64,000 nucleotides of DNA from Acidobacteriota bacterium (GTDB lineage Bacteria; Acidobacteriota; Terriglobia; Terriglobales; Acidobacteriaceae): contig JAJZBZ010000001.1 in NCBI GenBank assembly GCA_021846275.1, forward strand, positions 124,001 to 188,000. The letters are read 5' to 3'. The notes under the pieces were generated by a model. The model was given only the letters and a program-made list of their open reading frames with translations, searched no databases and was not told the origin of the DNA. This document shows positions 1 to 64,000 of this stretch, piece by piece. A program made the translations under genes and the position numbers. Each line of letters opens with the position of its first letter. Within the stretch, counting starts at the first letter, position 1.

Positions 1-747
1 CTTTCCCTCGCAATTCAGACGGGCGAACATATCGCCATCCTCGGCCCCAACGGTTGCGGAAAATCCACGCTGATTCGCACACTCACCTGTGAACTCTATC
101 CCCTTGTGCGCCCGGAAACAGAACTGCAAATCTTCGGGAAAAACCGCTGGGACGTCACGCAGCTTCGACGACATTTTGGAGTGGTCTCCGACAATGTTCC
201 CGGCCATCAGGGCTACTCCGGCACGGCGGACACGGCCGGATGTCTGACAGGGCGCACGACAGGTTTGAATGCGACCCTGGCGGGCTTTTTTTCGGCCTCG
301 ACGCTCTGGCCGCACCTGCAAATCACCGACGCCATGCGCGAAGCGGCACACGAAGCTCTTGCTCGCATCGACGCCACACATTTGGCCGAACGCTTCGTGG
401 GCGAGATGTCGGCCGGTGAAAAACGGCGCATCCTCATCGCGCGCGCACTTGTTCATCGTCCCAGCCAACTGCTGCTTGACGAACCGTCGAACGCGCTCGA
501 CATTGCAGCGCAGCGTGAGCTTCGCGAAGCCCTGCGGCGTCTGGCTGCGGACGGCATCGGGATCATTCTGGTCACGCATCACCTGGCCGATATTCTGCCT
601 AAGATTGATCGTGTTCTGCTGATGCGCGACGGGCGTATCCTTGCCGATGGCCCGCGTGGCGAATTGTTGACGGCTGCCCGGCTGAGCGAGCTGTTTCAGA
701 CTGAGGTGCGCATCGGCCACGACGGCGAGTGGCTGCATACGTGGTGA
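1..747 (+). CDS. ABC transporter ATP-binding protein (5' partial)
   Basis: Nucleotide-binding subunit of an ABC system. The reading frame is already open at base 1, so the start lies outside the window. The visible 248 residues contain Walker A GPNGCGKST near residues 14-22, a degenerate signature (MSAGEKRR), Walker B LLLDEPSNALD and the switch histidine in VTHHL. The spacing and the EPSNALD form resemble the YlmA/ModF-like cytosolic ATPase group, but no permease is visible, so the substrate is unknown. It ends 18 bp from the convergent M20 peptidase gene. The ABC ATPase call is firm; the subfamily is a guess. Confidence 0.88.
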   Translation, partial: LSLAIQTGEHIAILGPNGCGKSTLIRTLTCELYPLVRPETELQIFGKNRWDVTQLRRHFGVVSDNVPGHQGYSGTADTAGCLTGRTTGLNATLAGFFSASTLWPHLQITDAMREAAHEALARIDATHLAERFVGEMSAGEKRRILIARALVHRPSQLLLDEPSNALDIAAQRELREALRRLAADGIGIILVTHHLADILPKIDRVLLMRDGRILADGPRGELLTAARLSELFQTEVRIGHDGEWLHTW

Positions 748-765
748 CTGCCGTAACGCTTAAGT

Positions 766-1806
766 TTATTTCTGCGCTGACTCCATCAGTTGCCGCGCCA
801 GACGCTCGTAGAGATCGACGGCTTCGACCAGTTCGCTCTTGGCAATTCGCTCGTGCGGCGTGTGTGCAACGTGAATGGAGCCGGGGCCAAGCAGCAGTGG
901 CTCGCCCCATTTCGTCAACTGTGGAATATCCGTGGTGAACTTGGCAACCATCGTTGGAAATCCCTCCAGTGTGCGCAGTCGAACGAATGGAATTTCGAGC
1001 GGAAACTCGACCTCGGCCAATCCCTCCGCCGCACGAAGCAACGCCGCGCGAGTCTCGGATGCGTCTCCGACGAGGCGAATCAGCAACTGCGCGGAAGCCT
1101 GATCGGCAATCACATTGGGCGCGCGTCCACCTTCAATCTGCCCAATGTTCATCGTGCTTTCGCCCACATCGTCAGAGACCGGAAGCGGAATCTCCAGCAT
1201 GCGAGACAACGCCGCGACCAGCTTATGCACGGCCGAATCGCCCAACTCCGGATAAGCCGAATGCGCCATCCGTCCAGATGCGCGAACAAGCGCGCGCAAG
1301 GCACCCTTTGAGGCGATGGCGAGCCGGTTATCAGTCGGTTCGCCATTGATGAGCCATCGGCTTCCCTTCGCGCGCTCGTTGGCCACTTTTGCCCCTGCGG
1401 AATCCCGCTCCTCGCCGGCAACAAACAGCAGTCCAACCGAAAATCCGGCGGCGCGCAGGCGATCAGCAGCTGCAATCTGCGCCGCTGCAATTCCCTTCGC
1501 ATCGCAGACGCCGCGTCCATGAAGGAACTCATCGTCCTCGCGCAGCGGCAGATAGGGTGGCACGGTGTCGAGGTGCGTGGAAAAGACAAGCTCCGGCTTG
1601 TTCACACGTGGTCCCGCGTACACGTTCCAGCGCTTCGCCAGTATGCCGCTTTCGGCAGGCTGCGGAACTTCCATCATTTCCACGATCCAGTCCCGGCGTC
1701 GCAGCCAGTCCGCGAGAAACTCCATCACCGCGGCCTCGTTGTAGGTCGTTGACTCAATCGCAACCAGATCGCGCGTCAGCGCCAGCACATCCACATCGCC
1801 GCCCAT
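766..1806 (-). CDS. M20 family metallopeptidase (ArgE/DapE/acetylornithine deacetylase-like)
   Basis: Zinc-dependent amidohydrolase of the M20 clan, 346 aa. Visible metal-site motifs are STHLDTVPP (His78 ligand), GRGVCDAKG (bridging Asp102), GEERDS (catalytic and ligand glutamates) and a C-terminal LGPGSIHVAHTPHE with the last histidine ligand. The dimerisation domain sits between the GEERDS and C-terminal motifs. The family includes acetylornithine, acetyl-lysine and succinyl-diaminopimelate deacylases and aminoacylases. No arginine or lysine genes adjoin it, so the substrate is undecided. It is transcribed divergently from the alpha/beta hydrolase gene, with about 125 bp between starts. Confidence 0.88.
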   Translation of the reverse strand: MGGDVDVLALTRDLVAIESTTYNEAAVMEFLADWLRRRDWIVEMMEVPQPAESGILAKRWNVYAGPRVNKPELVFSTHLDTVPPYLPLREDDEFLHGRGVCDAKGIAAAQIAAADRLRAAGFSVGLLFVAGEERDSAGAKVANERAKGSRWLINGEPTDNRLAIASKGALRALVRASGRMAHSAYPELGDSAVHKLVAALSRMLEIPLPVSDDVGESTMNIGQIEGGRAPNVIADQASAQLLIRLVGDASETRAALLRAAEGLAEVEFPLEIPFVRLRTLEGFPTMVAKFTTDIPQLTKWGEPLLLGPGSIHVAHTPHERIAKSELVEAVDLYERLARQLMESAQK

Positions 1807-1931
1807 TCCATCTCCTGAAGTTCATGCCCGATACGCATCCCGGTCATGAGCCTGTTCCCAGCCAGCATATCGCAGCCCGCGCGGGAGCATCGCGCAACAG
1901 GTCCATTCCTTCAGGCGCTATCATCCTTGCT

Positions 1932-2663
1932 ATGGACAGTGCCGCGCAGCAGCCAGCCGAACACGCAACTCTGCGCTCGTTATTTCTCGATGGACCGGCT
2001 GGGCGGCTGGAAGCTCTGCTCGATCCGGGCGTGATCGCGTCGTCGCGAGAAACAATTCGCTGCGCCGTCGCGCTTGCGCATCCTCATCCGCTCGGCGGCG
2101 GCTCCATGCACAACAAGGTGGTCTACCACGCGGCGCGCGTCTTTCGCGACCTGGGGTGGCCGACACTGCGCTTCAACTTTCGCGGTGTTGGACTGAGCGA
2201 GGGCGCTCACGATGGCCTCGCTGAGTCGGAAGATTTCCTTGCAGCGCTCGACTGGCTCGGCGCTGCGTTACATTTGCCTCTGCTTGCGGCGGGATTCTCG
2301 TTTGGCGCGGCGATGATGCTGTCCGCCGTTCCTCAGCAACAGGATGTCGCAGCCTGCCTGGCCCTGGGACTGCCGCTGCATTCACCGAATCAGAGATACG
2401 CGTATCCGCAGCTTGCCGACTGGCACCTGCCAACGCTTTTTCTTTCCGGCGAACGAGACGTTTTTGCTTCGCCGATGGAACTCGCTGCCGCTGTGAAACC
2501 CGCATCCGTCCACGCCAGGCTCCAGATTCTTCCCGACTCCGATCACTTCTTCACCGGCCATCTCGGCGCGATGCAGGATGCGATTCACGCCTGGGTCCAT
2601 CGCGAAATCCTGCCGCTGCCGGCGCGCGCGACAACAACCGGACCTGCGGTTGCAGAACAATGA
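1932..2663 (+). CDS. Alpha/beta hydrolase
   Basis: Predicted cytosolic serine hydrolase of 243 aa. It shows AHPHPLGGGSMHNKVV near the oxyanion region, FNFRGVGLSEG, the nucleophile elbow GFSFGAAM, a later acid-bearing strand (FLSGERDVF) and a C-terminal catalytic His in DSDHFF. This pattern matches the small COG2945-type alpha/beta hydrolases. The longer open frame upstream runs antisense through the M20 gene, so I chose the ATG at 1932, which gives the normal family length. Its stop overlaps the next start as ATGA, implying translational coupling with glycerate kinase. The substrate is unknown. Confidence 0.85.
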   Translation: MDSAAQQPAEHATLRSLFLDGPAGRLEALLDPGVIASSRETIRCAVALAHPHPLGGGSMHNKVVYHAARVFRDLGWPTLRFNFRGVGLSEGAHDGLAESEDFLAALDWLGAALHLPLLAAGFSFGAAMMLSAVPQQQDVAACLALGLPLHSPNQRYAYPQLADWHLPTLFLSGERDVFASPMELAAAVKPASVHARLQILPDSDHFFTGHLGAMQDAIHAWVHREILPLPARATTTGPAVAEQ

Positions 2664-4057
2664 GCGCCGAATCTCTCGCATCTCTGCGCGCCGACGCGCT
2701 CCATATCCTGCGCGGCACGCTCGCCGACTGCTCCATCCCTGCGGCGATGCAGCGAACGCTGCGCTGCGACGGTGCGATCCTGCATCGGTTGCGCGCAGAA
2801 GACAGAGGTGGCGTTCCGCGGTCAGGGGCTGGCCCTGCGCAGATCGAACTCGCACGGTTTTCTCGATTCTTCGTTGTTGCCATCGGCAAAGCCGCCTGCC
2901 CGATGCTGGACAGTCTGCAAGCGATTCTCCCGGATGGACTGCCGCTGCGCGGTGTCTGCGCCGGACCTGCTTTGCCAAATCATTGCCGCGCCAACATTCG
3001 ATACTTTGCCGCCGGGCATCCACTGCCCAACGCTGACTCCTTCGCCGCCGCACAAGCTGCGCTGGAGCTTCTTCGGGACGCGGATGAGTACACGCTGGTT
3101 TTCTTCCTGATCTCCGGCGGCGGATCGTCGCTCTGCGAGCTTCCGCTTGACTCAGAGATCACGCTGGACGAGGCTCGGGCATTTCACCAGGAGCTGATTG
3201 GCTGCGGCGCGTCCATCGCGGAGATCAATACGATTCGCCGGCAGTTTTCCGCAGTGAAAGGTGGGCAACTGGCGCACACAGCCGGGCAGGCGGCGCAGTT
3301 TTCGCTTTTTATTTCCGATGTTCCTACGCAGCATCTGGAGGCGATCGCCTCCGGTCCCACGCTGCCACCGCGAGCTGGAGAAAAAAACGTCGCGGAAATT
3401 TTCTCCCGTCATCAACTGCTCGCCGCATTCCCGCCTGCCATCCGTCGCTTCTTCGAGAAACAATTTCAGACTGACGAAGCATCCACTGCATTGCTTGCCG
3501 CAGATGCCTCCGCCAACGCCGAGCGTCGGTTTCACGATCTTCTGCTTTCGTCGGAGGATGTTGCTGTCGCCGCGCAGCGGCGCGCCCACACGCTTGGCTA
3601 CCGGGCGGTCATCGAAAACGGTTGTGATGACTGGGATGCGGAGGATGCGGCGCGTTTTCTGTTGCAGCAGCTTGCTTCCTTCGATGCAAGAACAGAGCGA
3701 GTCTGCCTGATCTCAACGGGCGAGGTCACTGTGCGGCTTGGTTCGACACGGGGCAGAGGCGGGCGCAATCAGCATTTCGCGCTGGAGATGGCTCGACTGC
3801 TGGGGCAGGCCAGAAGGGATCGCTCGACTGTCGCACTCAGCGCGGGCACGGACGGCATCGACGGCAACAGTCCGGCTGCCGGAGCCATCGTGGACGGAGA
3901 GACTTTTGCTCGTGCTGCGCTAATCGGACTCGATCCGGATGCGGCACTGCGCGAGCACGATGCCTGGCCACTGTTCGAAGCGCTCCACGACGCGATCATC
4001 ACGGGTCCGACGGGTAATAATCTGCGCGATCTGCGATTGCTGCTGTCAGCGTCGTGA
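2660..4057 (+). CDS. Glycerate 2-kinase (MOFRL family)
   Basis: Type-2 glycerate kinase, 465 aa, expected to phosphorylate D-glycerate to 2-phosphoglycerate and so link glyoxylate/serine/sugar-acid breakdown to lower glycolysis. Recognisable motifs are IGKAACPML, GHPLPN, SGGGSSL, and the C-terminal MOFRL region with TGEVTVRL, GRGGRNQHFAL and AGTDGIDGNSPAAGA. It is full length for GckA/TtuD proteins. The start overlaps the upstream hydrolase stop by 4 nt, so the two are probably one transcript. Downstream lie two strong hairpins shared with the convergent stress operon. Confidence 0.92.
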   Translation: MSAESLASLRADALHILRGTLADCSIPAAMQRTLRCDGAILHRLRAEDRGGVPRSGAGPAQIELARFSRFFVVAIGKAACPMLDSLQAILPDGLPLRGVCAGPALPNHCRANIRYFAAGHPLPNADSFAAAQAALELLRDADEYTLVFFLISGGGSSLCELPLDSEITLDEARAFHQELIGCGASIAEINTIRRQFSAVKGGQLAHTAGQAAQFSLFISDVPTQHLEAIASGPTLPPRAGEKNVAEIFSRHQLLAAFPPAIRRFFEKQFQTDEASTALLAADASANAERRFHDLLLSSEDVAVAAQRRAHTLGYRAVIENGCDDWDAEDAARFLLQQLASFDARTERVCLISTGEVTVRLGSTRGRGGRNQHFALEMARLLGQARRDRSTVALSAGTDGIDGNSPAAGAIVDGETFARAALIGLDPDAALREHDAWPLFEALHDAIITGPTGNNLRDLRLLLSAS

Positions 4058-4076
4058 ACGCCGCGGCGCAAAAAAA

Positions 4077-4096
4077 GCGGTGGCCGAAGCCACCGC
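4077..4096 (-). terminator. Intrinsic terminator of the sigma/anti-sigma/Spy-like operon
   Basis: A perfect 8-bp stem (4077-4084 with 4089-4096) closes a CGAA loop. On the minus strand it is followed by a run of seven T (A-run 4070-4076 on the plus strand). It therefore suits transcripts reading leftward from the Spy-like gene, and may also slow plus-strand transcription leaving the glycerate kinase gene. Confidence 0.8.
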
Positions 4097-4161
4097 AATG
4101 CTCTCTGCTTTGTTGTATTGCCAGCAGACACAAGGAAACGCATTCGTCTCTCATTGTGTCT

Positions 4162-4189
4162 GTTTGCCTGGCTTGACAGCCAGGCAAAC
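4162..4189. terminator. Second hairpin in the convergent intergenic region
   Basis: An 11-bp perfect inverted repeat (4162-4172 and 4179-4189) with loop TTGACA. There is no clear U-tract on either side, so it may be an mRNA 3'-end stabiliser or transcription pause rather than a classical terminator. Confidence 0.5.
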
Positions 4190-4244
4190 CGTCCCCGCGC
4201 CACTCGCTCCGCGCGGCAAATCCCGATGGTTTTCCGTGGAGCAA

Positions 4245-4844
4245 TTACTGCGGCGGCGGATTCCCATTATTGGGCGCAGGAGGCAGATTGGCACCATTCG
4301 GACCGCCGTCGCCTGCTCCACTGGTTGCGCCTCCCATGCGGCCCATCCTGTTCATTGGCCTGTTCATCCCATTCATCCCGTTCATCCGCTGATCTGCCAT
4401 CTGAGCGCGGCGCTCGGCAATTAACTGTCGCATCTGTTGCCACTGCGCAGTCGTCAGTTGATGGCGAATGTCGAGCAGCAATTTCGCATTGGCCTTTTCC
4501 AGTTCCGCGCGCGCCTCGGCGACCTTGCTCACCTGCTCCATGACAGCGGCATCATTTGGTTCATCGGCATTCACCAGCGGCTCCAGTTCAATCTCGGCCT
4601 TCTGCAGATTGGCCCGCAGGTCCACCAGATGCAATCGATGCTGTTGCAGGATTCCATTCATCCGTTCCCGCTGCTCCTGCGTCAGACCGAACCGCTGCAC
4701 CAGCATGGGACGATCCCACCACTTGCCGCCCAGCCCCAGCCCCATCATCGGACCACCTGCGGCGGCCTGTTGGGCAAGCAGTCCGTGACCGCATCCCACC
4801 ATCAACACCAGGGCAAGCACAACAAACAACCATTTCTGTCTCAT
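4245..4844 (-). CDS. Spy/CpxP-like periplasmic LTXXQ protein with Met-rich tail
   Basis: Probable exported chaperone or metal-sensor protein of about 199 aa. I chose the start MRQKWLFVV, directly before a hydrophobic signal segment; ATGs 3 and 18 codons upstream are also possible. The segment contains MVGC, so a lipoprotein is possible; otherwise cleavage follows LLAQ. The mature part has GLTQEQRERMNGIL, a Spy-family LTxxQ box, then helices with a second such box (LTTAQWQQM). The tail near RMNGMNGMNRPMNRMGRM is methionine-rich and then Pro/Asn-rich. It lies 75 bp downstream of the anti-sigma gene, so it is a likely target or component of this envelope stress operon. Confidence 0.8.
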   Translation of the reverse strand: MRQKWLFVVLALVLMVGCGHGLLAQQAAAGGPMMGLGLGGKWWDRPMLVQRFGLTQEQRERMNGILQQHRLHLVDLRANLQKAEIELEPLVNADEPNDAAVMEQVSKVAEARAELEKANAKLLLDIRHQLTTAQWQQMRQLIAERRAQMADQRMNGMNGMNRPMNRMGRMGGATSGAGDGGPNGANLPPAPNNGNPPPQ

Positions 4845-4919
4845 CTCTGCCATCTCCGTCCATTTGTCTGCGCGTCCAGCCTCGAAGTAAGGAATCATCG
4901 TTCTTCGAGTGCCGTCGCC

Positions 4920-5435
4920 CTACCGCTCCGCAGAGTCGCTCATCCAACCCGCCATGGGAGCCAGCGCCTTCGGCGTCCCTTGCGCAATATCGCTGTCAAT
5001 TCCCGCCAGCAGCTTCTCATCGGAATCATCGGCATCGCCGCTGGCTTTGTTCGAGATTGGGGCCATGCTCGCCTCCAGCGTGGTCGGCTGATTTTCCCTC
5101 GAAGCGCTGTCCGTGGTCGCAGGAGCCGCATGCGTCGCCTCCGCGGTCGGTGGCGCGCTCTGCCGCACGGCCACAGCCTGCGCCATCTGGCGAGGTTCGG
5201 TTTTGTGTCCGCTGGTCAGCATCAGCGCCGCCAGCGCGCAGGCCGCAACGGTGGCTCCAGCCGCGCCTGCGGCCATCCACCAGGAAAGCCATGCAGGCGT
5301 CGGGCGACCCGCGCGCCTCGCGCCGGACTCCACGCGCGCTGCTTCCTTTTCGCTCCAGGCCGTCACACTCTGGCGGAAGCTGCGAATAGCCTGCTCCATC
5401 TCTTCCTCAGAAACCTGTTTCGTATTCCGGTTCAT
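4920..5435 (-). CDS. Putative membrane-anchored anti-sigma factor
   Basis: 171 aa. An N-terminal cytosolic region (MNRNTKQVSEEEMEQAI) is followed by one transmembrane helix (about residues 48-68, WWMAAGAAGATVAACALAAL) and a low-complexity Ala/Thr/Ser-rich outer domain. The topology and the ATGA overlap with the upstream ECF sigma gene are the basis for the call. I see no HxxxCxxC zinc anti-sigma motif, so it is not a canonical ZAS protein. The frame is open further upstream only because it runs antisense through the sigma gene. A simple bitopic accessory protein cannot be excluded. Confidence 0.7.
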   Translation of the reverse strand: MNRNTKQVSEEEMEQAIRSFRQSVTAWSEKEAARVESGARRAGRPTPAWLSWWMAAGAAGATVAACALAALMLTSGHKTEPRQMAQAVAVRQSAPPTAEATHAAPATTDSASRENQPTTLEASMAPISNKASGDADDSDEKLLAGIDSDIAQGTPKALAPMAGWMSDSAER

Positions 5436-6019
5436 TGCCGTCCCCCCAGTTCCTCGCGCACGCGCCCCGTCGCGCGCGACAAGTGTGCCTTCACCGTTCC
5501 CTCGCTCAAACCCATTGCCGCCGCAATCTCGGCGATCTCCATCTCTTCCACATGACGCAGCAGAAAGATTGAACGCTGTCGTCCGCTCAGCTTTTCTACT
5601 GCCTGCCAGACCAGCTTTACCTGCTGTCGCGCGGCCACCTGCTGCTCGGGCGTCGATGCTTCGCTGGGCAGCCAGTTCCCCGCTTCGCTCACGTCCACGG
5701 CATTCGTCGTTGTCTGCCGCCAGAACTGCAACCGGCGATTGCGCCATTGATCCTTCTGCAGATTGATGGCGATCCGCAGCAGCCACGTCAAAACCCTGGA
5801 ATCTCCGCGAAAACTGTTCCAATTCCGATACGCCTTCATCAGGCAGTCCTGAGTCAGCGTCTCGGCCAGTTCGGCGTCCCGCGTGGAGGAGAGCAAAAAT
5901 CGAAAGATCTGCGGCCGGTATTCCCGTGCCACCTGATCAAAATCCGCCCTGTCGGGCGCTTCTTTTGTGGCCATCCATTGCTCGCTTATATGGCCCGGCA
6001 TTGTCGTCGTCGCCGCCAT
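5432..6019 (-). CDS. ECF-type RNA polymerase sigma factor
   Basis: Sigma-70 family protein of about 195 aa from the chosen start. Region 2 is visible as FDQVAREYRPQIFRFL, DAELAETLTQDCLMKAYRN and WLLRIAINLQKDQWRNR. Region 4 is visible as VEKLSGRQRSIFLLRHVEEM with the helix-turn-helix IAEIAAAMGLSEGTVKAHLSRA. Candidate ATGs lie at 6094, 6019 and 5974 and none has a strong Shine-Dalgarno; 5974 would trim 15 residues. The stop overlaps the anti-sigma start (ATGA), and the operon continues to the Spy-like gene, suggesting an envelope-stress regulon. Confidence 0.88.
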   Translation of the reverse strand: MAATTTMPGHISEQWMATKEAPDRADFDQVAREYRPQIFRFLLSSTRDAELAETLTQDCLMKAYRNWNSFRGDSRVLTWLLRIAINLQKDQWRNRRLQFWRQTTTNAVDVSEAGNWLPSEASTPEQQVAARQQVKLVWQAVEKLSGRQRSIFLLRHVEEMEIAEIAAAMGLSEGTVKAHLSRATGRVREELGGRQ

Positions 6020-6251
6020 CTCAACTTCATCAGACGTGTCTTCCTTCTGCTGGTTTACATCTCGCAGGCGGCTTTTTCCAGTTCGGAGGCTCATTTTTTC
6101 GCGACCTGCCGTCCACCCTCCCCGCGCGCCGACTGCTACACTGCTGGCGGGAATGCATCCGTCCCGTTCGTTTGCATCTGGCAGCCTGCCATAGAACACG
6201 CTTGCGCTGCGTCCTTCTCCGTTTCTTTTGCTTTGTGCCACCGAGGATTTT

Positions 6252-6977
6252 ATGCGACTGCCCGAACTACGCGCTCAGGTACTCGATGCCAACCGACAGA
6301 TTGCCGCTCGTGGCCTTGCGCTCCACACCTTCGGCAACGCCAGCGGGATTTTCCGCCCGGCGGACGGCGGCGAAGCGATGGTCGCAATCAAGCCAAGCGG
6401 CGTTGCTTATGACGCTCTGACGGCAGCCGATCTGGTGCTGACGCGACTGGACGGCTCCATCGTCGAAGGCTCACTCCGTCCATCGAGCGACCTGGATACC
6501 CACCTTGATCTCTACCGTGCCTTCCCACAGATTGGCGGCATCGTTCACACGCATTCGGAGTTCGCCACCGTATGGGCGCAGTCCGGCAAGCCAATTCCCT
6601 GCCTCGGCACCACGCACGCCGACTACTTCCATGGTTCGGTTCCAGTCACTGGCTACCTGACCGAAACCGCCGTCAGCAGAGGCTACGTGCTGGAGACCGG
6701 CCGCCTGATTACGAATCACTTTGCCGAGCACAAGCTTGATCCCATCGCAACTCCCGGCGTGCTCGTTGTCGGTCATGCGCCGTTTGCCTGGGGTCGCACG
6801 CCTGCCGAGGCCGTCGAACACGCGGATCTGCTGGAGTTCATCGCCCGCCTGGCCTGGCGCACCACGCTGCTCGGACTCGCCGGAAAGCCGCTTCCGGGTT
6901 ACATTGCCAAACATCACCACCAGCGCAAGCACGGGCCGAATGCAACCTATGGACAGCGCAAGCCGGAACATCGATAG
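6252..6977 (+). CDS. araD: L-ribulose-5-phosphate 4-epimerase-like class II aldolase
   Basis: 241 aa, class II aldolase/adducin fold with zinc. It carries FGNASG, KPSGV, PSSDLDTHLDLYRAFP, the zinc HTHSEFATVWAQ, GTTHADYFHG and a C-terminal YGQR, all typical of AraD/UlaF/SgbE enzymes that interconvert L-ribulose 5-phosphate and D-xylulose 5-phosphate. The length fits the roughly 230-aa family. The ATG at 6252 has a GAGG six bases upstream; the frame opens eight codons earlier without support. No other arabinose genes are nearby, so the physiological pentose is uncertain. The asparaginase gene follows 101 bp later. Confidence 0.88.
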   Translation: MRLPELRAQVLDANRQIAARGLALHTFGNASGIFRPADGGEAMVAIKPSGVAYDALTAADLVLTRLDGSIVEGSLRPSSDLDTHLDLYRAFPQIGGIVHTHSEFATVWAQSGKPIPCLGTTHADYFHGSVPVTGYLTETAVSRGYVLETGRLITNHFAEHKLDPIATPGVLVVGHAPFAWGRTPAEAVEHADLLEFIARLAWRTTLLGLAGKPLPGYIAKHHHQRKHGPNATYGQRKPEHR

Positions 6978-7078
6978 GGCAAGCGCGTTTAGACTTCCAG
7001 CTTCGAGGCACGCTGTTCGCAACGCGTCCATTGGGTCATTTCCGGAATCCGTCGTCGCTCGCTGTCAGGAGGATTTGC

Positions 7079-8308
7079 ATGGCCACCACCCGTCGTCGTT
7101 TTCTCTCCGCAAGTGCCATGCTCGCCGCTGGCCTGCGCGGTCGGCTCCGCGCCGACGCCCCGGACCAAAAGACTGCCATCCCGGCGCTGAAGCCGCCGAC
7201 GCATCCGGTCATCATCACACGCGAAACTGGCGACGAAACCATCCGTCAGGCCTACGCGATGCTGCTGCGCGGCGAAGATACTCTGGAAGCGGCGATCCAC
7301 ATTTGCCAGGGGCGCGAAGACGATCCGAACGATCACAGCGTCGGACTCGGAGGGCTGCCGAACGAGGATGGCGTTGTTGAACTGGACGCCTGCCTGATGC
7401 ATGGGCCGACCCGGCAGGCAGGCTCGGTCGGAGCCGTCACCAATATCCGCCATGCGGCGCGCCTGGCCCGCACCGTGATGGAACAGACCTGGCATGTGAT
7501 GATTGTTGGCCGGGGCGCGGAGCGTTTTGCCGTGGATGAGGGATTTCCGCGCGAGAACCTGCTCACCGACGACGCGCGCAAAATGTGGCTGCTCTGGAAG
7601 GAGCATGGAACCGGATGGTGGGGGCCGGGACTGGACAATCCAAAGTGGAAACCGGAAGCGCCTGCTGGCAGTTCACCGCGCGCCGCCTTGCTGCCGCGCC
7701 ATCCCGCGCCGGAACAGATGTCGATGGTCACCGGACGCTTGCGCGATCTATACGCGCAGGCGGACCGGATGGGCATTCCGGCGCGACTGCGACATGAAGC
7801 TGCGATGCAGGTGCTGTGGCCGACGACGGGCACCATCCACGTCTCAGCGTTGAATACAAAGGGGGAGCTTTCCGGCGCGACGACCACGTCCGGACTGGCA
7901 TGGAAGATTCCCGGTCGCCTCGGCGACTCGCCCATCATCGGCGCCGGATGTTTTACGGATCCGGAGATCGGCTCGGCCGGAGCAACCGGCAACGGCGAGG
8001 AAAACATCAAGGTCTGCGGCGCGCACACCATCGTGGACGCAATGCGCCAGGGTGCCTCCCCGCGCGAAGCGGGCATGGAAGCTCTGCGCCGCATCGCGCG
8101 CAACTACAACAACGACATGACGAGGCTGCGCTATCTGGACATGATCTACTACATCCTGCGCCGCGATGGGGCCTATGCCGGGGTCTCGCTGTGGAGCAGC
8201 CGTGGCGACGGCGCGCGCAAGACCTACGTGGTTCACGATGGCACCCAGCGCACGCTGGAAGTCGATTATTTGTTTGAAGGGATTAGCCAGAGTATTCACC
8301 CGTTCTGA
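7079..8308 (+). CDS. N4-(beta-N-acetylglucosaminyl)-L-asparaginase / isoaspartyl-peptidase family
   Basis: Ntn-hydrolase precursor of 409 aa with a twin-arginine-like leader (TRRRFLSASAMLAAG), so probably exported folded. The family self-cleaves before a threonine that becomes the nucleophile. Here the site reads PTTGTIHVSAL with Thr252, followed by SGATTTSGLAWKIPGRLGDSPIIGAG and GATGNGEE, the substrate-pocket and GDSPI signatures. The classical HDTI box is GTIH, so the residue before the nucleophile is Gly, not Asp; I recall a bacterial subgroup with this form. The start has a strong AGGAGG seven bases upstream. Confidence 0.88.
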   Translation: MATTRRRFLSASAMLAAGLRGRLRADAPDQKTAIPALKPPTHPVIITRETGDETIRQAYAMLLRGEDTLEAAIHICQGREDDPNDHSVGLGGLPNEDGVVELDACLMHGPTRQAGSVGAVTNIRHAARLARTVMEQTWHVMIVGRGAERFAVDEGFPRENLLTDDARKMWLLWKEHGTGWWGPGLDNPKWKPEAPAGSSPRAALLPRHPAPEQMSMVTGRLRDLYAQADRMGIPARLRHEAAMQVLWPTTGTIHVSALNTKGELSGATTTSGLAWKIPGRLGDSPIIGAGCFTDPEIGSAGATGNGEENIKVCGAHTIVDAMRQGASPREAGMEALRRIARNYNNDMTRLRYLDMIYYILRRDGAYAGVSLWSSRGDGARKTYVVHDGTQRTLEVDYLFEGISQSIHPF

Positions 8309-8464
8309 TTGACATACGGCTGGTGGGATGCCCCGCGCTGAGGTCGGGAAGGTTTTCCACAGGTTATCTGGTTCAGGATGCCTGGCCGTATTCCATCCCG
8401 CCGCAGCAAATCGATTCGTGATCGGATATACGGAAAGACGGATTGATGTATGATTTTTGGTATA

Positions 8465-8478
8465 CAAGCGCTCGCTTG
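8465..8478. promoter_or_regulatory. Palindrome, candidate activator (UAS) site
   Basis: CAAGCG-CT-CGCTTG, 6-bp perfect arms, centred about 160 bp before the transcription start predicted from the sigma-54 element. That is the usual distance for an NtrC-type enhancer, but there is only one copy and no known consensus for this regulator. Confidence 0.35.
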
Positions 8479-8606
8479 GCAACCCTCGCGCAGAGCACAA
8501 GATGCGCGATGGCAAACGCACAATTGCGGCTCATAGCATAGATGGTGTGGCATTTCGGTCACAGCAGTCCGGGCAGTGACCCGCTCGTTTCAGCATCGTC
8601 TAATAG

Positions 8607-8622
8607 TGGCACGAAACGTGCA
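8607..8622 (+). promoter_or_regulatory. Candidate sigma-54 promoter
   Basis: TGGCACG-AAAC-GTGCA matches the -24/-12 consensus TGGCACG-N4-TTGCA with one mismatch. The invariant GG (8608-8609) and GC (8620-8621) are exactly 10 bases apart. This predicts transcription from about 8633, 29 bases before the kinase start. The downstream gene pair encodes an NtrC-type activator, which makes autoregulation plausible. Confidence 0.65.
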
Positions 8623-8661
8623 TACGGAAGCAGGTTCAGGACAATATAGGACTTACTTTAG

Positions 8662-11550
8662 ATGGAGACCAACCTTTATAACCGGCTCCTGGCGACGGTG
8701 CTAGCTCTATCCACCGTTGCGCTGGTCATTCTTGCCATCTTCAATTTCATGCAGGAGTCAGTCTACCAGCAGCCGGACGACGGCGTGACCTGGACCGAGG
8801 TTGCCGCGATTGAAGGTGGCCGCGCGCTGAACGGATTGATCGCCGAACACGTCCGCACGGGCGGACCGGGCGCGCTGGCCGGCATCGAGCCGGGTGACCT
8901 GTTGATCGCGGTCAACGGCCATCCGGTGGAGATTGCCGCCGACTTCAACCGCGAGCTGAAGCATACGGACGTTTACGGCAAGGCGAACTACACGATCATC
9001 CGGCAGGGGATCGCGCTGGACGCGCCCGTGGTGGTGATTCCGATTCCGGCGGATACAAGCCTGCGCCAGCTTGCGCGCGTGATTGGACTGATCTATCTGG
9101 CCATTGGACTGTACGTGCTGTTTCGCCGCTGGACGGCCCCTCGGGCAACCCATTTTTATATCTTCTGCCTGACATCGTTCGCGCTGAATGCCTTTCACTA
9201 CACGGGACAACTGGATGCGCTTGACTGGACGATATACTGGGGCAACATTGTTGCCGGAGCCTTGCAACCGGCGCTGTTCCTCCACTTTGCGCTGGTCTTC
9301 CCGGAGGAACGACTGCGTCGGCGCGGGCGCGGCTGGCTGATTCCGTTTCTCTACGCTCCTGCGGCGGCCGTGGTCGGTTTGCAGGTCTTCGCACTGCTCT
9401 TCTGGCAGGCGACCTTTGCGCTGCGGCTGCGGCTGGACCAGATTTCTACCGGCTATGTTGCTGCTTCATTTGCGCTTTCCGCAGTGCTGTTCCTGCGCAG
9501 CTATCGGCATGCGAATACGCCGCTGCTGCGCCAGCAGTTGAAGTGGCTGACGCGGGGAACGCTGCTGGCCGTGCTGCCATTCACCGCTCTCTATGCCATT
9601 CCCTTCCTGCTCGGCGTGCCGGTCAACGGAGTCCTGCAACGGATTGCGGAGCTATCGCTGGTCTTTCTGCCGCTTACATTCGCATGGGCCATCGTTCGCT
9701 ATCGGCTGATGGATACGGACCTGATCTTCAAGCGCGGCGTTGCGTATACGCTGGCGACGGGCACGCTGGTGGCGGTTTACTTCGGCATTGTCGCGCTGAT
9801 CTCCGAGCGGGTGCATAACTATCTGCCCGAGGCGGTGCGGGAGTGGGGGCTGGTCTTCACGATCCTGCTGACGGCGCAGCTGTTCGATCCGCTGAAGCGG
9901 CGATTCCAGACCTGGGTCGATCAGGTCTTTGACCGGCATCGCTATGATTATCGGCACGCGCTGGTCGAGTTTGGACGCGGGCTGAGTTCGGAGACCGATC
10001 TGGACGCGCTGCTGCGCTCGATCGTCGAGCGGCTGCCGCGGGCGCTGCTGGTGGCGCGCGTGGCGGTCTTTCTGGCTGAGCCTGTGGGTGGTTTCCGGCT
10101 GACGCGCGGTCACGGCATGGAGCCGGGGATGGAAAATGCGGCGCTTGATCTGGGTTTTCTGGATTTTGAGGGCGATGCGCACTGGCCGGACGAGCGGCGC
10201 ACGCATATCTTTTTTGAAAATACGCAGCAGACGCTGCATCTGCCGCTGAGCCAGCAGACGACGGTGGCGCGGCTGGATTTGAACTACTATCTGCCGTGCC
10301 GCGTGTCGGATGGAGCCAGTTCGCGAACGATTGCCGTGATCGGGCTGGGGCGCACGATTGGCGGCGATTTTCTGTCGAGCGAGGATGTGGAGCTGCTGGA
10401 ATCGCTGGCCAGCTACATCGGGATTGCGCTCCAGAACGCCAGCCTGTACGCGCGGCTGGAGAAGCAGATCGGCGAGTTCGAGCGGCTGAAGGAATTTAAC
10501 GAGAACATCGTCGAGTCAACGAACGTGGGCATTCTGGCGGTCGATCTGGAGGATCGGATCGAAAGCTGGAATGCGCAGATGGAGGCGATGTACGCACTGA
10601 GTCGCAGCGAGGCGATCGGGCAGCCGCTGGCGTCGGTGTTTCCGGCTGAGTTCATGGAGTCGTTTGACAGTTTCCGCGATGAGGCCGGCGTACACCACCT
10701 GTTGAAGTTCCGCCTGACCAGCCGGGCGGGCGAAACCCGCACGGCGAATATCGCCATTGCGCCGCTGATGAGCCGGGAGTTTGTCGTACTGGGACGGATC
10801 ATCCTGGTGGACGACATTACGGAGCGCGTGGCGCTGGAAAATCAGCTTACGCAGGCGGACAAGCTCAGCTCCATCGGACTGCTGGCGGCCGGCGTGGCGC
10901 ACGAGATCAATACGCCGCTGGCGGTGATCAGTTCTTATACGCAGATGCTGACCAAACAGGTGAAGGACGATGCGCGGCTGGCCCCGCTGCTGGAGCGGAT
11001 TACGCAGCAGACCTTTCGCGCGTCGGAGATTGCAAGCGGCCTGCTGAATTTTTCGCGCACGAGCACGACGGAGTTTCGCGAGACGGACCTGAATCAGGTG
11101 ATTCGCGACACGGTGGCGCTCATCGAGCATCCGATGAAGACGGCGCGGATTGAGCTGGACCTTGATCTGGCGGCTGACCTGCCGTTGATTCAGGGAAATC
11201 CGGGCAAGCTGCAACAGGTCTTCCTGAACCTGCTGCTGAATGCTCGCGACGCGATGCCGCAGGGCGGACGGCTGAGCGTGGCGACGGCTGCGAACGGGCA
11301 TGTGGAGGCGCGCGTGACCGACTCCGGCCTGGGCATTGCTCCGGAGAATATGAAGCGGATTTACGATCCATTCTTTACGACGAAGTCGGCACCGAAGCCG
11401 GGCGAGCGCCGCGGCACGGGTCTCGGCCTCGCCGTCACTTACGGCATCATCCAGGAGCACTCCGGCAAGATCGCCGTGGAGAGCACGGTTGGCGTCGGCA
11501 CGACGTTTTGTCTTGAGTTCCCGTTTATAAGGAAGCCCGTACATGCCTGA
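8662..11550 (+). CDS. PDZ-membrane-GAF-PAS sensor histidine kinase
   Basis: 962-aa NtrB-like kinase. Order: an N-terminal transmembrane helix (about 8-30), a PDZ-like domain (about 45-120, with GPGALAGIEPGDLLIAVNG), a multi-helix membrane domain (about 137-405), a GAF domain (about 440-595), a PAS domain (about 612-725), HisKA with His747 in AAGVAHEINTP, and HATPase with QVFLNLLLNARDAM, DSGLGIAP, DPFFTTK and GTGLGLAV. The PDZ followed by a polytopic sensor resembles eukaryote-like signalling architectures of acidobacteria and myxobacteria. It overlaps the response-regulator start by 8 nt, so the two are a coupled pair. The signal is unknown. Confidence 0.92.
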   Translation: METNLYNRLLATVLALSTVALVILAIFNFMQESVYQQPDDGVTWTEVAAIEGGRALNGLIAEHVRTGGPGALAGIEPGDLLIAVNGHPVEIAADFNRELKHTDVYGKANYTIIRQGIALDAPVVVIPIPADTSLRQLARVIGLIYLAIGLYVLFRRWTAPRATHFYIFCLTSFALNAFHYTGQLDALDWTIYWGNIVAGALQPALFLHFALVFPEERLRRRGRGWLIPFLYAPAAAVVGLQVFALLFWQATFALRLRLDQISTGYVAASFALSAVLFLRSYRHANTPLLRQQLKWLTRGTLLAVLPFTALYAIPFLLGVPVNGVLQRIAELSLVFLPLTFAWAIVRYRLMDTDLIFKRGVAYTLATGTLVAVYFGIVALISERVHNYLPEAVREWGLVFTILLTAQLFDPLKRRFQTWVDQVFDRHRYDYRHALVEFGRGLSSETDLDALLRSIVERLPRALLVARVAVFLAEPVGGFRLTRGHGMEPGMENAALDLGFLDFEGDAHWPDERRTHIFFENTQQTLHLPLSQQTTVARLDLNYYLPCRVSDGASSRTIAVIGLGRTIGGDFLSSEDVELLESLASYIGIALQNASLYARLEKQIGEFERLKEFNENIVESTNVGILAVDLEDRIESWNAQMEAMYALSRSEAIGQPLASVFPAEFMESFDSFRDEAGVHHLLKFRLTSRAGETRTANIAIAPLMSREFVVLGRIILVDDITERVALENQLTQADKLSSIGLLAAGVAHEINTPLAVISSYTQMLTKQVKDDARLAPLLERITQQTFRASEIASGLLNFSRTSTTEFRETDLNQVIRDTVALIEHPMKTARIELDLDLAADLPLIQGNPGKLQQVFLNLLLNARDAMPQGGRLSVATAANGHVEARVTDSGLGIAPENMKRIYDPFFTTKSAPKPGERRGTGLGLAVTYGIIQEHSGKIAVESTVGVGTTFCLEFPFIRKPVHA

Positions 11551-12979
11551 AGTTATGCCCGCACTTCGTATCTCTCAACCCTCGGCGCAGGCGGAAAACG
11601 ACGCCCGCATACTGGTCATTGACGACGAGTCGGCGATCCGCGAATCGCTGGAGGTTCTGCTTTCACTGGAAGGCTACACGGTGGAGATGGCCGCCGATGG
11701 CGAGATCGGGCTGCAACGGCTGGAGCAGAATCTCTACGATCTGGTGCTGCTGGACCTGGCGCTGCCGGGGCAATCGGGCATGGAACTGCTGCCGCAGATT
11801 CACGAGCGGTATCCGGAGCTTCCGGTGATCATGATTACCGCTTACGGCACGGTGGACAACGTGGTGGACGCGATCCGCGCGGGCGCGGAGAACTTCATCC
11901 AGAAGCCGTGGGACAACGAGAAGCTGCTGGCCGATATTCGCTCGGCGCTGGCGCGGCACCGGGCCGAGGCCGAGAACGTGCAACTGAAGCGCGCGCTGCG
12001 GCAGCGCTATAACTTCGCCAACATTGTGGGCAAGAGCGAAGTGATGCTGCGGATCTTCGACCTGGTGGCGCAGGTGGCTCCGAGCCGCTCGACCGTGCTG
12101 ATTCTGGGCGAGAGCGGAACGGGCAAGGAGCTGATCGCCAAGGCGCTGCATGCCGGATCGCCGCGCAAAGACAAACCTTTCGTTCCGGTCAACACCGGCT
12201 CCATGTCTTCGGAGCTTCTGGAGTCGACGCTCTTTGGCCATGTGAAAGGCTCGTTCACTTCCGCAGTGGCCAACAAGAAAGGCTTGTTTGAGATTGCGCA
12301 CGGCGGAACGCTGTTTCTGGACGAGATCGGGAACATGGGCATGGATACGCAGGCGAAGATTCTGCGCGTGCTGCAGGACCGGCGATTCATGCAGGTGGGC
12401 GGAACGCACGAGATTCAGGTGGATGTGCGCATCGTGGCCGCGACGAACGTGGACCTGCGGCTGGCGGTGCGCGAAGGCCGCTTCCGCGAAGACCTGTTCT
12501 ATCGGCTGAACGTGATCTCGATTGACCTGCCGCCGCTGCGCAGCCGACGCGAAGACATTCCGCTGCTCGTCAACCGTTTTCTCGATCAGTATGCGCGGGA
12601 GAACGGACTGGAAGTGCGGAAGATCACGCAGGACGCGATGCGCGCGCTGGTGGATTATGACTGGCCGGGCAATGTGCGCGAGCTGGAGAACGTGGTCGAG
12701 CGGTGCGTGGTGCTGTCGACGAATGCGCTGATTGACTCCGGGCTGCTGCCGCCGCAGATCAGCGGACGCTCGCTGCAGGCGGCGCTGATCGAGGACAATC
12801 CGCACGCTTCGCTGTTCGACATCATGGAGGTGATCGAGCGGCGCATCATTCTGGAGAAGCTGGAACGCTGCAACTGGAACCAGACGGAAGCAGCGGAGCA
12901 GTTTCGGATTCCACTTTCGACATTGAACCAGAAGATCAAACGACTGAACATCGAGATTCGGAAAAAAGGCCGCGAGTAA
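11543..12979 (+). CDS. NtrC-family sigma-54-dependent response regulator
   Basis: 478 aa. The receiver domain has acidic DDE and phospho-acceptor Asp71 (LVLLDLALPG), with Thr/Lys switch residues in MITAYG and IQKPW. The AAA+ domain (about 160-390) has Walker A GESGTGKE, Walker B GGTLFLDEIG and arginine finger region FREDLFYRLNV. The sigma-54 contact loop is GSFTSA (236-241) rather than GAFTGA. A C-terminal Fis-type HTH reads NWNQTEAAEQFRIPLSTLNQKI. An AAGGAAG precedes the ATG at 11543. It presumably binds the palindrome upstream of the operon, but this is untested. Confidence 0.93.
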   Translation: MPEVMPALRISQPSAQAENDARILVIDDESAIRESLEVLLSLEGYTVEMAADGEIGLQRLEQNLYDLVLLDLALPGQSGMELLPQIHERYPELPVIMITAYGTVDNVVDAIRAGAENFIQKPWDNEKLLADIRSALARHRAEAENVQLKRALRQRYNFANIVGKSEVMLRIFDLVAQVAPSRSTVLILGESGTGKELIAKALHAGSPRKDKPFVPVNTGSMSSELLESTLFGHVKGSFTSAVANKKGLFEIAHGGTLFLDEIGNMGMDTQAKILRVLQDRRFMQVGGTHEIQVDVRIVAATNVDLRLAVREGRFREDLFYRLNVISIDLPPLRSRREDIPLLVNRFLDQYARENGLEVRKITQDAMRALVDYDWPGNVRELENVVERCVVLSTNALIDSGLLPPQISGRSLQAALIEDNPHASLFDIMEVIERRIILEKLERCNWNQTEAAEQFRIPLSTLNQKIKRLNIEIRKKGRE

Positions 12980-13004
12980 AGCCTCCGGAGCCGAAATTCC
13001 AGCC

Positions 13005-13044
13005 AAAACGGAGCTTTTTCCGTTTTGCGCGCGAAGCTGCGCGC
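13005..13044 (+). terminator. Tandem hairpins after the two-component operon
   Basis: AAAACGGA (13005-13012) pairs with TCCGTTTT (13019-13026) around a T-rich loop, immediately followed by a GCGCGC/GCGCGC hairpin (13027-13044). The first stem ends in TTTT, so transcription of the kinase/regulator mRNA probably ends here, 25-65 bases after the stop. Confidence 0.6.
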
Positions 13045-13138
13045 GTGGATATGTTTTCCCAAAATCCGAATTAATTCATTTTTATCAACGGTTTGGATCA
13101 ATTTTAGCGCGGTTACTGGTTTGCTATTAACCCGGTTA

Positions 13139-13213
13139 CCCCCCTAGGGGGGGTGGTATTTATTTTCTTGCCAACGAAAATTGAGCGAAAGGATTACTGG
13201 TTGGTAATCCTTT
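13139..13213. repeat. Stacked palindromes of unknown role
   Basis: A 14-bp palindrome CCCCCC-TA-GGGGGG (13139-13152) is followed by a second inverted repeat, AAAGGATTAC-TGGTTG-GTAATCCTTT (13188-13213). TTACTGGTT occurs in the second and also about 70 bp upstream. No T-run follows either, so they are not obvious terminators. Confidence 0.6.
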
Positions 13214-13334
13214 GCGCCTGCCCTGACGACTGCGCCGGAGCGCAGGCCGGGGATGGAATTGCAGTATGGCACAGATGGGGATAATTGCATGCCAACTTTT
13301 ATGGGAAAAGTTTGCAGGGCAGGAGTGGTGCAGA

Positions 13335-13566
13335 AGTGGTCAGTCGTCAGGGGTCAGTCGTCAGGGGCGGAAGCTGTGATTCCACCCAAGCGGAAGCTCG
13401 GATGAGGCACCCGGCTTTTACTGACGGCTGCCGGCTGACAGCAGATTCCCTGCGGGAATGACAACAAAAAGCAAAGACAACGGCAAAGGCGGGTGCAACG
13501 GCCTTGCTGATCCCTGACGGCTGATCCCTGACGGCTGACCCCTGACGGCTGACCCCTGACGACTGT
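13335..13566. repeat. Composite repeat block (heptads, CCCAAGCGGA module, REP)
   Basis: Contains runs of the 7-mer CTGACGR on either strand (13335-13369 and 13500-13566), the module CACCCAAGCGGAAGC (from 13382) and one REP hairpin unit, AGCAGATTCCC-TGC-GGGAATGACAAC (13440-13466). The same three modules recur in several other intergenic regions of the window. The rest of 12980-13579 shows no gene. Confidence 0.8.
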
Positions 13567-13579
13567 TTTGCGACTGGGG

Positions 13580-13750
13580 TTAGTTGGTGGGGATCGGGGT
13601 GGTGCGGAGGGGGGTGGTCTGGGTGGCGGCGGCGTGGCGGCGCATGCAGAGGAAGCCGAGGCGGCAGAGCGCGTAGGCGGAGAGGACGCCGAGAGCGAGC
13701 GAGCCGAGGATGGCGCAGAGGAGCATGAGGAGGTTGATGGCGTTCTGCAT
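13580..13750 (-). CDS. Small single-pass membrane protein, hypothetical
   Basis: 56 aa: one hydrophobic helix (about residues 5-34, INLLMLLCAILGSLALGVLS), then CMRRH and a short Thr/Pro-rich tail. An AGGAG lies about 12 bases before the ATG. The open frame extends much further upstream only as antisense to uvrA, so the short start is preferred. It is divergent from uvrA, about 270 bp away. I do not recognise a family; its reality rests on the coherent membrane helix and the ribosome-binding site. Confidence 0.5.
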   Translation of the reverse strand: MQNAINLLMLLCAILGSLALGVLSAYALCRLGFLCMRRHAAATQTTPLRTTPIPTN

Positions 13751-14017
13751 GGCGCTGCTCGACTCCTGAACCTGCGGCTGGCCCGGGCGGAAATGGGGGG
13801 AGGGCCTGAGGCGCAGTTTTGATGACCGACAAAGGAATTGTCGCAGAGAACGGGAGGAAATTGGAGGGGGGTGGTGTTGGCAAATAGAATACCTGTGAGC
13901 GGCTTCCCGGAATGGATATGAGCGTGCGGCAGCGGGCTGCTGTGGGGAAGAAATCTGCGCCGAGGGGTGATGCGGCGCGAGGCGCAGTCGAGTGGGCAAC
14001 AGGACGAGAGGCGACGG

Positions 14018-16954
14018 ATGAGCATTACGCACATCACGGTGAGGGGTGCGCGGCAGCATAACCTGCGCGATGTGACGGTGCGGATTCCAAGGAATCGTCT
14101 GACGGTGGTGACGGGACTGTCGGGTTCGGGGAAGAGTTCGCTGGCGTTTGACACGATTTATGCCGAGGGGCAGAGGCGGTATGTGGAGACGCTGTCGGCG
14201 TATGCGCGGCAGTTTCTGGACCAGATTGAGCGTCCGGATGTGGACGCGATTGAGGGGCTGAGTCCGGCGATTTCGATTGAGCAGAAGACGACGAGCCGGA
14301 GTCCGCGATCGACGGTGGGGACGATTACGGAGGTCTACGATTATCTGCGGCTGCTGTATGCGTCGGTGGGCGTGCCGCATTGTCCGCAGTGCGGGAGGCC
14401 GATCGAGCGGCAGACGGCGGAGCAGATTGTGCAGCGCGTGCTGGGCGCGGGCAATGGGACAGACGCTGGCGGCGAGCGGGTGGTGGTGATGGCTCCGGTG
14501 GTGCGCGGACGGAAGGGCGAGTTTCGCGAGCTGCTGGAGGAGCTGGATCAGCAGGGGTTTCGGGCGCGGATTGACGGGGAGATGCGCGACCTGACGGAGA
14601 CGGTTCTGCTGGATCGGCGGAAGAATCACACGATTGAGGCGGTGGTGGACCGGATTGTGCTGAAGCCGGGCGCGGAGAAGCGGTTGGAGGCGGCAATCGG
14701 GCGCGCGTTGCAGATGGCGGCGGGACTGGTGATTGTGGCGACGGGCACGGGCGACCGGCGCGAGGAGCAGTTGTATTCGACCTCGATGGCGTGTCCGGAT
14801 TGCGGGCTGGACGTGCCGAAGCTGGAGCCGAGGAGCTTCAGCTTCAACTCGACGTATGGCGCGTGCGAGGAGTGTCATGGGCTGGGGTCGCTGTATGACT
14901 TCGATCCGGCGAAGGTGATTACGGACTGGTCCAAGCCGCTGCTGGATGGCGGGCTGGGACCGGGTTCGTCGTCGCAGTATCTGGTGAGGCTGATTCAACT
15001 GGCGGCGAAGCGGCATGGGATCGATGTGAAGCAGCCGTTTGAGCAGTTACCGAACAAGCAGCAGCATCTGCTGGTGTATGGGCCGCCGCGCGGGGAGAGT
15101 TCGGGGTTTCACGGGATTCTGGAGTATCTGCGCGAGAGCCTGGAGGACGTGAAGAGCGAAGGATATCGCGAGTACATGATGGGGTTCATGACGGCTTCGG
15201 TGTGCAAGGCCTGCAAGGGGCACAGGTTGAAGCCGGAGTCGCTGGCGGTGACGGTGGGCGGTCGGTCGATCGGGGAGTTTACGGCGCTGCCGCTGGAGCG
15301 CGCGGTGGAGGCGGCGCGCGGGCTGGAGTTTACGGCGCGCGAGGCGATGGTGGCGGAGCGGATTCGGCGCGAGGTGGTGGAGCGGCTGGAGTTTCTGGTG
15401 GGAGTGGGGCTGGGATACCTGACGCTGGAGCGGAGCGCGGCGACGCTGAGCGGCGGGGAGGGCCAGAGGATACGGCTGGCGACGCAGATCGGGTCGAGGC
15501 TGCGCGGAGTGTTGTATGTGCTGGACGAGCCGTCGATCGGGCTGCACCAGAGGGATAATCAGAGGCTGATTGAGGCGCTGGAGCGGCTGCGGGATCTGGG
15601 CAATACGGTGCTGGTGGTGGAGCACGATGAGGATACGATTCGCGCGGCGGATTACGTGCTGGACCTGGGACCGGGCGCGGGACGGCTGGGCGGCGCGGTG
15701 GTGGCGGAAGGGACGCCGACGGAGATTATGCGCGTGGCGGAGTCGCTGACGGGCGAGTATCTGAGCGGGCGCAGGAGCATTCTGCACCGGACGAAGCCGA
15801 GGCGGCTGACCGGGCGCTGGCTGACGGTGACGGGCGCGCGGGAGCACAATCTGCGCGAGGTGACGGCGCGGTTTCCGCTGGGCGTGATGACGGTGGTGAC
15901 GGGAGTGAGCGGCAGCGGGAAGAGTACGCTGGTGAATGACATTCTGTATCGGTCATTGGCGCAGACGGTGTATGGGTCGCGCGAGGAGCCGGGAAATCAC
16001 GACGGGATGGAGGGCGTGGAGCAGATTGACAAGGTGATCCGCATCGACCAGTCGCCGATTGGGCGGACGCCGCGGTCGAATCCAGCGACGTATACGCAGT
16101 TGTTTACGCCGCTGCGGGAGCTGTATGCGATGTTGCCGGAGTCGAGGGAGCGCGGGTACAAGGCGGGACGGTTCAGCTTCAACGTGACGGGTGGGCGGTG
16201 CGAGGCCTGCCAGGGCGATGGGCAGCGGCGGATCGAGATGAATTTTCTGCCGGATGTGTATGTGGAGTGCGAGGTGTGCGGCGGGAAACGCTATAACCAG
16301 GAGACGCTGGCGGTGCGGTTTCACGGGCTGTCGATTGCCGACGCGCTGGAGCTGACGATTGAGGACGCGCTGACGGAGCTGGGCGACGTGCCGCAGCTAA
16401 GGCAGAAGCTGCAGACGCTGGTGGATGTGGGACTGGGGTATGTGCATCTGGGGCAGAGCGCGACGACGCTCTCTGGCGGCGAGGCGCAGAGGATGAAGCT
16501 GGCGCGGGAGCTGTCCAAGCGGCAGACGGGCAGGACGCTGTATCTGCTGGACGAGCCGACGACGGGGCTGCACTTTGACGACGTGAGGAAGCTGCTGGAG
16601 GTGTTGCACCGGCTGACGGACATGGGGAATACGGTGGTGATTATCGAGCATAATCTGGACGTGATCCGGAATGCGGACTGGATTCTGGACATGGGACCGG
16701 AGGGCGGCGAAGGCGGCGGATGCGTGGTGGCGGAGGGTCGTCCGCTGCGCGTGGCGGAGTGCGCGGAGTCGCATACGGGGGAGTTTCTGCGGCGGTATTT
16801 TGCCGAGCATGGAGCGCCGGAGGATGTGACGGATGAGCCGTTGACGGCGGAGACGGAAAAGACGGCGGCGAAACCAGCGAAGGTCGAGAAAAGGGCAGCG
16901 GCAAAGACAGGGTCAAAGACTGCGGCGAAGGCAAGGGCGAAATCAAAGACATGA
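14018..16954 (+). CDS. uvrA: Excinuclease ABC subunit A
   Basis: DNA-damage recognition ATPase of nucleotide excision repair, 978 aa. Two ABC modules: Walker [10 protein letters not shown] and GVSGSGKST; signatures [16 protein letters not shown] and [16 protein letters not shown]; Walker [16 protein letters not shown] and [15 protein letters not shown]. Zinc motifs appear as [14 protein letters not shown] with CEECHGLGS, and CEACQGDG with [11 protein letters not shown] chose [10 protein letters not shown] because the family begins there; 17 upstream codons are open. A Lys/Ala-rich tail of about 30 residues ([17 protein letters not shown] onward) extends beyond the usual end. Overlaps the next gene as ATGA. 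Confidence 0.97.
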
Positions 16955-17895
16955 GCATGAGCGACAACGACGAGTGGTCCTTGCCGGAAGAGCGGAGCGA
17001 GGCGGGCGAAGCGACGCAGGCTGACGGCGACGCGGCGCGAGTGGATGGCGAGGCGGCGTGGATGAGCGTTGTGGCTCCGCCGGTGCATCGCGTGCCGAAT
17101 GCGGCGGATGCGATGGTGTTTCTGTTGCTGCTGGGGATGGGCCTGGTGGCGATGGTGGCGGTGATTGGGGTGGGGTTGAAGCTGCACTGGTTCGGGTGGC
17201 GGGATCCGGCGAAGCTGCTGACGGATACGCGCGTGGCGCTGGGGTCGCAGTTGGGGATTTATGTGGTGGCGCTGGTGGCGGCGGTGCCGATTTACAGAAC
17301 GATGTGGGGTCGCGGGCTGATGGAGGGTTTGCAGTGGCGGCCACGGGTGGCGATGCGGCTGGCGAAGCGGCTGGTGCTGGTGGCCGTGGGGTGCGATGTG
17401 ATGGCGGCGGTGGGCAATGCGCTGCTTCCCTTCCCGCAGCATGCGCCGATTGACAGGATGTTTACGACGGCGGGCGACGCCTGGATGCTGTTTGCGTTTG
17501 GCGTGACGGCGGCTCCGTTTTTCGAGGAGATGATCTTTCGCGGGTTTCTGGTGCCGACGCTGGCGACGGCGTGGGAGTGGGCGCGGGAGCGGGTGACGGG
17601 TCAGGAGTCGCGCGGAGTGGATGCGGAGGGGTTTCCGGTGTGGGGCACGGGCGCGATGATCTTTGCGGCGCTGGGTGCGAGCGTGCCGTTTGCGCTGATG
17701 CACGGGGCGCAGGTGAGCCATGCGTGGGGGCCGCTGAGTTTGCTCTATGGGGTGAGCCTCGTTCTCTGTGCCGTCCGGCTGAGGACGCGCTCGCTGGCGG
17801 CGAGCATGGTGGTGCATGCGAGCTACAACTTCCTGCTGTTTGCGGCGATGTTCGTGCAGTCGGGTGGGTTCCGGCATCTGGAACGGTTGCAGTGA
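16951..17895 (+). CDS. CPBP-family intramembrane glutamic endopeptidase
   Basis: 314-aa integral membrane protein of the CAAX-protease/bacteriocin-processing (Rce1-like) family. After an acidic, probably cytosolic N-terminus of about 45 residues come several helices. Motif 1 is [10 protein letters not shown] (EExxxR), motif 2 [12 protein letters not shown] and motif 3 HASYNFLLF, which together form the active site of this family. Its start overlaps the uvrA stop by 4 nt, so it is co-translated with uvrA although the functions look unrelated. Substrate unknown. Confidence 0.9.
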
Positions 17896-17904
17896 CGACG
17901 CGGC

Positions 17905-18004
17905 GGACAGAAGCAGATTCCCTTCGGGAATGACAACCAGAAGGGCAACAGCAAAAACAAGTGCAACGGCAAGGGCAAAAAGCAAAGGCAGCTGCAAAAG
18001 TAAC
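17905..18004. repeat. REP unit plus GGCAAA-type hexamer run
   Basis: One REP hairpin unit (AGCAGATTCCC-TTC-GGGAATGACAAC, from about 17911) followed by about 65 bp of degenerate GGCAAM hexamers. It separates the CPBP protease from the permease on the same strand. Confidence 0.8.
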
Positions 18005-18031
18005 AGCGCGTGCGTGGTAGGCTCAGACGAA

Positions 18032-19447
18032 ATGAGGGACGAGAGCAAGGGACAGGAGCCGACGCAGGAGCCGACGCACGAACGGACGCGGGAACTGCCG
18101 CGCGTGCTGGGCACGAGCCACGCTGCGGCGATTGTGGTGGGGACGATCATTGGCAGCGGAATTTTTCTGGTGCCGACGGAGATGATGGCGGCGGTGGGGT
18201 CGTCGAAGCTGGTGTATGCGGCGTGGGTGGTGGGCGGGCTGCTGTCGTTGTTTGGCGCGATGACGTATGCGGAGCTGAGCGCGATGATGCCGTATGCGGG
18301 TGGGGAGTATGTGTATCTGCGCGGGGCGTATGGGGACAGGACGGGATTTCTGTATATGTGGACGTGGTTCGCGGTGGCGAAGCCGGCGTCGATTGCCTCG
18401 GTGACGAGTGGACTGGCGCGGACGCTGGGGATTTTTGCGGCGTTTCACTGGCTGGATGGGCGCGCGGTGGGCGGAGTGTGGCCGGTGGAGTGGTCGCAGG
18501 TGTTTGCGATTGCGGTGACGTGGGGGATTACGGGGCTGAACTATCTGGGGATCAAGAAGGCCGGGGATTTTCAGGTGGTGTTCACGGTGCTGAAGGCGGT
18601 GCTGATCCTGATTGTGGTGGGCTTCTGCTTCGGGTATGCGCATGGGGCGTGGGCGAACTTTGCGACGGGCGTGCCGGTGACGGGCGCGGGATGGGCCGCG
18701 ACGGCGAAGGGATTCATGATTGCGCTGATTGCGACGCTGTGGGCGTATGACGGGTGGAACGACCTGACGATGGTGGCCGGCGAGGTGAAACGGCCGGAAC
18801 GGGCGCTGCCGGTGGCGCTGATTGGCGGGCTGGTGGTGGTGGGCGGGCTGTTCATGGCGACGAACGCGGCGATTCAGTATGTGTTGCCGGCGGGAGCGAT
18901 TGTGGCGACGCCGAGGCCGGCGGTGGCGGCGCTGGCGGTGGTGGCCGGACCGGGCGGCGCGGCGCTGGTGGCGGCGGCGATGGCGCTGAGCATCTTTGTG
19001 ACGCTGAACGGGACGATCATGTCGGGCGCGCGGGTGCCGTTTGCGGCAGCGCGGGATGGGCTGTTTTTCCGGCGGTTTGCCGAGGTGCATCCGAGGTTTC
19101 AAAGCCCGGCGTTCTCGCTCGTGGTTCAGGCGGGGCTGTCGAGCCTGCTGCTGCTGGTGCTGGGGCGGTTTCAGCAGTTGTTTGAGCTGGCGGTCTTTGC
19201 GGAGTGGCTGTTTTACATGCTGACGGCGACGACGGTGTTCTGGTATCGGCGACGGATGCCGGAGATGGCGCGACCGTATCGGGTGTGGGGATATCCGGTG
19301 GTGCCGCTTGTCTTCATTGCGAGCGCGGGGGTGGTGCTGGTGGCGAGTTTTGCGGGGAATCTGCGCGGGTCGCTGATGGGGACGGGGCTGATTCTGGCGG
19401 GGCTGCCGCTGTTTGCGTGGCTGAAGCGGACGCGGGTCGGCGCGTGA
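18032..19447 (+). CDS. APC-superfamily amino-acid permease
   Basis: 471-aa polytopic transporter with about 12 helices. The first helix carries the substrate-backbone motif GTIIGSGIFLVP, and FVTLNGTIMSGARVPFAAARDG and WAYDGWNDLTMVAGEVK follow, as in LAT-type (SLC7-like) and YkbA/SteT exchangers. The N-terminus has a small tandem QEPT-like repeat. The ATG at 18032 follows the REP block; upstream in-frame sequence is repeat-derived. Expected to exchange or import amino acids across the inner membrane; specificity cannot be read from the sequence. Confidence 0.9.
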   Translation: MRDESKGQEPTQEPTHERTRELPRVLGTSHAAAIVVGTIIGSGIFLVPTEMMAAVGSSKLVYAAWVVGGLLSLFGAMTYAELSAMMPYAGGEYVYLRGAYGDRTGFLYMWTWFAVAKPASIASVTSGLARTLGIFAAFHWLDGRAVGGVWPVEWSQVFAIAVTWGITGLNYLGIKKAGDFQVVFTVLKAVLILIVVGFCFGYAHGAWANFATGVPVTGAGWAATAKGFMIALIATLWAYDGWNDLTMVAGEVKRPERALPVALIGGLVVVGGLFMATNAAIQYVLPAGAIVATPRPAVAALAVVAGPGGAALVAAAMALSIFVTLNGTIMSGARVPFAAARDGLFFRRFAEVHPRFQSPAFSLVVQAGLSSLLLLVLGRFQQLFELAVFAEWLFYMLTATTVFWYRRRMPEMARPYRVWGYPVVPLVFIASAGVVLVASFAGNLRGSLMGTGLILAGLPLFAWLKRTRVGA

Positions 19448-19594
19448 TGGCGCGGTTGCGAATGCGTGGCGGAATCAGAGCGCAGAGTCGCTGAAAAATT
19501 TACCCTGGATTTCTTCGTTTGTTCTGTCTCTTCGCGGATGGGCTGATGTATGCTTGCGGTGCTTCAAAATCGGAACGAGCGAGCGGAGGGAACG

Positions 19595-20278
19595 ATGAAA
19601 AAGTATCTGGCGGAGCTGGTGGGTACGTTTATTCTGGTGCTTTTTGGCTGCGGGACGGTGGTGGTGGCCGGGGACAAGGTGGGGATTCTGGGCATTGCGT
19701 TTGCGTTCGGATTCGGGCTGATTGCGGCGGCGTATGGAATTGGCGCGATTTCCGGCTGCCATATCAATCCGGCGGTGAGCCTGGGAGTGTGGATGGCGGG
19801 CCGGATGTCGCTGAAGGATATGGTTGGGTACTGGGTGGGACAGTTTGCGGGCGGGATTCTGGCGGCGTGGGTGCTGAGCGTGATGGTGAGCGGGGTGGCA
19901 GGCGGGTATAACGTGGCGGCGAGCGGGCTGGGACAGGATGGCTGGGGCGCGGGGTATCAGGGCGGATACAGCATGGGGTCGGCGATGATCTTCGAGTTTG
20001 TGGCGACGATGATCTTTGTGATTGTGATTCTGGGCGCGACGCACAAGAGCGCTCCGACGGGACTGGCGGGGCTGGCGATTGGCATCACGCTGGTGGCGAT
20101 TCATATCTTCGGGATACACATTACGGGCGTGAGCGTGAACCCGGCGCGGAGCTTTGGCCCGGCGCTGCTGGTGGGCGGACATGCGCTGGCGCAGGTGTGG
20201 CTGTTCCTGCTGATGCCGAGCCTGGGCGGGATTGCGGCGGGGGTGTTGTATCGGACGAAGGTGCTGGAAGCGGCGTGA
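19595..20278 (+). CDS. aqpZ: Aquaporin, AqpZ-like water channel
   Basis: 227-aa MIP family channel with six helices and both pore NPA boxes: CHINPAVSLG and SVNPARSFGP. The histidine of the selectivity filter (VAIHIFGIHITG) and the arginine after the second NPA are kept, favouring water over glycerol. GGAGGGAAC stands five bases before the ATG at 19595; the earlier in-frame ATG lacks this. A single gene with its own upstream space of about 145 bp. Confidence 0.93.
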   Translation: MKKYLAELVGTFILVLFGCGTVVVAGDKVGILGIAFAFGFGLIAAAYGIGAISGCHINPAVSLGVWMAGRMSLKDMVGYWVGQFAGGILAAWVLSVMVSGVAGGYNVAASGLGQDGWGAGYQGGYSMGSAMIFEFVATMIFVIVILGATHKSAPTGLAGLAIGITLVAIHIFGIHITGVSVNPARSFGPALLVGGHALAQVWLFLLMPSLGGIAAGVLYRTKVLEAA

Positions 20279-20419
20279 GGCAGGGAACGACTGGCCCGGC
20301 AGGAAGATGTTACATTTGCGGTAGCCGATTCGGAAAAGTTCGTTTTTCGTGCATTCTGTTCGCCTGACAGGTTGGACGACAGGATCGGTCAGAAGCCAAA
20401 CTGCGAGGGAATCTTCAAC

Positions 20420-21565
20420 GTGCCAACATTTTATGAATTTTTTGCTGGTGGCGGGATGGCTCGATCAGGGCTGGGCGCGAATTGGTCCTGCCTCATGGCG
20501 AACGATATTGATGCTAAAAAGACTTCGATCTATGCGGCAAACTGGGGAAAAGAGGGGCTGATCCCCGGCGATATTGCAACACTCTCCAGTCAGAACATTC
20601 CGGCAAGCGCGGAGATGGCGTGGGCATCTTTTCCGTGTCAGGATCTCTCCTTGGCGGGAAGTGGTGCAGGCTTGAAAGGCGAGCGATCAGGGACGTTCTG
20701 GAATTTCTGGAATATCATGCAAGGTCTTCAAGCCGAGCAACGCTCACCAAAGATTGTAGTGCTGGAAAACGTCTGCGGAGCGCTCTGGTCGCATGGAGGC
20801 GAGGATTTCTCAGCCATTGGCACCGCTCTGGCCGACGGCGGGTATCGGTTGGGCGCGGTGATCGTTGATGCTGTTCACTTCGTGCCGCAATCTCGTCCGC
20901 GCCTCTTTGTTATTGCAGTGAAAGATGGTTTTTTCGTTCCCGAACATTTAAGGATGCAGGAACCGGACTTGATGTGGCACCCGGCGCACCTTGTCCGCGC
21001 GTATGAGAGACTGCCCAAATCTGTTCAGAACGCATGGTTTTGGTGGAGACTTCCCGTCCCGCCGCGACGAGTGACGAATTTCTCAGACCTGATTGAAGAC
21101 GAACCATTCGGTGTCGTGTGGCACACACAGGAAGAAACCCAACGCCTGCTGTCCCTGATGAGTCCGCTCCATGTGCGAAAAGTCGAACAGGCCAAGCGTC
21201 TTGGATTTCGGGTGGTGGGGGGAATCTACAAGCGAACGCGCGTGGATGAAAATGGTAACCGGACTCAGCGCGCTGAAGTTCGTTTTGACGGTATCTCTGG
21301 TTGCCTGCGTACGCCAACCGGCGGCTCCAGCCGACAGACAATTTTGATTGTGGAAGGTGAAGACGTGCGTTCGCGTTTGCTGTCTCCGCGTGAGGCTGCC
21401 AGACTGATGGGGCTGACCGACGACTACATACTTCCTGAAAATTACAACGAGGCCTATCATCTTGCCGGTGACGGGGTGGTTGTCCCCGTTGTCAGATTTC
21501 TCGCGGAATACCTGCTTGAACCAATCCTTATGTCAGATAAAAGACGCAAGAGGCAGGCGGCCTGA
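20420..21565 (+). CDS. DNA (cytosine-5)-methyltransferase
   Basis: 381-aa C5 methyltransferase. Motif I is FYEFFAGGGMARSGLG (SAM binding), motif IV FPCQDLSLAGSG with the catalytic cysteine, motif VI VLENVCG, motif VIII QSRPRLFVI; the variable target-recognition region is about residues 190-290, and motifs IX-X follow at RLLSPREAARLMGLTDDY. I prefer the GTG at 20420, with GAGGGA nine bases upstream; a TTG 16 codons earlier is in frame. It overlaps the next gene by one base (TGATG). Clearly less GC-rich than its neighbours, suggesting recent acquisition. Confidence 0.92.
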   Translation: MPTFYEFFAGGGMARSGLGANWSCLMANDIDAKKTSIYAANWGKEGLIPGDIATLSSQNIPASAEMAWASFPCQDLSLAGSGAGLKGERSGTFWNFWNIMQGLQAEQRSPKIVVLENVCGALWSHGGEDFSAIGTALADGGYRLGAVIVDAVHFVPQSRPRLFVIAVKDGFFVPEHLRMQEPDLMWHPAHLVRAYERLPKSVQNAWFWWRLPVPPRRVTNFSDLIEDEPFGVVWHTQEETQRLLSLMSPLHVRKVEQAKRLGFRVVGGIYKRTRVDENGNRTQRAEVRFDGISGCLRTPTGGSSRQTILIVEGEDVRSRLLSPREAARLMGLTDDYILPENYNEAYHLAGDGVVVPVVRFLAEYLLEPILMSDKRRKRQAA

Positions 21566-22494
21566 TGGGGCGAACGCATCATGATGAACTTGCCGAATTC
21601 AGCGCGAGGCACAATTTTCAAGGGAAAGGCCCTCTTTCCGTGGCGCTGGTCGTAACCCAACATGCAAAGACGATGGGCTTGCCATTGCGCCCGGAAGCGC
21701 TGGTAACTGAAGGCGGAGGCCAGGTGCTTGGACTTGGCAAAGGAGCCGTACAGGTCATACTCAAACGGCATGGTATTGACCGCGTGCTTGCTGCGGAGGG
21801 TGGCAGAACATCTCGTGGCAGCCTCAATCATATGCGCGAGTATGTTGACTTTTTGAATGGGCTGAAACGCGACATTGATCTCGATGCGATTGAGAGATTC
21901 TGGATTGATCGGGTCAACGCGTTCTTCGCGGGCAAGCCGTTCAAGATCAGGCTCGATGCTTCGCGAAGTTTGCGCATGGTAGTACGAGATGTGATAGCAC
22001 AAGCGGAAGAGCGCCAGAAAGCGATGCGTGGAGTGTATTACGCAGGCGCTGTGTTGCAGCACCTTGTGGGAGCGAAGCTGGATTGTGCGTTGGGTAGAGG
22101 CTTTCTTCAGCACAATAGCTTTTCGACAGCCGATGCACCGAGGGAAAGGCCGGGAGATTTCTTTCTTGGCGATGTTGCCATCCATGTGACGACGTCGCCT
22201 GGAGAATCGGTCATCGAACGATGTCGCGAAAATCTGGATGACGGCCATCGCCCGATGCTTGTAACGATTCAACGCGGGCTTGGCGTTGCGGAAGGATTGG
22301 CTGCGAATGTGGGTCTTGCGGATCGGATCGATATTTTCGAGATCGAGCAGTTTGTTGCGCTGAATCTTTATGAACTCGCCAAATTTGCGGCTGAGGGGCG
22401 CAAAACCGCGGTGACTGACCTTGTGTCTCGGTATAACGAGATTGTCGATGAATTCGAGACAGACCCGAGCCTGAAGATTGAGCTTCGCGGTTGA
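21565..22494 (+). CDS. Putative type II restriction endonuclease (DUF4928-like)
   Basis: 309 aa, no export signal. I recall this kind of protein, coupled to C5 methyltransferases, as DUF4928; that is from memory. An N-terminal helical region (GKGPLSVALVVTQHAKTMGLPL) is followed by RGVYYAGAVLQHLVGAKLD and GDFFLGDVAIHVTTSPGESVIERC, where the acidic residues after beta-like stretches could belong to a PD-(D/E)xK nuclease core. The one-base overlap with the methyltransferase and the shared low GC support a restriction-modification pair. A control or accessory protein is the alternative. Confidence 0.7.
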   Translation: MGRTHHDELAEFSARHNFQGKGPLSVALVVTQHAKTMGLPLRPEALVTEGGGQVLGLGKGAVQVILKRHGIDRVLAAEGGRTSRGSLNHMREYVDFLNGLKRDIDLDAIERFWIDRVNAFFAGKPFKIRLDASRSLRMVVRDVIAQAEERQKAMRGVYYAGAVLQHLVGAKLDCALGRGFLQHNSFSTADAPRERPGDFFLGDVAIHVTTSPGESVIERCRENLDDGHRPMLVTIQRGLGVAEGLAANVGLADRIDIFEIEQFVALNLYELAKFAAEGRKTAVTDLVSRYNEIVDEFETDPSLKIELRG

Positions 22495-22527
22495 CTCAAC
22501 GGACACCTGACCTTGATTGAAATCGCA

Positions 22528-23490
22528 CTACAACTGGGAGCGGAAGAAGTCGAGGGAGAGGGCGAGGCCTTCGCGCAGGGAGATTTTTGGCTCCCAGCCG
22601 AGAATCGTGCGGGCGCGGGTGATGTCGGGCTGGCGGCGGGTGGGGTCGTCCTGCGGGAGTGGGGCGTAGGTGAGCGTGCTGGATGAGCCGGTGACTTCGA
22701 GGACGGCCTGAGCGCACTCGAGGATGGTGAATTCGCCGGGGTTGCCGATGTTGACGGGCAGGTGTTCGCGGCTGAGGGCGAGGCGGAAGATGCCGTCAAT
22801 GAGATCGGCCACGTAACAGAAGCTGCGCGTCTGCTGGCCGTCGCCGTAGACGGTGAGCGGCTGGTTGCGCAGGGCCTGCATGATGAAGTTGGAAATCACG
22901 CGGCCGTCGGACGGGTGAAGGCGCGGGCCGTAGGTGTTGAAGATGCGGACGAGGTGGGTGTTGACGCCGCGATAGCGATGCCAGGCCATGGTGAGGGATT
23001 CGGCGAAGCGCTTGGCTTCGTCGTAGACCGAGCGCGGGCCGACGGGGTTGACGTTGCCCCAGTAGCTTTCCGGCTGGGGATGGACGAGCGGGTCGCCGTA
23101 GCACTCCGACGTGGAGGCGTGGAGGAAGCTGGCGTTGTATTTGTGGGCGATGGCGAGCGCGTTTTCCGTGCCGCGCGAGCCGACGCTGAGGGTTTCAAGG
23201 GCGAGGCGGAGATACTCGGGCGGACTGGCGGGCGAGGCGAGGTTGAAGACGAAATCGACGGGGCCGGGATCGAAACTGCCGGGATCGAACGAGTCAGACT
23301 CGAACAGCTGGCAGATGTCGCGCTCTTCAAAGGCGAAACGCGGCTCAGAGGCGAGATGGGCGAGGTTGGCCGGCGAGCCGGTGGAGAAATTGTCCACGCC
23401 GAGGACGGCGAAGCCTTCGGCGAGGAGCCGGTCGGCGAGGTGGGAGCCGAGGAATCCGGCTGCTCCGGTGATGAGTGCGCGTTGCGGCAA
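22528..23490 (-). CDS. UDP-glucuronate decarboxylase (UDP-xylose synthase)
   Basis: 320-aa extended short-chain dehydrogenase. The NAD site is [16 protein letters not shown], catalytic Ser/Tyr/Lys lie in STSECYGDP and SVYDEAKR, and [18 protein letters not shown] is the signature that distinguishes UXS enzymes from other epimerases. It converts UDP-glucuronate to UDP-xylose. No ATG fits: the best start is TTG at 23490, with GGAGA seven bases upstream, placing the Rossmann motif at residues 7-15. It lies 71 bp downstream of UDP-glucose dehydrogenase, giving a two-step route from UDP-glucose to UDP-xylose. Confidence 0.88.
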
Positions 23491-23504
23491 GGGCGATTCT
23501 CCGT

Positions 23505-23552
23505 GGATTGAGGCTTCGCGGGATTGAGGCTTCGCGGGATTAAGGCTTCGCG
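23505..23552. repeat. Three 16-bp tandem repeats between the UDP-sugar genes
   Basis: GGATTGAGGCTTCGCG occurs at 23505-23520 and 23521-23536, and once more with one change (GGATTAAGGCTTCGCG) at 23537-23552. They occupy most of the spacer between the dehydrogenase stop and the decarboxylase ribosome-binding site. Confidence 0.9.
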
Positions 23553-23561
23553 CGACCTGGG

Positions 23562-25010
23562 CTAGAGCGGAGTTTTGCGCGGGCGGCCCTGCGTGGAGGC
23601 GTAGACGGCGGGACGGCCGACGCTGACGTAGGTGAAGCCGTGGTCGCGCATGACGTCGGGCGAGTAGAGGTTGCGACCGTCGATGACGATGGGGAATTTG
23701 AGGGCGCGGTTGAGGCGGTTGAGGTCGAGGGTGGCGAACTGGCACCACTCGGTGAGGATGACGACGGCGTCGGCGTCTTCGGCGGCGGCGTAGGGGTCGT
23801 CGGTGTAGGTGAGCGCGCCGGACGCAGGCAGCACGCGCTGGGCGGCTTCGATGGCTGCGGGATCGGTGGCTGCGACGTGGACGCCGGCGTCGAGCAGGCG
23901 GCGTATGAGCGCGATGGCCGGGGAGTCGCGCGTGTCGTCGGTGTCGGACTTGAAGGCGAGGCCGAAGGCTGCGATCTTTTTTCCGCGAAGCGTCCAGAGC
24001 GCAGAGCGGATTTTGTCAAAAAAGAGATCGAGCTGGCGGTCGTTGATCTTGCGGACCTCGTCGAGGAGGTGGAAGTCGATGCCCTGCTGCTCGGCGACCC
24101 AGGAGAATGCGGCGACATCCTTGGGGAAGCAGGAGCCGCCGTAGCCGAGGCCGGCGCGGAGGAAGCGCGGACCGATGCGGGCGTCGAGACCCATGCCGAG
24201 GGCGATGTCTTCGATGTTGGCATCGACGGCTTCGGCGAGGTTGGAGACGGCGTTGATGAAGGAGATTTTGAGGGCGAGGAAGGCGTTGGAGGCGTGTTTG
24301 ATGATCTCGGCGCTCTGGGCGGAGGTGACGACGAGTTTTGCGGGCTGATCGGCGGAGCAAGGGCCGGGCAGAGCGTTGGGCTGGTGGTAATAGCCGCCGG
24401 TGGTGAGCGGGGCGTAGATGCGGCGGAGCAGGTCGGCGGAGCGGTCGTTGTTGGCTCCGACGACGATGCGATCGGGATGGAGGAAGTCGCCGATGGCGGT
24501 TCCTTCGCGGAGGAATTCGGGGTTGGAGACGATGTCGAACTGGTCGGAGGCGACGCCGTGGCGGTGCATGCAGCGGGTGATCCACTCGTTGGTGTAGACG
24601 GGGACGGTGCTTTTTTCGACGAGGACTTTGTAGCCGTTCATGGCCTGGGCGATCTGGCTGACGACGGCTTCGACGTAGGAGAGATCGGCGGCACCGGAGC
24701 TGCCCTGGGGGGTTCCGACGGCGATGAAGACGGCTTCGGCGGGGCGGATGGCGGCGGCGAGATCGGTGGTGAAGGTGACGCCGTGGTTCAAGTGGCGGGC
24801 GAGCATTTCGGGGAGATGTTCTTCGTAGATAGGAGCTTCGCCGCGCTGAAGCTGGGCGACCTTGGCCTCGTTGTTGTCCACGCAAAGGACGCGGTGGCCC
24901 ATCTCTGCGAAGCAGACGGCGGCGACGAGGCCGACATAGCCGGAGCCGATGACGCAGATGGTGACGGGCGCGGAAGCGGAGCCGGAGGATGAATCAGAGG
25001 ATGCGGGCAC
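23562..25010 (-). CDS. ugd: UDP-glucose 6-dehydrogenase
   Basis: 482 aa. Oxidises UDP-glucose to UDP-glucuronate with two NAD. N-terminal Rossmann motif [37 protein letters not shown], the catalytic Cys294 in [10 protein letters not shown], the central-helix lysine/asparagine region and the C-terminal [15 protein letters not shown] are all present. The first 15 residues are Ser-rich and dispensable-looking. It heads the minus-strand pair with the UDP-xylose synthase, probably feeding extracellular polysaccharide synthesis. Confidence 0.96.
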
Positions 25011-25196
25011 GCTGGAAGACTCCCTTCATTGTGGCGGATGGCAGGCCAGCCGCGATGGATGTTCGTCAGCGAAAACGAGTGGCGCAGAGGATGCAGATAT
25101 GCAGGAAAAGCTTGCTCTGGATTTAGAGTAAAGCAGTGCAAGCCACGATCCCAAATCGAGGGCATTCGCATGCTGTGAGAATGTGAGGAAATCGGA

Positions 25197-25814
25197 ATGG
25201 AGTTTGGCTGGAAAGATCGGGTGAAAGAATATATCCGGCAGGAGGCGCAGCCGGTGGACAAGTTTGCGCACCAGCCAAGACTGGAACTGCTGACCGAAGC
25301 GCTGGCGCATGCACCGGAACTGGAGCGCAGGCCGGATAGCGACGTGTTGTTTGCGGCGGCGTGGATGCATGATCTGGGCGTCTTCACGGGGCACAGGCCG
25401 AGCGACCCGGAGGCGCTGGCGCGGTGGGATCATGTGCCGTATACGGTGGCGGCGACGGAGCGGCTGCTGCGGGAGTGGGGATTTCCGGAGGAAAAACTGG
25501 CGGCGGTGAGCGCGGCGATTCAGACGCACGAGGCGAAGCATGAGCCGACGACGCCGGAGGGCGTGGTGCTGCGCGATGCGGACATTCTGGAGCAGTTGGG
25601 CGCGGTGGGCGTGGCGCGGGCGCTGGTGAAGGTGGGACGGGATACGCGGTACGCGCGGGTGTGCGATGTGGTGCCGGTGCTGGAGCACGCGCTGGCGACT
25701 CTGCCGGGCAGGCTGAAGCTGCGCCATGCGCGAGAGATGGCGGCACGACGCGTGGCGCTCATGCGTGCGTTTTTGGAGGAGCTGAATCGAGAGGCTGGCG
25801 AGTGGGTGGGGTGA
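25197..25814 (+). CDS. HD-domain phosphohydrolase family protein
   Basis: 205-aa cytosolic protein with a single HD domain: an early His (FAHQPRLELL), the HD pair in AAWMHDLG, a further His in QTHEAK and Asp in LRDADILEQLGAVG, the usual metal ligands of HD hydrolases. The small size fits COG1418-like uncharacterised hydrolases. The ATG has GAGGAAAT six to eight bases upstream. Likely a nucleotide or phosphoester hydrolase; no partner is evident. Confidence 0.85.
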   Translation: MEFGWKDRVKEYIRQEAQPVDKFAHQPRLELLTEALAHAPELERRPDSDVLFAAAWMHDLGVFTGHRPSDPEALARWDHVPYTVAATERLLREWGFPEEKLAAVSAAIQTHEAKHEPTTPEGVVLRDADILEQLGAVGVARALVKVGRDTRYARVCDVVPVLEHALATLPGRLKLRHAREMAARRVALMRAFLEELNREAGEWVG

Positions 25815-25994
25815 GGCACGGAGCGGATGAGGATTTGGTCGGCGCGTCGGCTCCCTGTTTCCCTTTTTGGTGCGGAAAATTACGCAATGCGCAGGAAGGC
25901 GCGCAGGGATTCATCCCGGTTTGAAGAAAGTCGATATAAGATGGGAGTACGACCAGCCTCGGGGCGGAGTCTGCCACAACATGAGTGAGGATTC

Positions 25995-26579
25995 ATGTCT
26001 ACAAAACAGGTACTAGCAGGCATTCTCCTTTTTGCCGGAGCGGCGATGAGCCTTCCGGCGCGGTCACAGGTGGCACCAACGGTGAAGGTGAGCGGTCTTC
26101 CTCTGAGCGTGGGTGGCGGGTTATCGGATTACTCGCTGGATTACGGTCCGGGTCGGCGGATGCTGGGTTTCTCGGAGTGGGCCGACTATGAGGTTTTTCA
26201 CGGGTTGGGCATTGAGGCCGAGGGCACGGAGATATTTCTGGACAAGCCTGCCGTGCTGGTGCGGATGAATCAGGACACGATCAAGGGCGGAGTGATCTAC
26301 AAGGCGCGGTCGTTCTGGGGCTTGCGTCCGTATGCCAAGGGTCTGATCGGACTGGGGAGCATTGATTTTCCGTCCGATAACCCGTTGTATACGCATGACA
26401 CGTACACGGTGGAGGCGCTTGGCGGCGGCGTGGAATACCATGTCTGGAACAGCGTTTCCGTGCGCGGGGATTACGAGTACCAGATGTGGAACCACTACCA
26501 GAGTCCGAACAACCTGACACCGAATGGGTTTACAATCGGTGCAACGTACTCCTTCCGCAAGATTCACAGGCATTTGTAA
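25995..26579 (+). CDS. Outer-membrane beta-barrel protein
   Basis: 194 aa. Signal peptide MSTKQVLAGILLFAGAAMSLPARSQ, then alternating beta-strand sequence with aromatic girdle residues and a C-terminal strand (GFTIGATYSFRKIHRHL), as in small 8-stranded OmpA/OmpX-like or OMP_b-brl proteins. GAGG lies six bases before the ATG. A separate transcription unit before the glycosyltransferase gene. Function unknown; a structural or porin-like role is a guess. Confidence 0.8.
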   Translation: MSTKQVLAGILLFAGAAMSLPARSQVAPTVKVSGLPLSVGGGLSDYSLDYGPGRRMLGFSEWADYEVFHGLGIEAEGTEIFLDKPAVLVRMNQDTIKGGVIYKARSFWGLRPYAKGLIGLGSIDFPSDNPLYTHDTYTVEALGGGVEYHVWNSVSVRGDYEYQMWNHYQSPNNLTPNGFTIGATYSFRKIHRHL

Positions 26580-26721
26580 TTCGGAATCATTCAGGTCAAC
26601 CCCAAATCCAGACGATGTCCGCGTTCGCGGAGAGCAGTTGTCCGACGAAAAGAGAGTGGAAATGCGGGCACAAGCGGGATCTGACTGCCGTGGGGCAGGA
26701 GCAGGTCCGGAGGATCGACCG

Positions 26722-27519
26722 ATGCAGGCTTATGCGACTGAGCACCCATCCACACCTCCGCCTCCAGAGCGGCGGCAGGTGGACATGAGCATACTGGGAG
26801 TGCGCTTCCATGTGGGCAGCGCGGAGGCGGCCGTGGAGCGCGCGGTGAGCCAGGGCGGACTGGTGGTGGTGCCGGCGGCTCCGGCGCTGAAGAATCTGGC
26901 GCGGGATGCGGGGTATCGTCAGGCGCTTGCGGGAGCGGATTTTGCGATTGCCGACAGCGCGCTGATGGTGTGGCTGTGGAATCTGGTCGAGCGGAGGCGG
27001 ATTTCGAAGCTGTCGGGGCTGAAGTATCTGCGGACGCTGCTGGAGCATGAGGATGTGCGCGACGCGGGCAGTACGTTCTGGGTGATGCCGACGAAGGCAA
27101 GCGCGGAGCGGAACGTGAAATGGCTGCGCGAGCAGGGCATCGCGGTGAGCGATGAGGATGTGTATCTGGCACCGCTCTACGGGGCGACGATTGAGGACGA
27201 GGAGCTGCTGAGGCGGATTGAGGCGCGGCGACCGAGGCATATCGTGATGGCGATTGGCGGCGGGACGCAGGAGCGCGTGGGGTGGTATCTGAAGCAGCGG
27301 CTCGGCTACAAGCCTGCGATACACTGCATTGGCGCGGCGATTGGGTTTCTGAGCGGGGATCAGGTGAAGATTCCCGATTGGGTGGATTGCTGCGGGCTGG
27401 GATGGCTGTGGCGCGTGATCTCGGACCCGAAGCGGTATGGACCGAGGTACTGGGATGCCAGGCATCTGGCACCGCTGCTGCTGAAGTATCGCGAGAAGCT
27501 GCCGGTGATGCAGGGCTGA
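26722..27519 (+). CDS. WecB/TagA/CpsF family glycosyltransferase
   Basis: 265 aa, GT26-type fold that transfers a sugar from UDP-N-acetylmannosamine(uronate) or similar donors onto lipid-linked intermediates. Motifs: VVVPAAPALKNLARD, the active-site region ADFAIADSALMVWL, GGGTQERVGWYL, GAAIGFLSGD, and PDWVDCCGLGWLWRVISDPKRY at the C-terminus. GGAGG sits nine bases before the ATG at 26722; earlier ATGs (26662, 26524) add a low-complexity leader. The usual ADG of the active site is ADS here. It probably belongs to surface polysaccharide synthesis. Confidence 0.87.
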   Translation: MQAYATEHPSTPPPPERRQVDMSILGVRFHVGSAEAAVERAVSQGGLVVVPAAPALKNLARDAGYRQALAGADFAIADSALMVWLWNLVERRRISKLSGLKYLRTLLEHEDVRDAGSTFWVMPTKASAERNVKWLREQGIAVSDEDVYLAPLYGATIEDEELLRRIEARRPRHIVMAIGGGTQERVGWYLKQRLGYKPAIHCIGAAIGFLSGDQVKIPDWVDCCGLGWLWRVISDPKRYGPRYWDARHLAPLLLKYREKLPVMQG

Positions 27520-27588
27520 CGGGTGGCAGTTCATGATCTGAAAATGAAATGGTGCGCAGTGAGGCCGGACCTGATAGCTTGAAACTGG

Positions 27589-27909
27589 ATGGTCAGGTCC
27601 GTGGGCGTATTGCATTCTGTGCGGGTATTTCACCCTGGGCAGCGTTCGCTGGTGCGCAGCACCGTGATGGCGCTGGGGAGCTTTGTGACCGGATTTCTGA
27701 TCTCCGGTTATCCGGATTTGCGGCGCAGTCCGTGGATGATTGTGCCGGTGGTGGTGTGCGCGATGGCGGCGCTGGATACGGCGCGGTGCATGCAGAAGCG
27801 GTGGAATTTTTATCACGGAGCGGTGCTGCTGCTGCTCTATGCCGACCTGATGATTCTGCTGATGCTGACGTTCTTTCTGGTGGTTCCGTACAGCGGGCTG
27901 ACGCTGTGA
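27589..27909 (+). CDS. Small hydrophobic membrane protein, hypothetical
   Basis: 106 aa with three hydrophobic stretches (about residues 26-42, 48-63 and 77-103) separated by basic loops (RCMQKRWNFYHG). No family recognised. The start is uncertain: the ATG at 27589 has only a weak ribosome-binding site and internal ATG/GTG codons exist. It follows the glycosyltransferase by 69 bp on the same strand, so it may be a membrane partner of that gene. Confidence 0.55.
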   Translation: MVRSVGVLHSVRVFHPGQRSLVRSTVMALGSFVTGFLISGYPDLRRSPWMIVPVVVCAMAALDTARCMQKRWNFYHGAVLLLLYADLMILLMLTFFLVVPYSGLTL

Positions 27910-27943
27910 CGGCGGGCGGGGCGGGATCGATTGCGGCTCCAGC

Positions 27944-27979
27944 TTCGATTTCAGTTTCAATTCCAGTTTCAAATTCAGA
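27944..27979. repeat. Three degenerate 12-bp tandem repeats
   Basis: TTCGATTTCAGT, TTCAATTCCAGT and TTCAAATTCAGA run head to tail in the gap between the convergent small membrane protein gene and the SDR gene. AT-richer than the surroundings. Confidence 0.7.
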
Positions 27980-27990
27980 TCGGTGACAGA

Positions 27991-28893
27991 TCAGACCCAG
28001 CCGCCGTCGATGACGTAGCTTTGGCCGGTGATGGCGCTGCTGTCCTGGGCGGCGAGAAAGAGCGCGAGGCGGACGACTTCTTCGGGTTCCAGATGACGCT
28101 TGATGGCCTGACGGGCGAGGATTTCCGCGCTGTATTCAGGCGTGATCCAAAGCTGTTTCTGTTTTTCGGTGAGGATGGCTCCGGGTTGGATGCTGTTGAC
28201 GCGAATGCCGTTGATTCCCTCTTCAAAGGCGAGCGAACGAGCCAGTCCGACGATGGCGGCCTTGGAGGCGACGTATGCGGGCAGGCCGGTGGAGGGAATG
28301 CGCCAGGCGATCGAACTCATGTGGAGGATGGACGCGGAGCCGGAGCGGCGCAGCGCGGGCAGCGCAGCCTGGGTGACGAAGAACTGCTGGCGAAGATTGA
28401 TGGCCAGCAGTTGGTCCCACTCAGCGGGAGCGAGTGAGCCGGTGGAGTGGCGGCGGTCGTTGCCGGCGTTGTTGATGAGCACGTCGAGGGTGCCGATGGC
28501 TGCCGCGCCGCTGGTTGCTGCCGGGCTGCCGGCTGCTGTCGGGCTGCTGGTTGCTGTCGGACTGCCAGTTTCGTCCGCGCCGCCGAGCGAGCGGATGCAG
28601 TCGGCGACGGCGGCGGGAATGGCGTCAGCGTCGGCGAGATCGCAGTGGCGATAGATGGGCGCGTGCGGATTTGGCGGCTGGGTTGCGGCGAGTTCCGAGA
28701 TGAGTGCTGCCGCTGCGGTGTCCTGCACGTCAAGGAATGCAACGGATGCGCCCTGCTGGACGAAGCCGCGGACAAGCGCCGCGCCAATGCCGGAGGCTCC
28801 GCCGGTGATGAGCACGCGTCGGCGGCGCAGGGATGGGTAACTGGCAAAGGGTCCGGCGAGCGCGCGCTGGCGGAGGTCATCGGCGGAGTGCAT
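27991..28893 (-). CDS. SDR-family oxidoreductase with a low-complexity insert
   Basis: 300-aa classical short-chain dehydrogenase: NAD(P) site VLITGGASGIGAAL, LINNAGND, catalytic Ser in HMSSIAW, Tyr207/Lys211 in PAYVASKAA, and C-terminal ITGQSYVIDGGWV. A Ser/Pro/Thr/Ala/Gly insert (about residues 107-134, SPTATSSPTAAGSPAATSG) sits just before the fourth strand, a place where family members have a short turn; it is encoded by degenerate CTGCYGG-type repeats (28500-28570). Physiological substrate unknown. Transcribed convergently to the small membrane protein gene. Confidence 0.9.
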   Translation of the reverse strand: MHSADDLRQRALAGPFASYPSLRRRRVLITGGASGIGAALVRGFVQQGASVAFLDVQDTAAAALISELAATQPPNPHAPIYRHCDLADADAIPAAVADCIRSLGGADETGSPTATSSPTAAGSPAATSGAAAIGTLDVLINNAGNDRRHSTGSLAPAEWDQLLAINLRQQFFVTQAALPALRRSGSASILHMSSIAWRIPSTGLPAYVASKAAIVGLARSLAFEEGINGIRVNSIQPGAILTEKQKQLWITPEYSAEILARQAIKRHLEPEEVVRLALFLAAQDSSAITGQSYVIDGGWV

Positions 28894-29034
28894 GGTGATG
28901 GAAATTGTAACGGCTGGCGAGGGCGATTTGCCATTCCGTCATGGCACGGCGCACAACTCGCGCATGGCACGGCGCAGACGCATGACATAACCGCGCGGAT
29001 GGTCGGGATTCCGTCTGGCTGGCTGGCTTTTGGA

Positions 29035-29547
29035 TCAGCGGCCGGGCGGCATCTCGTCGGCGGAGGGTCCGTAGGTGCCGGGCAGCGCGGCGCCGATGAG
29101 GCGCATGTCGACGCCGAGCTGGGCGCGGTGGTGGATGCCGTGGCTCAGAACCCAGGTGCGGAATATCTCCCACTTCGGCCCGTGGACGAAGACCTGCTCG
29201 CCCATGGTGAGCTTCCAGGTGTCTGTCCAGTGAGCGGGATCGAAGCTGGCGAGGGTGGATTTGGCCGTGGCGAGCTGGGTGTCGAATTTTTCGAGCAGCG
29301 CGGCGGTGCTGGTGGCCGAGTAGGGCGTGAAGCCGCCTTTGCCCATATCCAGCACATCGAGGGTAAGTGTGGCGACCGGCCACTCGGTGAAGATTTCCGC
29401 AGTGTGTCCGGCGATGCGACCGAGGGTCATCGATTTGGGGTGGGAGCGGAAGTTGAAGTCGGCATCGGCGGGGATGGCGGCGAGGATTTTTCGGGTGAGG
29501 GCGGTTTCACGGTCGAATTCGGCGATCAGTTCTGTATGGGCGTCCAT
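29035..29547 (-). CDS. DinB-family protein
   Basis: 170-aa four-helix-bundle protein of the DinB/YfiT metal-binding family. The metal histidines are visible as GRIAGHTAEIFTEW in helix 2 and SHGIHHRAQLGVDMRLIG in helix 4. Members include thiol (mycothiol/bacillithiol) transferases and uncharacterised damage-inducible proteins; nothing here tells which. It begins 122 bp from the end of accC on the same strand, with a plausible GGAGC-like ribosome-binding site. Confidence 0.87.
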   Translation of the reverse strand: MDAHTELIAEFDRETALTRKILAAIPADADFNFRSHPKSMTLGRIAGHTAEIFTEWPVATLTLDVLDMGKGGFTPYSATSTAALLEKFDTQLATAKSTLASFDPAHWTDTWKLTMGEQVFVHGPKWEIFRTWVLSHGIHHRAQLGVDMRLIGAALPGTYGPSADEMPPGR

Positions 29548-29669
29548 GGGCGTTGCTCCTTGCTCAGGCGTGGGGTTCGAGTCGGCTTGAATCGCAGGAT
29601 GATGCTAGCACGCGGCAGGGCGAAAAGGCGAATGAAAAGCGATGAATTTTACGCAGCCAGCAGCCGCAA

Positions 29670-31025
<1,356 letters not shown>

Positions 31026-31027
31026 GA

Positions 31028-31561
<534 letters not shown>

Positions 31562-31602
31562 GTGCTTGCTTCCTGCTCCTGTGGCGGAGAGTTTGCTCCT
31601 GG

Positions 31603-32733
31603 TTATAACTGGATGAGCGCGGTGGGCGCTGCGGCGGTGAGATTGCGGCAGCCGCCGCGCTGGACGACGACAGTGTCTTCGATGCGGACGCCGAAGTGAC
31701 CGGGGAAATAAGCTCCAGGCTCGATGGTGATGACCATGCCGGGTTGGAGTTTCGCTTTCTGCCGCGCGGCGATGCGCGGCGCTTCGTGAATCTGCAATCC
31801 TACACCGTGCCCGGTGGAGTGGGAAAACGCTTCGGCCATTCCGGCCTGGCGGAGGACGCTGCGCGCGGCTTGATCGACGGCTTCGCAGGTGGCTCCGGCG
31901 CGGACGCTGGCGAGGCCGGACTGCTGGGCGGCGAGGACAGCGTCGTAGACCTGGCGCTCGCGGGCGGTGGGCTGGCCGAAGCAGACGGTGCGCGTCATGT
32001 CCGAGCAGTAACCCCTGAGGATAACACCGAAGTCGAGGGTGAGAAATCCACGGCGAGGCAGGCGCGCGGAACTGGCGCGGCCGTGGGGCATGGACGAACG
32101 CGCGCCGGAGGCGACGATGGTCTCAAAGGACATTCCCTCGGCCCCGCGCAGACGCGCCTGATGCTCGAGTTCGGCGGCGACGGACTGCTCGGTGAGTCCC
32201 GGACGCAGGAAGCCGAGGATGTGGTCAAAGAGTGAGCAGCCGAGCGCGGCGGCCTGTGCCATGATCTCGATCTCGTCGGCATCCTTGCGCATGCGCAGGT
32301 TGGCGACGACGGACTCCGGCAGGGCAACGAGAAAGCGGCGGCGCAGGCGCGCGGGCAAGGCGGCGCGCAGGCGGTCGAGTTCGGCGACGGTGGTCTGCTC
32401 GGCGTCATAGGCGAGGCTGGCTGCTTCGGGCTGGCCGACTTGTTTGGCCTGGCTGGCTGCCTCGCTTTGGCCGGACGCCCAGAGGACGGCGGCGCGAGCG
32501 GGTGAGGCATCGACGATCTGGAAGCTGACGCCGGAGCGAACCAGTTCTGCCGCTGCCTGGGCGCGATAGCGGCCGTCGGTGAAGAGCATGGCCTGTCTGG
32601 CCGTGACGACGAGCGCGGCGCTGGAGCCGGTGAAGCTGCTGAGCCAGCGGAGATCGGGCAGGTGGGTGATGAGAATGGCCGAGACACCGGAGGCTTGCAG
32701 GTGGCGTCGCAGTGATGTGAGGCGGCGTTTCAT
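31603..32733 (-). CDS. M24B Xaa-Pro aminopeptidase/dipeptidase
   Basis: 376-aa dinuclear-metal peptidase with the pita-bread fold. N-terminal creatinase-like domain to about residue 140; catalytic domain ligands in [17 protein letters not shown] (two Asp), [14 protein letters not shown] (His), [11 protein letters not shown] and [10 protein letters not shown] (two Glu). Cytosolic and expected to remove residues preceding proline. First gene of the aminopeptidase-accB-accC unit, a conserved neighbourhood. Confidence 0.93.
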
Positions 32734-32866
32734 CCCAGCATCAGGTATACCATCCGGAGCGCCAGGAAGGCGACTGGAAATCCGGAAAAGCGTTTCGTGA
32801 AATGATTGCGATGAACACGACGCGCTTGCGGCGCTGGAGAACGAGGAACGAGCGGCGGCGGCGAGT

Positions 32867-33133
32867 TCAGTGGATGGATTTGACGGGCTTTTTGTCGGTC
32901 TGGTCGGGTGCGGCTTCGGCGGTGTTCAGGCCGGACTGATGGTCCATCCATTCGTCGAGGCGGGAACGCTTGAAGCGCCAGCGGTTGCCGAGCTTGAAGG
33001 CGGGAATGAAGCCCTCGGAGGCGTATTTGTAAAGGGTGTCGGGTGAGATGCCGAGGTAGTCGGAAGCCTGGCGAATGTCCATGACTTCGCGAATCTCCGG
33101 TACGAGCAGGTTGCGTTTTTCTGCCAGGCGCAT
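32867..33133 (-). CDS. Excisionase/MerR-type helix-turn-helix DNA-binding protein
   Basis: 88 aa. DIRQASDYLGISPDTLYKYASEGFIPAFKLGNRWRFKRSRLDEWM is the winged helix found in excisionase-family (HTH_17) proteins. The start MRLAEKRN at 33133 has GGGGAGGG five to seven bases upstream; the longer open frame reads through intergenic sequence. It stands alone, with no integrase nearby, so it is more likely a small chromosomal regulator than a phage excisionase. The Lys/Asp-rich tail is short and disordered. Confidence 0.88.
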   Translation of the reverse strand: MRLAEKRNLLVPEIREVMDIRQASDYLGISPDTLYKYASEGFIPAFKLGNRWRFKRSRLDEWMDHQSGLNTAEAAPDQTDKKPVKSIH

Positions 33134-33378
33134 GTTGGCCCTCCCCGATGGATGACTGGTGCGGACGCCTGAGCCGAACGAGCAGGCTTGCAGGCCGTAC
33201 CTCTGTTTTAGCCCTGTTTTGGCGGAGACACAAGGGTATTTGCGGGATTTTTCCGAGATTGCAATGAAGCAGGCCGGCGGTGGACGGGCGCAGCGCGAGC
33301 CAGATACCGGGGATTGCGGCGCGGATCGGTGGGTGCGCAATCCTTAGCGGTTGCCGGTTATGGTGCGGGCAAAGGGAA

Positions 33379-33408
33379 CGCCCCGGCGGGTGGAAACTGG
33401 CCGGGGCG
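33379..33408 (-). terminator. Hairpin downstream of the phosphofructokinase gene
   Basis: CGCCCCGGC (33379-33387) pairs perfectly with GCCGGGGCG (33400-33408) around a 12-base loop, 24 bases past the minus-strand stop. The following minus-strand sequence is only moderately T-rich, so termination strength is unclear. Confidence 0.55.
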
Positions 33409-33431
33409 GGTGGAATTGCTGGAAGTGATGG

Positions 33432-34466
33432 TTAAACTTTGGCTTCCAGGTCTTTGATTACGTTGAAGAAGCGCTGGTCTAGGCGGCGGTTGGTGGCCAC
33501 GGCTTCCTTGATGGTGATGTCGGTGATGTCGGTGCCTTTGAGGACGGCGATGCGGCCCCACTTCTGCTGGTGGACCATGTCGATGGCGTGGAGGCCGTAA
33601 CGCTGGCCGAGCAGGCGGTCAAAGGCTGTGGGCGAGCCGCCGCGCTGGGTGTGGCCGAGGTTGACGGAGCGGGTTTCGAAGCCGGTCTTCTCTTCGATGA
33701 GTTTGGCGAGAGCTTCACCGATGCCGGACAGGCGGGCGTGGCCGAAGGAATCGACTTCGCCGGAGCCTGTGACCTGGCCACCGGCGGGCAGATGGCAGCC
33801 TTCGGCGACGACGACGAGGCCGTAGTGCTTGCCGCGGTCGTAGTTGTACTTCAGCAGCGCGGAGACGTGGTCGATGTCAATGGGCAGCTCGGGAACGAGG
33901 ACGACATCGGCTCCGCCGGCGACTCCGGCGGCGTAGGCGATCCAGCCTGCGTCGCGGCCCATGACCTCGATGACGACGACGCGGTTGTGGGAGTCGGCGG
34001 TGGTGCGGATGCGATCGACGGCCTCGGTGGCGATGGAGACGGCGGTGTCAAAACCGAAGGTGGCGTCGGTGCCGTTGATGTCGTTGTCGATGGTCTTGGG
34101 CACGCCGACGCCGGGGATTCCGGCTTCGGTGAGCGCGAGCGTCACCGACTGGGTGTCGTCGCCGCCGAGGGCGATGAGCGCGTCGATCCTGTTGGCTTGG
34201 AGGACTTCCCTGACCTTGTCGATGCCGCCGGGAATCTTTTTGACGTTGGTGCGCGAGGAGTGAAGGATGGTGCCGCCCTGAAGCTGGATGCCGTCGATTT
34301 TTTCGAGAGTGAGCGGGATCCACTGGTTGTCGAGAACGCCGCGCCAGCCGTTGAGGAAGCCGACGAACTCATCGCCGTAGGTGTTGATGCCTTTGCGCAC
34401 GGCGGCGTAGATGACGGCGTTGAGTCCGGGGCAGTCTCCGCCGCCTGTCAGAAGGGCTACTCGCAT
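33432..34466 (-). CDS. 6-phosphofructokinase, predicted pyrophosphate-dependent
   Basis: 344 aa. Phosphorylates fructose 6-phosphate. GGGDCPGLNA binds the phosphoryl donor, PKTIDNDINGTD carries the catalytic Asp, and MGRDAGWIA follows. The two donor-selecting positions read Asp104 (GGDDT) and Lys124 (PKTIDND), where ATP enzymes such as E. coli PfkA have Gly and Gly; this pair is the recognised mark of PPi-dependent enzymes. The start at 34466 has AAGGAGAC eight bases upstream. If correct, the step is reversible and saves ATP. Many databases label such genes ATP-dependent by default. Confidence 0.93.
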   Translation of the reverse strand: MRVALLTGGGDCPGLNAVIYAAVRKGINTYGDEFVGFLNGWRGVLDNQWIPLTLEKIDGIQLQGGTILHSSRTNVKKIPGGIDKVREVLQANRIDALIALGGDDTQSVTLALTEAGIPGVGVPKTIDNDINGTDATFGFDTAVSIATEAVDRIRTTADSHNRVVVIEVMGRDAGWIAYAAGVAGGADVVLVPELPIDIDHVSALLKYNYDRGKHYGLVVVAEGCHLPAGGQVTGSGEVDSFGHARLSGIGEALAKLIEEKTGFETRSVNLGHTQRGGSPTAFDRLLGQRYGLHAIDMVHQQKWGRIAVLKGTDITDITIKEAVATNRRLDQRFFNVIKDLEAKV

Positions 34467-34548
34467 GGTTTCAGTCTCCTTGATGTAGTGGGATATAGGT
34501 TGAGGGCATGGAGTTGTACTGCCGGAGGATGGGCAGCCGGGGGATGGG

Positions 34549-35124
34549 TCAGGCGCGACCGGCAAACTCGCGCGTCTCGGTGTAGACGCGGATTTTTTCG
34601 CCGGTTTTGATGAAGAACGGGACGCGGATTTCGAGGCCGGTTTCGAGCTTGGCCGGCTTGGTGACGGCTCCGCTGGCGGTGTCGCCACGGACGCCGGGTT
34701 CGGTGTATTCGACGGCAAGCTCGACCTGCTGCGGGAGGTCGAGGCCGATGGGGTTGCCGTTGAATTTGTGGAGGCGGACGATGGTGCCTTCGAGCAGGAA
34801 GACGAGCGCGTCGCCCATCATTTCGCCGGTCAGTTGCAGCGTCTCAAAGGACTCCTGATCGAGGAAGTAAGAGCCGTCGGCGTCGGAGTAAAGATAGGAC
34901 GCATCGACGGTGACGAGGTCAGGCTCGCGGAATTTTTCGCCGGCCTTGAAGGTCTTGTCAAAGACGGCGCGGGTGAGCAGGTTGCGCATCTTGAGGCGGA
35001 CGAGCGTCTGGCCGCCGCGCGCGGTCGGCGTGGAGACTTCGACATCGAGGCAGGCGTAGGGCACGCCCTCGTGCTCGAAGAACATTTTGCGCTTGATGTC
35101 GATGGCTTCCTGGATTCCGGCCAA
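34549..35124 (-). CDS. Elongation factor P family protein, EfpL/YeiP-like
   Basis: 191 aa, three OB/KOW-like domains of the EF-P family, which relieve ribosome stalling at proline-rich stretches. The tip of domain I reads VSTPTARGGQTLVR: it matches the SPTARG loop of E. coli YeiP/EfpL, with Arg36 at the tip, rather than PGKG of canonical EF-P. The C-terminus (EKIRVYTETREFAGRA) also resembles YeiP, while EPGVRGDTASG is EF-P-like. No ATG fits; TTG at 35124 with AAGGA eight bases upstream gives the right length. The FRG gene ends 88 bp upstream. Confidence 0.85.
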   Translation of the reverse strand: MAGIQEAIDIKRKMFFEHEGVPYACLDVEVSTPTARGGQTLVRLKMRNLLTRAVFDKTFKAGEKFREPDLVTVDASYLYSDADGSYFLDQESFETLQLTGEMMGDALVFLLEGTIVRLHKFNGNPIGLDLPQQVELAVEYTEPGVRGDTASGAVTKPAKLETGLEIRVPFFIKTGEKIRVYTETREFAGRA

Positions 35125-35212
35125 GAGGGAGTTCCTTTCGTCGAAGCGCGGAGCGCCGCGTGTTGTGAACAGATCAGAATAGCATTGCGTCGATTCTACC
35201 CACAGCTCCACC

Positions 35213-36037
35213 TTAATTGCTCGGTGGAACAATCTCCGATGGGTTTATTAATTTGATCTGACCACTTGGCCGCCACGCTGGACGACTTAGCTCATTAGGG
35301 TCGTTGAAATAGCGGTCCTCGATGAACTTGGCAAGGCCTTCCAAATCTGAGAACAGGGTTAAACTTGAAACGCCTACCGCTCCCAGTTGTTCGCGAATGT
35401 CCGAGAAAAAAGGTGCGGCGACTTGTATTTGCTTCAGCCTACTCTTGTAATTTTTATTTCGATTAAGTGAAATAAAGTCGTTGTCTTTTGGCAGAGGATG
35501 ACATGTGAAAACGCCGGCTTGGGACATAATTCTTCTTGTCACAATACGTGGTCGAAATATTTGAGTTCGCTTCTGTTTGAAAGGACTATTTTGTTGCGTA
35601 TTCACGAAATCCTTCGAGGCTGTTTTGAATAACCAGACTACCCCATCAACCATGTCCCGGTTTGCTTTTCGGGCAGGTCCGGACTGAACACAAAACCAAA
35701 GAGCGACGAGAGCATTATAGGTCCAGTCTAAGAGCCGCGTTGGCAATCGATGGTGCTGTGCAAGTGCCAACAAATCCCACTCGCTGCTTGCCGTTACTTC
35801 GCCAAAAAGTGGGATTTGGCGCTCGAACTCATCCATCATCTGTTTTTCGACGCTTACCAGATCGTCGGTTGTTTCGCTAGGGATCAGCCTTGCTATGCGC
35901 GGAATAAGCGGATGGTTCTTTTGCTGACCTCTGAAAATAAAGTCCGCCTTATTTCCATTATTGACCTCCCGCTTCTTTTCTTCTTCGATAAGTGCCAGGA
36001 ACTGACTCACCGATTGGATGACAACCATATCATTCAT
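35213..36037 (-). CDS. FRG-domain protein
   Basis: 274 aa. The N-terminal half is an FRG domain, named for its FxxRG motif: DFIFRGQQKNHPLIPRIAR, then LLALAQHHRLPTRLLDWTYNALVALWF, both family hallmarks. Biochemical activity of the family is not established; it is often found in accessory or defence-like loci. Markedly AT-richer than its neighbours with different codon use, so probably acquired. It sits between a composite repeat block and the EfpL-like gene. A seven-codon leader overlaps its start as ATGA. Confidence 0.82.
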   Translation of the reverse strand: MNDMVVIQSVSQFLALIEEEKKREVNNGNKADFIFRGQQKNHPLIPRIARLIPSETTDDLVSVEKQMMDEFERQIPLFGEVTASSEWDLLALAQHHRLPTRLLDWTYNALVALWFCVQSGPARKANRDMVDGVVWLFKTASKDFVNTQQNSPFKQKRTQIFRPRIVTRRIMSQAGVFTCHPLPKDNDFISLNRNKNYKSRLKQIQVAAPFFSDIREQLGAVGVSSLTLFSDLEGLAKFIEDRYFNDPNELSRPAWRPSGQIKLINPSEIVPPSN

Positions 36038-36057
36038 GCTTTTTCGCCCGATTTCAT
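36034..36057 (-). CDS. Possible 7-codon leader peptide of the FRG gene
   Basis: ATG at 36057 with AGGAG four to five bases upstream encodes MKSGEKA and stops inside the FRG start (ATGA overlap at 36034-36037). The FRG ATG itself has no good ribosome-binding site, so translation may be coupled to this leader. It could also be the tail of a longer in-frame reading that I do not credit. Confidence 0.4.
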   Translation of the reverse strand: MKSGEKA

Positions 36058-36285
36058 ATTCTCCTGATGTAGTACCTCATGCATTGTCAAGAGCGTAGCA
36101 CACTGTGGACAAGTTACTGAATCGTGATCTCGGTCCACGGATGCAATAAAGACCACCGACGTGTTCTCGCCGATTCCGGCGCTGCCGAGTACCCGCCGCG
36201 CAAGTCTCCCAGAAGACGCGTGGTCACGAGTTGGTGCGACGCTGGTGACCACACAGGCTAGTAAGGCTGTGGACGATGCAAAAGG
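36058..36285. other. Non-coding stretch upstream of the FRG gene
   Basis: About 230 bp with no recognisable gene. A minus-strand frame ending in the FRG leader contains CPQC, but it runs back into repeat sequence and lacks a convincing start, so it may be a gene remnant. Confidence 0.4.
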
Positions 36286-36400
36286 CAGAAGCAGATTCCC
36301 TTCGGGAATGACAACAAGAAAGGCAAGAACAAAAGCAACGGCGAGGGCTTTTACTGACGGCTGACGACTGACGGCTGACAACCTGGAACTGGATACCCTG
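36286..36400. repeat. Composite repeat block beside the FRG gene
   Basis: One REP hairpin unit (AGCAGATTCCC-TTC-GGGAATGACAAC, from about 36290), a GGCAAR hexamer run and CTGACGR heptads (to about 36380). Same module order as the other blocks. Confidence 0.8.
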
Positions 36401-36468
36401 CCTGAATGAAAACAAAAATGCAAATGCTGTTGGGAAAGACGGCGGCTTGTGCGGCGGAAAGTGGTTGA

Positions 36469-37128
36469 ATGGTAGAGATGCCGCATACGGGTGCTTATCT
36501 GCTGCTGTTCTTTGCCATTTGCGTGGCGGGGATGCTGTTGATGCTGCTGGAGCTGACGCGGCTGGGGTATCTGTTGCGGTCGTCGATTCCGGACCGTCCG
36601 AGGCGGCGGATGTTTCTGGCTTCGGTGGCGTTTTTCCTGACGTTTGCCGGGGTGCGGCTGCTGGTGCATCTGGTGGTGGCGGGCGTGGGGCCGTTTGCGT
36701 GGGTGGTGGTGCGCGGGCGGCATATCCACCATCTGGTGTGGGGGATATTGATCCTGCTGCTGGTGGGTTATGGGTGGCTGATGGACCTGGGGCGCGCGCA
36801 TACGCCGACGGGAGTGATGGTGAGCCGGATGCTGTCGATTGCGTACGGAGTGGGCGCGGCGCTGACGCTGGATGAGTTTGCGCTGTGGCTGGACCTGGAC
36901 CCGAATGCGTATTGGCTGAAGCAGGGCGGACGGGTGAGCATTGACGCGGTGGTGCTGTTTGGTTCGCTGCTGATGGTGGGCGCGTGGGGCGCGCCGTTTT
37001 TTCAGGGGTTGCGGCGGCTGTGGCGGCGCGGCGGATCGGTGAGGAAGCGGATCGGGCATCCTATACGGCGTGTGAAGTGGCCTCGTCGGAGTAAAGCTGG
37101 AGAATCTGCGCAGCATAGCGTTCGTTGA
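36469..37128 (+). CDS. Integral membrane protein, hypothetical
   Basis: 219 aa with about five hydrophobic segments: residues 9-30, 48-75, 87-103, 120-140 and 155-172. The loop VRGRHIHHLVWG has three closely spaced histidines before a helix, and WLDLDPNAYWLKQGGR lies between helices 4 and 5. I do not recognise the family; similar acidobacterial and actinobacterial proteins are annotated only as integral membrane proteins. The basic tail (about the last 22 codons) overlaps the convergent acyl-CoA synthetase gene by 68 bases. Confidence 0.72.
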   Translation: MVEMPHTGAYLLLFFAICVAGMLLMLLELTRLGYLLRSSIPDRPRRRMFLASVAFFLTFAGVRLLVHLVVAGVGPFAWVVVRGRHIHHLVWGILILLLVGYGWLMDLGRAHTPTGVMVSRMLSIAYGVGAALTLDEFALWLDLDPNAYWLKQGGRVSIDAVVLFGSLLMVGAWGAPFFQGLRRLWRRGGSVRKRIGHPIRRVKWPRRSKAGESAQHSVR

Positions 37129-38896
37129 GGACGCGGCGCTTGATCTTGAGGCTGGGCGTGAGTTCGCCGGTCTCCTGGGACCACTCGTCGGGAACGACGA
37201 GGAAGCGCTTGATGCTCTCGAAGTGGGCGAGAGTCTGGTTGAGGTCGTCGATGATGCGCTCGAAACGGGCGAGGACGCGGGGATGGACGACGAGGCGCGC
37301 GCGGTCGGAGGCGTCAATTCCCTGCCCCGCGGCCCAGGCGCTGAGCGCGGCGAAGTCCGGGCTGATGAGCGCGGCGAGGAATTTGTGTTTGTCGCCGATG
37401 AGCGCGGCGTTGGCGATGAGCGGGTCGGATTTGAGTTTGTTTTCGATGGGCTGCGGGGCGACGAGCTTGCCGCCGGAGGTTTTGAGCAGCTCTTTTTTGC
37501 GGTCGGTGATGGAAAGGAAACCGTCGGCGTCGATGGTGGCGATGTCTCCGGTGGCGAACCAGCCTTCGGAGTCGAGGCACTCGCGCGTGGCTTCGGGCTT
37601 GTTCCAGTAGCCGCTGAAGACAGACGCGCCTCGGACGAAGAGTTCGCCGTCGGCGGCGAGTCGGCACTCGACGTTTTCAAGCGGCAGTCCGACGGTGCCC
37701 ATGCGGCTGGCTCCGGGGTAGTTGACGGCGATGACGGGCGAGGTTTCGGTGAGTCCGTAGCCCTCCTGAACGACGATGCCGACGGAGGCGAACCAGAAGC
37801 CGGTGGCGGTGCCGAGCGGCGCTCCGCCGGAGACGAAGTTGTTGACCGAGCCACCGAAGGCGGCGCGAACCTTGCTGAAGACGAGGCGGTCGGCCAGACG
37901 CCAGCGCAGCGAGGTGGGACGGCGACCGGCGAGGACGGTGTCGCGATGCCGCTCACCGACGCGCAAGGCCCAGCGGAAGATGCGGGCTTTGACGGGCGAG
38001 GCGGAGGATTTCTGCTCGACGCCGGCGCGGATTTTCTCGTAAACGCGCGGGACTCCGATGAACTCCGTGGGGTGGAAGCGGAGCATCATGGCCGGAAGCT
38101 TGTCCATCTGGGAGCAGTAGGCGATCTGGCAGTTGCAGTAGGCGAGCAGGTAATCGAACATGCGCTCGAAGATGTGAGGGAGCGGCAGGTAGCTGATGCT
38201 GCGCGGCTGGCCCTGGGTCTGGATGCGCGGCATGGAGCCGAGGACATTGGCGACGATGTTGGCGTGGGTGAGCATGGCGCCCTTGGATTCGCCGGTGGTG
38301 CCGCTGGTGTAGACGAGCGTGGCGAGATCGGCGGGCTGGGTGCGGGCGAGTTCGGCGTCGAATTCGCGGTCGGATTGTGGCGTGGCGGGCGCGCCAAACT
38401 GAGCGGACAGGAGCGTCGAGAAGCTGGACCAGTGCTGAAGAAGATCGTCGGCGTGGGCGGCGGTGGAGTCAAAGAGGACGATGCGCTCGATGGCGGTGGA
38501 GTGCTGGACGCTGGCGATGGAGCGTGCGTGGGCGGTGGTCGAGGTGAAGAGGATGCGGCTGCCGGAGTCGGCGAGCTGGGCGGCGGCCTGCGGGGCGGTG
38601 AGCGTGGGATAGATGGGCACGACGACGGCACCGAGGGCGAGAATGGCGTAGTCGGTGACGGCCCACTCCCAGCGGTTTTCGCTGAGGATGGCGACGCGGT
38701 CACCACGCTGGACGCCCCAGGCGCGCAGAGCGCGGGCGACGGCGCGGACACGCTGATCGACTTCGGCGGCGGAGAACGATTGCCACGCGCCGTCGGCGTC
38801 CTGCCATTGCATGACGCCCTCTTGTCCGGAATGGACGAGATGAAGATAAATGTCATTGAGCGTGTCAATGGGCGGGCGCGAAGCTGCGCTGGGCAT
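37061..38896 (-). CDS. Long-chain fatty-acid-CoA ligase (AMP-forming)
   Basis: 611-aa ANL-superfamily adenylating enzyme. Activates fatty acids to acyl-AMP then acyl-CoA. Motifs: LVYTSGTTGESKGAMLTH (P-loop), YGLTETSPVIAVN (A5), GELFVRG and WFATGDIATIDADGFL (A7/A8), and the C-terminal LTPSLKIKRR with the catalytic lysine. The form resembles the FadD15-type long-chain synthetases. ATG at 38896 has GGAGGAAT four to five bases upstream. It reads into the end of the convergent membrane protein gene. Confidence 0.93.
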   Translation of the reverse strand: MPSAASRPPIDTLNDIYLHLVHSGQEGVMQWQDADGAWQSFSAAEVDQRVRAVARALRAWGVQRGDRVAILSENRWEWAVTDYAILALGAVVVPIYPTLTAPQAAAQLADSGSRILFTSTTAHARSIASVQHSTAIERIVLFDSTAAHADDLLQHWSSFSTLLSAQFGAPATPQSDREFDAELARTQPADLATLVYTSGTTGESKGAMLTHANIVANVLGSMPRIQTQGQPRSISYLPLPHIFERMFDYLLAYCNCQIAYCSQMDKLPAMMLRFHPTEFIGVPRVYEKIRAGVEQKSSASPVKARIFRWALRVGERHRDTVLAGRRPTSLRWRLADRLVFSKVRAAFGGSVNNFVSGGAPLGTATGFWFASVGIVVQEGYGLTETSPVIAVNYPGASRMGTVGLPLENVECRLAADGELFVRGASVFSGYWNKPEATRECLDSEGWFATGDIATIDADGFLSITDRKKELLKTSGGKLVAPQPIENKLKSDPLIANAALIGDKHKFLAALISPDFAALSAWAAGQGIDASDRARLVVHPRVLARFERIIDDLNQTLAHFESIKRFLVVPDEWSQETGELTPSLKIKRRVLNERYAAQILQLYSDEATSHAV

Positions 38897-39326
38897 GAGA
38901 TTCCTCCGGAAAAGCAGGCACGATTGAGCGAAACGCTCACGGCGCATCGCACGGGAATTGTATCAACCATCGCATGGAGGCATTGCATGCAGCAGACGCG
39001 CGTTCGCGCCGTGGCCGCTTCCGTTGGTCGCGGGTGGGTGTGGTTGAGGACGGTGGCATCTGTTTTCCCCACCCAAGCGGAGCCTGGATGGGGCACCGGC
39101 GTTTTTACTGACCACTGACGGCTGACGACTGACGACTGAAAAGCAGATTCCCTTCGGGAATGACAACAAAAAAGCAACGGGAATAGCAAAAGCAGGGGCA
39201 TGGGGCGGTGTGGTGCGGGATGGGATTTTAATTCTGCGCAACCTTGGTCGAGCTTCCGGGTTGGAATAGGGTTAGGATGTTTCTGGCTGCGCGGTTTGCG
39301 GCTGCGGGTGATGGGAGGGTATGAGT
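38897..39326. repeat. Divergent intergenic region holding a composite repeat block
   Basis: About 430 bp without a gene. It contains the GCATTGCATGCAGCAGACGC module (38983-39002 onward), CACCCAAGCGGAGCC (39064 onward), CTGACGR heptads (39110-39138) and one REP unit (39140-39168). Promoters for the acyl-CoA synthetase and the VWFA-related gene must lie here, but I could not pick convincing -35/-10 pairs. Confidence 0.75.
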
Positions 39327-40454
39327 ATGCGCGAGATGAGCCGAAGTTGGGGACGGTGGATGGCGCTGGCGATGGCCGGGATGGCGCTGGCGAGTGTGGC
39401 TGCGAGTCGGGCCGAAGCGGCGGACGCGGCGGCGAAGACGCCGGGCGCGAAGCCGGCGGGGCATCTGCTGCTGGATGTATCGGTGACGAATGCGCAGGGG
39501 AAGCCGGTGACGGGCCTGAATCCTCTCGATTTTGACGTGACCGAGGATGGCGCGCTGCAGAAGGTGCTGGCGATGCAGCAGGGCGGGCTGATGACGCAGT
39601 CGGCAACGCCGGCGCAGATGGTGATTGTGCTGGACGCGGTGAATTGCACGTTTGAGAAGATGCAACTGGAGCGGCAGGATGTGGCGGATTTTCTGCGGCG
39701 GAATGGCGGAAAGCTGGCGGTGCCGACACGGGTGGTGATGCTGAACGACACGAAGATGCTGGAGTGGCCGACGGCGACGACGGATGGGAATGCGCTGGCG
39801 AAGTATATCGAGCAGACGCCGAATCCGGTGCATACGCTGCGCTTTGCGGCGGGCTACTACGGGGAGATGGACCGCGCGATGTGGAGCATGGGCGAGATGT
39901 ACAAGCTGGCGCACGAGGAGGCGATGGTGCCGGGGCGGAAGCTGATGGTGTGGATCAGCCATGGGTGGCATCCGCTGTCGCGGGATTATCTGGCGATGGA
40001 TACGCGGGATCTGAAACGGGATTTCAATCTGGACGTGGGGCTGACGAATGCGCTGTTGCAGGCGCGGATCGCGCTGGTGTCGATTGATCCGATTCTGGAG
40101 CTGCCGGGCGAGAACCTGGACTACTATCAGGCGTTTCTGAAGCCGGTGGAGAAGTGGGAGCAGGTGGATACGCCGAACCTGCTGCTGCAGGTGCTGGCGC
40201 TGCATACGGGCGGGATGGTGCTGAACCAGAGCACGGATATACAGGGCGAGATCGGCAAGGCGATGCAGTTGCTGAATGGATGGTACACGCTGGTGTATTC
40301 GCCACGGCTGCCGCAGGGAACGGTGCCGCCGTTCCGCGCGATCAACGTGAAGCTGCATCCGAATGCGACGGCGGACGCGCAAAAGCTGGTGGTGCGCGGG
40401 CCGCTGGGGTACTACGCGATGAGCGTGAAGGAAGAGAAGCCGATGACGCGCTGA
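39327..40454 (+). CDS. VWFA-related exported protein
   Basis: 375 aa. Signal peptide (WMALAMAGMALASVAASRAEA), then LLLDVSVTNAQGKPVTGLNPLDFDVTEDG, a beta-sandwich-like segment typical of acidobacterial VWFA-related proteins, and a von Willebrand A-like fold (QMVIVLDAVNC, GRKLMVWISHGWHPLS). The canonical DxSxS MIDAS motif is DAVNC here, so metal binding is doubtful. The ATG at 39327 has GGAGG eight bases upstream; that at 39321 is too close. Acts in the periplasm or outside; partners unknown. Confidence 0.82.
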   Translation: MREMSRSWGRWMALAMAGMALASVAASRAEAADAAAKTPGAKPAGHLLLDVSVTNAQGKPVTGLNPLDFDVTEDGALQKVLAMQQGGLMTQSATPAQMVIVLDAVNCTFEKMQLERQDVADFLRRNGGKLAVPTRVVMLNDTKMLEWPTATTDGNALAKYIEQTPNPVHTLRFAAGYYGEMDRAMWSMGEMYKLAHEEAMVPGRKLMVWISHGWHPLSRDYLAMDTRDLKRDFNLDVGLTNALLQARIALVSIDPILELPGENLDYYQAFLKPVEKWEQVDTPNLLLQVLALHTGGMVLNQSTDIQGEIGKAMQLLNGWYTLVYSPRLPQGTVPPFRAINVKLHPNATADAQKLVVRGPLGYYAMSVKEEKPMTR

Positions 40455-40482
40455 GGCTGAGGCTTGGGTGGCGTGGATGAGT

Positions 40483-40518
40483 CGTCAGGGGTCAGTCGTC
40501 AGGGCATTGCATGCAGCA
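40483..40518. repeat. Truncated composite repeat left of the DUF262 gene
   Basis: Two CTGACGA-type heptads (reverse orientation) followed by GCATTGCATGCAGCA, after which the sequence diverges from every other copy of this module. The break suggests the DUF262 locus was inserted within a repeat block that resumes at 42280. Confidence 0.65.
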
Positions 40519-40633
40519 TCTCCCTCGGTGATTTGTTTCTTGAGGGGCTTCTTCTCCAGATCAAAATGCTCACTGGAATGAAGTCCTCAGTTTCGTGTAT
40601 ACAATGGGGCGATGCGTCTGCGAGGACTTTACC

Positions 40634-42124
40634 ATGAAGATGCTTGCTGAAACACGCGCGATTGACAAGATATTCAAACGTCGGGACCGCTATGATGTTC
40701 CAGACTGGCAGCGCCAGAAGGTTTGGAATCGCGACAAAAAGCAGATGTTAATCGACTCCATTCTGCGCGGGTGGAAGTTGCCGAAGTTCTATTTCATCGA
40801 ATCCGCTGGTGACAACTACCTCGTCGAGGACGGGCAGCAGCGCCTTAACGCCATATGGGAGTTCTTCTCAAATGAACTCCCGCTGAGCGACGAGGCCTCA
40901 AAGAGATATGGTGGTGCCCGCTACTATCGTGATTTGACGCGCGACTTCTCGGACGCGTTTGATGATTTCGAGATTGAATATGATCTTATCTCAGAGGCAA
41001 GCGATGAGGAACTTAAAGAATTTTTCCAACGTCTTCAGGGCGGAATGCCGCTAACTAGCAGCGAAAAGCTCAATGCAGTCGAGAGTGAACTGACCAACTA
41101 TTGCAGGTCAATGACAAACCATAAATTATTTCGCGAAACAATTGCCGTTCCCAACACTCGTTATGCGCACTTCGACATCATGACGAAGGTAGCGATGATC
41201 GAAATTGAGGGCTTAGATGCTCGGCTTCGTCTCACTGCAATTCGGGACGTTCTCGTAGCTCAAAGAAACTTTGCGTCAACCTCAGCAATTGGAAAGCGGA
41301 TCAAATCGGCGCTCGATTGCCTTCATACTGCCTTTTCAGCTAACGCCAATACGCTTCGCACCCGTACTATCGTGCAGTCCCTTCTAACGCTGACCTGCAA
41401 ACTTATCGATACTGGGCGATTCAAAGGCAACGAAGTTAAGTTGCGACAATTTTTTGACACTTTCATGTCTGAGTTGGCAAGACAGGTAGAAATGGGACAA
41501 TCTGCAACCGACAGCGATTACGTCAGGTTTCAGCAATCTGTCAGCGCCAACACGAAGGGCGCTGCTCGTACTAGGCAGGAAATACTGCTACGAAAGCTCT
41601 TTCTTCTTGCCCCGGAATTGGCTGAGATTTTCGACTCATCCGTCGTTGCTGAAAGTGGAGTCTCTGGTCGCATCGGCAACCTCGGCAAGTCGATCGCGGA
41701 TCTTGTCGGCCTGACCAATGCCAAATACGCAGCCAGCCATGGTGAAGATTTGTTCAAACCAACAAGCAAGACAACCCAAGGGTTGCTTCGGATACAGAAA
41801 CCAGTACGCGATTTAGACGACTTCAAGAATCTCGTCGACGATCTTTACTTTCTTTTTCGAGAATCGGCTGGATCGCGTCTGACTGATCGTTGGCCAAAAT
41901 CCTTTATACACTTAAACGACATAAGAACAGACCTGCGCCACGATTTGGACCATGGTGATGCAGGGAAAGTGCGCGCGAAACGCCGTAGGGCGGGAAAAAC
42001 GTTTCAACTCTATGCCGGCAGCGGCACTCCATATACGCTGGAGCCAGTGAAGTTTCCCTTGGTCCAATCCGCACTCCTGTCTGCGATCGAAGGTGATCTG
42101 AGAAAGATTCTCTATGAACTTTAG
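40634..42124 (+). CDS. DUF262-domain protein with HEPN-like C-terminal motifs
   Basis: 496 aa, cytosolic. The N-terminal half is a DUF262 (GmrSD/ParB-Srx-like) domain: VPDWQRQKVWN, then DNYLVEDGQQRLNAIWEF with the DGQQR motif at residues 66-70, which in this superfamily hydrolyses nucleotides in phage-restriction enzymes. The C-terminal part (about 400-496) has IRTDLRHDLDHGD, holding two overlapping R-x4-H motifs (431-436 and 435-440) like those of HEPN ribonucleases. GAGGA is eight bases before the ATG. Much AT-richer than its surroundings and flanked by repeat modules, so probably an acquired defence gene. There is no GmrD HNH motif. Confidence 0.8.
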   Translation: MKMLAETRAIDKIFKRRDRYDVPDWQRQKVWNRDKKQMLIDSILRGWKLPKFYFIESAGDNYLVEDGQQRLNAIWEFFSNELPLSDEASKRYGGARYYRDLTRDFSDAFDDFEIEYDLISEASDEELKEFFQRLQGGMPLTSSEKLNAVESELTNYCRSMTNHKLFRETIAVPNTRYAHFDIMTKVAMIEIEGLDARLRLTAIRDVLVAQRNFASTSAIGKRIKSALDCLHTAFSANANTLRTRTIVQSLLTLTCKLIDTGRFKGNEVKLRQFFDTFMSELARQVEMGQSATDSDYVRFQQSVSANTKGAARTRQEILLRKLFLLAPELAEIFDSSVVAESGVSGRIGNLGKSIADLVGLTNAKYAASHGEDLFKPTSKTTQGLLRIQKPVRDLDDFKNLVDDLYFLFRESAGSRLTDRWPKSFIHLNDIRTDLRHDLDHGDAGKVRAKRRRAGKTFQLYAGSGTPYTLEPVKFPLVQSALLSAIEGDLRKILYEL

Positions 42125-42614
42125 GCACCCGATGGCAATTATTCGAGTTGCATCGAAATCACCGCACAACTCGCCTCTCCAAAGGTGAGATGACCGCTCT
42201 ATCGGGATGATGCGACGAGTATTCCTATCTATTTGTTTGTTCGGTAGCGAGCGGGGAGTTACAGAGGGTGCCGAGGGAAGTAGAAGCAGATTCCCTGCGG
42301 GAATGACAACAAAAAAGCAAAGACACCGACAGCGCTGGCATCAGTTTTACCCACCCAAGCGGAAGCTCGGATGGGGCACCTAACGCGTTTACTGACGACT
42401 GACGGCTGACGACTGACTACTCAGAAGCAGATTCCCTGCGGGAATGACAACAAAAAAAGCAAAGGCAACGGAAACCGCGGAAGCTACGGCTTCTGTGCGA
42501 ACTGCGGATGCGTTTTGCTGACGGCTGACGGCTGACGACTGACGACTCAACAGCAGATTCCCTGCGGGAATGACAACAAGAAAGGCAAAGGCAAGGGCAA
42601 AGCGGCGGTCTCGG
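42125..42614. repeat. Intergenic composite repeat block with three REP units
   Basis: After about 155 bp of unassigned AT-richer sequence, three REP units with TGC loops occur (42284-42310, 42426-42452, 42552-42578). Between them are CACCCAAGCGGAAGC (42348 onward) and CTGACGR heptads (42391-42421, 42520-42547). It lies between the convergent DUF262 and metH genes. Confidence 0.85.
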
Positions 42615-45600
42615 TCAGGCGACGAAGTATTTGGCCTGGGGGTGGTGGACGAGGATGGCGTTGGTGCTTTGTTCGGGTTCGAGGTGGAAGCCTTCGGTGA
42701 GGTGGACGCCGATGGATTCTTCTGGTTTGAGCAGGTGGAAGATGCGGGCCTGGTCTTCGAGGTTGGGGCAGGCGGGGTAGCCGAAGGAGTAGCGCGAGCC
42801 GCGATATTTCTGGTGGAAGAGGTCGGCGACCTTGGGTGAGTCGGCGGTGGCGATGCCGAGCAGGGTGCGGGCCTGTTTGTGGACGTATTCGGCGAGGGCT
42901 TCGGCGGTTTCGACGCCGAGGCCGTGGAGATAGAGGTAGCGTGTAAAGTCGCCGGAGTCGAAGAGCTTCTGGGTTTCGAGGGAGGCCTGGTGGCCGATGG
43001 TGACGATGGTGAGTCCGAGGACGTCCGGGCGGCCGGCGCTGGCGGGCAGGAAGAAATCGGCGATGCAGAGGCGGCGACCCTGAGCCTGGCGCGGGAATTG
43101 GAAGCGCTCGATCTCGCGGGCGTGGTCTTCGGGGTCGTAGATGACGAGGTCGTCGCCGAAGCTGTTGCAGGGATAGAAGCCGATGACGGATTGCGGGTGG
43201 AAGATGCCGCTGGACTGGACCTCCTGCTGGAGTTCGGTGAGGATGGGGCGGTATTTTTCTTCGACGAGGCGGAGGTAGTCGGATTGCGAGGCGGTTTTGA
43301 GCTGCCACTGGTTTTTGAAGAGCGCGGTTTCGTTGAGGAACGGGAAGAGTTCTTCGAGGGGGTAATCCTTGAAAACGCGCGCGCCCCAGAATGGCGGCTG
43401 GGGGATGTTGGGCGGCGGCTCGACGACGGGGGATCGGCCCTCGGCGGTGAGGGTGACGGTGGTGATGTCGGCTGTGGCGACGTTGGAGCGATTGAAGATT
43501 TTGACGGTGCGGCCTTCGGTGAGGCGCTGTTCGCGGAGTTCGGGGTTGGTGAGGTCGCTCATGATGGCCAGGCCGGCGAAGGCGTCTTCGGCGTAGTAGA
43601 CGGGGCCGCTGTACTCCTGGCGGAGGTCTTCTTCGACGTATTTGCGGGTGAGCGCGGCTCCGCCGCAGATGACGGGGATTTGCAGGTTGAGGCGCTCGAG
43701 ATCCTGCAGGACGTACTTCATTTCGAGGGTGGATTTGACGAGCAGGCCGCTGAGTCCGATGGCGTCGGTGGGCTGCTGGCGGGCGGCGGCGAGGATGGCG
43801 TCCGACGGCTGCTTGATGCCGAGGTTGAGGACGCGGTAGCCGTTGTTGGTGAGGATGATGTCGACGAGGTTTTTTCCGATGTCGTGGACGTCGCCTTTGA
43901 CGGTGGCCAGGACCATGGTTCCCTTGCCGCCGGAGTCGGATTTCTCCATTTTCGGTTCGAGGTAGGCGACGGCGGCCTTCATGACGGCGGCGGAGTCGAG
44001 GACGGAGGGTAGCTGCATTTTGCGCGAGCCGAAGAGTTCGCCGACGGTCTTCATGGCGTCGAGCAGGACATCGTTGATGAGGGCGAGCGGGGAGTGGGTG
44101 AGGAGCGCGGCTTCGAGGGCTTCTTCGAGGGACTGCTTGTGGTCGCCGGAGCCGATGGTGCGTTCGCCGCGGATGATGAGCTGCTTGAGGCGGTCTTCGA
44201 CGGTGAGGTCTTCGACGGCGATCTCCGGCTCGGGGGTGGAGGATTTTCCGAGCGAGCTGAAGTGGGCCATGTAGGCCTGGAGCGGGTCGACTCTCATGCC
44301 TTCGACGCGCGTGCCGTCGGGTGAGTCCCACTGCTGGAAGAGCAGGCGGCGGGCGAGTTCGACCTCGCGCTCGGGGATTTTGTAGAGCGGGTAGATGCGG
44401 GAGTAGTTGACGATGGCGGTGTCGAGGCCGCGATCGACGGCTTCCTTGAGGAAGACGGAGTTGAGGACGCGGCGGGAGTAGGCACCGAGGCCGAAGGAGA
44501 TGTTGGAGACGCCGAGGATGGTTTTGACGCCGGGCAGTTCGAGCTTGATGCGGCGGACGGCTTCGAGGGTTTCGATGGCGGCGGTGCGGTAGTCCTCCTG
44601 GCCGGTGGAGATGGGCAGGGTGAGCGGGTCGAAGATGAGGTCCTGCGGGCGCAGGCCGAAGCGGTGGACGGCCATGTCGTGAATGCGGTGGGCGATGGCG
44701 ACTTTTTTGTCGGCGGTGAGAGCCATGCCGTCTTCGTCGATGGTGAGGGCGATGACGGCGGCACCGTATCGGCGGGCCATGGGAAGGACGCGGGTGGTGC
44801 GTTTTTCGCCGTCTTCGAGATTGATGGAGTTGATGACGGGCTTGCCGGGAATGCGCTTGAGGGCTTCTTCGAGAACGTTGGCCTCGGTGGAGTCGACGAC
44901 GATGGGAGCGGGGATGCGGGTGGCGATTTTTTCGAGGACGCCGTTCATGTAGGCCTGCTCGTCTTCGCCGACGATGGCGCAGCAGATGTCGAGCAGTTGG
45001 GAGCCTTCGCCGATGAGACGGCGGGACATGCTGAGGATGCCTTCGTAATCAGCCGCACGGACGAGGTTGCGGAAGGTGTCAAGGCGGGTGGTGGTGTTCA
45101 TCTCCTCGGCGATGACGACGGGCTGGCCATCGACCTCCAGAGGCACGGCGGTGAAGGCGCTGGCGGCGACGGATTGCGGACTGACGTTGCGCACGAGGGG
45201 CGCGAGACCGGCGACGGCCTGAGCGACGGCGCGGAGATGGTCCGGAGTGGTGCCGCAGCAGCCGCCGACGATGGCAATGCCGTATTCGGTGACGAAGCGA
45301 CGATGGTGAGCGGCGAGTTCGGCGGGGGTGAGCTTGTAGACGGCGTGGCCGCCTTCGTTCTGGGGCAGGCCGGCGTTGGGCTGGATGGCGACGGGGAGCG
45401 TGGAGTTCTGGCAGAGGAAACGGACGGCGTCGTTCATCTCCTCGGGGCCGGTGGCGCAGTTGAGGCCGATGACGTCGGGCTGGAGCGCCTCGAGGACGGC
45501 GAGCGCGGCACCGATCTCCGAGCCGAGAAGCATGGTTCCGGTGGCTTCGAGGGTGACCTGGATCTGGAGCGCGGCGCGAGGTTGACCGGAGGCGACGGCG

Positions 45601-46133
45601 GCGGCGATGGCGTCATGACAGGCGGCGGCGGCGATCTTGGCCTGGAGCAGGTCCTGGCTGGTTTCGATGAGCAGGATGTGGACGCCGCCGGCGAGCAGGG
45701 CGTCGGCCTGCTGGCGATAGCTGGCGAGCATGGCGTCGTAAGTGATGTGGCCGAGCGAGGGCAGGCGCGTGGTGGGGCCGATGGAGCCGGCGACGAAGCG
45801 CGGCTTGTCGGGCGTGCTGAAGCTGTCGGCAACCTCACGGGCGAGACGCGCGGCGGCGACGTTCAGCTCGTGGACGCGGTCGGCGAGATCGTATTCGGCG
45901 AGGACGATGTCGGAGGAGCCGAAGCTGTCGGTCTCGATGATGTCACTGCCGGCGGCGAGGAATTCGGCGTGGATGTCGCGGATGACGTCGGGGCGCGAGA
46001 GGACGAGCAACTCGTTGCAGCCGTCCTTGCCCCAGTAGTCGTCGGGGGTGAGGTTGCGGCGCTGGATGTTGGTGCCCATGGCGCCGTCGTAGACGAGGAC
46101 GCGATGGCGAAGGAGAGTGAGAAAATCGGACAA
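42615..46133 (-). CDS. metH: Cobalamin-dependent methionine synthase
   Basis: 1172 aa. Transfers methyl from methyltetrahydrofolate through B12 to homocysteine. Homocysteine domain starts VYDGAMGTNIQRR, with zinc cysteines in IVGGCCGTTPDHL; a pterin-binding domain follows; the B12 domain has DVHDIGKNLV with the lower-ligand His, and LSGLLVKSTLEM; the C-terminal reactivation domain includes SRYSFGYPACPNLEDQ. No ATG precedes the first motif: TTG at 46133 with GAGG six bases upstream is my choice; the open frame extends 91 codons further. I saw no SAM or cobalamin riboswitch upstream. Confidence 0.95.
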   Translation of the reverse strand: MSDFLTLLRHRVLVYDGAMGTNIQRRNLTPDDYWGKDGCNELLVLSRPDVIRDIHAEFLAAGSDIIETDSFGSSDIVLAEYDLADRVHELNVAAARLAREVADSFSTPDKPRFVAGSIGPTTRLPSLGHITYDAMLASYRQQADALLAGGVHILLIETSQDLLQAKIAAAACHDAIAAAVASGQPRAALQIQVTLEATGTMLLGSEIGAALAVLEALQPDVIGLNCATGPEEMNDAVRFLCQNSTLPVAIQPNAGLPQNEGGHAVYKLTPAELAAHHRRFVTEYGIAIVGGCCGTTPDHLRAVAQAVAGLAPLVRNVSPQSVAASAFTAVPLEVDGQPVVIAEEMNTTTRLDTFRNLVRAADYEGILSMSRRLIGEGSQLLDICCAIVGEDEQAYMNGVLEKIATRIPAPIVVDSTEANVLEEALKRIPGKPVINSINLEDGEKRTTRVLPMARRYGAAVIALTIDEDGMALTADKKVAIAHRIHDMAVHRFGLRPQDLIFDPLTLPISTGQEDYRTAAIETLEAVRRIKLELPGVKTILGVSNISFGLGAYSRRVLNSVFLKEAVDRGLDTAIVNYSRIYPLYKIPEREVELARRLLFQQWDSPDGTRVEGMRVDPLQAYMAHFSSLGKSSTPEPEIAVEDLTVEDRLKQLIIRGERTIGSGDHKQSLEEALEAALLTHSPLALINDVLLDAMKTVGELFGSRKMQLPSVLDSAAVMKAAVAYLEPKMEKSDSGGKGTMVLATVKGDVHDIGKNLVDIILTNNGYRVLNLGIKQPSDAILAAARQQPTDAIGLSGLLVKSTLEMKYVLQDLERLNLQIPVICGGAALTRKYVEEDLRQEYSGPVYYAEDAFAGLAIMSDLTNPELREQRLTEGRTVKIFNRSNVATADITTVTLTAEGRSPVVEPPPNIPQPPFWGARVFKDYPLEELFPFLNETALFKNQWQLKTASQSDYLRLVEEKYRPILTELQQEVQSSGIFHPQSVIGFYPCNSFGDDLVIYDPEDHAREIERFQFPRQAQGRRLCIADFFLPASAGRPDVLGLTIVTIGHQASLETQKLFDSGDFTRYLYLHGLGVETAEALAEYVHKQARTLLGIATADSPKVADLFHQKYRGSRYSFGYPACPNLEDQARIFHLLKPEESIGVHLTEGFHLEPEQSTNAILVHHPQAKYFVA

Positions 46134-46371
46134 ATAGGCCTCGGAGTGACGGAATGCGGATAGACTCGTTGATAACAGGATAAATGTTTGCTGGCTGAAC
46201 GGTGGGACGGATGCCGGTCGAATTCCGGAACTGGATGGGTTGTGCGCGATGGCGGCGAGGCGGATGGAGTTGCGGATAATGAGATGGAAGGATCGGGGTG
46301 TGCCGAGCACGAAGCACGTCTGAGACGCATGAGTACGATCCTTGCGCACTGCTTGAAATACCTGGAATTCT

Positions 46372-47313
46372 ATGAGCCAAAACCTGGGCACTCCGGTTGT
46401 TTGCACGTTGTATGAGGGCCATTATCACCATGGCCTGGCCGCACTGATCAACTCGCTGTATCGAGCGGGGTTTGCGGGCAGGATGGTGGTGGGGTTTCGC
46501 GGGGAACTGCCGCCGTGGATCGGGCAACTCCGAGCGATCGACGCGATGCGCTATTCGCTGGATGGGCGGATGCAGATTGCGTTTGAGCGGCTGGATGTGG
46601 CGATGCACTTTACCAACTACAAGCCGGAGTTTCTGCTGCGGATTCTGAACGAGAGCAGGACGGAAGCCGGGGCGGTGTATCTGGACCCGGATATTACGCT
46701 GCGCTGCTCGTGGAATTTTATGGAGCAGTGGAGCCGGTTTGGCGTTTGCCTGTGTGAGGAGATTGTCGGCGTGAACATGGCGAATGACCATCCGCTGCGC
46801 TGGATGTGGAGGAAGCTGGCGCGGGAGCGGGGATGGGGCGAGCCGGTGCGCGAAAGCTGGCGCTATTACAATGGCGGGTTCATCGCGGTGAAGGCGGAGC
46901 ATCGGCGGTTTCTGGAAGTGTGGCGGGATGCGATCGGGATGATTGAGGAGACGGGCGCGAGCCTGAGCGACTTTGGACCGAGGAATCGGGAATACATCTT
47001 TCACATGGCCGATCAGGATGCGCTGAATCTGGCGGTGATGTATACGAGCGAGCCGCTTTCGACGGTGGGTCCGGAGGGAATGGGCTTTGTGCCGGGCGGA
47101 TTCACGATGTATCACGCAACCGGCGCGACGAAGCCGTGGAGAAAGCCGTTTCTGGTTTCGGCGCTGCGGGGAGTTCCGCCATCGGGCGCGGACAAGGATT
47201 TTCTGGAGAAGATGGATGGGCCGATCCGGGCGTATTCGCGATGGCAGTTGCTGAGGAAACGGCTGGCCTGCAATATGGCCGCGCTGATGGGACGCTTCTA
47301 CGCGAGGCGGTGA
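46372..47313 (+). CDS. Glycosyltransferase-like protein (GT-A fold, DxD)
   Basis: 313 aa, no signal peptide. PVVCTLYEGHYHHGLAALINSLYRAGF opens a GT-A-like Rossmann half; AGAVYLDPDITL holds a DxD-type metal motif (Asp105/Asp107); RYYNGGFIAVKAEHRRFLEVW and HMADQDALNLAVMY match the acceptor-side motifs of GT8/Nucleotid_trans-type proteins. Donor and acceptor are unknown. It is divergent from metH with about 240 bp between starts; that gap holds no clear element. Confidence 0.75.
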   Translation: MSQNLGTPVVCTLYEGHYHHGLAALINSLYRAGFAGRMVVGFRGELPPWIGQLRAIDAMRYSLDGRMQIAFERLDVAMHFTNYKPEFLLRILNESRTEAGAVYLDPDITLRCSWNFMEQWSRFGVCLCEEIVGVNMANDHPLRWMWRKLARERGWGEPVRESWRYYNGGFIAVKAEHRRFLEVWRDAIGMIEETGASLSDFGPRNREYIFHMADQDALNLAVMYTSEPLSTVGPEGMGFVPGGFTMYHATGATKPWRKPFLVSALRGVPPSGADKDFLEKMDGPIRAYSRWQLLRKRLACNMAALMGRFYARR

Positions 47314-47317
47314 GGCG

Positions 47318-47366
47318 GTGGGTCAGGGGTCAGTTGTCAGGGGTCAGCCGTCAGGGATCAGTTACA
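47318..47366. repeat. Run of CTGACGR-type heptads (reverse orientation)
   Basis: GGTCAGGGGTCAGTTGTCAG and continuation: about six degenerate 7-mers with no REP unit, between the glycosyltransferase-like gene and the convergent ferredoxin gene. A shorter run occurs at about 47888-47918. Confidence 0.7.
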
Positions 47367-47398
47367 GTGATTTTTGGGGTGACAACTGGGTCCGGTAC

Positions 47399-47869
47399 TC
47401 AGCGCGCGGGCGTGAGCGCAGAGACAGGGACGAGCATGTCTTCCTTGCGCATGACGAGGGTGGTGGCGTTGAGCGTGGCCAGCTCGAATCCGTGGCCGTG
47501 GGTGATGGCGTCGGTGGGGCAGGCCTCGACACAGTAGCCGCAGAAGATGCAGCGGTTGTAGTCGATGTTATAGGTTTTGGCGTAACGTTCGCTGGACGAA
47601 ATGCGCTGCTCAGCGGTGTTGTCGGCGGCTTCGATGAAGATGCAGTTGGACGGACAGGCGGCGGCGCAGAGGAAACAGGCGACGCATTTTTCGAGGCCGT
47701 TTTCGTCGCGCTGAAGCTCGTGAGCGCCGCGGAAGCGGGGCTGGAAGACGGCTCCGCGCAGAGGGCCTGCGCCGTCGGGGTAGTTTTCGACTTCAGTGGG
47801 CTGGAGCATCTCTTTGAAGGTGATGCCCATGCCTTTGGCGATGGCGGCCGCGTTGCGAACGATCGACAT
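47399..47869 (-). CDS. nuoI: NuoI-like 2x[4Fe-4S] ferredoxin subunit
   Basis: 156 aa. Two CxxCxxCxxxCP clusters (KCVACFLCAAACPSNC and RCIFCGYCVEACPTDA), the N-terminal helix GMGITFKEMLQP and YPDGAGPLRGAVFQPRFRG match the NuoI subunit of NADH:quinone oxidoreductase, which passes electrons to the terminal cluster. Normal family length. No other nuo gene is in the window, so it is either a stand-alone copy or a second complex's part. No strong ribosome-binding site precedes the ATG; the larger open frame upstream is antisense noise. Confidence 0.88.
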   Translation of the reverse strand: MSIVRNAAAIAKGMGITFKEMLQPTEVENYPDGAGPLRGAVFQPRFRGAHELQRDENGLEKCVACFLCAAACPSNCIFIEAADNTAEQRISSSERYAKTYNIDYNRCIFCGYCVEACPTDAITHGHGFELATLNATTLVMRKEDMLVPVSALTPAR

Positions 47870-48180
47870 GGGTTCAGTATACGACGAGTGGTCAGTCGTC
47901 TGGGGCCAGACGTCAGGGTTGGTCGGTGACGGCTTCCTGATTGGGGTGGTTGGGTTCGTTCTGACGGGGCGGTGAGGATGTGGGAGACGGTTTGCCCGCC
48001 ACATCCTCATGGCGGCGTGTCGGACGGAATCGGACACGCGCCCCCTGTCAGTACCCGGATCCGTGCGGCTGATGGGCGCTCCGCTTAGCACCGCCAACAG
48101 TGCCTGATCCGTGGTCTGGCCAGCGCCCCATCCTTCAGCGCCGCCTCTTTGCAGCGCCGCATCGGGGAACGCGCGATCCT

Positions 48181-48897
48181 TCATTGCTCCATCGGCGGAG
48201 CCGGCGAGCCGTCGGACCAGTGGCTGGCGATCATCATGAAGACGGTGTAGTGCGCCTGCCTGTCGATGGCTGCGATGAGCGGCGAACCGGGGAGATTTGC
48301 GCCCCAGTCGGCGGCGACGCTGCCGGGCGCGTAAAACATGAGATGCGAGTGCCAGCTGCCGACCGCATCGTTGAGGTACTGCTGTTTCGACATCATGTAA
48401 CACATGGCTCCGGGCGCGGGCGCGGGCAGCTCGCCGCTGGCCTGAGCCGCTGCGATCCGCTGGGCGATCTCGGCCTTCGATTTGCCGACAAGCACGAGCG
48501 TTGTCTTCAGAAAGTAGAGCCGGGAGATGGTGGCGGCCGCAGCGTGATTGAAGCAGTTGGGCGAGCGCATCTTCGGGTTCCAGAAGTCCGGCGCGTCGGT
48601 GTTCTTGGCCCAGGAGCGTTCGACGTAGCAGACGAAGCCGTTGGTGCCCCTGACGGCGGTGGTGTATCCGTGCGGACCGAGGATCATGATCTCGGCCTTG
48701 TCGGAGATCGATGGCGGCGCGGCGCTGCGCGCGAGCGCGATCTCGGCATTCGGATCGGCGATCATGTATTTGCTGAGCGGCGCCATCTGCGCATACATGG
48801 CCTGTTGCTCTTCGGCTCGGGTGATGGTGGTGGATGCAGCGAGGCAGGCGAGCGCCAGCAGTTGCATTGCAGTTCTTATTCGCAATCTCGTCTTCAT
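48181..48897 (-). CDS. Exported protein of unknown function
   Basis: 238 aa with signal peptide MKTRLRIRTAMQLLALACLA and cleavage near TRAEEQ. The mature part contains GTNGFVCYVERSW, PKMRSPNCFNHAAA and GAMCYMMSKQQYLND, giving three cysteines that could pair in the periplasm, and ends DGSPAPPMEQ. No family recognised. GGGAGA lies six bases before the ATG. It lies 71 bp downstream of the TetR gene on the same strand, so is likely co-transcribed and under the TetR operator. Confidence 0.75.
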   Translation of the reverse strand: MKTRLRIRTAMQLLALACLAASTTITRAEEQQAMYAQMAPLSKYMIADPNAEIALARSAAPPSISDKAEIMILGPHGYTTAVRGTNGFVCYVERSWAKNTDAPDFWNPKMRSPNCFNHAAAATISRLYFLKTTLVLVGKSKAEIAQRIAAAQASGELPAPAPGAMCYMMSKQQYLNDAVGSWHSHLMFYAPGSVAADWGANLPGSPLIAAIDRQAHYTVFMMIASHWSDGSPAPPMEQ

Positions 48898-48968
48898 TGG
48901 ATCTCCCTGTGTGGCGTTCCGGGTGGATGCTGGTTGAACTCGGGCTGCTGCCAGCGGATGATGCCGAT

Positions 48969-49631
48969 TCACTTTCGTGACCGGGCTGAAACGAAGATCG
49001 TTTCGAGGTAGCGATGGAGATGGTCGACGGACGCAATCGCTGCTGACGTGCCGGACTGCGCCTTGGCGAGGATGAATGCGCCCTGAAGCACGCTGACGAT
49101 GTGGATGGCGAGGCTCTTTGCGCTCCAGCGGGGCCGTGTGCGCAGCCGGGCCAAGGCCGCGCGGACGTCGGATTCGAGCCAGTCGATGTGTTCGAAGAGG
49201 GCCTTGTTGCAGGTTTCGCGAATGGCTGGATGGGTGGCGTAGGTCTCCTGAACGAGGGTGCCGAGCAGACAGGTGAATTCGGGCAGTTCGCCGCGAAGGA
49301 GCTTTCTGCGCTGGAGAACGTAGGCGAGCAGGCGCTGGACCGGGTCGTCGAGTTTGCGGTGAGGCGCGCGGTCGAACAGGTCCATTGCGCTGGACTGAAA
49401 GTCCTCGGCAGCGGCGATGGCGAGCGCTTCCTTGCTGGAGAAGTGGTGGAAGAATGCACCCTTGGTGACTCCGGCATCGGCGCAAAGCTCGTCGACGGAG
49501 GTGTTGGCATAGCCGCGCTGGCGGATGCGTCGGATGGCCGCGGTGAGCAGCCTGCGGCGCGCGTCTCCGCGTGTTCGGGGCGTGGGCGTTGGGCGCGGTT
49601 TCCGGATGGTTTGCGCTTTTGTCGTTTTCAT
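48969..49631 (-). CDS. TetR-family transcriptional regulator
   Basis: 220 aa. Basic N-terminal extension (about 24 residues), then the TetR HTH: RRRLLTAAIRRIRQRGYANTSVDELCADAGVTKGAFFHHFSSKEAL. The ligand domain resembles the TetR_C group with LLGTLVQETYATHPAIRE, often controlling reductases or efflux. A 20-bp palindrome sits five bases upstream of its start, arguing for autorepression. Downstream is the exported protein of unknown function. Confidence 0.92.
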   Translation of the reverse strand: MKTTKAQTIRKPRPTPTPRTRGDARRRLLTAAIRRIRQRGYANTSVDELCADAGVTKGAFFHHFSSKEALAIAAAEDFQSSAMDLFDRAPHRKLDDPVQRLLAYVLQRRKLLRGELPEFTCLLGTLVQETYATHPAIRETCNKALFEHIDWLESDVRAALARLRTRPRWSAKSLAIHIVSVLQGAFILAKAQSGTSAAIASVDHLHRYLETIFVSARSRK

Positions 49632-49636
49632 TATTG

Positions 49637-49656
49637 CATACCGACCAGTCGGTATG
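49637..49656. promoter_or_regulatory. Probable TetR operator
   Basis: CATACCGAC-CA-GTCGGTATG: 9-bp perfect arms, two-base centre, six bases upstream of the TetR ATG. The TACCGAC...GTCGGTA form is common for TetR regulators. Confidence 0.85.
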
Positions 49657-49740
49657 TTTGTAAGAGAAACGGAAAGCGATTGTCAAGGGAAATCGACTGC
49701 GGCGGAAGAGAATTCCGCCGGCTGGGCCGGTTGTCGGTGG

Positions 49741-50739
49741 TCAGTTCTGCGGAGCCGGATGAGCGGCGGCTGCGCTGGCGTTGGCTGGGCGGGTAACGGC
49801 TGGGTGCGCGACATTGGAGCGGCCCTGGTTGTTGGCTGGCGGAGTGGTGACGGGGGTGCGCTCGTGGCGCGGATGGGCTGTGTGAGCGCGTGCGGCGGCG
49901 GCTTCGGGATGGCAGAGCGGCGAATCCTGGCCGCCGAGCAATGCGGACTGCGCGCTGGTGAGCTGGCAGAGCTTCTGCTGCATGGGCGCGGCGTGCTCGT
50001 CGCCTAGAGCCTGGGTGATGTCGAGGCCGGTGGCGGGATCGACGGAGTATTCGTAGACGTAGTTCTGAGCGGGTTTTGCGGAGCCGGACGCGGAACCGGA
50101 TATGGCACCGAAGTCGAGGTGGAGCCAGGTGTCGAGGGTGGAGTTGCCGCGCACGTCGGTGAAGAGGCCGTAGACCTCGGTGGCGGTGACGCCGGTGGCG
50201 GGTGAGGCGGTGCGCAGGGCTGCTCCGGTGGAGCTGTGGAGCGGATCGGTGGAGCGAATCCAGCGGGCGTGCCAGGCGTGGTCGGCGGGGCTGTAATAGG
50301 CGGCGGTGAAGTAGAGCGAGGCGTCGCACTGGAGGCAGTTCCGCCAGGTGAGGCCGAGTTCAGGGAGTATCTGGCTGCCGAGGGTGAGCCAGTTGAGGTA
50401 GCGGAGGCGGTAGCCGGAGACGAGCGGGACGAGCTGGCGATGGCTGAGCGAGACGCTCCAGAGGGTGAAGCGGTCGGAGGCGGGCGAGGATTGGGGCGTG
50501 GAGCGGAGCGTGGTGACGACGAGCGCGGAGTCCCACTGGACGCCGATCTCGCGGATGGCCGAGTAGGACTGCGCGGCGAGCGAGTCGGTGACCCAGCGGA
50601 CGGTGGGCGCGTCGGCGGGCGAGCGGAAGTCGATCCAGTGGAAGGACTGCGGCGCGGACTGGGCTCGGGCGGCGTTGCCGACGAATGCGAGCAGCAGAGA
50701 TAAGAACAGGACGCGGTGAGAATGCTGGATGGTCGGCAT
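49741..50739 (-). CDS. Exported protein of unknown function
   Basis: 332 aa. Signal peptide VLFLSLLLAFVGNAARAQ, then a beta-rich domain (FHWIDFRSPADAPTVRWVTDSL, LTWRNCLQCDASLYFTAAYY, YVYEYSVDPATGLDITQALG) and a Pro/Ala/His-rich disordered tail of about 65 residues. No family recognised; looks like an acidobacterial periplasmic or surface protein. The ATG at 50739 is the first sensible start, as the open frame upstream runs through the 235-bp repeat array and encodes only repeat translation. Confidence 0.7.
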   Translation of the reverse strand: MPTIQHSHRVLFLSLLLAFVGNAARAQSAPQSFHWIDFRSPADAPTVRWVTDSLAAQSYSAIREIGVQWDSALVVTTLRSTPQSSPASDRFTLWSVSLSHRQLVPLVSGYRLRYLNWLTLGSQILPELGLTWRNCLQCDASLYFTAAYYSPADHAWHARWIRSTDPLHSSTGAALRTASPATGVTATEVYGLFTDVRGNSTLDTWLHLDFGAISGSASGSAKPAQNYVYEYSVDPATGLDITQALGDEHAAPMQQKLCQLTSAQSALLGGQDSPLCHPEAAAARAHTAHPRHERTPVTTPPANNQGRSNVAHPAVTRPANASAAAAHPAPQN

Positions 50740-50910
50740 GGTCGGTTCGATTCCCTGCCCTGCGAAATGGTTGCGGGAGCCTGGAAATAGTGTATCCGGC
50801 ATTGCATGCAGGCATTGCATGCAGCAGCAGCGCGTTCGCGCCGTGGCCGCTCCCGCTGGTCGCGGATGGGCGTTTGCTGAGGCCGACGGGAAAGCAAAAA
50901 CAAATGCAGA
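50740..50910. repeat. Leading module of the repeat array
   Basis: Contains two partial GCATTGCATGCAG motifs (50802-50826) followed by CAGCGCGTTCGCGCCGTGG and TGGTCGCGG, the same module seen near 38983, then hexamer-like sequence leading to the first REP unit at 50911. Confidence 0.7.
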
Positions 50911-51615
50911 AGCAGATTCCCTTCGGGAATGACAACAAAAAAGGCATTGCATGCAGCGGACGCGCGCTTTGCGCGCCACGGACGGTTGTGGCGCTCCCGT
51001 TGGTCGCGGGTCGACTGTCGGTAAGGACGAAGCAGGAAGCAGATTCCCTTCGGGAATGACAACAAATACGCAAAGACAAGAACAACAGCAAAAGCAAAGG
51101 CAGGGGCTTTGCTGACGACTGACGACTGACGGCTGACGACTCAGAAGCAGATTCCCTTCGGGAATGACAACAAAAAAGGCATTGCATGCAGCGGACGCGC
51201 GCTTTGCGCGCCACGGACGGTTGTGGCGCTCCCGTTGGTCGCGGGTCGACTGTCGGTAAGGACGAAGCAGGAAGCAGATTCCCTTCGGGAATGACAACAA
51301 ATACGCAAAGACAAGAACAACAGCAAAAGCAAAGGCAGGGGCTTTGCTGACGACTGACGACTGACGGCTGACGACTCAGAAGCAGATTCCCTTCGGGAAT
51401 GACAACAAAAAAGGCATTGCATGCAGCGGACGCGCGCTTTGCGCGCCACGGACGGTTGTTACCGCTTCTGTTGGTCGCGGGTGGACTGTCGGTGAGGACG
51501 AAGCAGGAAGCAGATTCCCTTCGGGAATGACAACAAATACGCAAAGACAAGAACAACAGCAAAAGCAAAGGCAGGGACTTTGCTGACGACTGACGGCTGA
51601 CGACTGACGACTCAG
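50911..51615. repeat. Three 235-bp tandem repeats
   Basis: Exact period of 235 bp: units begin at 50911, 51146 and 51381, and a fourth REP start follows at 51616. Each unit is REP, GCATTGCATGCAGCGGACGC module with a GCGCGC-TTT-GCGCGC palindrome, a GGTCGCGGG segment, a second REP, GACAAGAACAACAGC hexamers, then CTGACGR heptads. Units 1 and 2 are nearly identical; unit 3 has a few substitutions (for example TTACCGCTTC for TGGCGCTCCC). Confidence 0.95.
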
Positions 51616-51876
51616 AAGCAGATTCCCTTCGGGAATGACAACAAAAAAGCAAGGGCAAGTACAAAAGCAAGAACAAAGGCAACGGCAACGGCAAAGGCAA
51701 GGGCAAGAACGACGGCAAAAGCAGTGACAAAGGCAAACAGGAGCAGGAGCGATGGCGGAGGCTGATTCCGGGAATTTTCTCCGCAGGTGAAAAGGATTTG
51801 GGCTGGGGCAAAGTTCCCCTGTAGAAATACCTTTGCGCGCGGGCTGGAGGCGGTAGGATAGAGCTACCGGAATCCG
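51616..51876. repeat. Trailing REP and hexamer run upstream of lolD
   Basis: Fourth REP start (51616-51642) and about 90 bp of GGCAAR hexamers to about 51745, then about 130 bp of unique sequence that should contain the lolD promoter; I saw no convincing boxes. Confidence 0.75.
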
Positions 51877-52695
51877 ATGGAAACGATGGTGTCCACTTCG
51901 ACGATGGAGCGTCCGCAAGCGGGTGGGGCAGGCGGCGAAGCCCAGGCATGGGAAGAAACAAAGGCATGCGAAGCAGTGGCGCGCGACAGGGTGGGAAGCG
52001 AGGCGATGGTCCGGCTCTGCGGGGTGACGAAGAGCTACCGGACGGCGCGTGGCGAGTTGCGGGTCTTTGACGGGCTGGATGTGGAGATTGGCTCGGGCGA
52101 GATGGTGGCGATTGTGGGTCGCTCGGGCAGCGGGAAGAGCACGCTGCTGCATCTGCTGGGCGCGCTGGATCGGCCTTCGTCGGGACGTATCTATTGCGCG
52201 TCCACTTTGGTGACGGATCTCAGCGCGCGGGATGCGGCGCGGTTTCGCAATGAGCGGATCGGGTATGTGTGGCAGTTTCATTACCTGCTGCCGGAGTTTA
52301 CGGCCGAGGAGAATGTGGCGATGCCGCTGATGGCGCGTGGGGTGGAGCGCAGGCGGGCGATGGCCGAGGCGGGTGAGTGGCTGGAGCGCGTGGAGCTGGG
52401 AGATCGCCGCGGGCACAGGCCGGGCGAGATGAGCGGAGGCGAGCAGCAGCGCGTGGCGCTGGCGCGTGCGCTGGTGACGAAGCCGCAACTGCTGCTGGCC
52501 GACGAGCCGACGGGCGACCTGGACGAGGCGACGGCGGAGATGGTGTTTGGATGGATGAAGGAGTTGCATCGGGAGCAGGGACTGACGTCGCTGCTTGTGA
52601 CCCATAACCTGGAACTGGCCGGGCGCTGCGCCCGTGTCCTGCGTCTGGAGGGTGGCAGGATCATGGAGGCCGCCCGGCACGACTCGCAACCGTAA
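51877..52695 (+). CDS. lolD: LolD-like lipoprotein-releasing ABC ATPase
   Basis: 272 aa. Walker A GRSGSGKST (81-89), LolD-type Q-loop region VWQFHYLLPEFTAEENVAMPL, signature MSGGEQQRVALARAL, Walker B LLLADEPTGDLD and switch VTHNL. The Q-loop segment is characteristic of LolD, which powers lipoprotein release from the inner membrane with LolC/E. No LolC/E gene is adjacent. The first 43 residues are not part of the family; an ATG at 52006 after GAGGCG is an alternative start. A MacB-type ATPase is the other option. Confidence 0.85.
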   Translation: METMVSTSTMERPQAGGAGGEAQAWEETKACEAVARDRVGSEAMVRLCGVTKSYRTARGELRVFDGLDVEIGSGEMVAIVGRSGSGKSTLLHLLGALDRPSSGRIYCASTLVTDLSARDAARFRNERIGYVWQFHYLLPEFTAEENVAMPLMARGVERRRAMAEAGEWLERVELGDRRGHRPGEMSGGEQQRVALARALVTKPQLLLADEPTGDLDEATAEMVFGWMKELHREQGLTSLLVTHNLELAGRCARVLRLEGGRIMEAARHDSQP

Positions 52696-52779
52696 CCGCA
52701 GAGGGACCACGGGAGTGTGCGTGGTTCCTGACCTGAGCCGAGCGATAACAAGCGGAACCAGCACAAGACAAGGAGCATC

Positions 52780-55245
<2,466 letters not shown>

Positions 55246-55268
55246 GCAAAGCTGAAACAAGAAAAGCT

Positions 55269-55300
55269 GGTCCGGCGAAACTGCCGGGCCTTGCTTTTTT
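55269..55300 (+). terminator. Intrinsic terminator of clpC
   Basis: GGTCCGGC (55269-55276) pairs with GCCGGGCC (55283-55290), with one G-U pair, around loop GAAACT; TTGCTTTTTT follows. 24 bases past the clpC stop. Confidence 0.85.
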
Positions 55301-55504
55301 GCGGATTTTTGCGGAAGGGTGGGGCGGATGGATTTGCCGGATTTGGAGGCCGATGAGCCGTCGGCGGACGAGCCGCTGCGCGCGGTCAATCGCGAGCCGG
55401 AAAACAGGCTTGCGCATGCTAGACTCGGACGTATGGAATTTCCCCCCATGGACAGGCTGGTTGTGCGCAGAGGCATGAAAAAACAGGTGTTGCAGACGGA
55501 AAAA

Positions 55505-58276
55505 ATGACCACGCGGCAGCGGCAAAGAAGGATGATTTTCCTGGCGCTGGCGCTGGCCTGCGCCTGCGGCGCGGGCGCGTGGGCGCAGACAACGGACCAG
55601 AACAGCACGACGGGGACGGGCGGCAGCTATGATCCGACGGCGATGGGCGGACAGACGGGCGCGAGCGACGGCTCGATGCAGCAGATGCCGAATGGCGGCA
55701 TGATGAACTGCGCGGACCCGCAGCAGGCGCTGCTGCCGCAGTGCTCGGGGCAGACGGGTGCGAATGGGTTTCCGGGATTGCAGGGGACGCCGACGATTCC
55801 GCCGGCGGACCAGTACAACGATGTGAATCCGGTGACGGGGCAGGCGATTCCGGGGCAGACGGGCGCGGGGACGACGACGCAGCAGCAACTCCAGCGGCAG
55901 TTGCAGCAGCAGCGGCTGGCGCAGCAGGCTCCGCGCGAGCCGCTGACAGAGTTCCAGAAATTTGTGGCGAGCACCACGGGGCAGGTGCTGCCGATCTATG
56001 GGTCGAATTTGTTTCGCAACATTCCGGCGACCTTTGCGCCGCTGGAGACGGCGCCGGTGCCGACGAATTTTGTGATCGGGCCGGATGATGTGCTGCGCAT
56101 ACGGGTGTGGGGCCAGATCAACTTCCAGTCGAATCTGCGGGTGGATCGGACGGGGGATATTTATCTGCCGCAGGTGGGTGCGATTCATGTGGCGGGGTTG
56201 CAGTTTTCCGAGCTGGACGGGCACCTGCGCGCGGCGATTGCGCGGGTCTTCCGGAACTTTGACCTGACGGCGGATGTGGGCCAGATTCACTCGATTCAGG
56301 TGTATGTTTCGGGTGAGGCGCGGCGTCCGGGGGTGTATACGGTGAGCGCGCTGAGCACGCTGGTGGATGCGATCTTTTCGAGCGGCGGACCGGCGCTGGA
56401 CGGGTCGATGCGGCATATCGAGCTGAGGCGCGATGGGCAGGTGGTGACGGATTTTGATCTCTACGCGCTGCTGGTGCGCGGCGACAAGAAGGGCGACGCT
56501 CCGCTCGAGAATGGCGACGTGATTTACTTCGCTCCAGCCGGGGCGATGGTGGCGGTGACGGGCGCGGTGCGGGCGCAGGCGATCTATGAGATGCGCGTGG
56601 GCGAGACGCTGGGCGACGTGGTGAAGGACGCCGGCGGGATGTCGGCTGTGGCGGCGGAGAGCCGAATTTCGATTGAGCGAATTGAGGACCACACGACGCG
56701 GCGGGCGATGGAGGTGAGCGACGACGCGGCGGGCCTGGCGACGGCGATGAGCAATGGCGACGTGGTGCGGGTGTACTCGATTGTGCCGGCGTATGCGAAG
56801 ACGGTGATTCTGCGCGGGAATGTGGCGAATCCGGGACGGTTTGCGTGGCACCCGGGGATGCATGTGAGCGACCTGATCCCGGACAAGGATTCGCTGATTA
56901 CGCAGAACTACTGGTGGCAGCGGGCAAGGCTGGGATTGCCGACGCCGGAGTTTGAGCCGGTGCCGGGATTTGGGATCATGCTGCAACCGCCGAACGGTCA
57001 TGCGGTGACGCTGAAACGCACACAGACGGAGACGGCGACGACGACGGATTTGCAGTTGCCGCAGAACCAGGGCGTGGCCGCGCCGGGAGCGGGAACGAAC
57101 AGTGCCGTGCCCAGCAGCGTGATGAATGGGCAGCAGATGGCGTTGCAGCAGAATACGATGATGGCCGAGCAGGGGCTGAACAGCGAGGGCGTGAACGGGA
57201 CGACTGACGCCTCGGAGCGCGGGGCGAACATCTCAGTGGCCGAGGCGCAGACGCTGCCATCGGGACGCTCGCTGGCGGGGGTGCAGCCGACGCGGGTGCG
57301 CGTGCTGGCACCGGAGATCGATTGGAACTATGCGGTGATTGAGCGCATGGACCCAAAGACGCTGAAGACGGTGCTGGTGCCGTTTGACCTGGGCAAGCTG
57401 GTGCTCGATCACGACCAGAGCCAGAATCTGGCGCTGGAGCCGGGCGATGTGGTGAGCGTGTTTTCCGAGGCGGATGTGCGCGTGCCGATCGCCGAGCAGA
57501 CGAAGCTGATCCGGCTGGATGGCGAGGTGGTGCATGCGGGGACGTATACGGCGCTGCCGGGCGAGACGCTGCGGCATCTGGTGATGCGGGCCGGCGGGCT
57601 GACGCCGAATGCTTATCTGTATGGGTCGGAGTTTACGCGGCAGTCGACGCGGATTCTGCAGCAGGCGCGGATCGACGAGTATATCCAGCAACTGAACATG
57701 CAGGTGCAGCGCGGGAATCTGGCGGTGGCCGCATCCAGCGTCTCTTCGTCGCAGGATCAAAGCTCGGCCCAGGCGGCGCAGGGCAGCGAGCAGCAGTTGA
57801 TTGCGGCGCTGGCGCGGATTCGCGCGACGGGGCGGATTGTGCTGGAGTTCCAGCCGAACAGTACGGGGGTGGACAGCATTCCGGAAATTCCGCTGGAGGA
57901 TGGGGATCGCTTTATCGTGCCGTCGCAGCCGAACAACGTGAACGTGGTGGGCGCGGTGTATGACCAGAACTCGTTTCTCTATGCGAAGCGCAGGAGAATT
58001 CAGGATTATCTGCGAATGGCCGGCGGACCGAATCAGGATTCGGATCGGAAATACGCGTTTGTTGTCCGGGCAAGCGGCGCGGTGGTGAGCAAGACGACGA
58101 CGAACGGACTGTGGGGCAATGAGTTCGCGACGCTGCATGTGTATCCGGGGGACACGATCGTGGTGCCGGAGAAGACGTTCAAGCCGTCAGGGCTGAGGAC
58201 GGCGATTGAGTTCACGCAGATATTCTCGCAACTGGCGTTTGGCGTGCTGGCCTTCAGCATTCTGCCGTTGCCTTAG
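55505..58276 (+). CDS. SLBB-domain polysaccharide export protein (Wza-like, large)
   Basis: About 923 aa. Signal peptide MIFLALALACACGAGAWAQ after a basic start, a Gln/Gly-rich low-complexity region (about 25-135), then the Poly_export core (FVIGPDDVLRIRVWGQINFQ, VDRTGDIYLPQVGAIHVAGL), then several SLBB repeats (VYVSGEARRPGVYTV, VILRGNVANPGRFAWHPGM, IRLDGEVVHAGTYTALPGE, NVVGAVYDQNSFLYA) and a C-terminal hydrophobic segment. Such proteins form outer-membrane polysaccharide channels. The start is uncertain: ATGs at 55475 and 55532 are in frame. Much larger than the roughly 380-aa Wza. Confidence 0.87.
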   Translation: MTTRQRQRRMIFLALALACACGAGAWAQTTDQNSTTGTGGSYDPTAMGGQTGASDGSMQQMPNGGMMNCADPQQALLPQCSGQTGANGFPGLQGTPTIPPADQYNDVNPVTGQAIPGQTGAGTTTQQQLQRQLQQQRLAQQAPREPLTEFQKFVASTTGQVLPIYGSNLFRNIPATFAPLETAPVPTNFVIGPDDVLRIRVWGQINFQSNLRVDRTGDIYLPQVGAIHVAGLQFSELDGHLRAAIARVFRNFDLTADVGQIHSIQVYVSGEARRPGVYTVSALSTLVDAIFSSGGPALDGSMRHIELRRDGQVVTDFDLYALLVRGDKKGDAPLENGDVIYFAPAGAMVAVTGAVRAQAIYEMRVGETLGDVVKDAGGMSAVAAESRISIERIEDHTTRRAMEVSDDAAGLATAMSNGDVVRVYSIVPAYAKTVILRGNVANPGRFAWHPGMHVSDLIPDKDSLITQNYWWQRARLGLPTPEFEPVPGFGIMLQPPNGHAVTLKRTQTETATTTDLQLPQNQGVAAPGAGTNSAVPSSVMNGQQMALQQNTMMAEQGLNSEGVNGTTDASERGANISVAEAQTLPSGRSLAGVQPTRVRVLAPEIDWNYAVIERMDPKTLKTVLVPFDLGKLVLDHDQSQNLALEPGDVVSVFSEADVRVPIAEQTKLIRLDGEVVHAGTYTALPGETLRHLVMRAGGLTPNAYLYGSEFTRQSTRILQQARIDEYIQQLNMQVQRGNLAVAASSVSSSQDQSSAQAAQGSEQQLIAALARIRATGRIVLEFQPNSTGVDSIPEIPLEDGDRFIVPSQPNNVNVVGAVYDQNSFLYAKRRRIQDYLRMAGGPNQDSDRKYAFVVRASGAVVSKTTTNGLWGNEFATLHVYPGDTIVVPEKTFKPSGLRTAIEFTQIFSQLAFGVLAFSILPLP

Positions 58277-58385
58277 AGCGTGTTTCCTATATGCCGCTGT
58301 GACTTCGTCGGAGTGCGTCAGCCCGGCTTCAGCGGCGGGTCTCATATGGGTCGTCTCGGCCTACGCTTATTTATGAAACACGCTC
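58276..58385. repeat. 110-bp palindromic MITE-like element
   Basis: GAGCGTGTTTC (58276-58286) and GAAACACGCTC (58375-58385) are perfect 11-bp inverted ends. Inside, CCGCTG (58293) pairs with CAGCGG (58331), and ATATG with CATAT. It starts in the stop codon of the export gene and has no coding content. Confidence 0.75.
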
Positions 58386-58410
58386 CGGGCGCACGCGAGC
58401 GCAAAGCCAT

Positions 58411-58445
58411 GCGGCGCATTCCGGTTGGAATGCGCCGCTGTTTTT
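58411..58445 (+). terminator. Intrinsic terminator of the export gene
   Basis: Perfect 12-bp stem GCGGCGCATTCC (58411-58422) / GGAATGCGCCGC (58427-58438), loop GGTT, followed by TGTTTTT. About 135 bases past the export gene's stop and before the convergent DUF507 pair. Confidence 0.9.
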
Positions 58446-58482
58446 GGGGCTGAAGGAAATTGTCAGGATCAGGCGAAGCGGA

Positions 58483-58758
58483 TCAGATGCCGAGGCGGCG
58501 GACTTCGTCGTTGTAGTACTTGCGGTAGAGGATGTCCCACTCCTGCGTGCCCTCCTGAATGATGCGGCGCTGGGAGGTGATCTTGAGGCGCGCGGCCTGG
58601 TCGATGCGGGTCTCTTCGAGGAAAAGCTGTTCGAGGATTTTGCGCGCTTCCTGACGGATGGTGTTGCGATCTTCGAGGAAGTCAACGTCCTGAATGTCGG
58701 CGAGCGTGTCGGCGACGGTGTGGGCGAGTTTGTTGACCTTGTCGCGGGAGATTCTCAT
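58483..58758 (-). CDS. DUF507 family protein (second of pair)
   Basis: 91 aa, helical and charged: MRISRDKVNKLAHTVADTL, EDRNTIRQEARKILEQLFLEETRIDQ and EWDILYRKYYNDEVRRLGI. This is the DUF507 pattern, a family known from acidobacteria, Aquificae and deltaproteobacteria with no assigned function. Its start overlaps the stop of the upstream paralogue by 4 nt (ATGA), so the two are almost certainly made together and may form a heteromer. Confidence 0.85.
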   Translation of the reverse strand: MRISRDKVNKLAHTVADTLADIQDVDFLEDRNTIRQEARKILEQLFLEETRIDQAARLKITSQRRIIQEGTQEWDILYRKYYNDEVRRLGI

Positions 58759-59033
58759 AGGACAGCCTTGTATTTTCGGGTGAGTTCGGCTTTGACCTTT
58801 TTGAACATTTCGGCGTATTGGGCACCGGTGCGCAGCATCTCCTGCTGATAGGCCTCAAGGATGACGCGGACCTCGTCGTTGATGCGGTCTTCGAGGGCCA
58901 TCTCTTCGATGATTGCGGCGGTGACGCGCTCTTCGACGGGAGCGGTGTGGGCGGTGTGAATCATTTTGGCGTCGGTGAGATGTTTGACCGTGCGCCGCGC
59001 CAGGTAGCCGAGATATTCGCGGGAAAAGATCAT
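58755..59033 (-). CDS. DUF507 family protein (first of pair)
   Basis: 92 aa: MIFSREYLGYLARRTVKHL, EERVTAAIIEEMALEDRINDEVRVILEAYQ and AEMFKKVKAELTRKYKAVL. It aligns by eye with its downstream neighbour (start, central E-x-R region, YxxxY-x-E/K tail), so this is a tandem paralogous pair of DUF507. The longer open frame upstream is antisense to other genes. Soluble, cytosolic; function unknown. Confidence 0.85.
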   Translation of the reverse strand: MIFSREYLGYLARRTVKHLTDAKMIHTAHTAPVEERVTAAIIEEMALEDRINDEVRVILEAYQQEMLRTGAQYAEMFKKVKAELTRKYKAVL

Positions 59034-59121
59034 GGACTGAAACTTCAAGATACCATATTGCGCCCGACGATGGCCGGGTGCGCGGGTGAACGAGCGGAGA
59101 TGCAGAAGGCGACGCGAAGCT

Positions 59122-59598
59122 TCAGAAGGCGAGCGGAAGATCGAGCGCGCGTTCGCCGTCTGGCTGCGGCAGGGCGATGGCGGGAGTGGCGATGCGGCGC
59201 AGCGGCTGGGCTGCCTGGCCGAGTGCGGAGTCGGGCGCGGGGTATGCGGCGATGGACAAGCGCAGCGCAGGCGCGGGATTGCCGGAGGGAGCAGAGACTG
59301 GAAGCCAGGCGAGCGGCATGCGGAGGACGCAGGTGGCCTCGTTGCCGGAGACGACGGCAAGAGCGGTGACGGATTCCCCGGGCAGGACGGTGGGGGACGG
59401 CACGGCGGCGACGCGGCAGAGATACTGCGAGTTGGTCGGCATGGGATTGACGATGGCCATGTGGAGGGTGACGAGGTAGGCACCGTGGACGATGGCGGGC
59501 GTGGACCGAGGCGTGGACGGGTGAGCGAAGGGTTGCGCGGTGGCGAGCGTGAGGCCCGAAGACGCGACGGCGAGGATGAGAGTGAGATACGGTCGCAT
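59122..59598 (-). CDS. Small exported protein, hypothetical
   Basis: 158 aa with signal peptide MRPYLTLILAVASSGLTLATAQ and a beta-sandwich-like mature part with two cysteines (YLCRVAAV, EATCVLRM) that could form a disulphide. Ends DGERALDLPLAF. No family recognised. GGGAGGG lies five bases before the ATG. It is 88 bp upstream of the DUF507 pair on the same strand and may share its transcript. Confidence 0.7.
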   Translation of the reverse strand: MRPYLTLILAVASSGLTLATAQPFAHPSTPRSTPAIVHGAYLVTLHMAIVNPMPTNSQYLCRVAAVPSPTVLPGESVTALAVVSGNEATCVLRMPLAWLPVSAPSGNPAPALRLSIAAYPAPDSALGQAAQPLRRIATPAIALPQPDGERALDLPLAF

Positions 59599-59802
59599 GA
59601 TTCCCTCCCCTGCCAGTCTGGTTCGCGACCGTATTGACCGGCTGCGCGGAGGACTGGCAGGGAGAGTATCGGCGAGGTGGGCGGTGGGATGAGGGTTCCG
59701 TGAGAAAATTCCAACCAGCGCGGGGTTACGAAAGTTTGGAGCGCGCGACGGAGCGGATTTGCAGGCAAAAGGCCGGGGCGAATCTGAGAGAATGTGAAGG
59801 TT

Positions 59803-60279
59803 ATGACGACAGATAATTTGATTTCTCTGAAAGACGATATGGTCGCGTTCATCGAAGGACACGGGATGAAGCGGCTGCCGGGATATGTGACGGAGGATGT
59901 GCCCGCGGTGTTGTGGGAGGACGCGGAGAATCCGGACTCCTGGAAGGACTTCGTGGAGATGGCGAAGCATGCGGGCGCGCTGTTTGTGACGATGAGCGAG
60001 GTGAAGCTGGAGCGCGACGAGATGGAAGAGCTGATGGAACGCGCCAGCGAGATCAACTTTCCGGATGACGAAGCCAACGAGATGATGGAAGCGCAGATGC
60101 TGATGAAGCACGCGGGCAAGGTGGGATATGTGCAGCTTGGCTTTGTGCATCAGGGCGTGATGTTTCTGCATGAGACGACGACGGAGTGGTATGAGCACTA
60201 TCAGGAGCTGGTGGAGAATATTGAGGCGTTCCAGCAGATTGTGATTGAGGACGGCGCGGGAGACGACGAGGAGCTGTGA
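59803..60279 (+). CDS. Acidic conserved-looking hypothetical protein coupled to recJ
   Basis: 158 aa, very acidic and Met-rich: DNLISLKDDMVAFIEGHGMKRLPGYV, EDVPAVLWEDAENPDSWKDFVEMAKHAGALF, EEINFPDDEAN-like segments and the tail EDGAGDDEEL. Soluble, no motif I recognise. The ATG at 59803 is preferred over an in-frame GTG three codons earlier. The stop overlaps the recJ GTG start (GTGA), implying translational coupling and perhaps a role with RecJ. Confidence 0.75.
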   Translation: MTTDNLISLKDDMVAFIEGHGMKRLPGYVTEDVPAVLWEDAENPDSWKDFVEMAKHAGALFVTMSEVKLERDEMEELMERASEINFPDDEANEMMEAQMLMKHAGKVGYVQLGFVHQGVMFLHETTTEWYEHYQELVENIEAFQQIVIEDGAGDDEEL

Positions 60280-62123
60280 GGGACGGCGCGGCGACGAGGG
60301 TGGGCGATGCGCCGGGAATGGCGACGCGGAAGCGTCCGGGACAGCGGTGGCAGAAGACCGAGGTGGACGGCGAGGCTGCGGCGGCGCTGGCGAAGGAAGC
60401 GCGGATTCCGCCGGTGCTGGCGGAGATTCTGTTGGCGCGCGGAGTGAGGACGGCGTCGGAGGCGCATGGGTTTTTGCAGCCGGGGATGGACGGGCTGCAT
60501 GAGCCGATGCGGATGCTGGGAATGGCGGCTGCGGTGGAGCGGCTGGAGCGCGCGATTGGGGCGGGCGAGCGGGTACTGCTCTATGGCGACTATGATGTGG
60601 ACGGCACGGTGGCGGTGGTGCTGCTGAAGACGGCCATCGAGATGGTGGCGCGGAGCGGGGACGAGCAGGCGAAGAAAACCGAGGTTCGGTTTCATGTGCC
60701 GCATCGGCTGCGCGAAGGCTATGGATTGCAGACGGCGGTGCTGGAGGCGGCGGCGCGCGAGGGCGTGCGGCTGGTGATTACGGTAGATACGGGGATGCGC
60801 GCGTTTGAAGAGACGCGGGCGGCGCGCGCGATGGGGATGGACGTGATTGTGACGGATCATCATCTGCCGGAGGCGGGCGAGAGTGTGCCGGAGGCGGTGG
60901 CGGTGGTGAATCCGAATCAGCCGGGGTGCGGGTATCCGGAAAAGGGATTGTGCGGGGCGGCGATTGCGATGAAGCTGGCGCAGGCGCTGCTGGAGCGGCA
61001 GGAACGGGATCGAACGCGGAGTCGGGTGTTGCCGTCGATGCTGAAGATGGCGGCGATTGCGACAGTGGCCGACGCGGTGCCGCTGGTGGGGGAGAATCGG
61101 GTGATTACGGCGGTGGGGATGGAGGAGCTGCGACGACCGTCGAGCGTGGGGTTGCAGGCGCTGATGGAGACGGCGGGCATCGACGTGACGGCGCGGGCGG
61201 TGTCGAGCTTTGATCTGGGATTTCGGCTGGGGCCGAGGATCAATGCGGCGGGACGGATGGACGTGGCCAGCGATGTGGTGGAGCTGTTTACGACGCGGGA
61301 TCGCAGGCGGGCGCTGGAGCTGGCGGCGAAGCTGGAGGAACAGAATCGGGAACGGCGCGAGACCGAGGCCGCGGTGCTGGCGTCGATTGACGAGTGGCTG
61401 GAGACGGACGCGACGCTGGAAGCGAAAAAAATGCTGGTGCTGGCAGGGGACAATTGGCATCGCGGAGTGATCGGGATTCTGGCCTCGCGCGTGGTGGAGC
61501 GGACGGCGAAGCCGGTGATCGTGGTGAGCGTGGAGGACGGGGTTGCGTACGGGTCGGGGCGGTCGATTGACGGGTTTCCGCTGCTGGAGGCGATTGAGCC
61601 GTGCGCGGAGTTGTTTACGCGGTTTGGCGGGCATGCGTTTGCGGTGGGATTTGCCATGCCGGCGGAAAACCTGGCGGAGATGGAGCGGCGCGTGCAGGCC
61701 TTTGCCGACGAGCGGCTGGCCGGGCGCGTGGCTGAGCATACGCTGCGGATCGATGCCGAGCTGCCGCTGGAGCGGCTGACGGGGACAGTGGCGGATTGGC
61801 TGCGGAAGCTGGGGCCGACGGGTCGCGGGAATGCCGAGCCGGTGATGCTGGCGCGGCGGGTGCGGGTGATGGCTCCGGTACGCGTGATGAAGGAAAAACA
61901 TATCCGGCTGGAGGTGGCTCCGGCGGAGGCGCGGGTGCGGATGGAGCCGCTGAAGGCGGTGGGGTGGAAGTTGGCCGAGCAGGCTGCGGCGATGGGGATT
62001 GGCGCGGGCAGCGTGATCGATCTGGCATATCGGGTGCGCGTGGACGAGCGCTGGCAGACGGGCAGAAGCGATGGACTGGGCGGCGTGGAGCTGGAGATTG
62101 CCGGGATGCGGGCGAGCGCGTGA
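60276..62123 (+). CDS. recJ: Single-stranded-DNA-specific exonuclease RecJ
   Basis: 615 aa, 5'-3' exonuclease in recombination and mismatch repair. DHH domain: LLYGDYDVDGTVAVVLL (motif I), VITVDTG, VTDHHLPE (DHH, motif III), NPNQPGCGYPEKGLCGAAIA (motif IV), and DHHA1: NWHRGVIGILASRVVERTAKP and GSGRSIDGFPLLEAI then FGGHAFAVGFAM. A C-terminal OB domain follows. GTG at 60276 overlaps the previous stop and has GAGGAG just upstream; ATG at 60318 is an alternative. A strong terminator follows. Confidence 0.95.
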   Translation: MRDGAATRVGDAPGMATRKRPGQRWQKTEVDGEAAAALAKEARIPPVLAEILLARGVRTASEAHGFLQPGMDGLHEPMRMLGMAAAVERLERAIGAGERVLLYGDYDVDGTVAVVLLKTAIEMVARSGDEQAKKTEVRFHVPHRLREGYGLQTAVLEAAAREGVRLVITVDTGMRAFEETRAARAMGMDVIVTDHHLPEAGESVPEAVAVVNPNQPGCGYPEKGLCGAAIAMKLAQALLERQERDRTRSRVLPSMLKMAAIATVADAVPLVGENRVITAVGMEELRRPSSVGLQALMETAGIDVTARAVSSFDLGFRLGPRINAAGRMDVASDVVELFTTRDRRRALELAAKLEEQNRERRETEAAVLASIDEWLETDATLEAKKMLVLAGDNWHRGVIGILASRVVERTAKPVIVVSVEDGVAYGSGRSIDGFPLLEAIEPCAELFTRFGGHAFAVGFAMPAENLAEMERRVQAFADERLAGRVAEHTLRIDAELPLERLTGTVADWLRKLGPTGRGNAEPVMLARRVRVMAPVRVMKEKHIRLEVAPAEARVRMEPLKAVGWKLAEQAAAMGIGAGSVIDLAYRVRVDERWQTGRSDGLGGVELEIAGMRASA

Positions 62124-62145
62124 TCGGCGCTCATGGGGTACGGCA

Positions 62146-62181
62146 AAAATCCGCCGCCTGAAGGATCAGGCGGCGGATTTT
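62146..62181. terminator. Bidirectional terminator after recJ
   Basis: A 16-bp perfect stem (62146-62161 with 62166-62181) with loop AGGA; the arms end in AAAA and TTTT, so both strands have a terminal U-tract. It separates the convergent recJ and YXWGXW-type genes. Confidence 0.92.
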
Positions 62182-62316
62182 GTTTGCGGGGAGGGTGCGG
62201 GTTACCAGCGACCGTGGGGGTGGGAGTCGGATTGCGTTCGCGGCTCTATTCCTCTCCGAGAGATGGCGAATACGGCCGCAAGTTTCACACTGGTCATCGT
62301 GGAGTGCTGGTACGCC

Positions 62317-63267
62317 TCAACGGCGCGGACCGCTGGCCCCTCCATGTCGCTGGCGATAGATTTGGCGACTTGCGTTGTTCTGCCTGCGGTTAATGTTCTG
62401 CCGCTGTTGCGGTGTCAGTCTGCCCCCGTTTGCGCTGCGGTCTGCTACGACGGAGTTGTGAATGTTCTGCTGCCGATTCAAGTCCCTGGCAGCCTGACCG
62501 GAACTGAGTTGCCCGCTTCGCAGTCCTTGAGCGATTCTCCCTTGCTGGTTATAACTACGCCCGTTGATCGTGCTCTTTGCCGTGACGGCTGGCTGGCCGT
62601 GGTTGGCGCTGAAGCGCTGCTGCGGACTGCTGGCGGCGGACTGCATGTGCTGGGCCTGAGCTGAGGTTGCGCCGACGTGCTGCTCGTTGGCGGCCATGCG
62701 CTCCTGAGGCGTGGGCGGATGGTTGATGCCGCCGGGACCGCCGGAGTAGGCGACGTGGTTGTAGTTGTTGACGGTGTAACGGTTGACGACGGTGCGGTTG
62801 ATGTAGGTGTTATGGACGAAGGTCGGGTTGACGTTCATGACGGCGCGGTTGTAGAAGAATCCGCCGCCGTGCCAGTAACCGCCGACGAAGCCGACGCCCA
62901 TGTAGCCGAAGCCGTAGTTAATGCCGCCGTAGTAGCCGACGTGCGGACCCCAGTAGCCGGGGTGAAAGATGTAGGCACCGGCGCCCCAGCCCCAGTAGGG
63001 CGGTGTCCAGAGCATGCCGATGGCAGGCGGGGCGACCCATACGCCGGGAACCCAGTAGTAACCGGCTGGGCCGTAGCCCCAGTAGCCGGGGGTCCACATG
63101 TAACCCGGCTGTGGGCAGATGGGCTGGGTGTAAACAGGCAGCGCGGGCGGGGCGATGCCGACGCTGACGAAGACGGCGGCGCGGGAGGTCGCGGGAAAAA
63201 GCGTGGCGACGAGGGATAGAAGCAGAATCGGTATCCAACGGGAAGTTTTCAAGCGGGGAAAGTTCAT
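62317..63267 (-). CDS. Gly/Tyr/Trp-rich exported protein (YXWGXW-type)
   Basis: 316 aa. Signal peptide (WIPILLLSLVATLFPATSRA), a repeat-rich region of G-Y-W-P motifs (YMWTPGYWGYGPAGYYWVPG, WTPPYWGWGAGAY, FHPGYWGPHVGYYGG) over residues 50-150, an Asn/Tyr/Val segment (NTYINRTVVNRYTVNNYNHV), then a Gln/Arg/Asn-rich tail. Such YXWGXW proteins are exported or outer-surface and of unknown function in acidobacteria and proteobacteria. GGAG lies eight bases before the ATG. Confidence 0.8.
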   Translation of the reverse strand: MNFPRLKTSRWIPILLLSLVATLFPATSRAAVFVSVGIAPPALPVYTQPICPQPGYMWTPGYWGYGPAGYYWVPGVWVAPPAIGMLWTPPYWGWGAGAYIFHPGYWGPHVGYYGGINYGFGYMGVGFVGGYWHGGGFFYNRAVMNVNPTFVHNTYINRTVVNRYTVNNYNHVAYSGGPGGINHPPTPQERMAANEQHVGATSAQAQHMQSAASSPQQRFSANHGQPAVTAKSTINGRSYNQQGRIAQGLRSGQLSSGQAARDLNRQQNIHNSVVADRSANGGRLTPQQRQNINRRQNNASRQIYRQRHGGASGPRR

Positions 63268-63488
63268 GGTCGTGCTCCAGTCTGTGGTATCCGCTTCGTG
63301 CGGGATGCCTGCATTGGCCGCTTCGGTTGCGTCCTGCACAGTTCAGACGGGAAATTCTGAAGCAGGTTGACAGGACCGAGGACGGCGTTTCTGGCGGGAT
63401 AGACACATGGGTACGGGGAAAGTTGCCGCTGGTTGTGGAAAACCGGCGGCGGGTGGTTGGGAATACGGATGGCGCGGTAGGAGAAAGC

Positions 63489-64000
<512 letters not shown>

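What the first reader, a model, noticed from the sequence alone, without database searches (positions are those of the whole stretch)
13335..51745. Dispersed modular repeat family: REP hairpin, CTGACGR heptads, CCCAAGCGGA box, GCATTGCATGCAGC box and GGCAAR hexamers
The same modules recur, in similar order but different combinations, at about 13.3-13.6, 17.9, 36.3, 39.0-39.2, 40.5, 42.3-42.6, 47.3 and 50.8-51.75 kb, always between genes. The REP unit (ATTCCC-TTC/TGC-GGGAAT) occurs about 14 times. This looks like a REP-type system mobilised by an unseen transposase, or a set of chromosome-organisation or RNA-processing sites. I know of no description of the composite.
Basis: partly seen in the sequence, partly recalled or inferred. 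Interest (0 to 1): 0.7.

Follow-up and report, generated by a model that had tools for sequence, protein, structure and literature searches.

The report
Replication-oriented mosaic of bacterial repeats
Short hairpin repeats between the genes of this acidobacterium are assembled in a fixed order and nearly all point the same way relative to DNA copying, which suggests that they spread during replication and gives a way to find out how.

Summary
Order is fixed (B, R, K hexamers, h heptads, R); 283 of 288 neighbouring modules share a strand.

New result: orientation follows replication. 76 of 80 blocks point along the G-rich strand of their flanks, as do R in 27 of 29 other genomes and 62 of 62 sites in one relative, where the switch lies at gidB-parA. 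Low-GC control words do not (19 of 31), and gene direction does not explain it. One Granulicella-like genome is an exception.

The parts differ. P (CCCAAGCGGA box) matches the terminal hairpins of Y1 (RAYT-like) transposons of relatives. R has no such link; it resembles CGTC-type REPs and Neisseria dRS3 and occurs in frame inside genes. B often starts right behind stop codons (groES, groEL, trxB, rplI in other genera).

Best reading: hairpin elements inserting on the lagging-strand template, multiplied by local duplication; the enzyme for R and B is unknown. New variant of a known kind.

The parts
13050..13325 (+).
   Evidence: at least 25 copies in own genome, none in 29 relatives at E<=0.001; alignment of 23 copies; no Rfam match at gathering score
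13338..13367 (-). Reverse-strand heptad array (14-bp form GGTCAGTCGTCAGG)
   Evidence: TRF
13384..13418 (+). P module (CCCAAGCGGA box, hairpin + GGCACCCGG)
   Evidence: pattern; hairpin class
13444..13463 (+). R hairpin (REP)
13506..13565 (+). h heptad array, 14-bp form
   Evidence: TRF
17916..17935 (+). R hairpin, 21 nt behind a stop codon
17944..17997 (+). K hexamer array
   Evidence: TRF
36294..36379 (+). R hairpin and h array
38980..39165 (+). Block B-P-h-R
40480..40517 (+). Reverse-strand heptads followed by a B core
42289..42601 (+). Block R-P-h-R-h-R-K
47322..47363 (-). Reverse-strand heptad array
   Evidence: TRF
50799..51737 (+). Largest block: B (doubled head), then 3.2 copies of a 235-bp unit (R-B-R-K-h), ending in R and a K array
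   Evidence: TRF; module map

Best explanation
The blocks are intergenic mosaics of at least three separate short hairpin elements: R, a REP-like unit; B, a head-plus-hairpin unit that often sits directly behind stop codons; and P, a hairpin of the class that ends RAYT-like Y1 transposons in relatives. Two simple arrays (K hexamers, h heptads) and element E join them. Shown: copy number, order, shared strand, orientation along the leading-strand sequence, R and B lying in frame inside genes, local tandem duplication, and similar blocks at distant sites. Inferred: the hairpin elements insert as single-stranded DNA into the lagging-strand template, so that copies end up with the same polarity relative to the fork. 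K and h grow by slippage, whole units multiply by unequal exchange, and long blocks are copied by homologous recombination. The enzyme for R and B is not identified; no Y1 transposase was found in this genome.
For: Polarity: 76 of 80 own-genome blocks agree with the sign of flanking GC skew, blocks excluded. One R locus each from 29 of the 30 other R-bearing genomes: 27 agree. G524: 62 of 62 sites in the fetched stretches. Named contigs: 21 of 23. At |skew|>0.08 (all sites in brackets): E 19 of 19 (22 of 25), P in own 16 of 16, B in relatives 20 of 22 (23 of 35), P in relatives 26 of 33 (32 of 46). Controls: low-GC 8-mers 19 of 31 (20 of 37), G-rich words 72 of 100 (74 of 106). A 30-base R unit has 6 G and 7 C, so base composition cannot orient it. 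Skew and R orientation switch together in G524 at 457-459 kb, beside gidB and a ParA-type gene. In G123, whose contig starts at dnaA, 10 of 18 R are listed: nine at 1.15-2.04 Mb are + and the one at 2.38 Mb is -. With codirectional neighbours 23 blocks run with the genes and 20 against. Order: B-R 41, R-K 48, K-h 26 and h-R 39 adjacent steps, each above all 2000 within-block shuffles; 283 of 288 neighbours on one strand (tandem copies inflate the counts). R lies in frame in an Hsp70 gene (L024), a MutM gene (L028) and, twice, an own FAD oxidoreductase gene (L083); B in frame in mazG (L235). IS200/IS605 elements take the direction of replication by using the lagging-strand template (PMC5371812, passages).
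Against: No Y1 match in the genome and no link between R and Y1 genes in the relatives examined, so the proposed chemistry has no identified enzyme. In G287 (148 R) many R form inverted pairs; of 12 singles 8 agree with a weak skew, of all 30 sites 17. Contrary blocks in the own genome: L032 minus, L034 (skew -0.125, heptads only), one of L060, L074; elsewhere L019 and L020. No insertion junction with an empty site from a near-identical strain was available; conserved flanks of the compared sites were 66-88% identical. Skew changes sign several times along contigs, which needs many inversions. No uninterrupted close homologue was compared for the in-frame cases.
Confidence: 0.5

Rival explanations
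1. Passive relics. R, B, P and E inserted long ago by varied means; blocks now spread only by duplication and gene conversion. Polarity is inherited with the DNA, and later inversions flip repeats and skew together.
For: Block pairs that are 82-91% identical over 300-880 bp at separate sites; strong within-block duplication; K and h expansions differ between genomes of the genus.
Against: Does not by itself explain why orientation agrees with skew in 27 of 29 other genomes, nor R and B in frame within genes.
Confidence: 0.22
2. Polar chromosome-organising sites (working like KOPS, Chi or AIMS, recalled): a protein reads the direction of R, B or h to act along the chromosome, and selection keeps the polarity.
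For: Polarity in G524 without exception at 62 sites, many of them near oriC. Blocks are rare where skew is weak: 4 of 80 blocks have |skew|<0.1 against 8 of 20 block-free stretches (p 2e-4); one of the eight is an averaged sign flip, without it 7 of 20 (p 9e-4).
Against: R is in only 31 of 399 genomes of the class; counts within the genus range from 1 to 175; triple heptads are in 1 of 15 genomes of the genus. A housekeeping site should not vary so.
Confidence: 0.12
3. RNA-level elements: B is a 3'-UTR hairpin that protects or processes mRNA right behind the stop codon, and the other modules are attached stabilising hairpins.
For: B-first blocks with a co-oriented upstream gene: 15 of 24 lie within 24 nt of its stop, against 1 of 17 for other blocks (hand count; p 3e-4). 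Outside the genus 13 of 15 fetched B cores begin -1 to +7 nt from a stop, several at the same gene. The inner three pairs of the B stem pair perfectly in 47 of 51, with one set of compensatory changes (the outer three are fixed by the pattern).
Against: Polarity follows replication, not transcription; 26 of 67 blocks have no co-oriented gene upstream; one B core lies in frame in mazG. No RNA data.
Confidence: 0.12

Closest known systems
CGTC-tagged REP superfamily (PMC3733652; abstract and passages seen)
   Same: R read on its complement is TGTC + ATTCCC-GNA-GGGAAT + CTG: tag of the CGTC/TGTC type, AT at the start of the stem, no dedicated transposase found, copies inside genes
   Different: Stem 6 bp and loop 3 instead of 8-9 and 4-5; tail CTG, not CCA; head-to-tail arrays instead of predominant inverted dimers (inverted pairs do occur in G287); Acidobacteria are not among the five phyla the paper lists for CGTC
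Neisserial intergenic mosaic elements with dRS3 (PMC3898611; passages seen)
   Same: Intergenic arrays in which a short palindrome with arms ATTCCC/GGGAAT goes with other repeat modules
   Different: dRS3 is ATTCCC(N8)GGGAAT, here N3; different companion modules; polarity with replication; phage integration role not tested
RAYT / TIRYT transposons and their repeats (PMC3733652 names four Acidobacteria with such genes)
   Same: P-type hairpins flank Y1 genes in inverted orientation in 5 of 37 loci of relatives; P in the window is the same hairpin class
   Different: No Y1 match in this genome; R and B have no such link
IS200/IS605 family (PMC5371812; passages seen)
   Same: Orientation follows replication, as when the lagging-strand template is the target
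   Different: No transposase of this family found here; elements of 20-65 bp
Cyanobacterial STRR heptamers (recalled, no call)
   Same: Intergenic tandem heptanucleotides
   Different: Different unit; here mostly tied to R, K or E blocks

Membership tests
CGTC REP superfamily (for R) | Unpaired CGTC (or TGTC/CCTC) tag next to the stem | tested here: met
   TGTC in the 23-mer used for (84 copies)
CGTC REP superfamily (for R) | Stem 8-9 bp, loop 4-5 nt | tested here: not met
   The 14 window copies and the 84 strict copies are 6 + 3. In one search the pattern fixes 6 + 3, and the next bases (G and G) do not pair in 120 of 120 own copies; longer-looped forms were not counted
CGTC REP superfamily (for R) | Tail CCA | tested here: not met
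   CTG on the complement in most copies
CGTC REP superfamily (for R) | Inverted (HH) dimers predominate, clusters rare | tested here: not met
   283 of 288 neighbouring modules on one strand, clusters common; inverted pairs seen in G287
CGTC REP superfamily (for R) | Not associated with transposase genes | tested here: met
   For Y1 only; other transposase families not searched
Neisserial NIME/dRS3 | ATTCCC(N8)GGGAAT repeat | tested here: not met
   Same arms, N3
Neisserial NIME/dRS3 | Arrays with 30-160 bp companion repeats | tested here: met
Neisserial NIME/dRS3 | Target of filamentous phage integration | not tested
   No search for phage at these sites
RAYT-associated REP (for P) | Hairpins flank a Y1 transposase gene | tested here: met
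   Both sides, inverted, in 5 of 37 relatives' loci; one side in 5; none in 27; of 44 fetched, 5 duplicates and 2 contig-edge loci left out
RAYT-associated REP (for P) | Y1 transposase in the same genome | tested here: not met
   0 matches to PF01797 in own genome; 5 of 14 control genomes rang
RAYT-associated REP (for R) | R flanks a Y1 gene | tested here: not met
   R in the fetched surroundings of 2 of 37 Y1 genes, 1.2 and 2.2 kb away; 22 of the 37 are from R-bearing genomes, of 69 Y1 matches there
IS200/IS605-like replication targeting | Orientation recapitulates replication direction | tested here: met
   not in G287
IS200/IS605-like replication targeting | Insertion into single-stranded lagging-strand template | not testable with these tools
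   Needs transposition assays

The most novel reading that the evidence does not exclude
R and B are a class of short hairpin elements that insert into the lagging-strand template by a non-Y1 enzyme, B with a built-in preference for the position directly behind stop codons. Together with E and h they form polar, replication-reading tracts that mark fork direction along the chromosome.
Probability: 0.12. Interest if true: 0.88.

Novelty: new variant of a known kind. Interest (0 to 1): 0.6.

Why it matters
The 2013 paper on CGTC repeats left open how REP-like repeats without a transposase spread (PMC3733652, passages). Here a repeat of that type keeps replication polarity in 27 of 29 other genomes tested. 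That makes the question testable: look for new insertions and their strand in sequenced lineages, and for proteins that bind the single strand. The stop-codon-anchored B unit, seen behind groES, groEL, trxB and rplI in other genera and present in up to 89 copies in this genus, may be a cellular 3'-end element turned repeat, or the reverse.

Tried and rejected
RAYT as mobiliser of R: not supported. Gene-direction effect (terminator or mRNA tail) as the cause of orientation: rejected, 23 against 20 with codirectional neighbours. Avoidance of divergent promoters: 6 of 67 against 55 of 358, not significant (p 0.19). GNA-triloop signature of single-stranded DNA hairpins: 113 of 120 own loops fit T-N-C on the R strand, 7 do not, so I do not lean on it. 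E as a structured RNA: the 11 predicted pairs show no two-sided changes, and Rfam gave only sub-threshold scores. Empty-site comparison with G257, G376, G083 and G298: partly filled sites found, flanks too diverged for junctions. B as read-through coding sequence: rejected, its offset from the stop varies. Other transposase families (for example IS110) were not searched. Literature: search listings; none listed describes an acidobacterial composite, but the library is open-access only. Not followed: the figures and additional files of PMC3733652, where terminal repeats of acidobacterial Y1 genes are shown.
Full report
OBSERVATION. The modules are in the sequence at the stated places and far beyond chance. 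The window is G000:C5:124001-188000 of a 3.34-Mb genome in 13 contigs. Genome-wide there are 84 strict or 109 loose R, 102 B and 160 triple-heptad matches; the reversed-pattern controls gave 0, 0, 1 and 1. I fetched 53 stretches around these hits and mapped modules on both strands. With E added, 65 multi-module blocks (of 79) have 288 neighbouring module pairs, of which 283 are on one strand. The steps B-R (41), R-K (48), K-h (26) and h-R (39) exceed all 2000 within-block shuffles, and K-R and K-B fall below all of them; tandem copies inflate these counts. Units repeat in tandem inside blocks: 235 bp, 3.2 copies, in the window, and about 85 bp with eight R in L057. Blocks at separate sites share up to 882 bp at 90% identity. 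The midpoint of 10 of 80 blocks falls in a called ORF (home-made caller, some of these ORFs doubtful).

A MISSED PART. Window 13,050-13,325 holds element E, found through the block-to-block comparison. At least 25 copies were scored in this genome and none at E<=0.001 in the 29 relatives searched. In an alignment of 23 copies about 60 columns of the core average 0.91-0.98 identity to the commonest base, the rest 0.53-0.85. E is often followed by reverse heptads or B. It has no Rfam match at gathering score and no pair covariation. Its role is unknown.

ORIENTATION FOLLOWS REPLICATION. GC skew flips at the same point, from about -0.3 to +0.3. The point lies at gidB and a ParA-type gene, the usual neighbourhood of oriC (established knowledge). 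Further along C1 both R and skew flip again (plus near 182-231 kb, minus near 747-785 kb), and R-free samples have little or no skew. In the window's genome 52 of 54 plus blocks have positive flanking skew and 24 of 26 minus blocks negative (Mann-Whitney p 1e-11; flanks 200 to 2,700 bp from the block). One R locus from each of 29 other genomes: 27 agree. G524: 62 of 62 in the fetched stretches. Contigs from the named collection: 21 of 23. Where |skew|>0.08, R in relatives (the large G524 and G287 sets left out) agrees in 58 of 61, B in relatives 20 of 22, E 19 of 19, P in own 16 of 16, P in relatives 26 of 33, own heptad pairs 47 of 51 and own K 12 of 12. Without the cut the figures are 69 of 75, 23 of 35, 22 of 25, 16 of 16, 32 of 46, 47 of 52 and 12 of 12. 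Low-GC control 8-mers agree in 19 of 31 and G-rich words in 72 of 100. In G123, whose contig begins with dnaA and carries dnaN at 3.9 kb, all 11 samples from 0 to 2.01 Mb have positive skew (some near zero) and the 9 later ones are mixed (5 negative). Of its 18 R, 10 are listed: plus nine times between 1.15 and 2.04 Mb, minus at 2.38 Mb. The sample at 3.0 Mb has three minus and one plus. So the strand reading AGCAGATTCCC..GACAACAAA has the leading-strand sequence, which is the lagging-strand template.

EXCEPTION. G287 (genus label g7; a Granulicella strain also carries R) has many R as inverted pairs. The eight pairs read start 83-138 bp apart, with the TGTC tags outwards and differing insides. 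Its skew is weak; single R agree in 8 of 12 and all sites in 17 of 30.

THE SKEW ITSELF. It is very strong: 0.17-0.34 per 4 kb from 12 kb on in the window, with third-position skew +0.47 in 16 plus genes and -0.50 in 19 minus genes. A database paper gives about 2.5% as typical (PMC8941118, abstract in the listing). Twenty block-free stretches of the own genome, chosen by me between blocks, fall into strongly skewed and nearly unskewed ones. Four of 80 blocks have |skew|<0.1, against 8 of 20 such stretches (p 2e-4). One of the eight, L280, is an averaged sign flip; with 7 of 20 p is 9e-4. The group counts were made by eye. Sign changes along contigs imply inversions. In C13 two inverted 882-bp block copies 10 kb apart flank such a change, and contigs C7 and C11 both begin inside an E-type repeat. 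This suggests that blocks serve as recombination sites (inference).

WHAT THE PARTS ARE. P: 47 of 80 tags (G/T)GGGGCACC end a hairpin, with 29 different arm sequences, against 26 of 300 random places. Such hairpins flank Y1 (PF01797) genes in inverted orientation on both sides in 5 of 37 loci, on one side in 5, and not in 27 (L134, L135, L160, L164, L168). The window's genome has no Y1 match. R: in the 37 loci the nearest R is 1.2 kb from a Y1 gene; 22 of the 37 are from R-bearing genomes, out of 69 Y1 matches there. R lies in frame in an Hsp70 gene (L024), in a MutM gene (L028) and twice in an own FAD oxidoreductase gene (L083). In L024 the R segment lies in a region that is 13 residues longer than the best PDB match; in L028 the 117-position N-terminal Pfam model spreads over 136 residues around R. 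Close homologues without R were not compared. Orthologous sites: the 51.7-kb site has one R in G257 and none in G376; the 39.0-kb site has two R and long K runs in G376; at the other sites compared the relatives lack the modules. B: its core is GCATTGCATGCAGCRGMC plus a GC-rich hairpin. In 51 own copies matched with outer pairs GCG/CGC fixed, the inner three bases pair perfectly in 47, with two stem sequences that differ by compensatory changes. B-first blocks with a co-oriented upstream gene lie within 24 nt of the stop in 15 of 24, other blocks in 1 of 17 (hand count; p 3e-4). Of 15 fetched B loci outside the genus (L215, L228-L240, L247), 13 start -1 to +7 nt from a stop: groES four, groEL two, trxB-like one, rplI one, and an unnamed gene ending ..GD five. 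One (L235) is in frame in mazG and one (L247) is neither. Pfam was run on one or more of each gene type, the rest are named by C-terminal likeness, and some are the same gene in different genomes. K and h: arrays; triple heptads with at most 1 mismatch are in 1 of 15 genomes of the genus, B in 9 of 15, R in 15 of 15. R is in 31 of 399 sampled genomes of the class, all in the window's family.

HOW IT WORKS. I read the blocks as mosaics of separate hairpin elements that insert with fixed polarity at replication forks and then duplicate locally. A review states that IS200/IS605 members take the direction of host replication because they use the lagging-strand template (PMC5371812, passages). The polarity is shown; the single-strand mechanism and the enzyme are inferred. 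Selection for polar sites and plain inheritance remain open, as set out among the rivals.

COMPARISON. In build the closest system is the Neisseria NIME: dRS3 is ATTCCC(N8)GGGAAT, together with RS repeats (PMC3898611, passages). In sequence type R is nearest to CGTC REPs (PMC3733652, abstract and passages) but fails on stem, loop, tail and dimer form, so I do not file it there. The same paper names Y1 genes of one group in four Acidobacteria, which fits P. I found no description of the acidobacterial composite or of its polarity in the listings.

Noticed in passing
window 13050-13325 and loci L176-L195: Element E: at least 25 copies, ~60-bp near-invariant core, found only in this genome among 30 searched.
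   Followed up: partly
window 12000-64000; L248-L287: Extremely strong strand asymmetry (GC skew 0.17-0.34 in the window, third-position skew about 0.5), in long stretches whose sign flips, beside stretches with almost none.
   Followed up: partly
L080 3461-4322 and L081 3566-4426; starts of L048 and L068: Inverted 882-bp block copies 10 kb apart flank a skew flip, and two contigs begin inside the same repeat type; blocks may drive inversions and break assemblies.
   Followed up: partly
L228-L234, L236-L240, L215: A ~36-nt hairpin unit sits right behind the stop codons of groES, groEL, trxB-like, rplI and an unnamed gene in several genera.
   Followed up: partly
L288-L295 (G287): R in inverted pairs enclosing varied, partly palindromic DNA, like tiny transposons with R as ends.
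   Followed up: partly
L134, L135, L160, L164, L168: Y1 transposase genes bounded by inverted hairpins with variable stems but a constant GGGGCACCC tag.
   Followed up: yes
L146: A contig labelled Verrucomicrobia (Tous-C9LFEB) carries an exact R; transfer or mis-binning.
   Followed up: no
window 40595-42124: A gene with a GmrSD restriction N-terminal domain lies between two repeat blocks.
   Followed up: no
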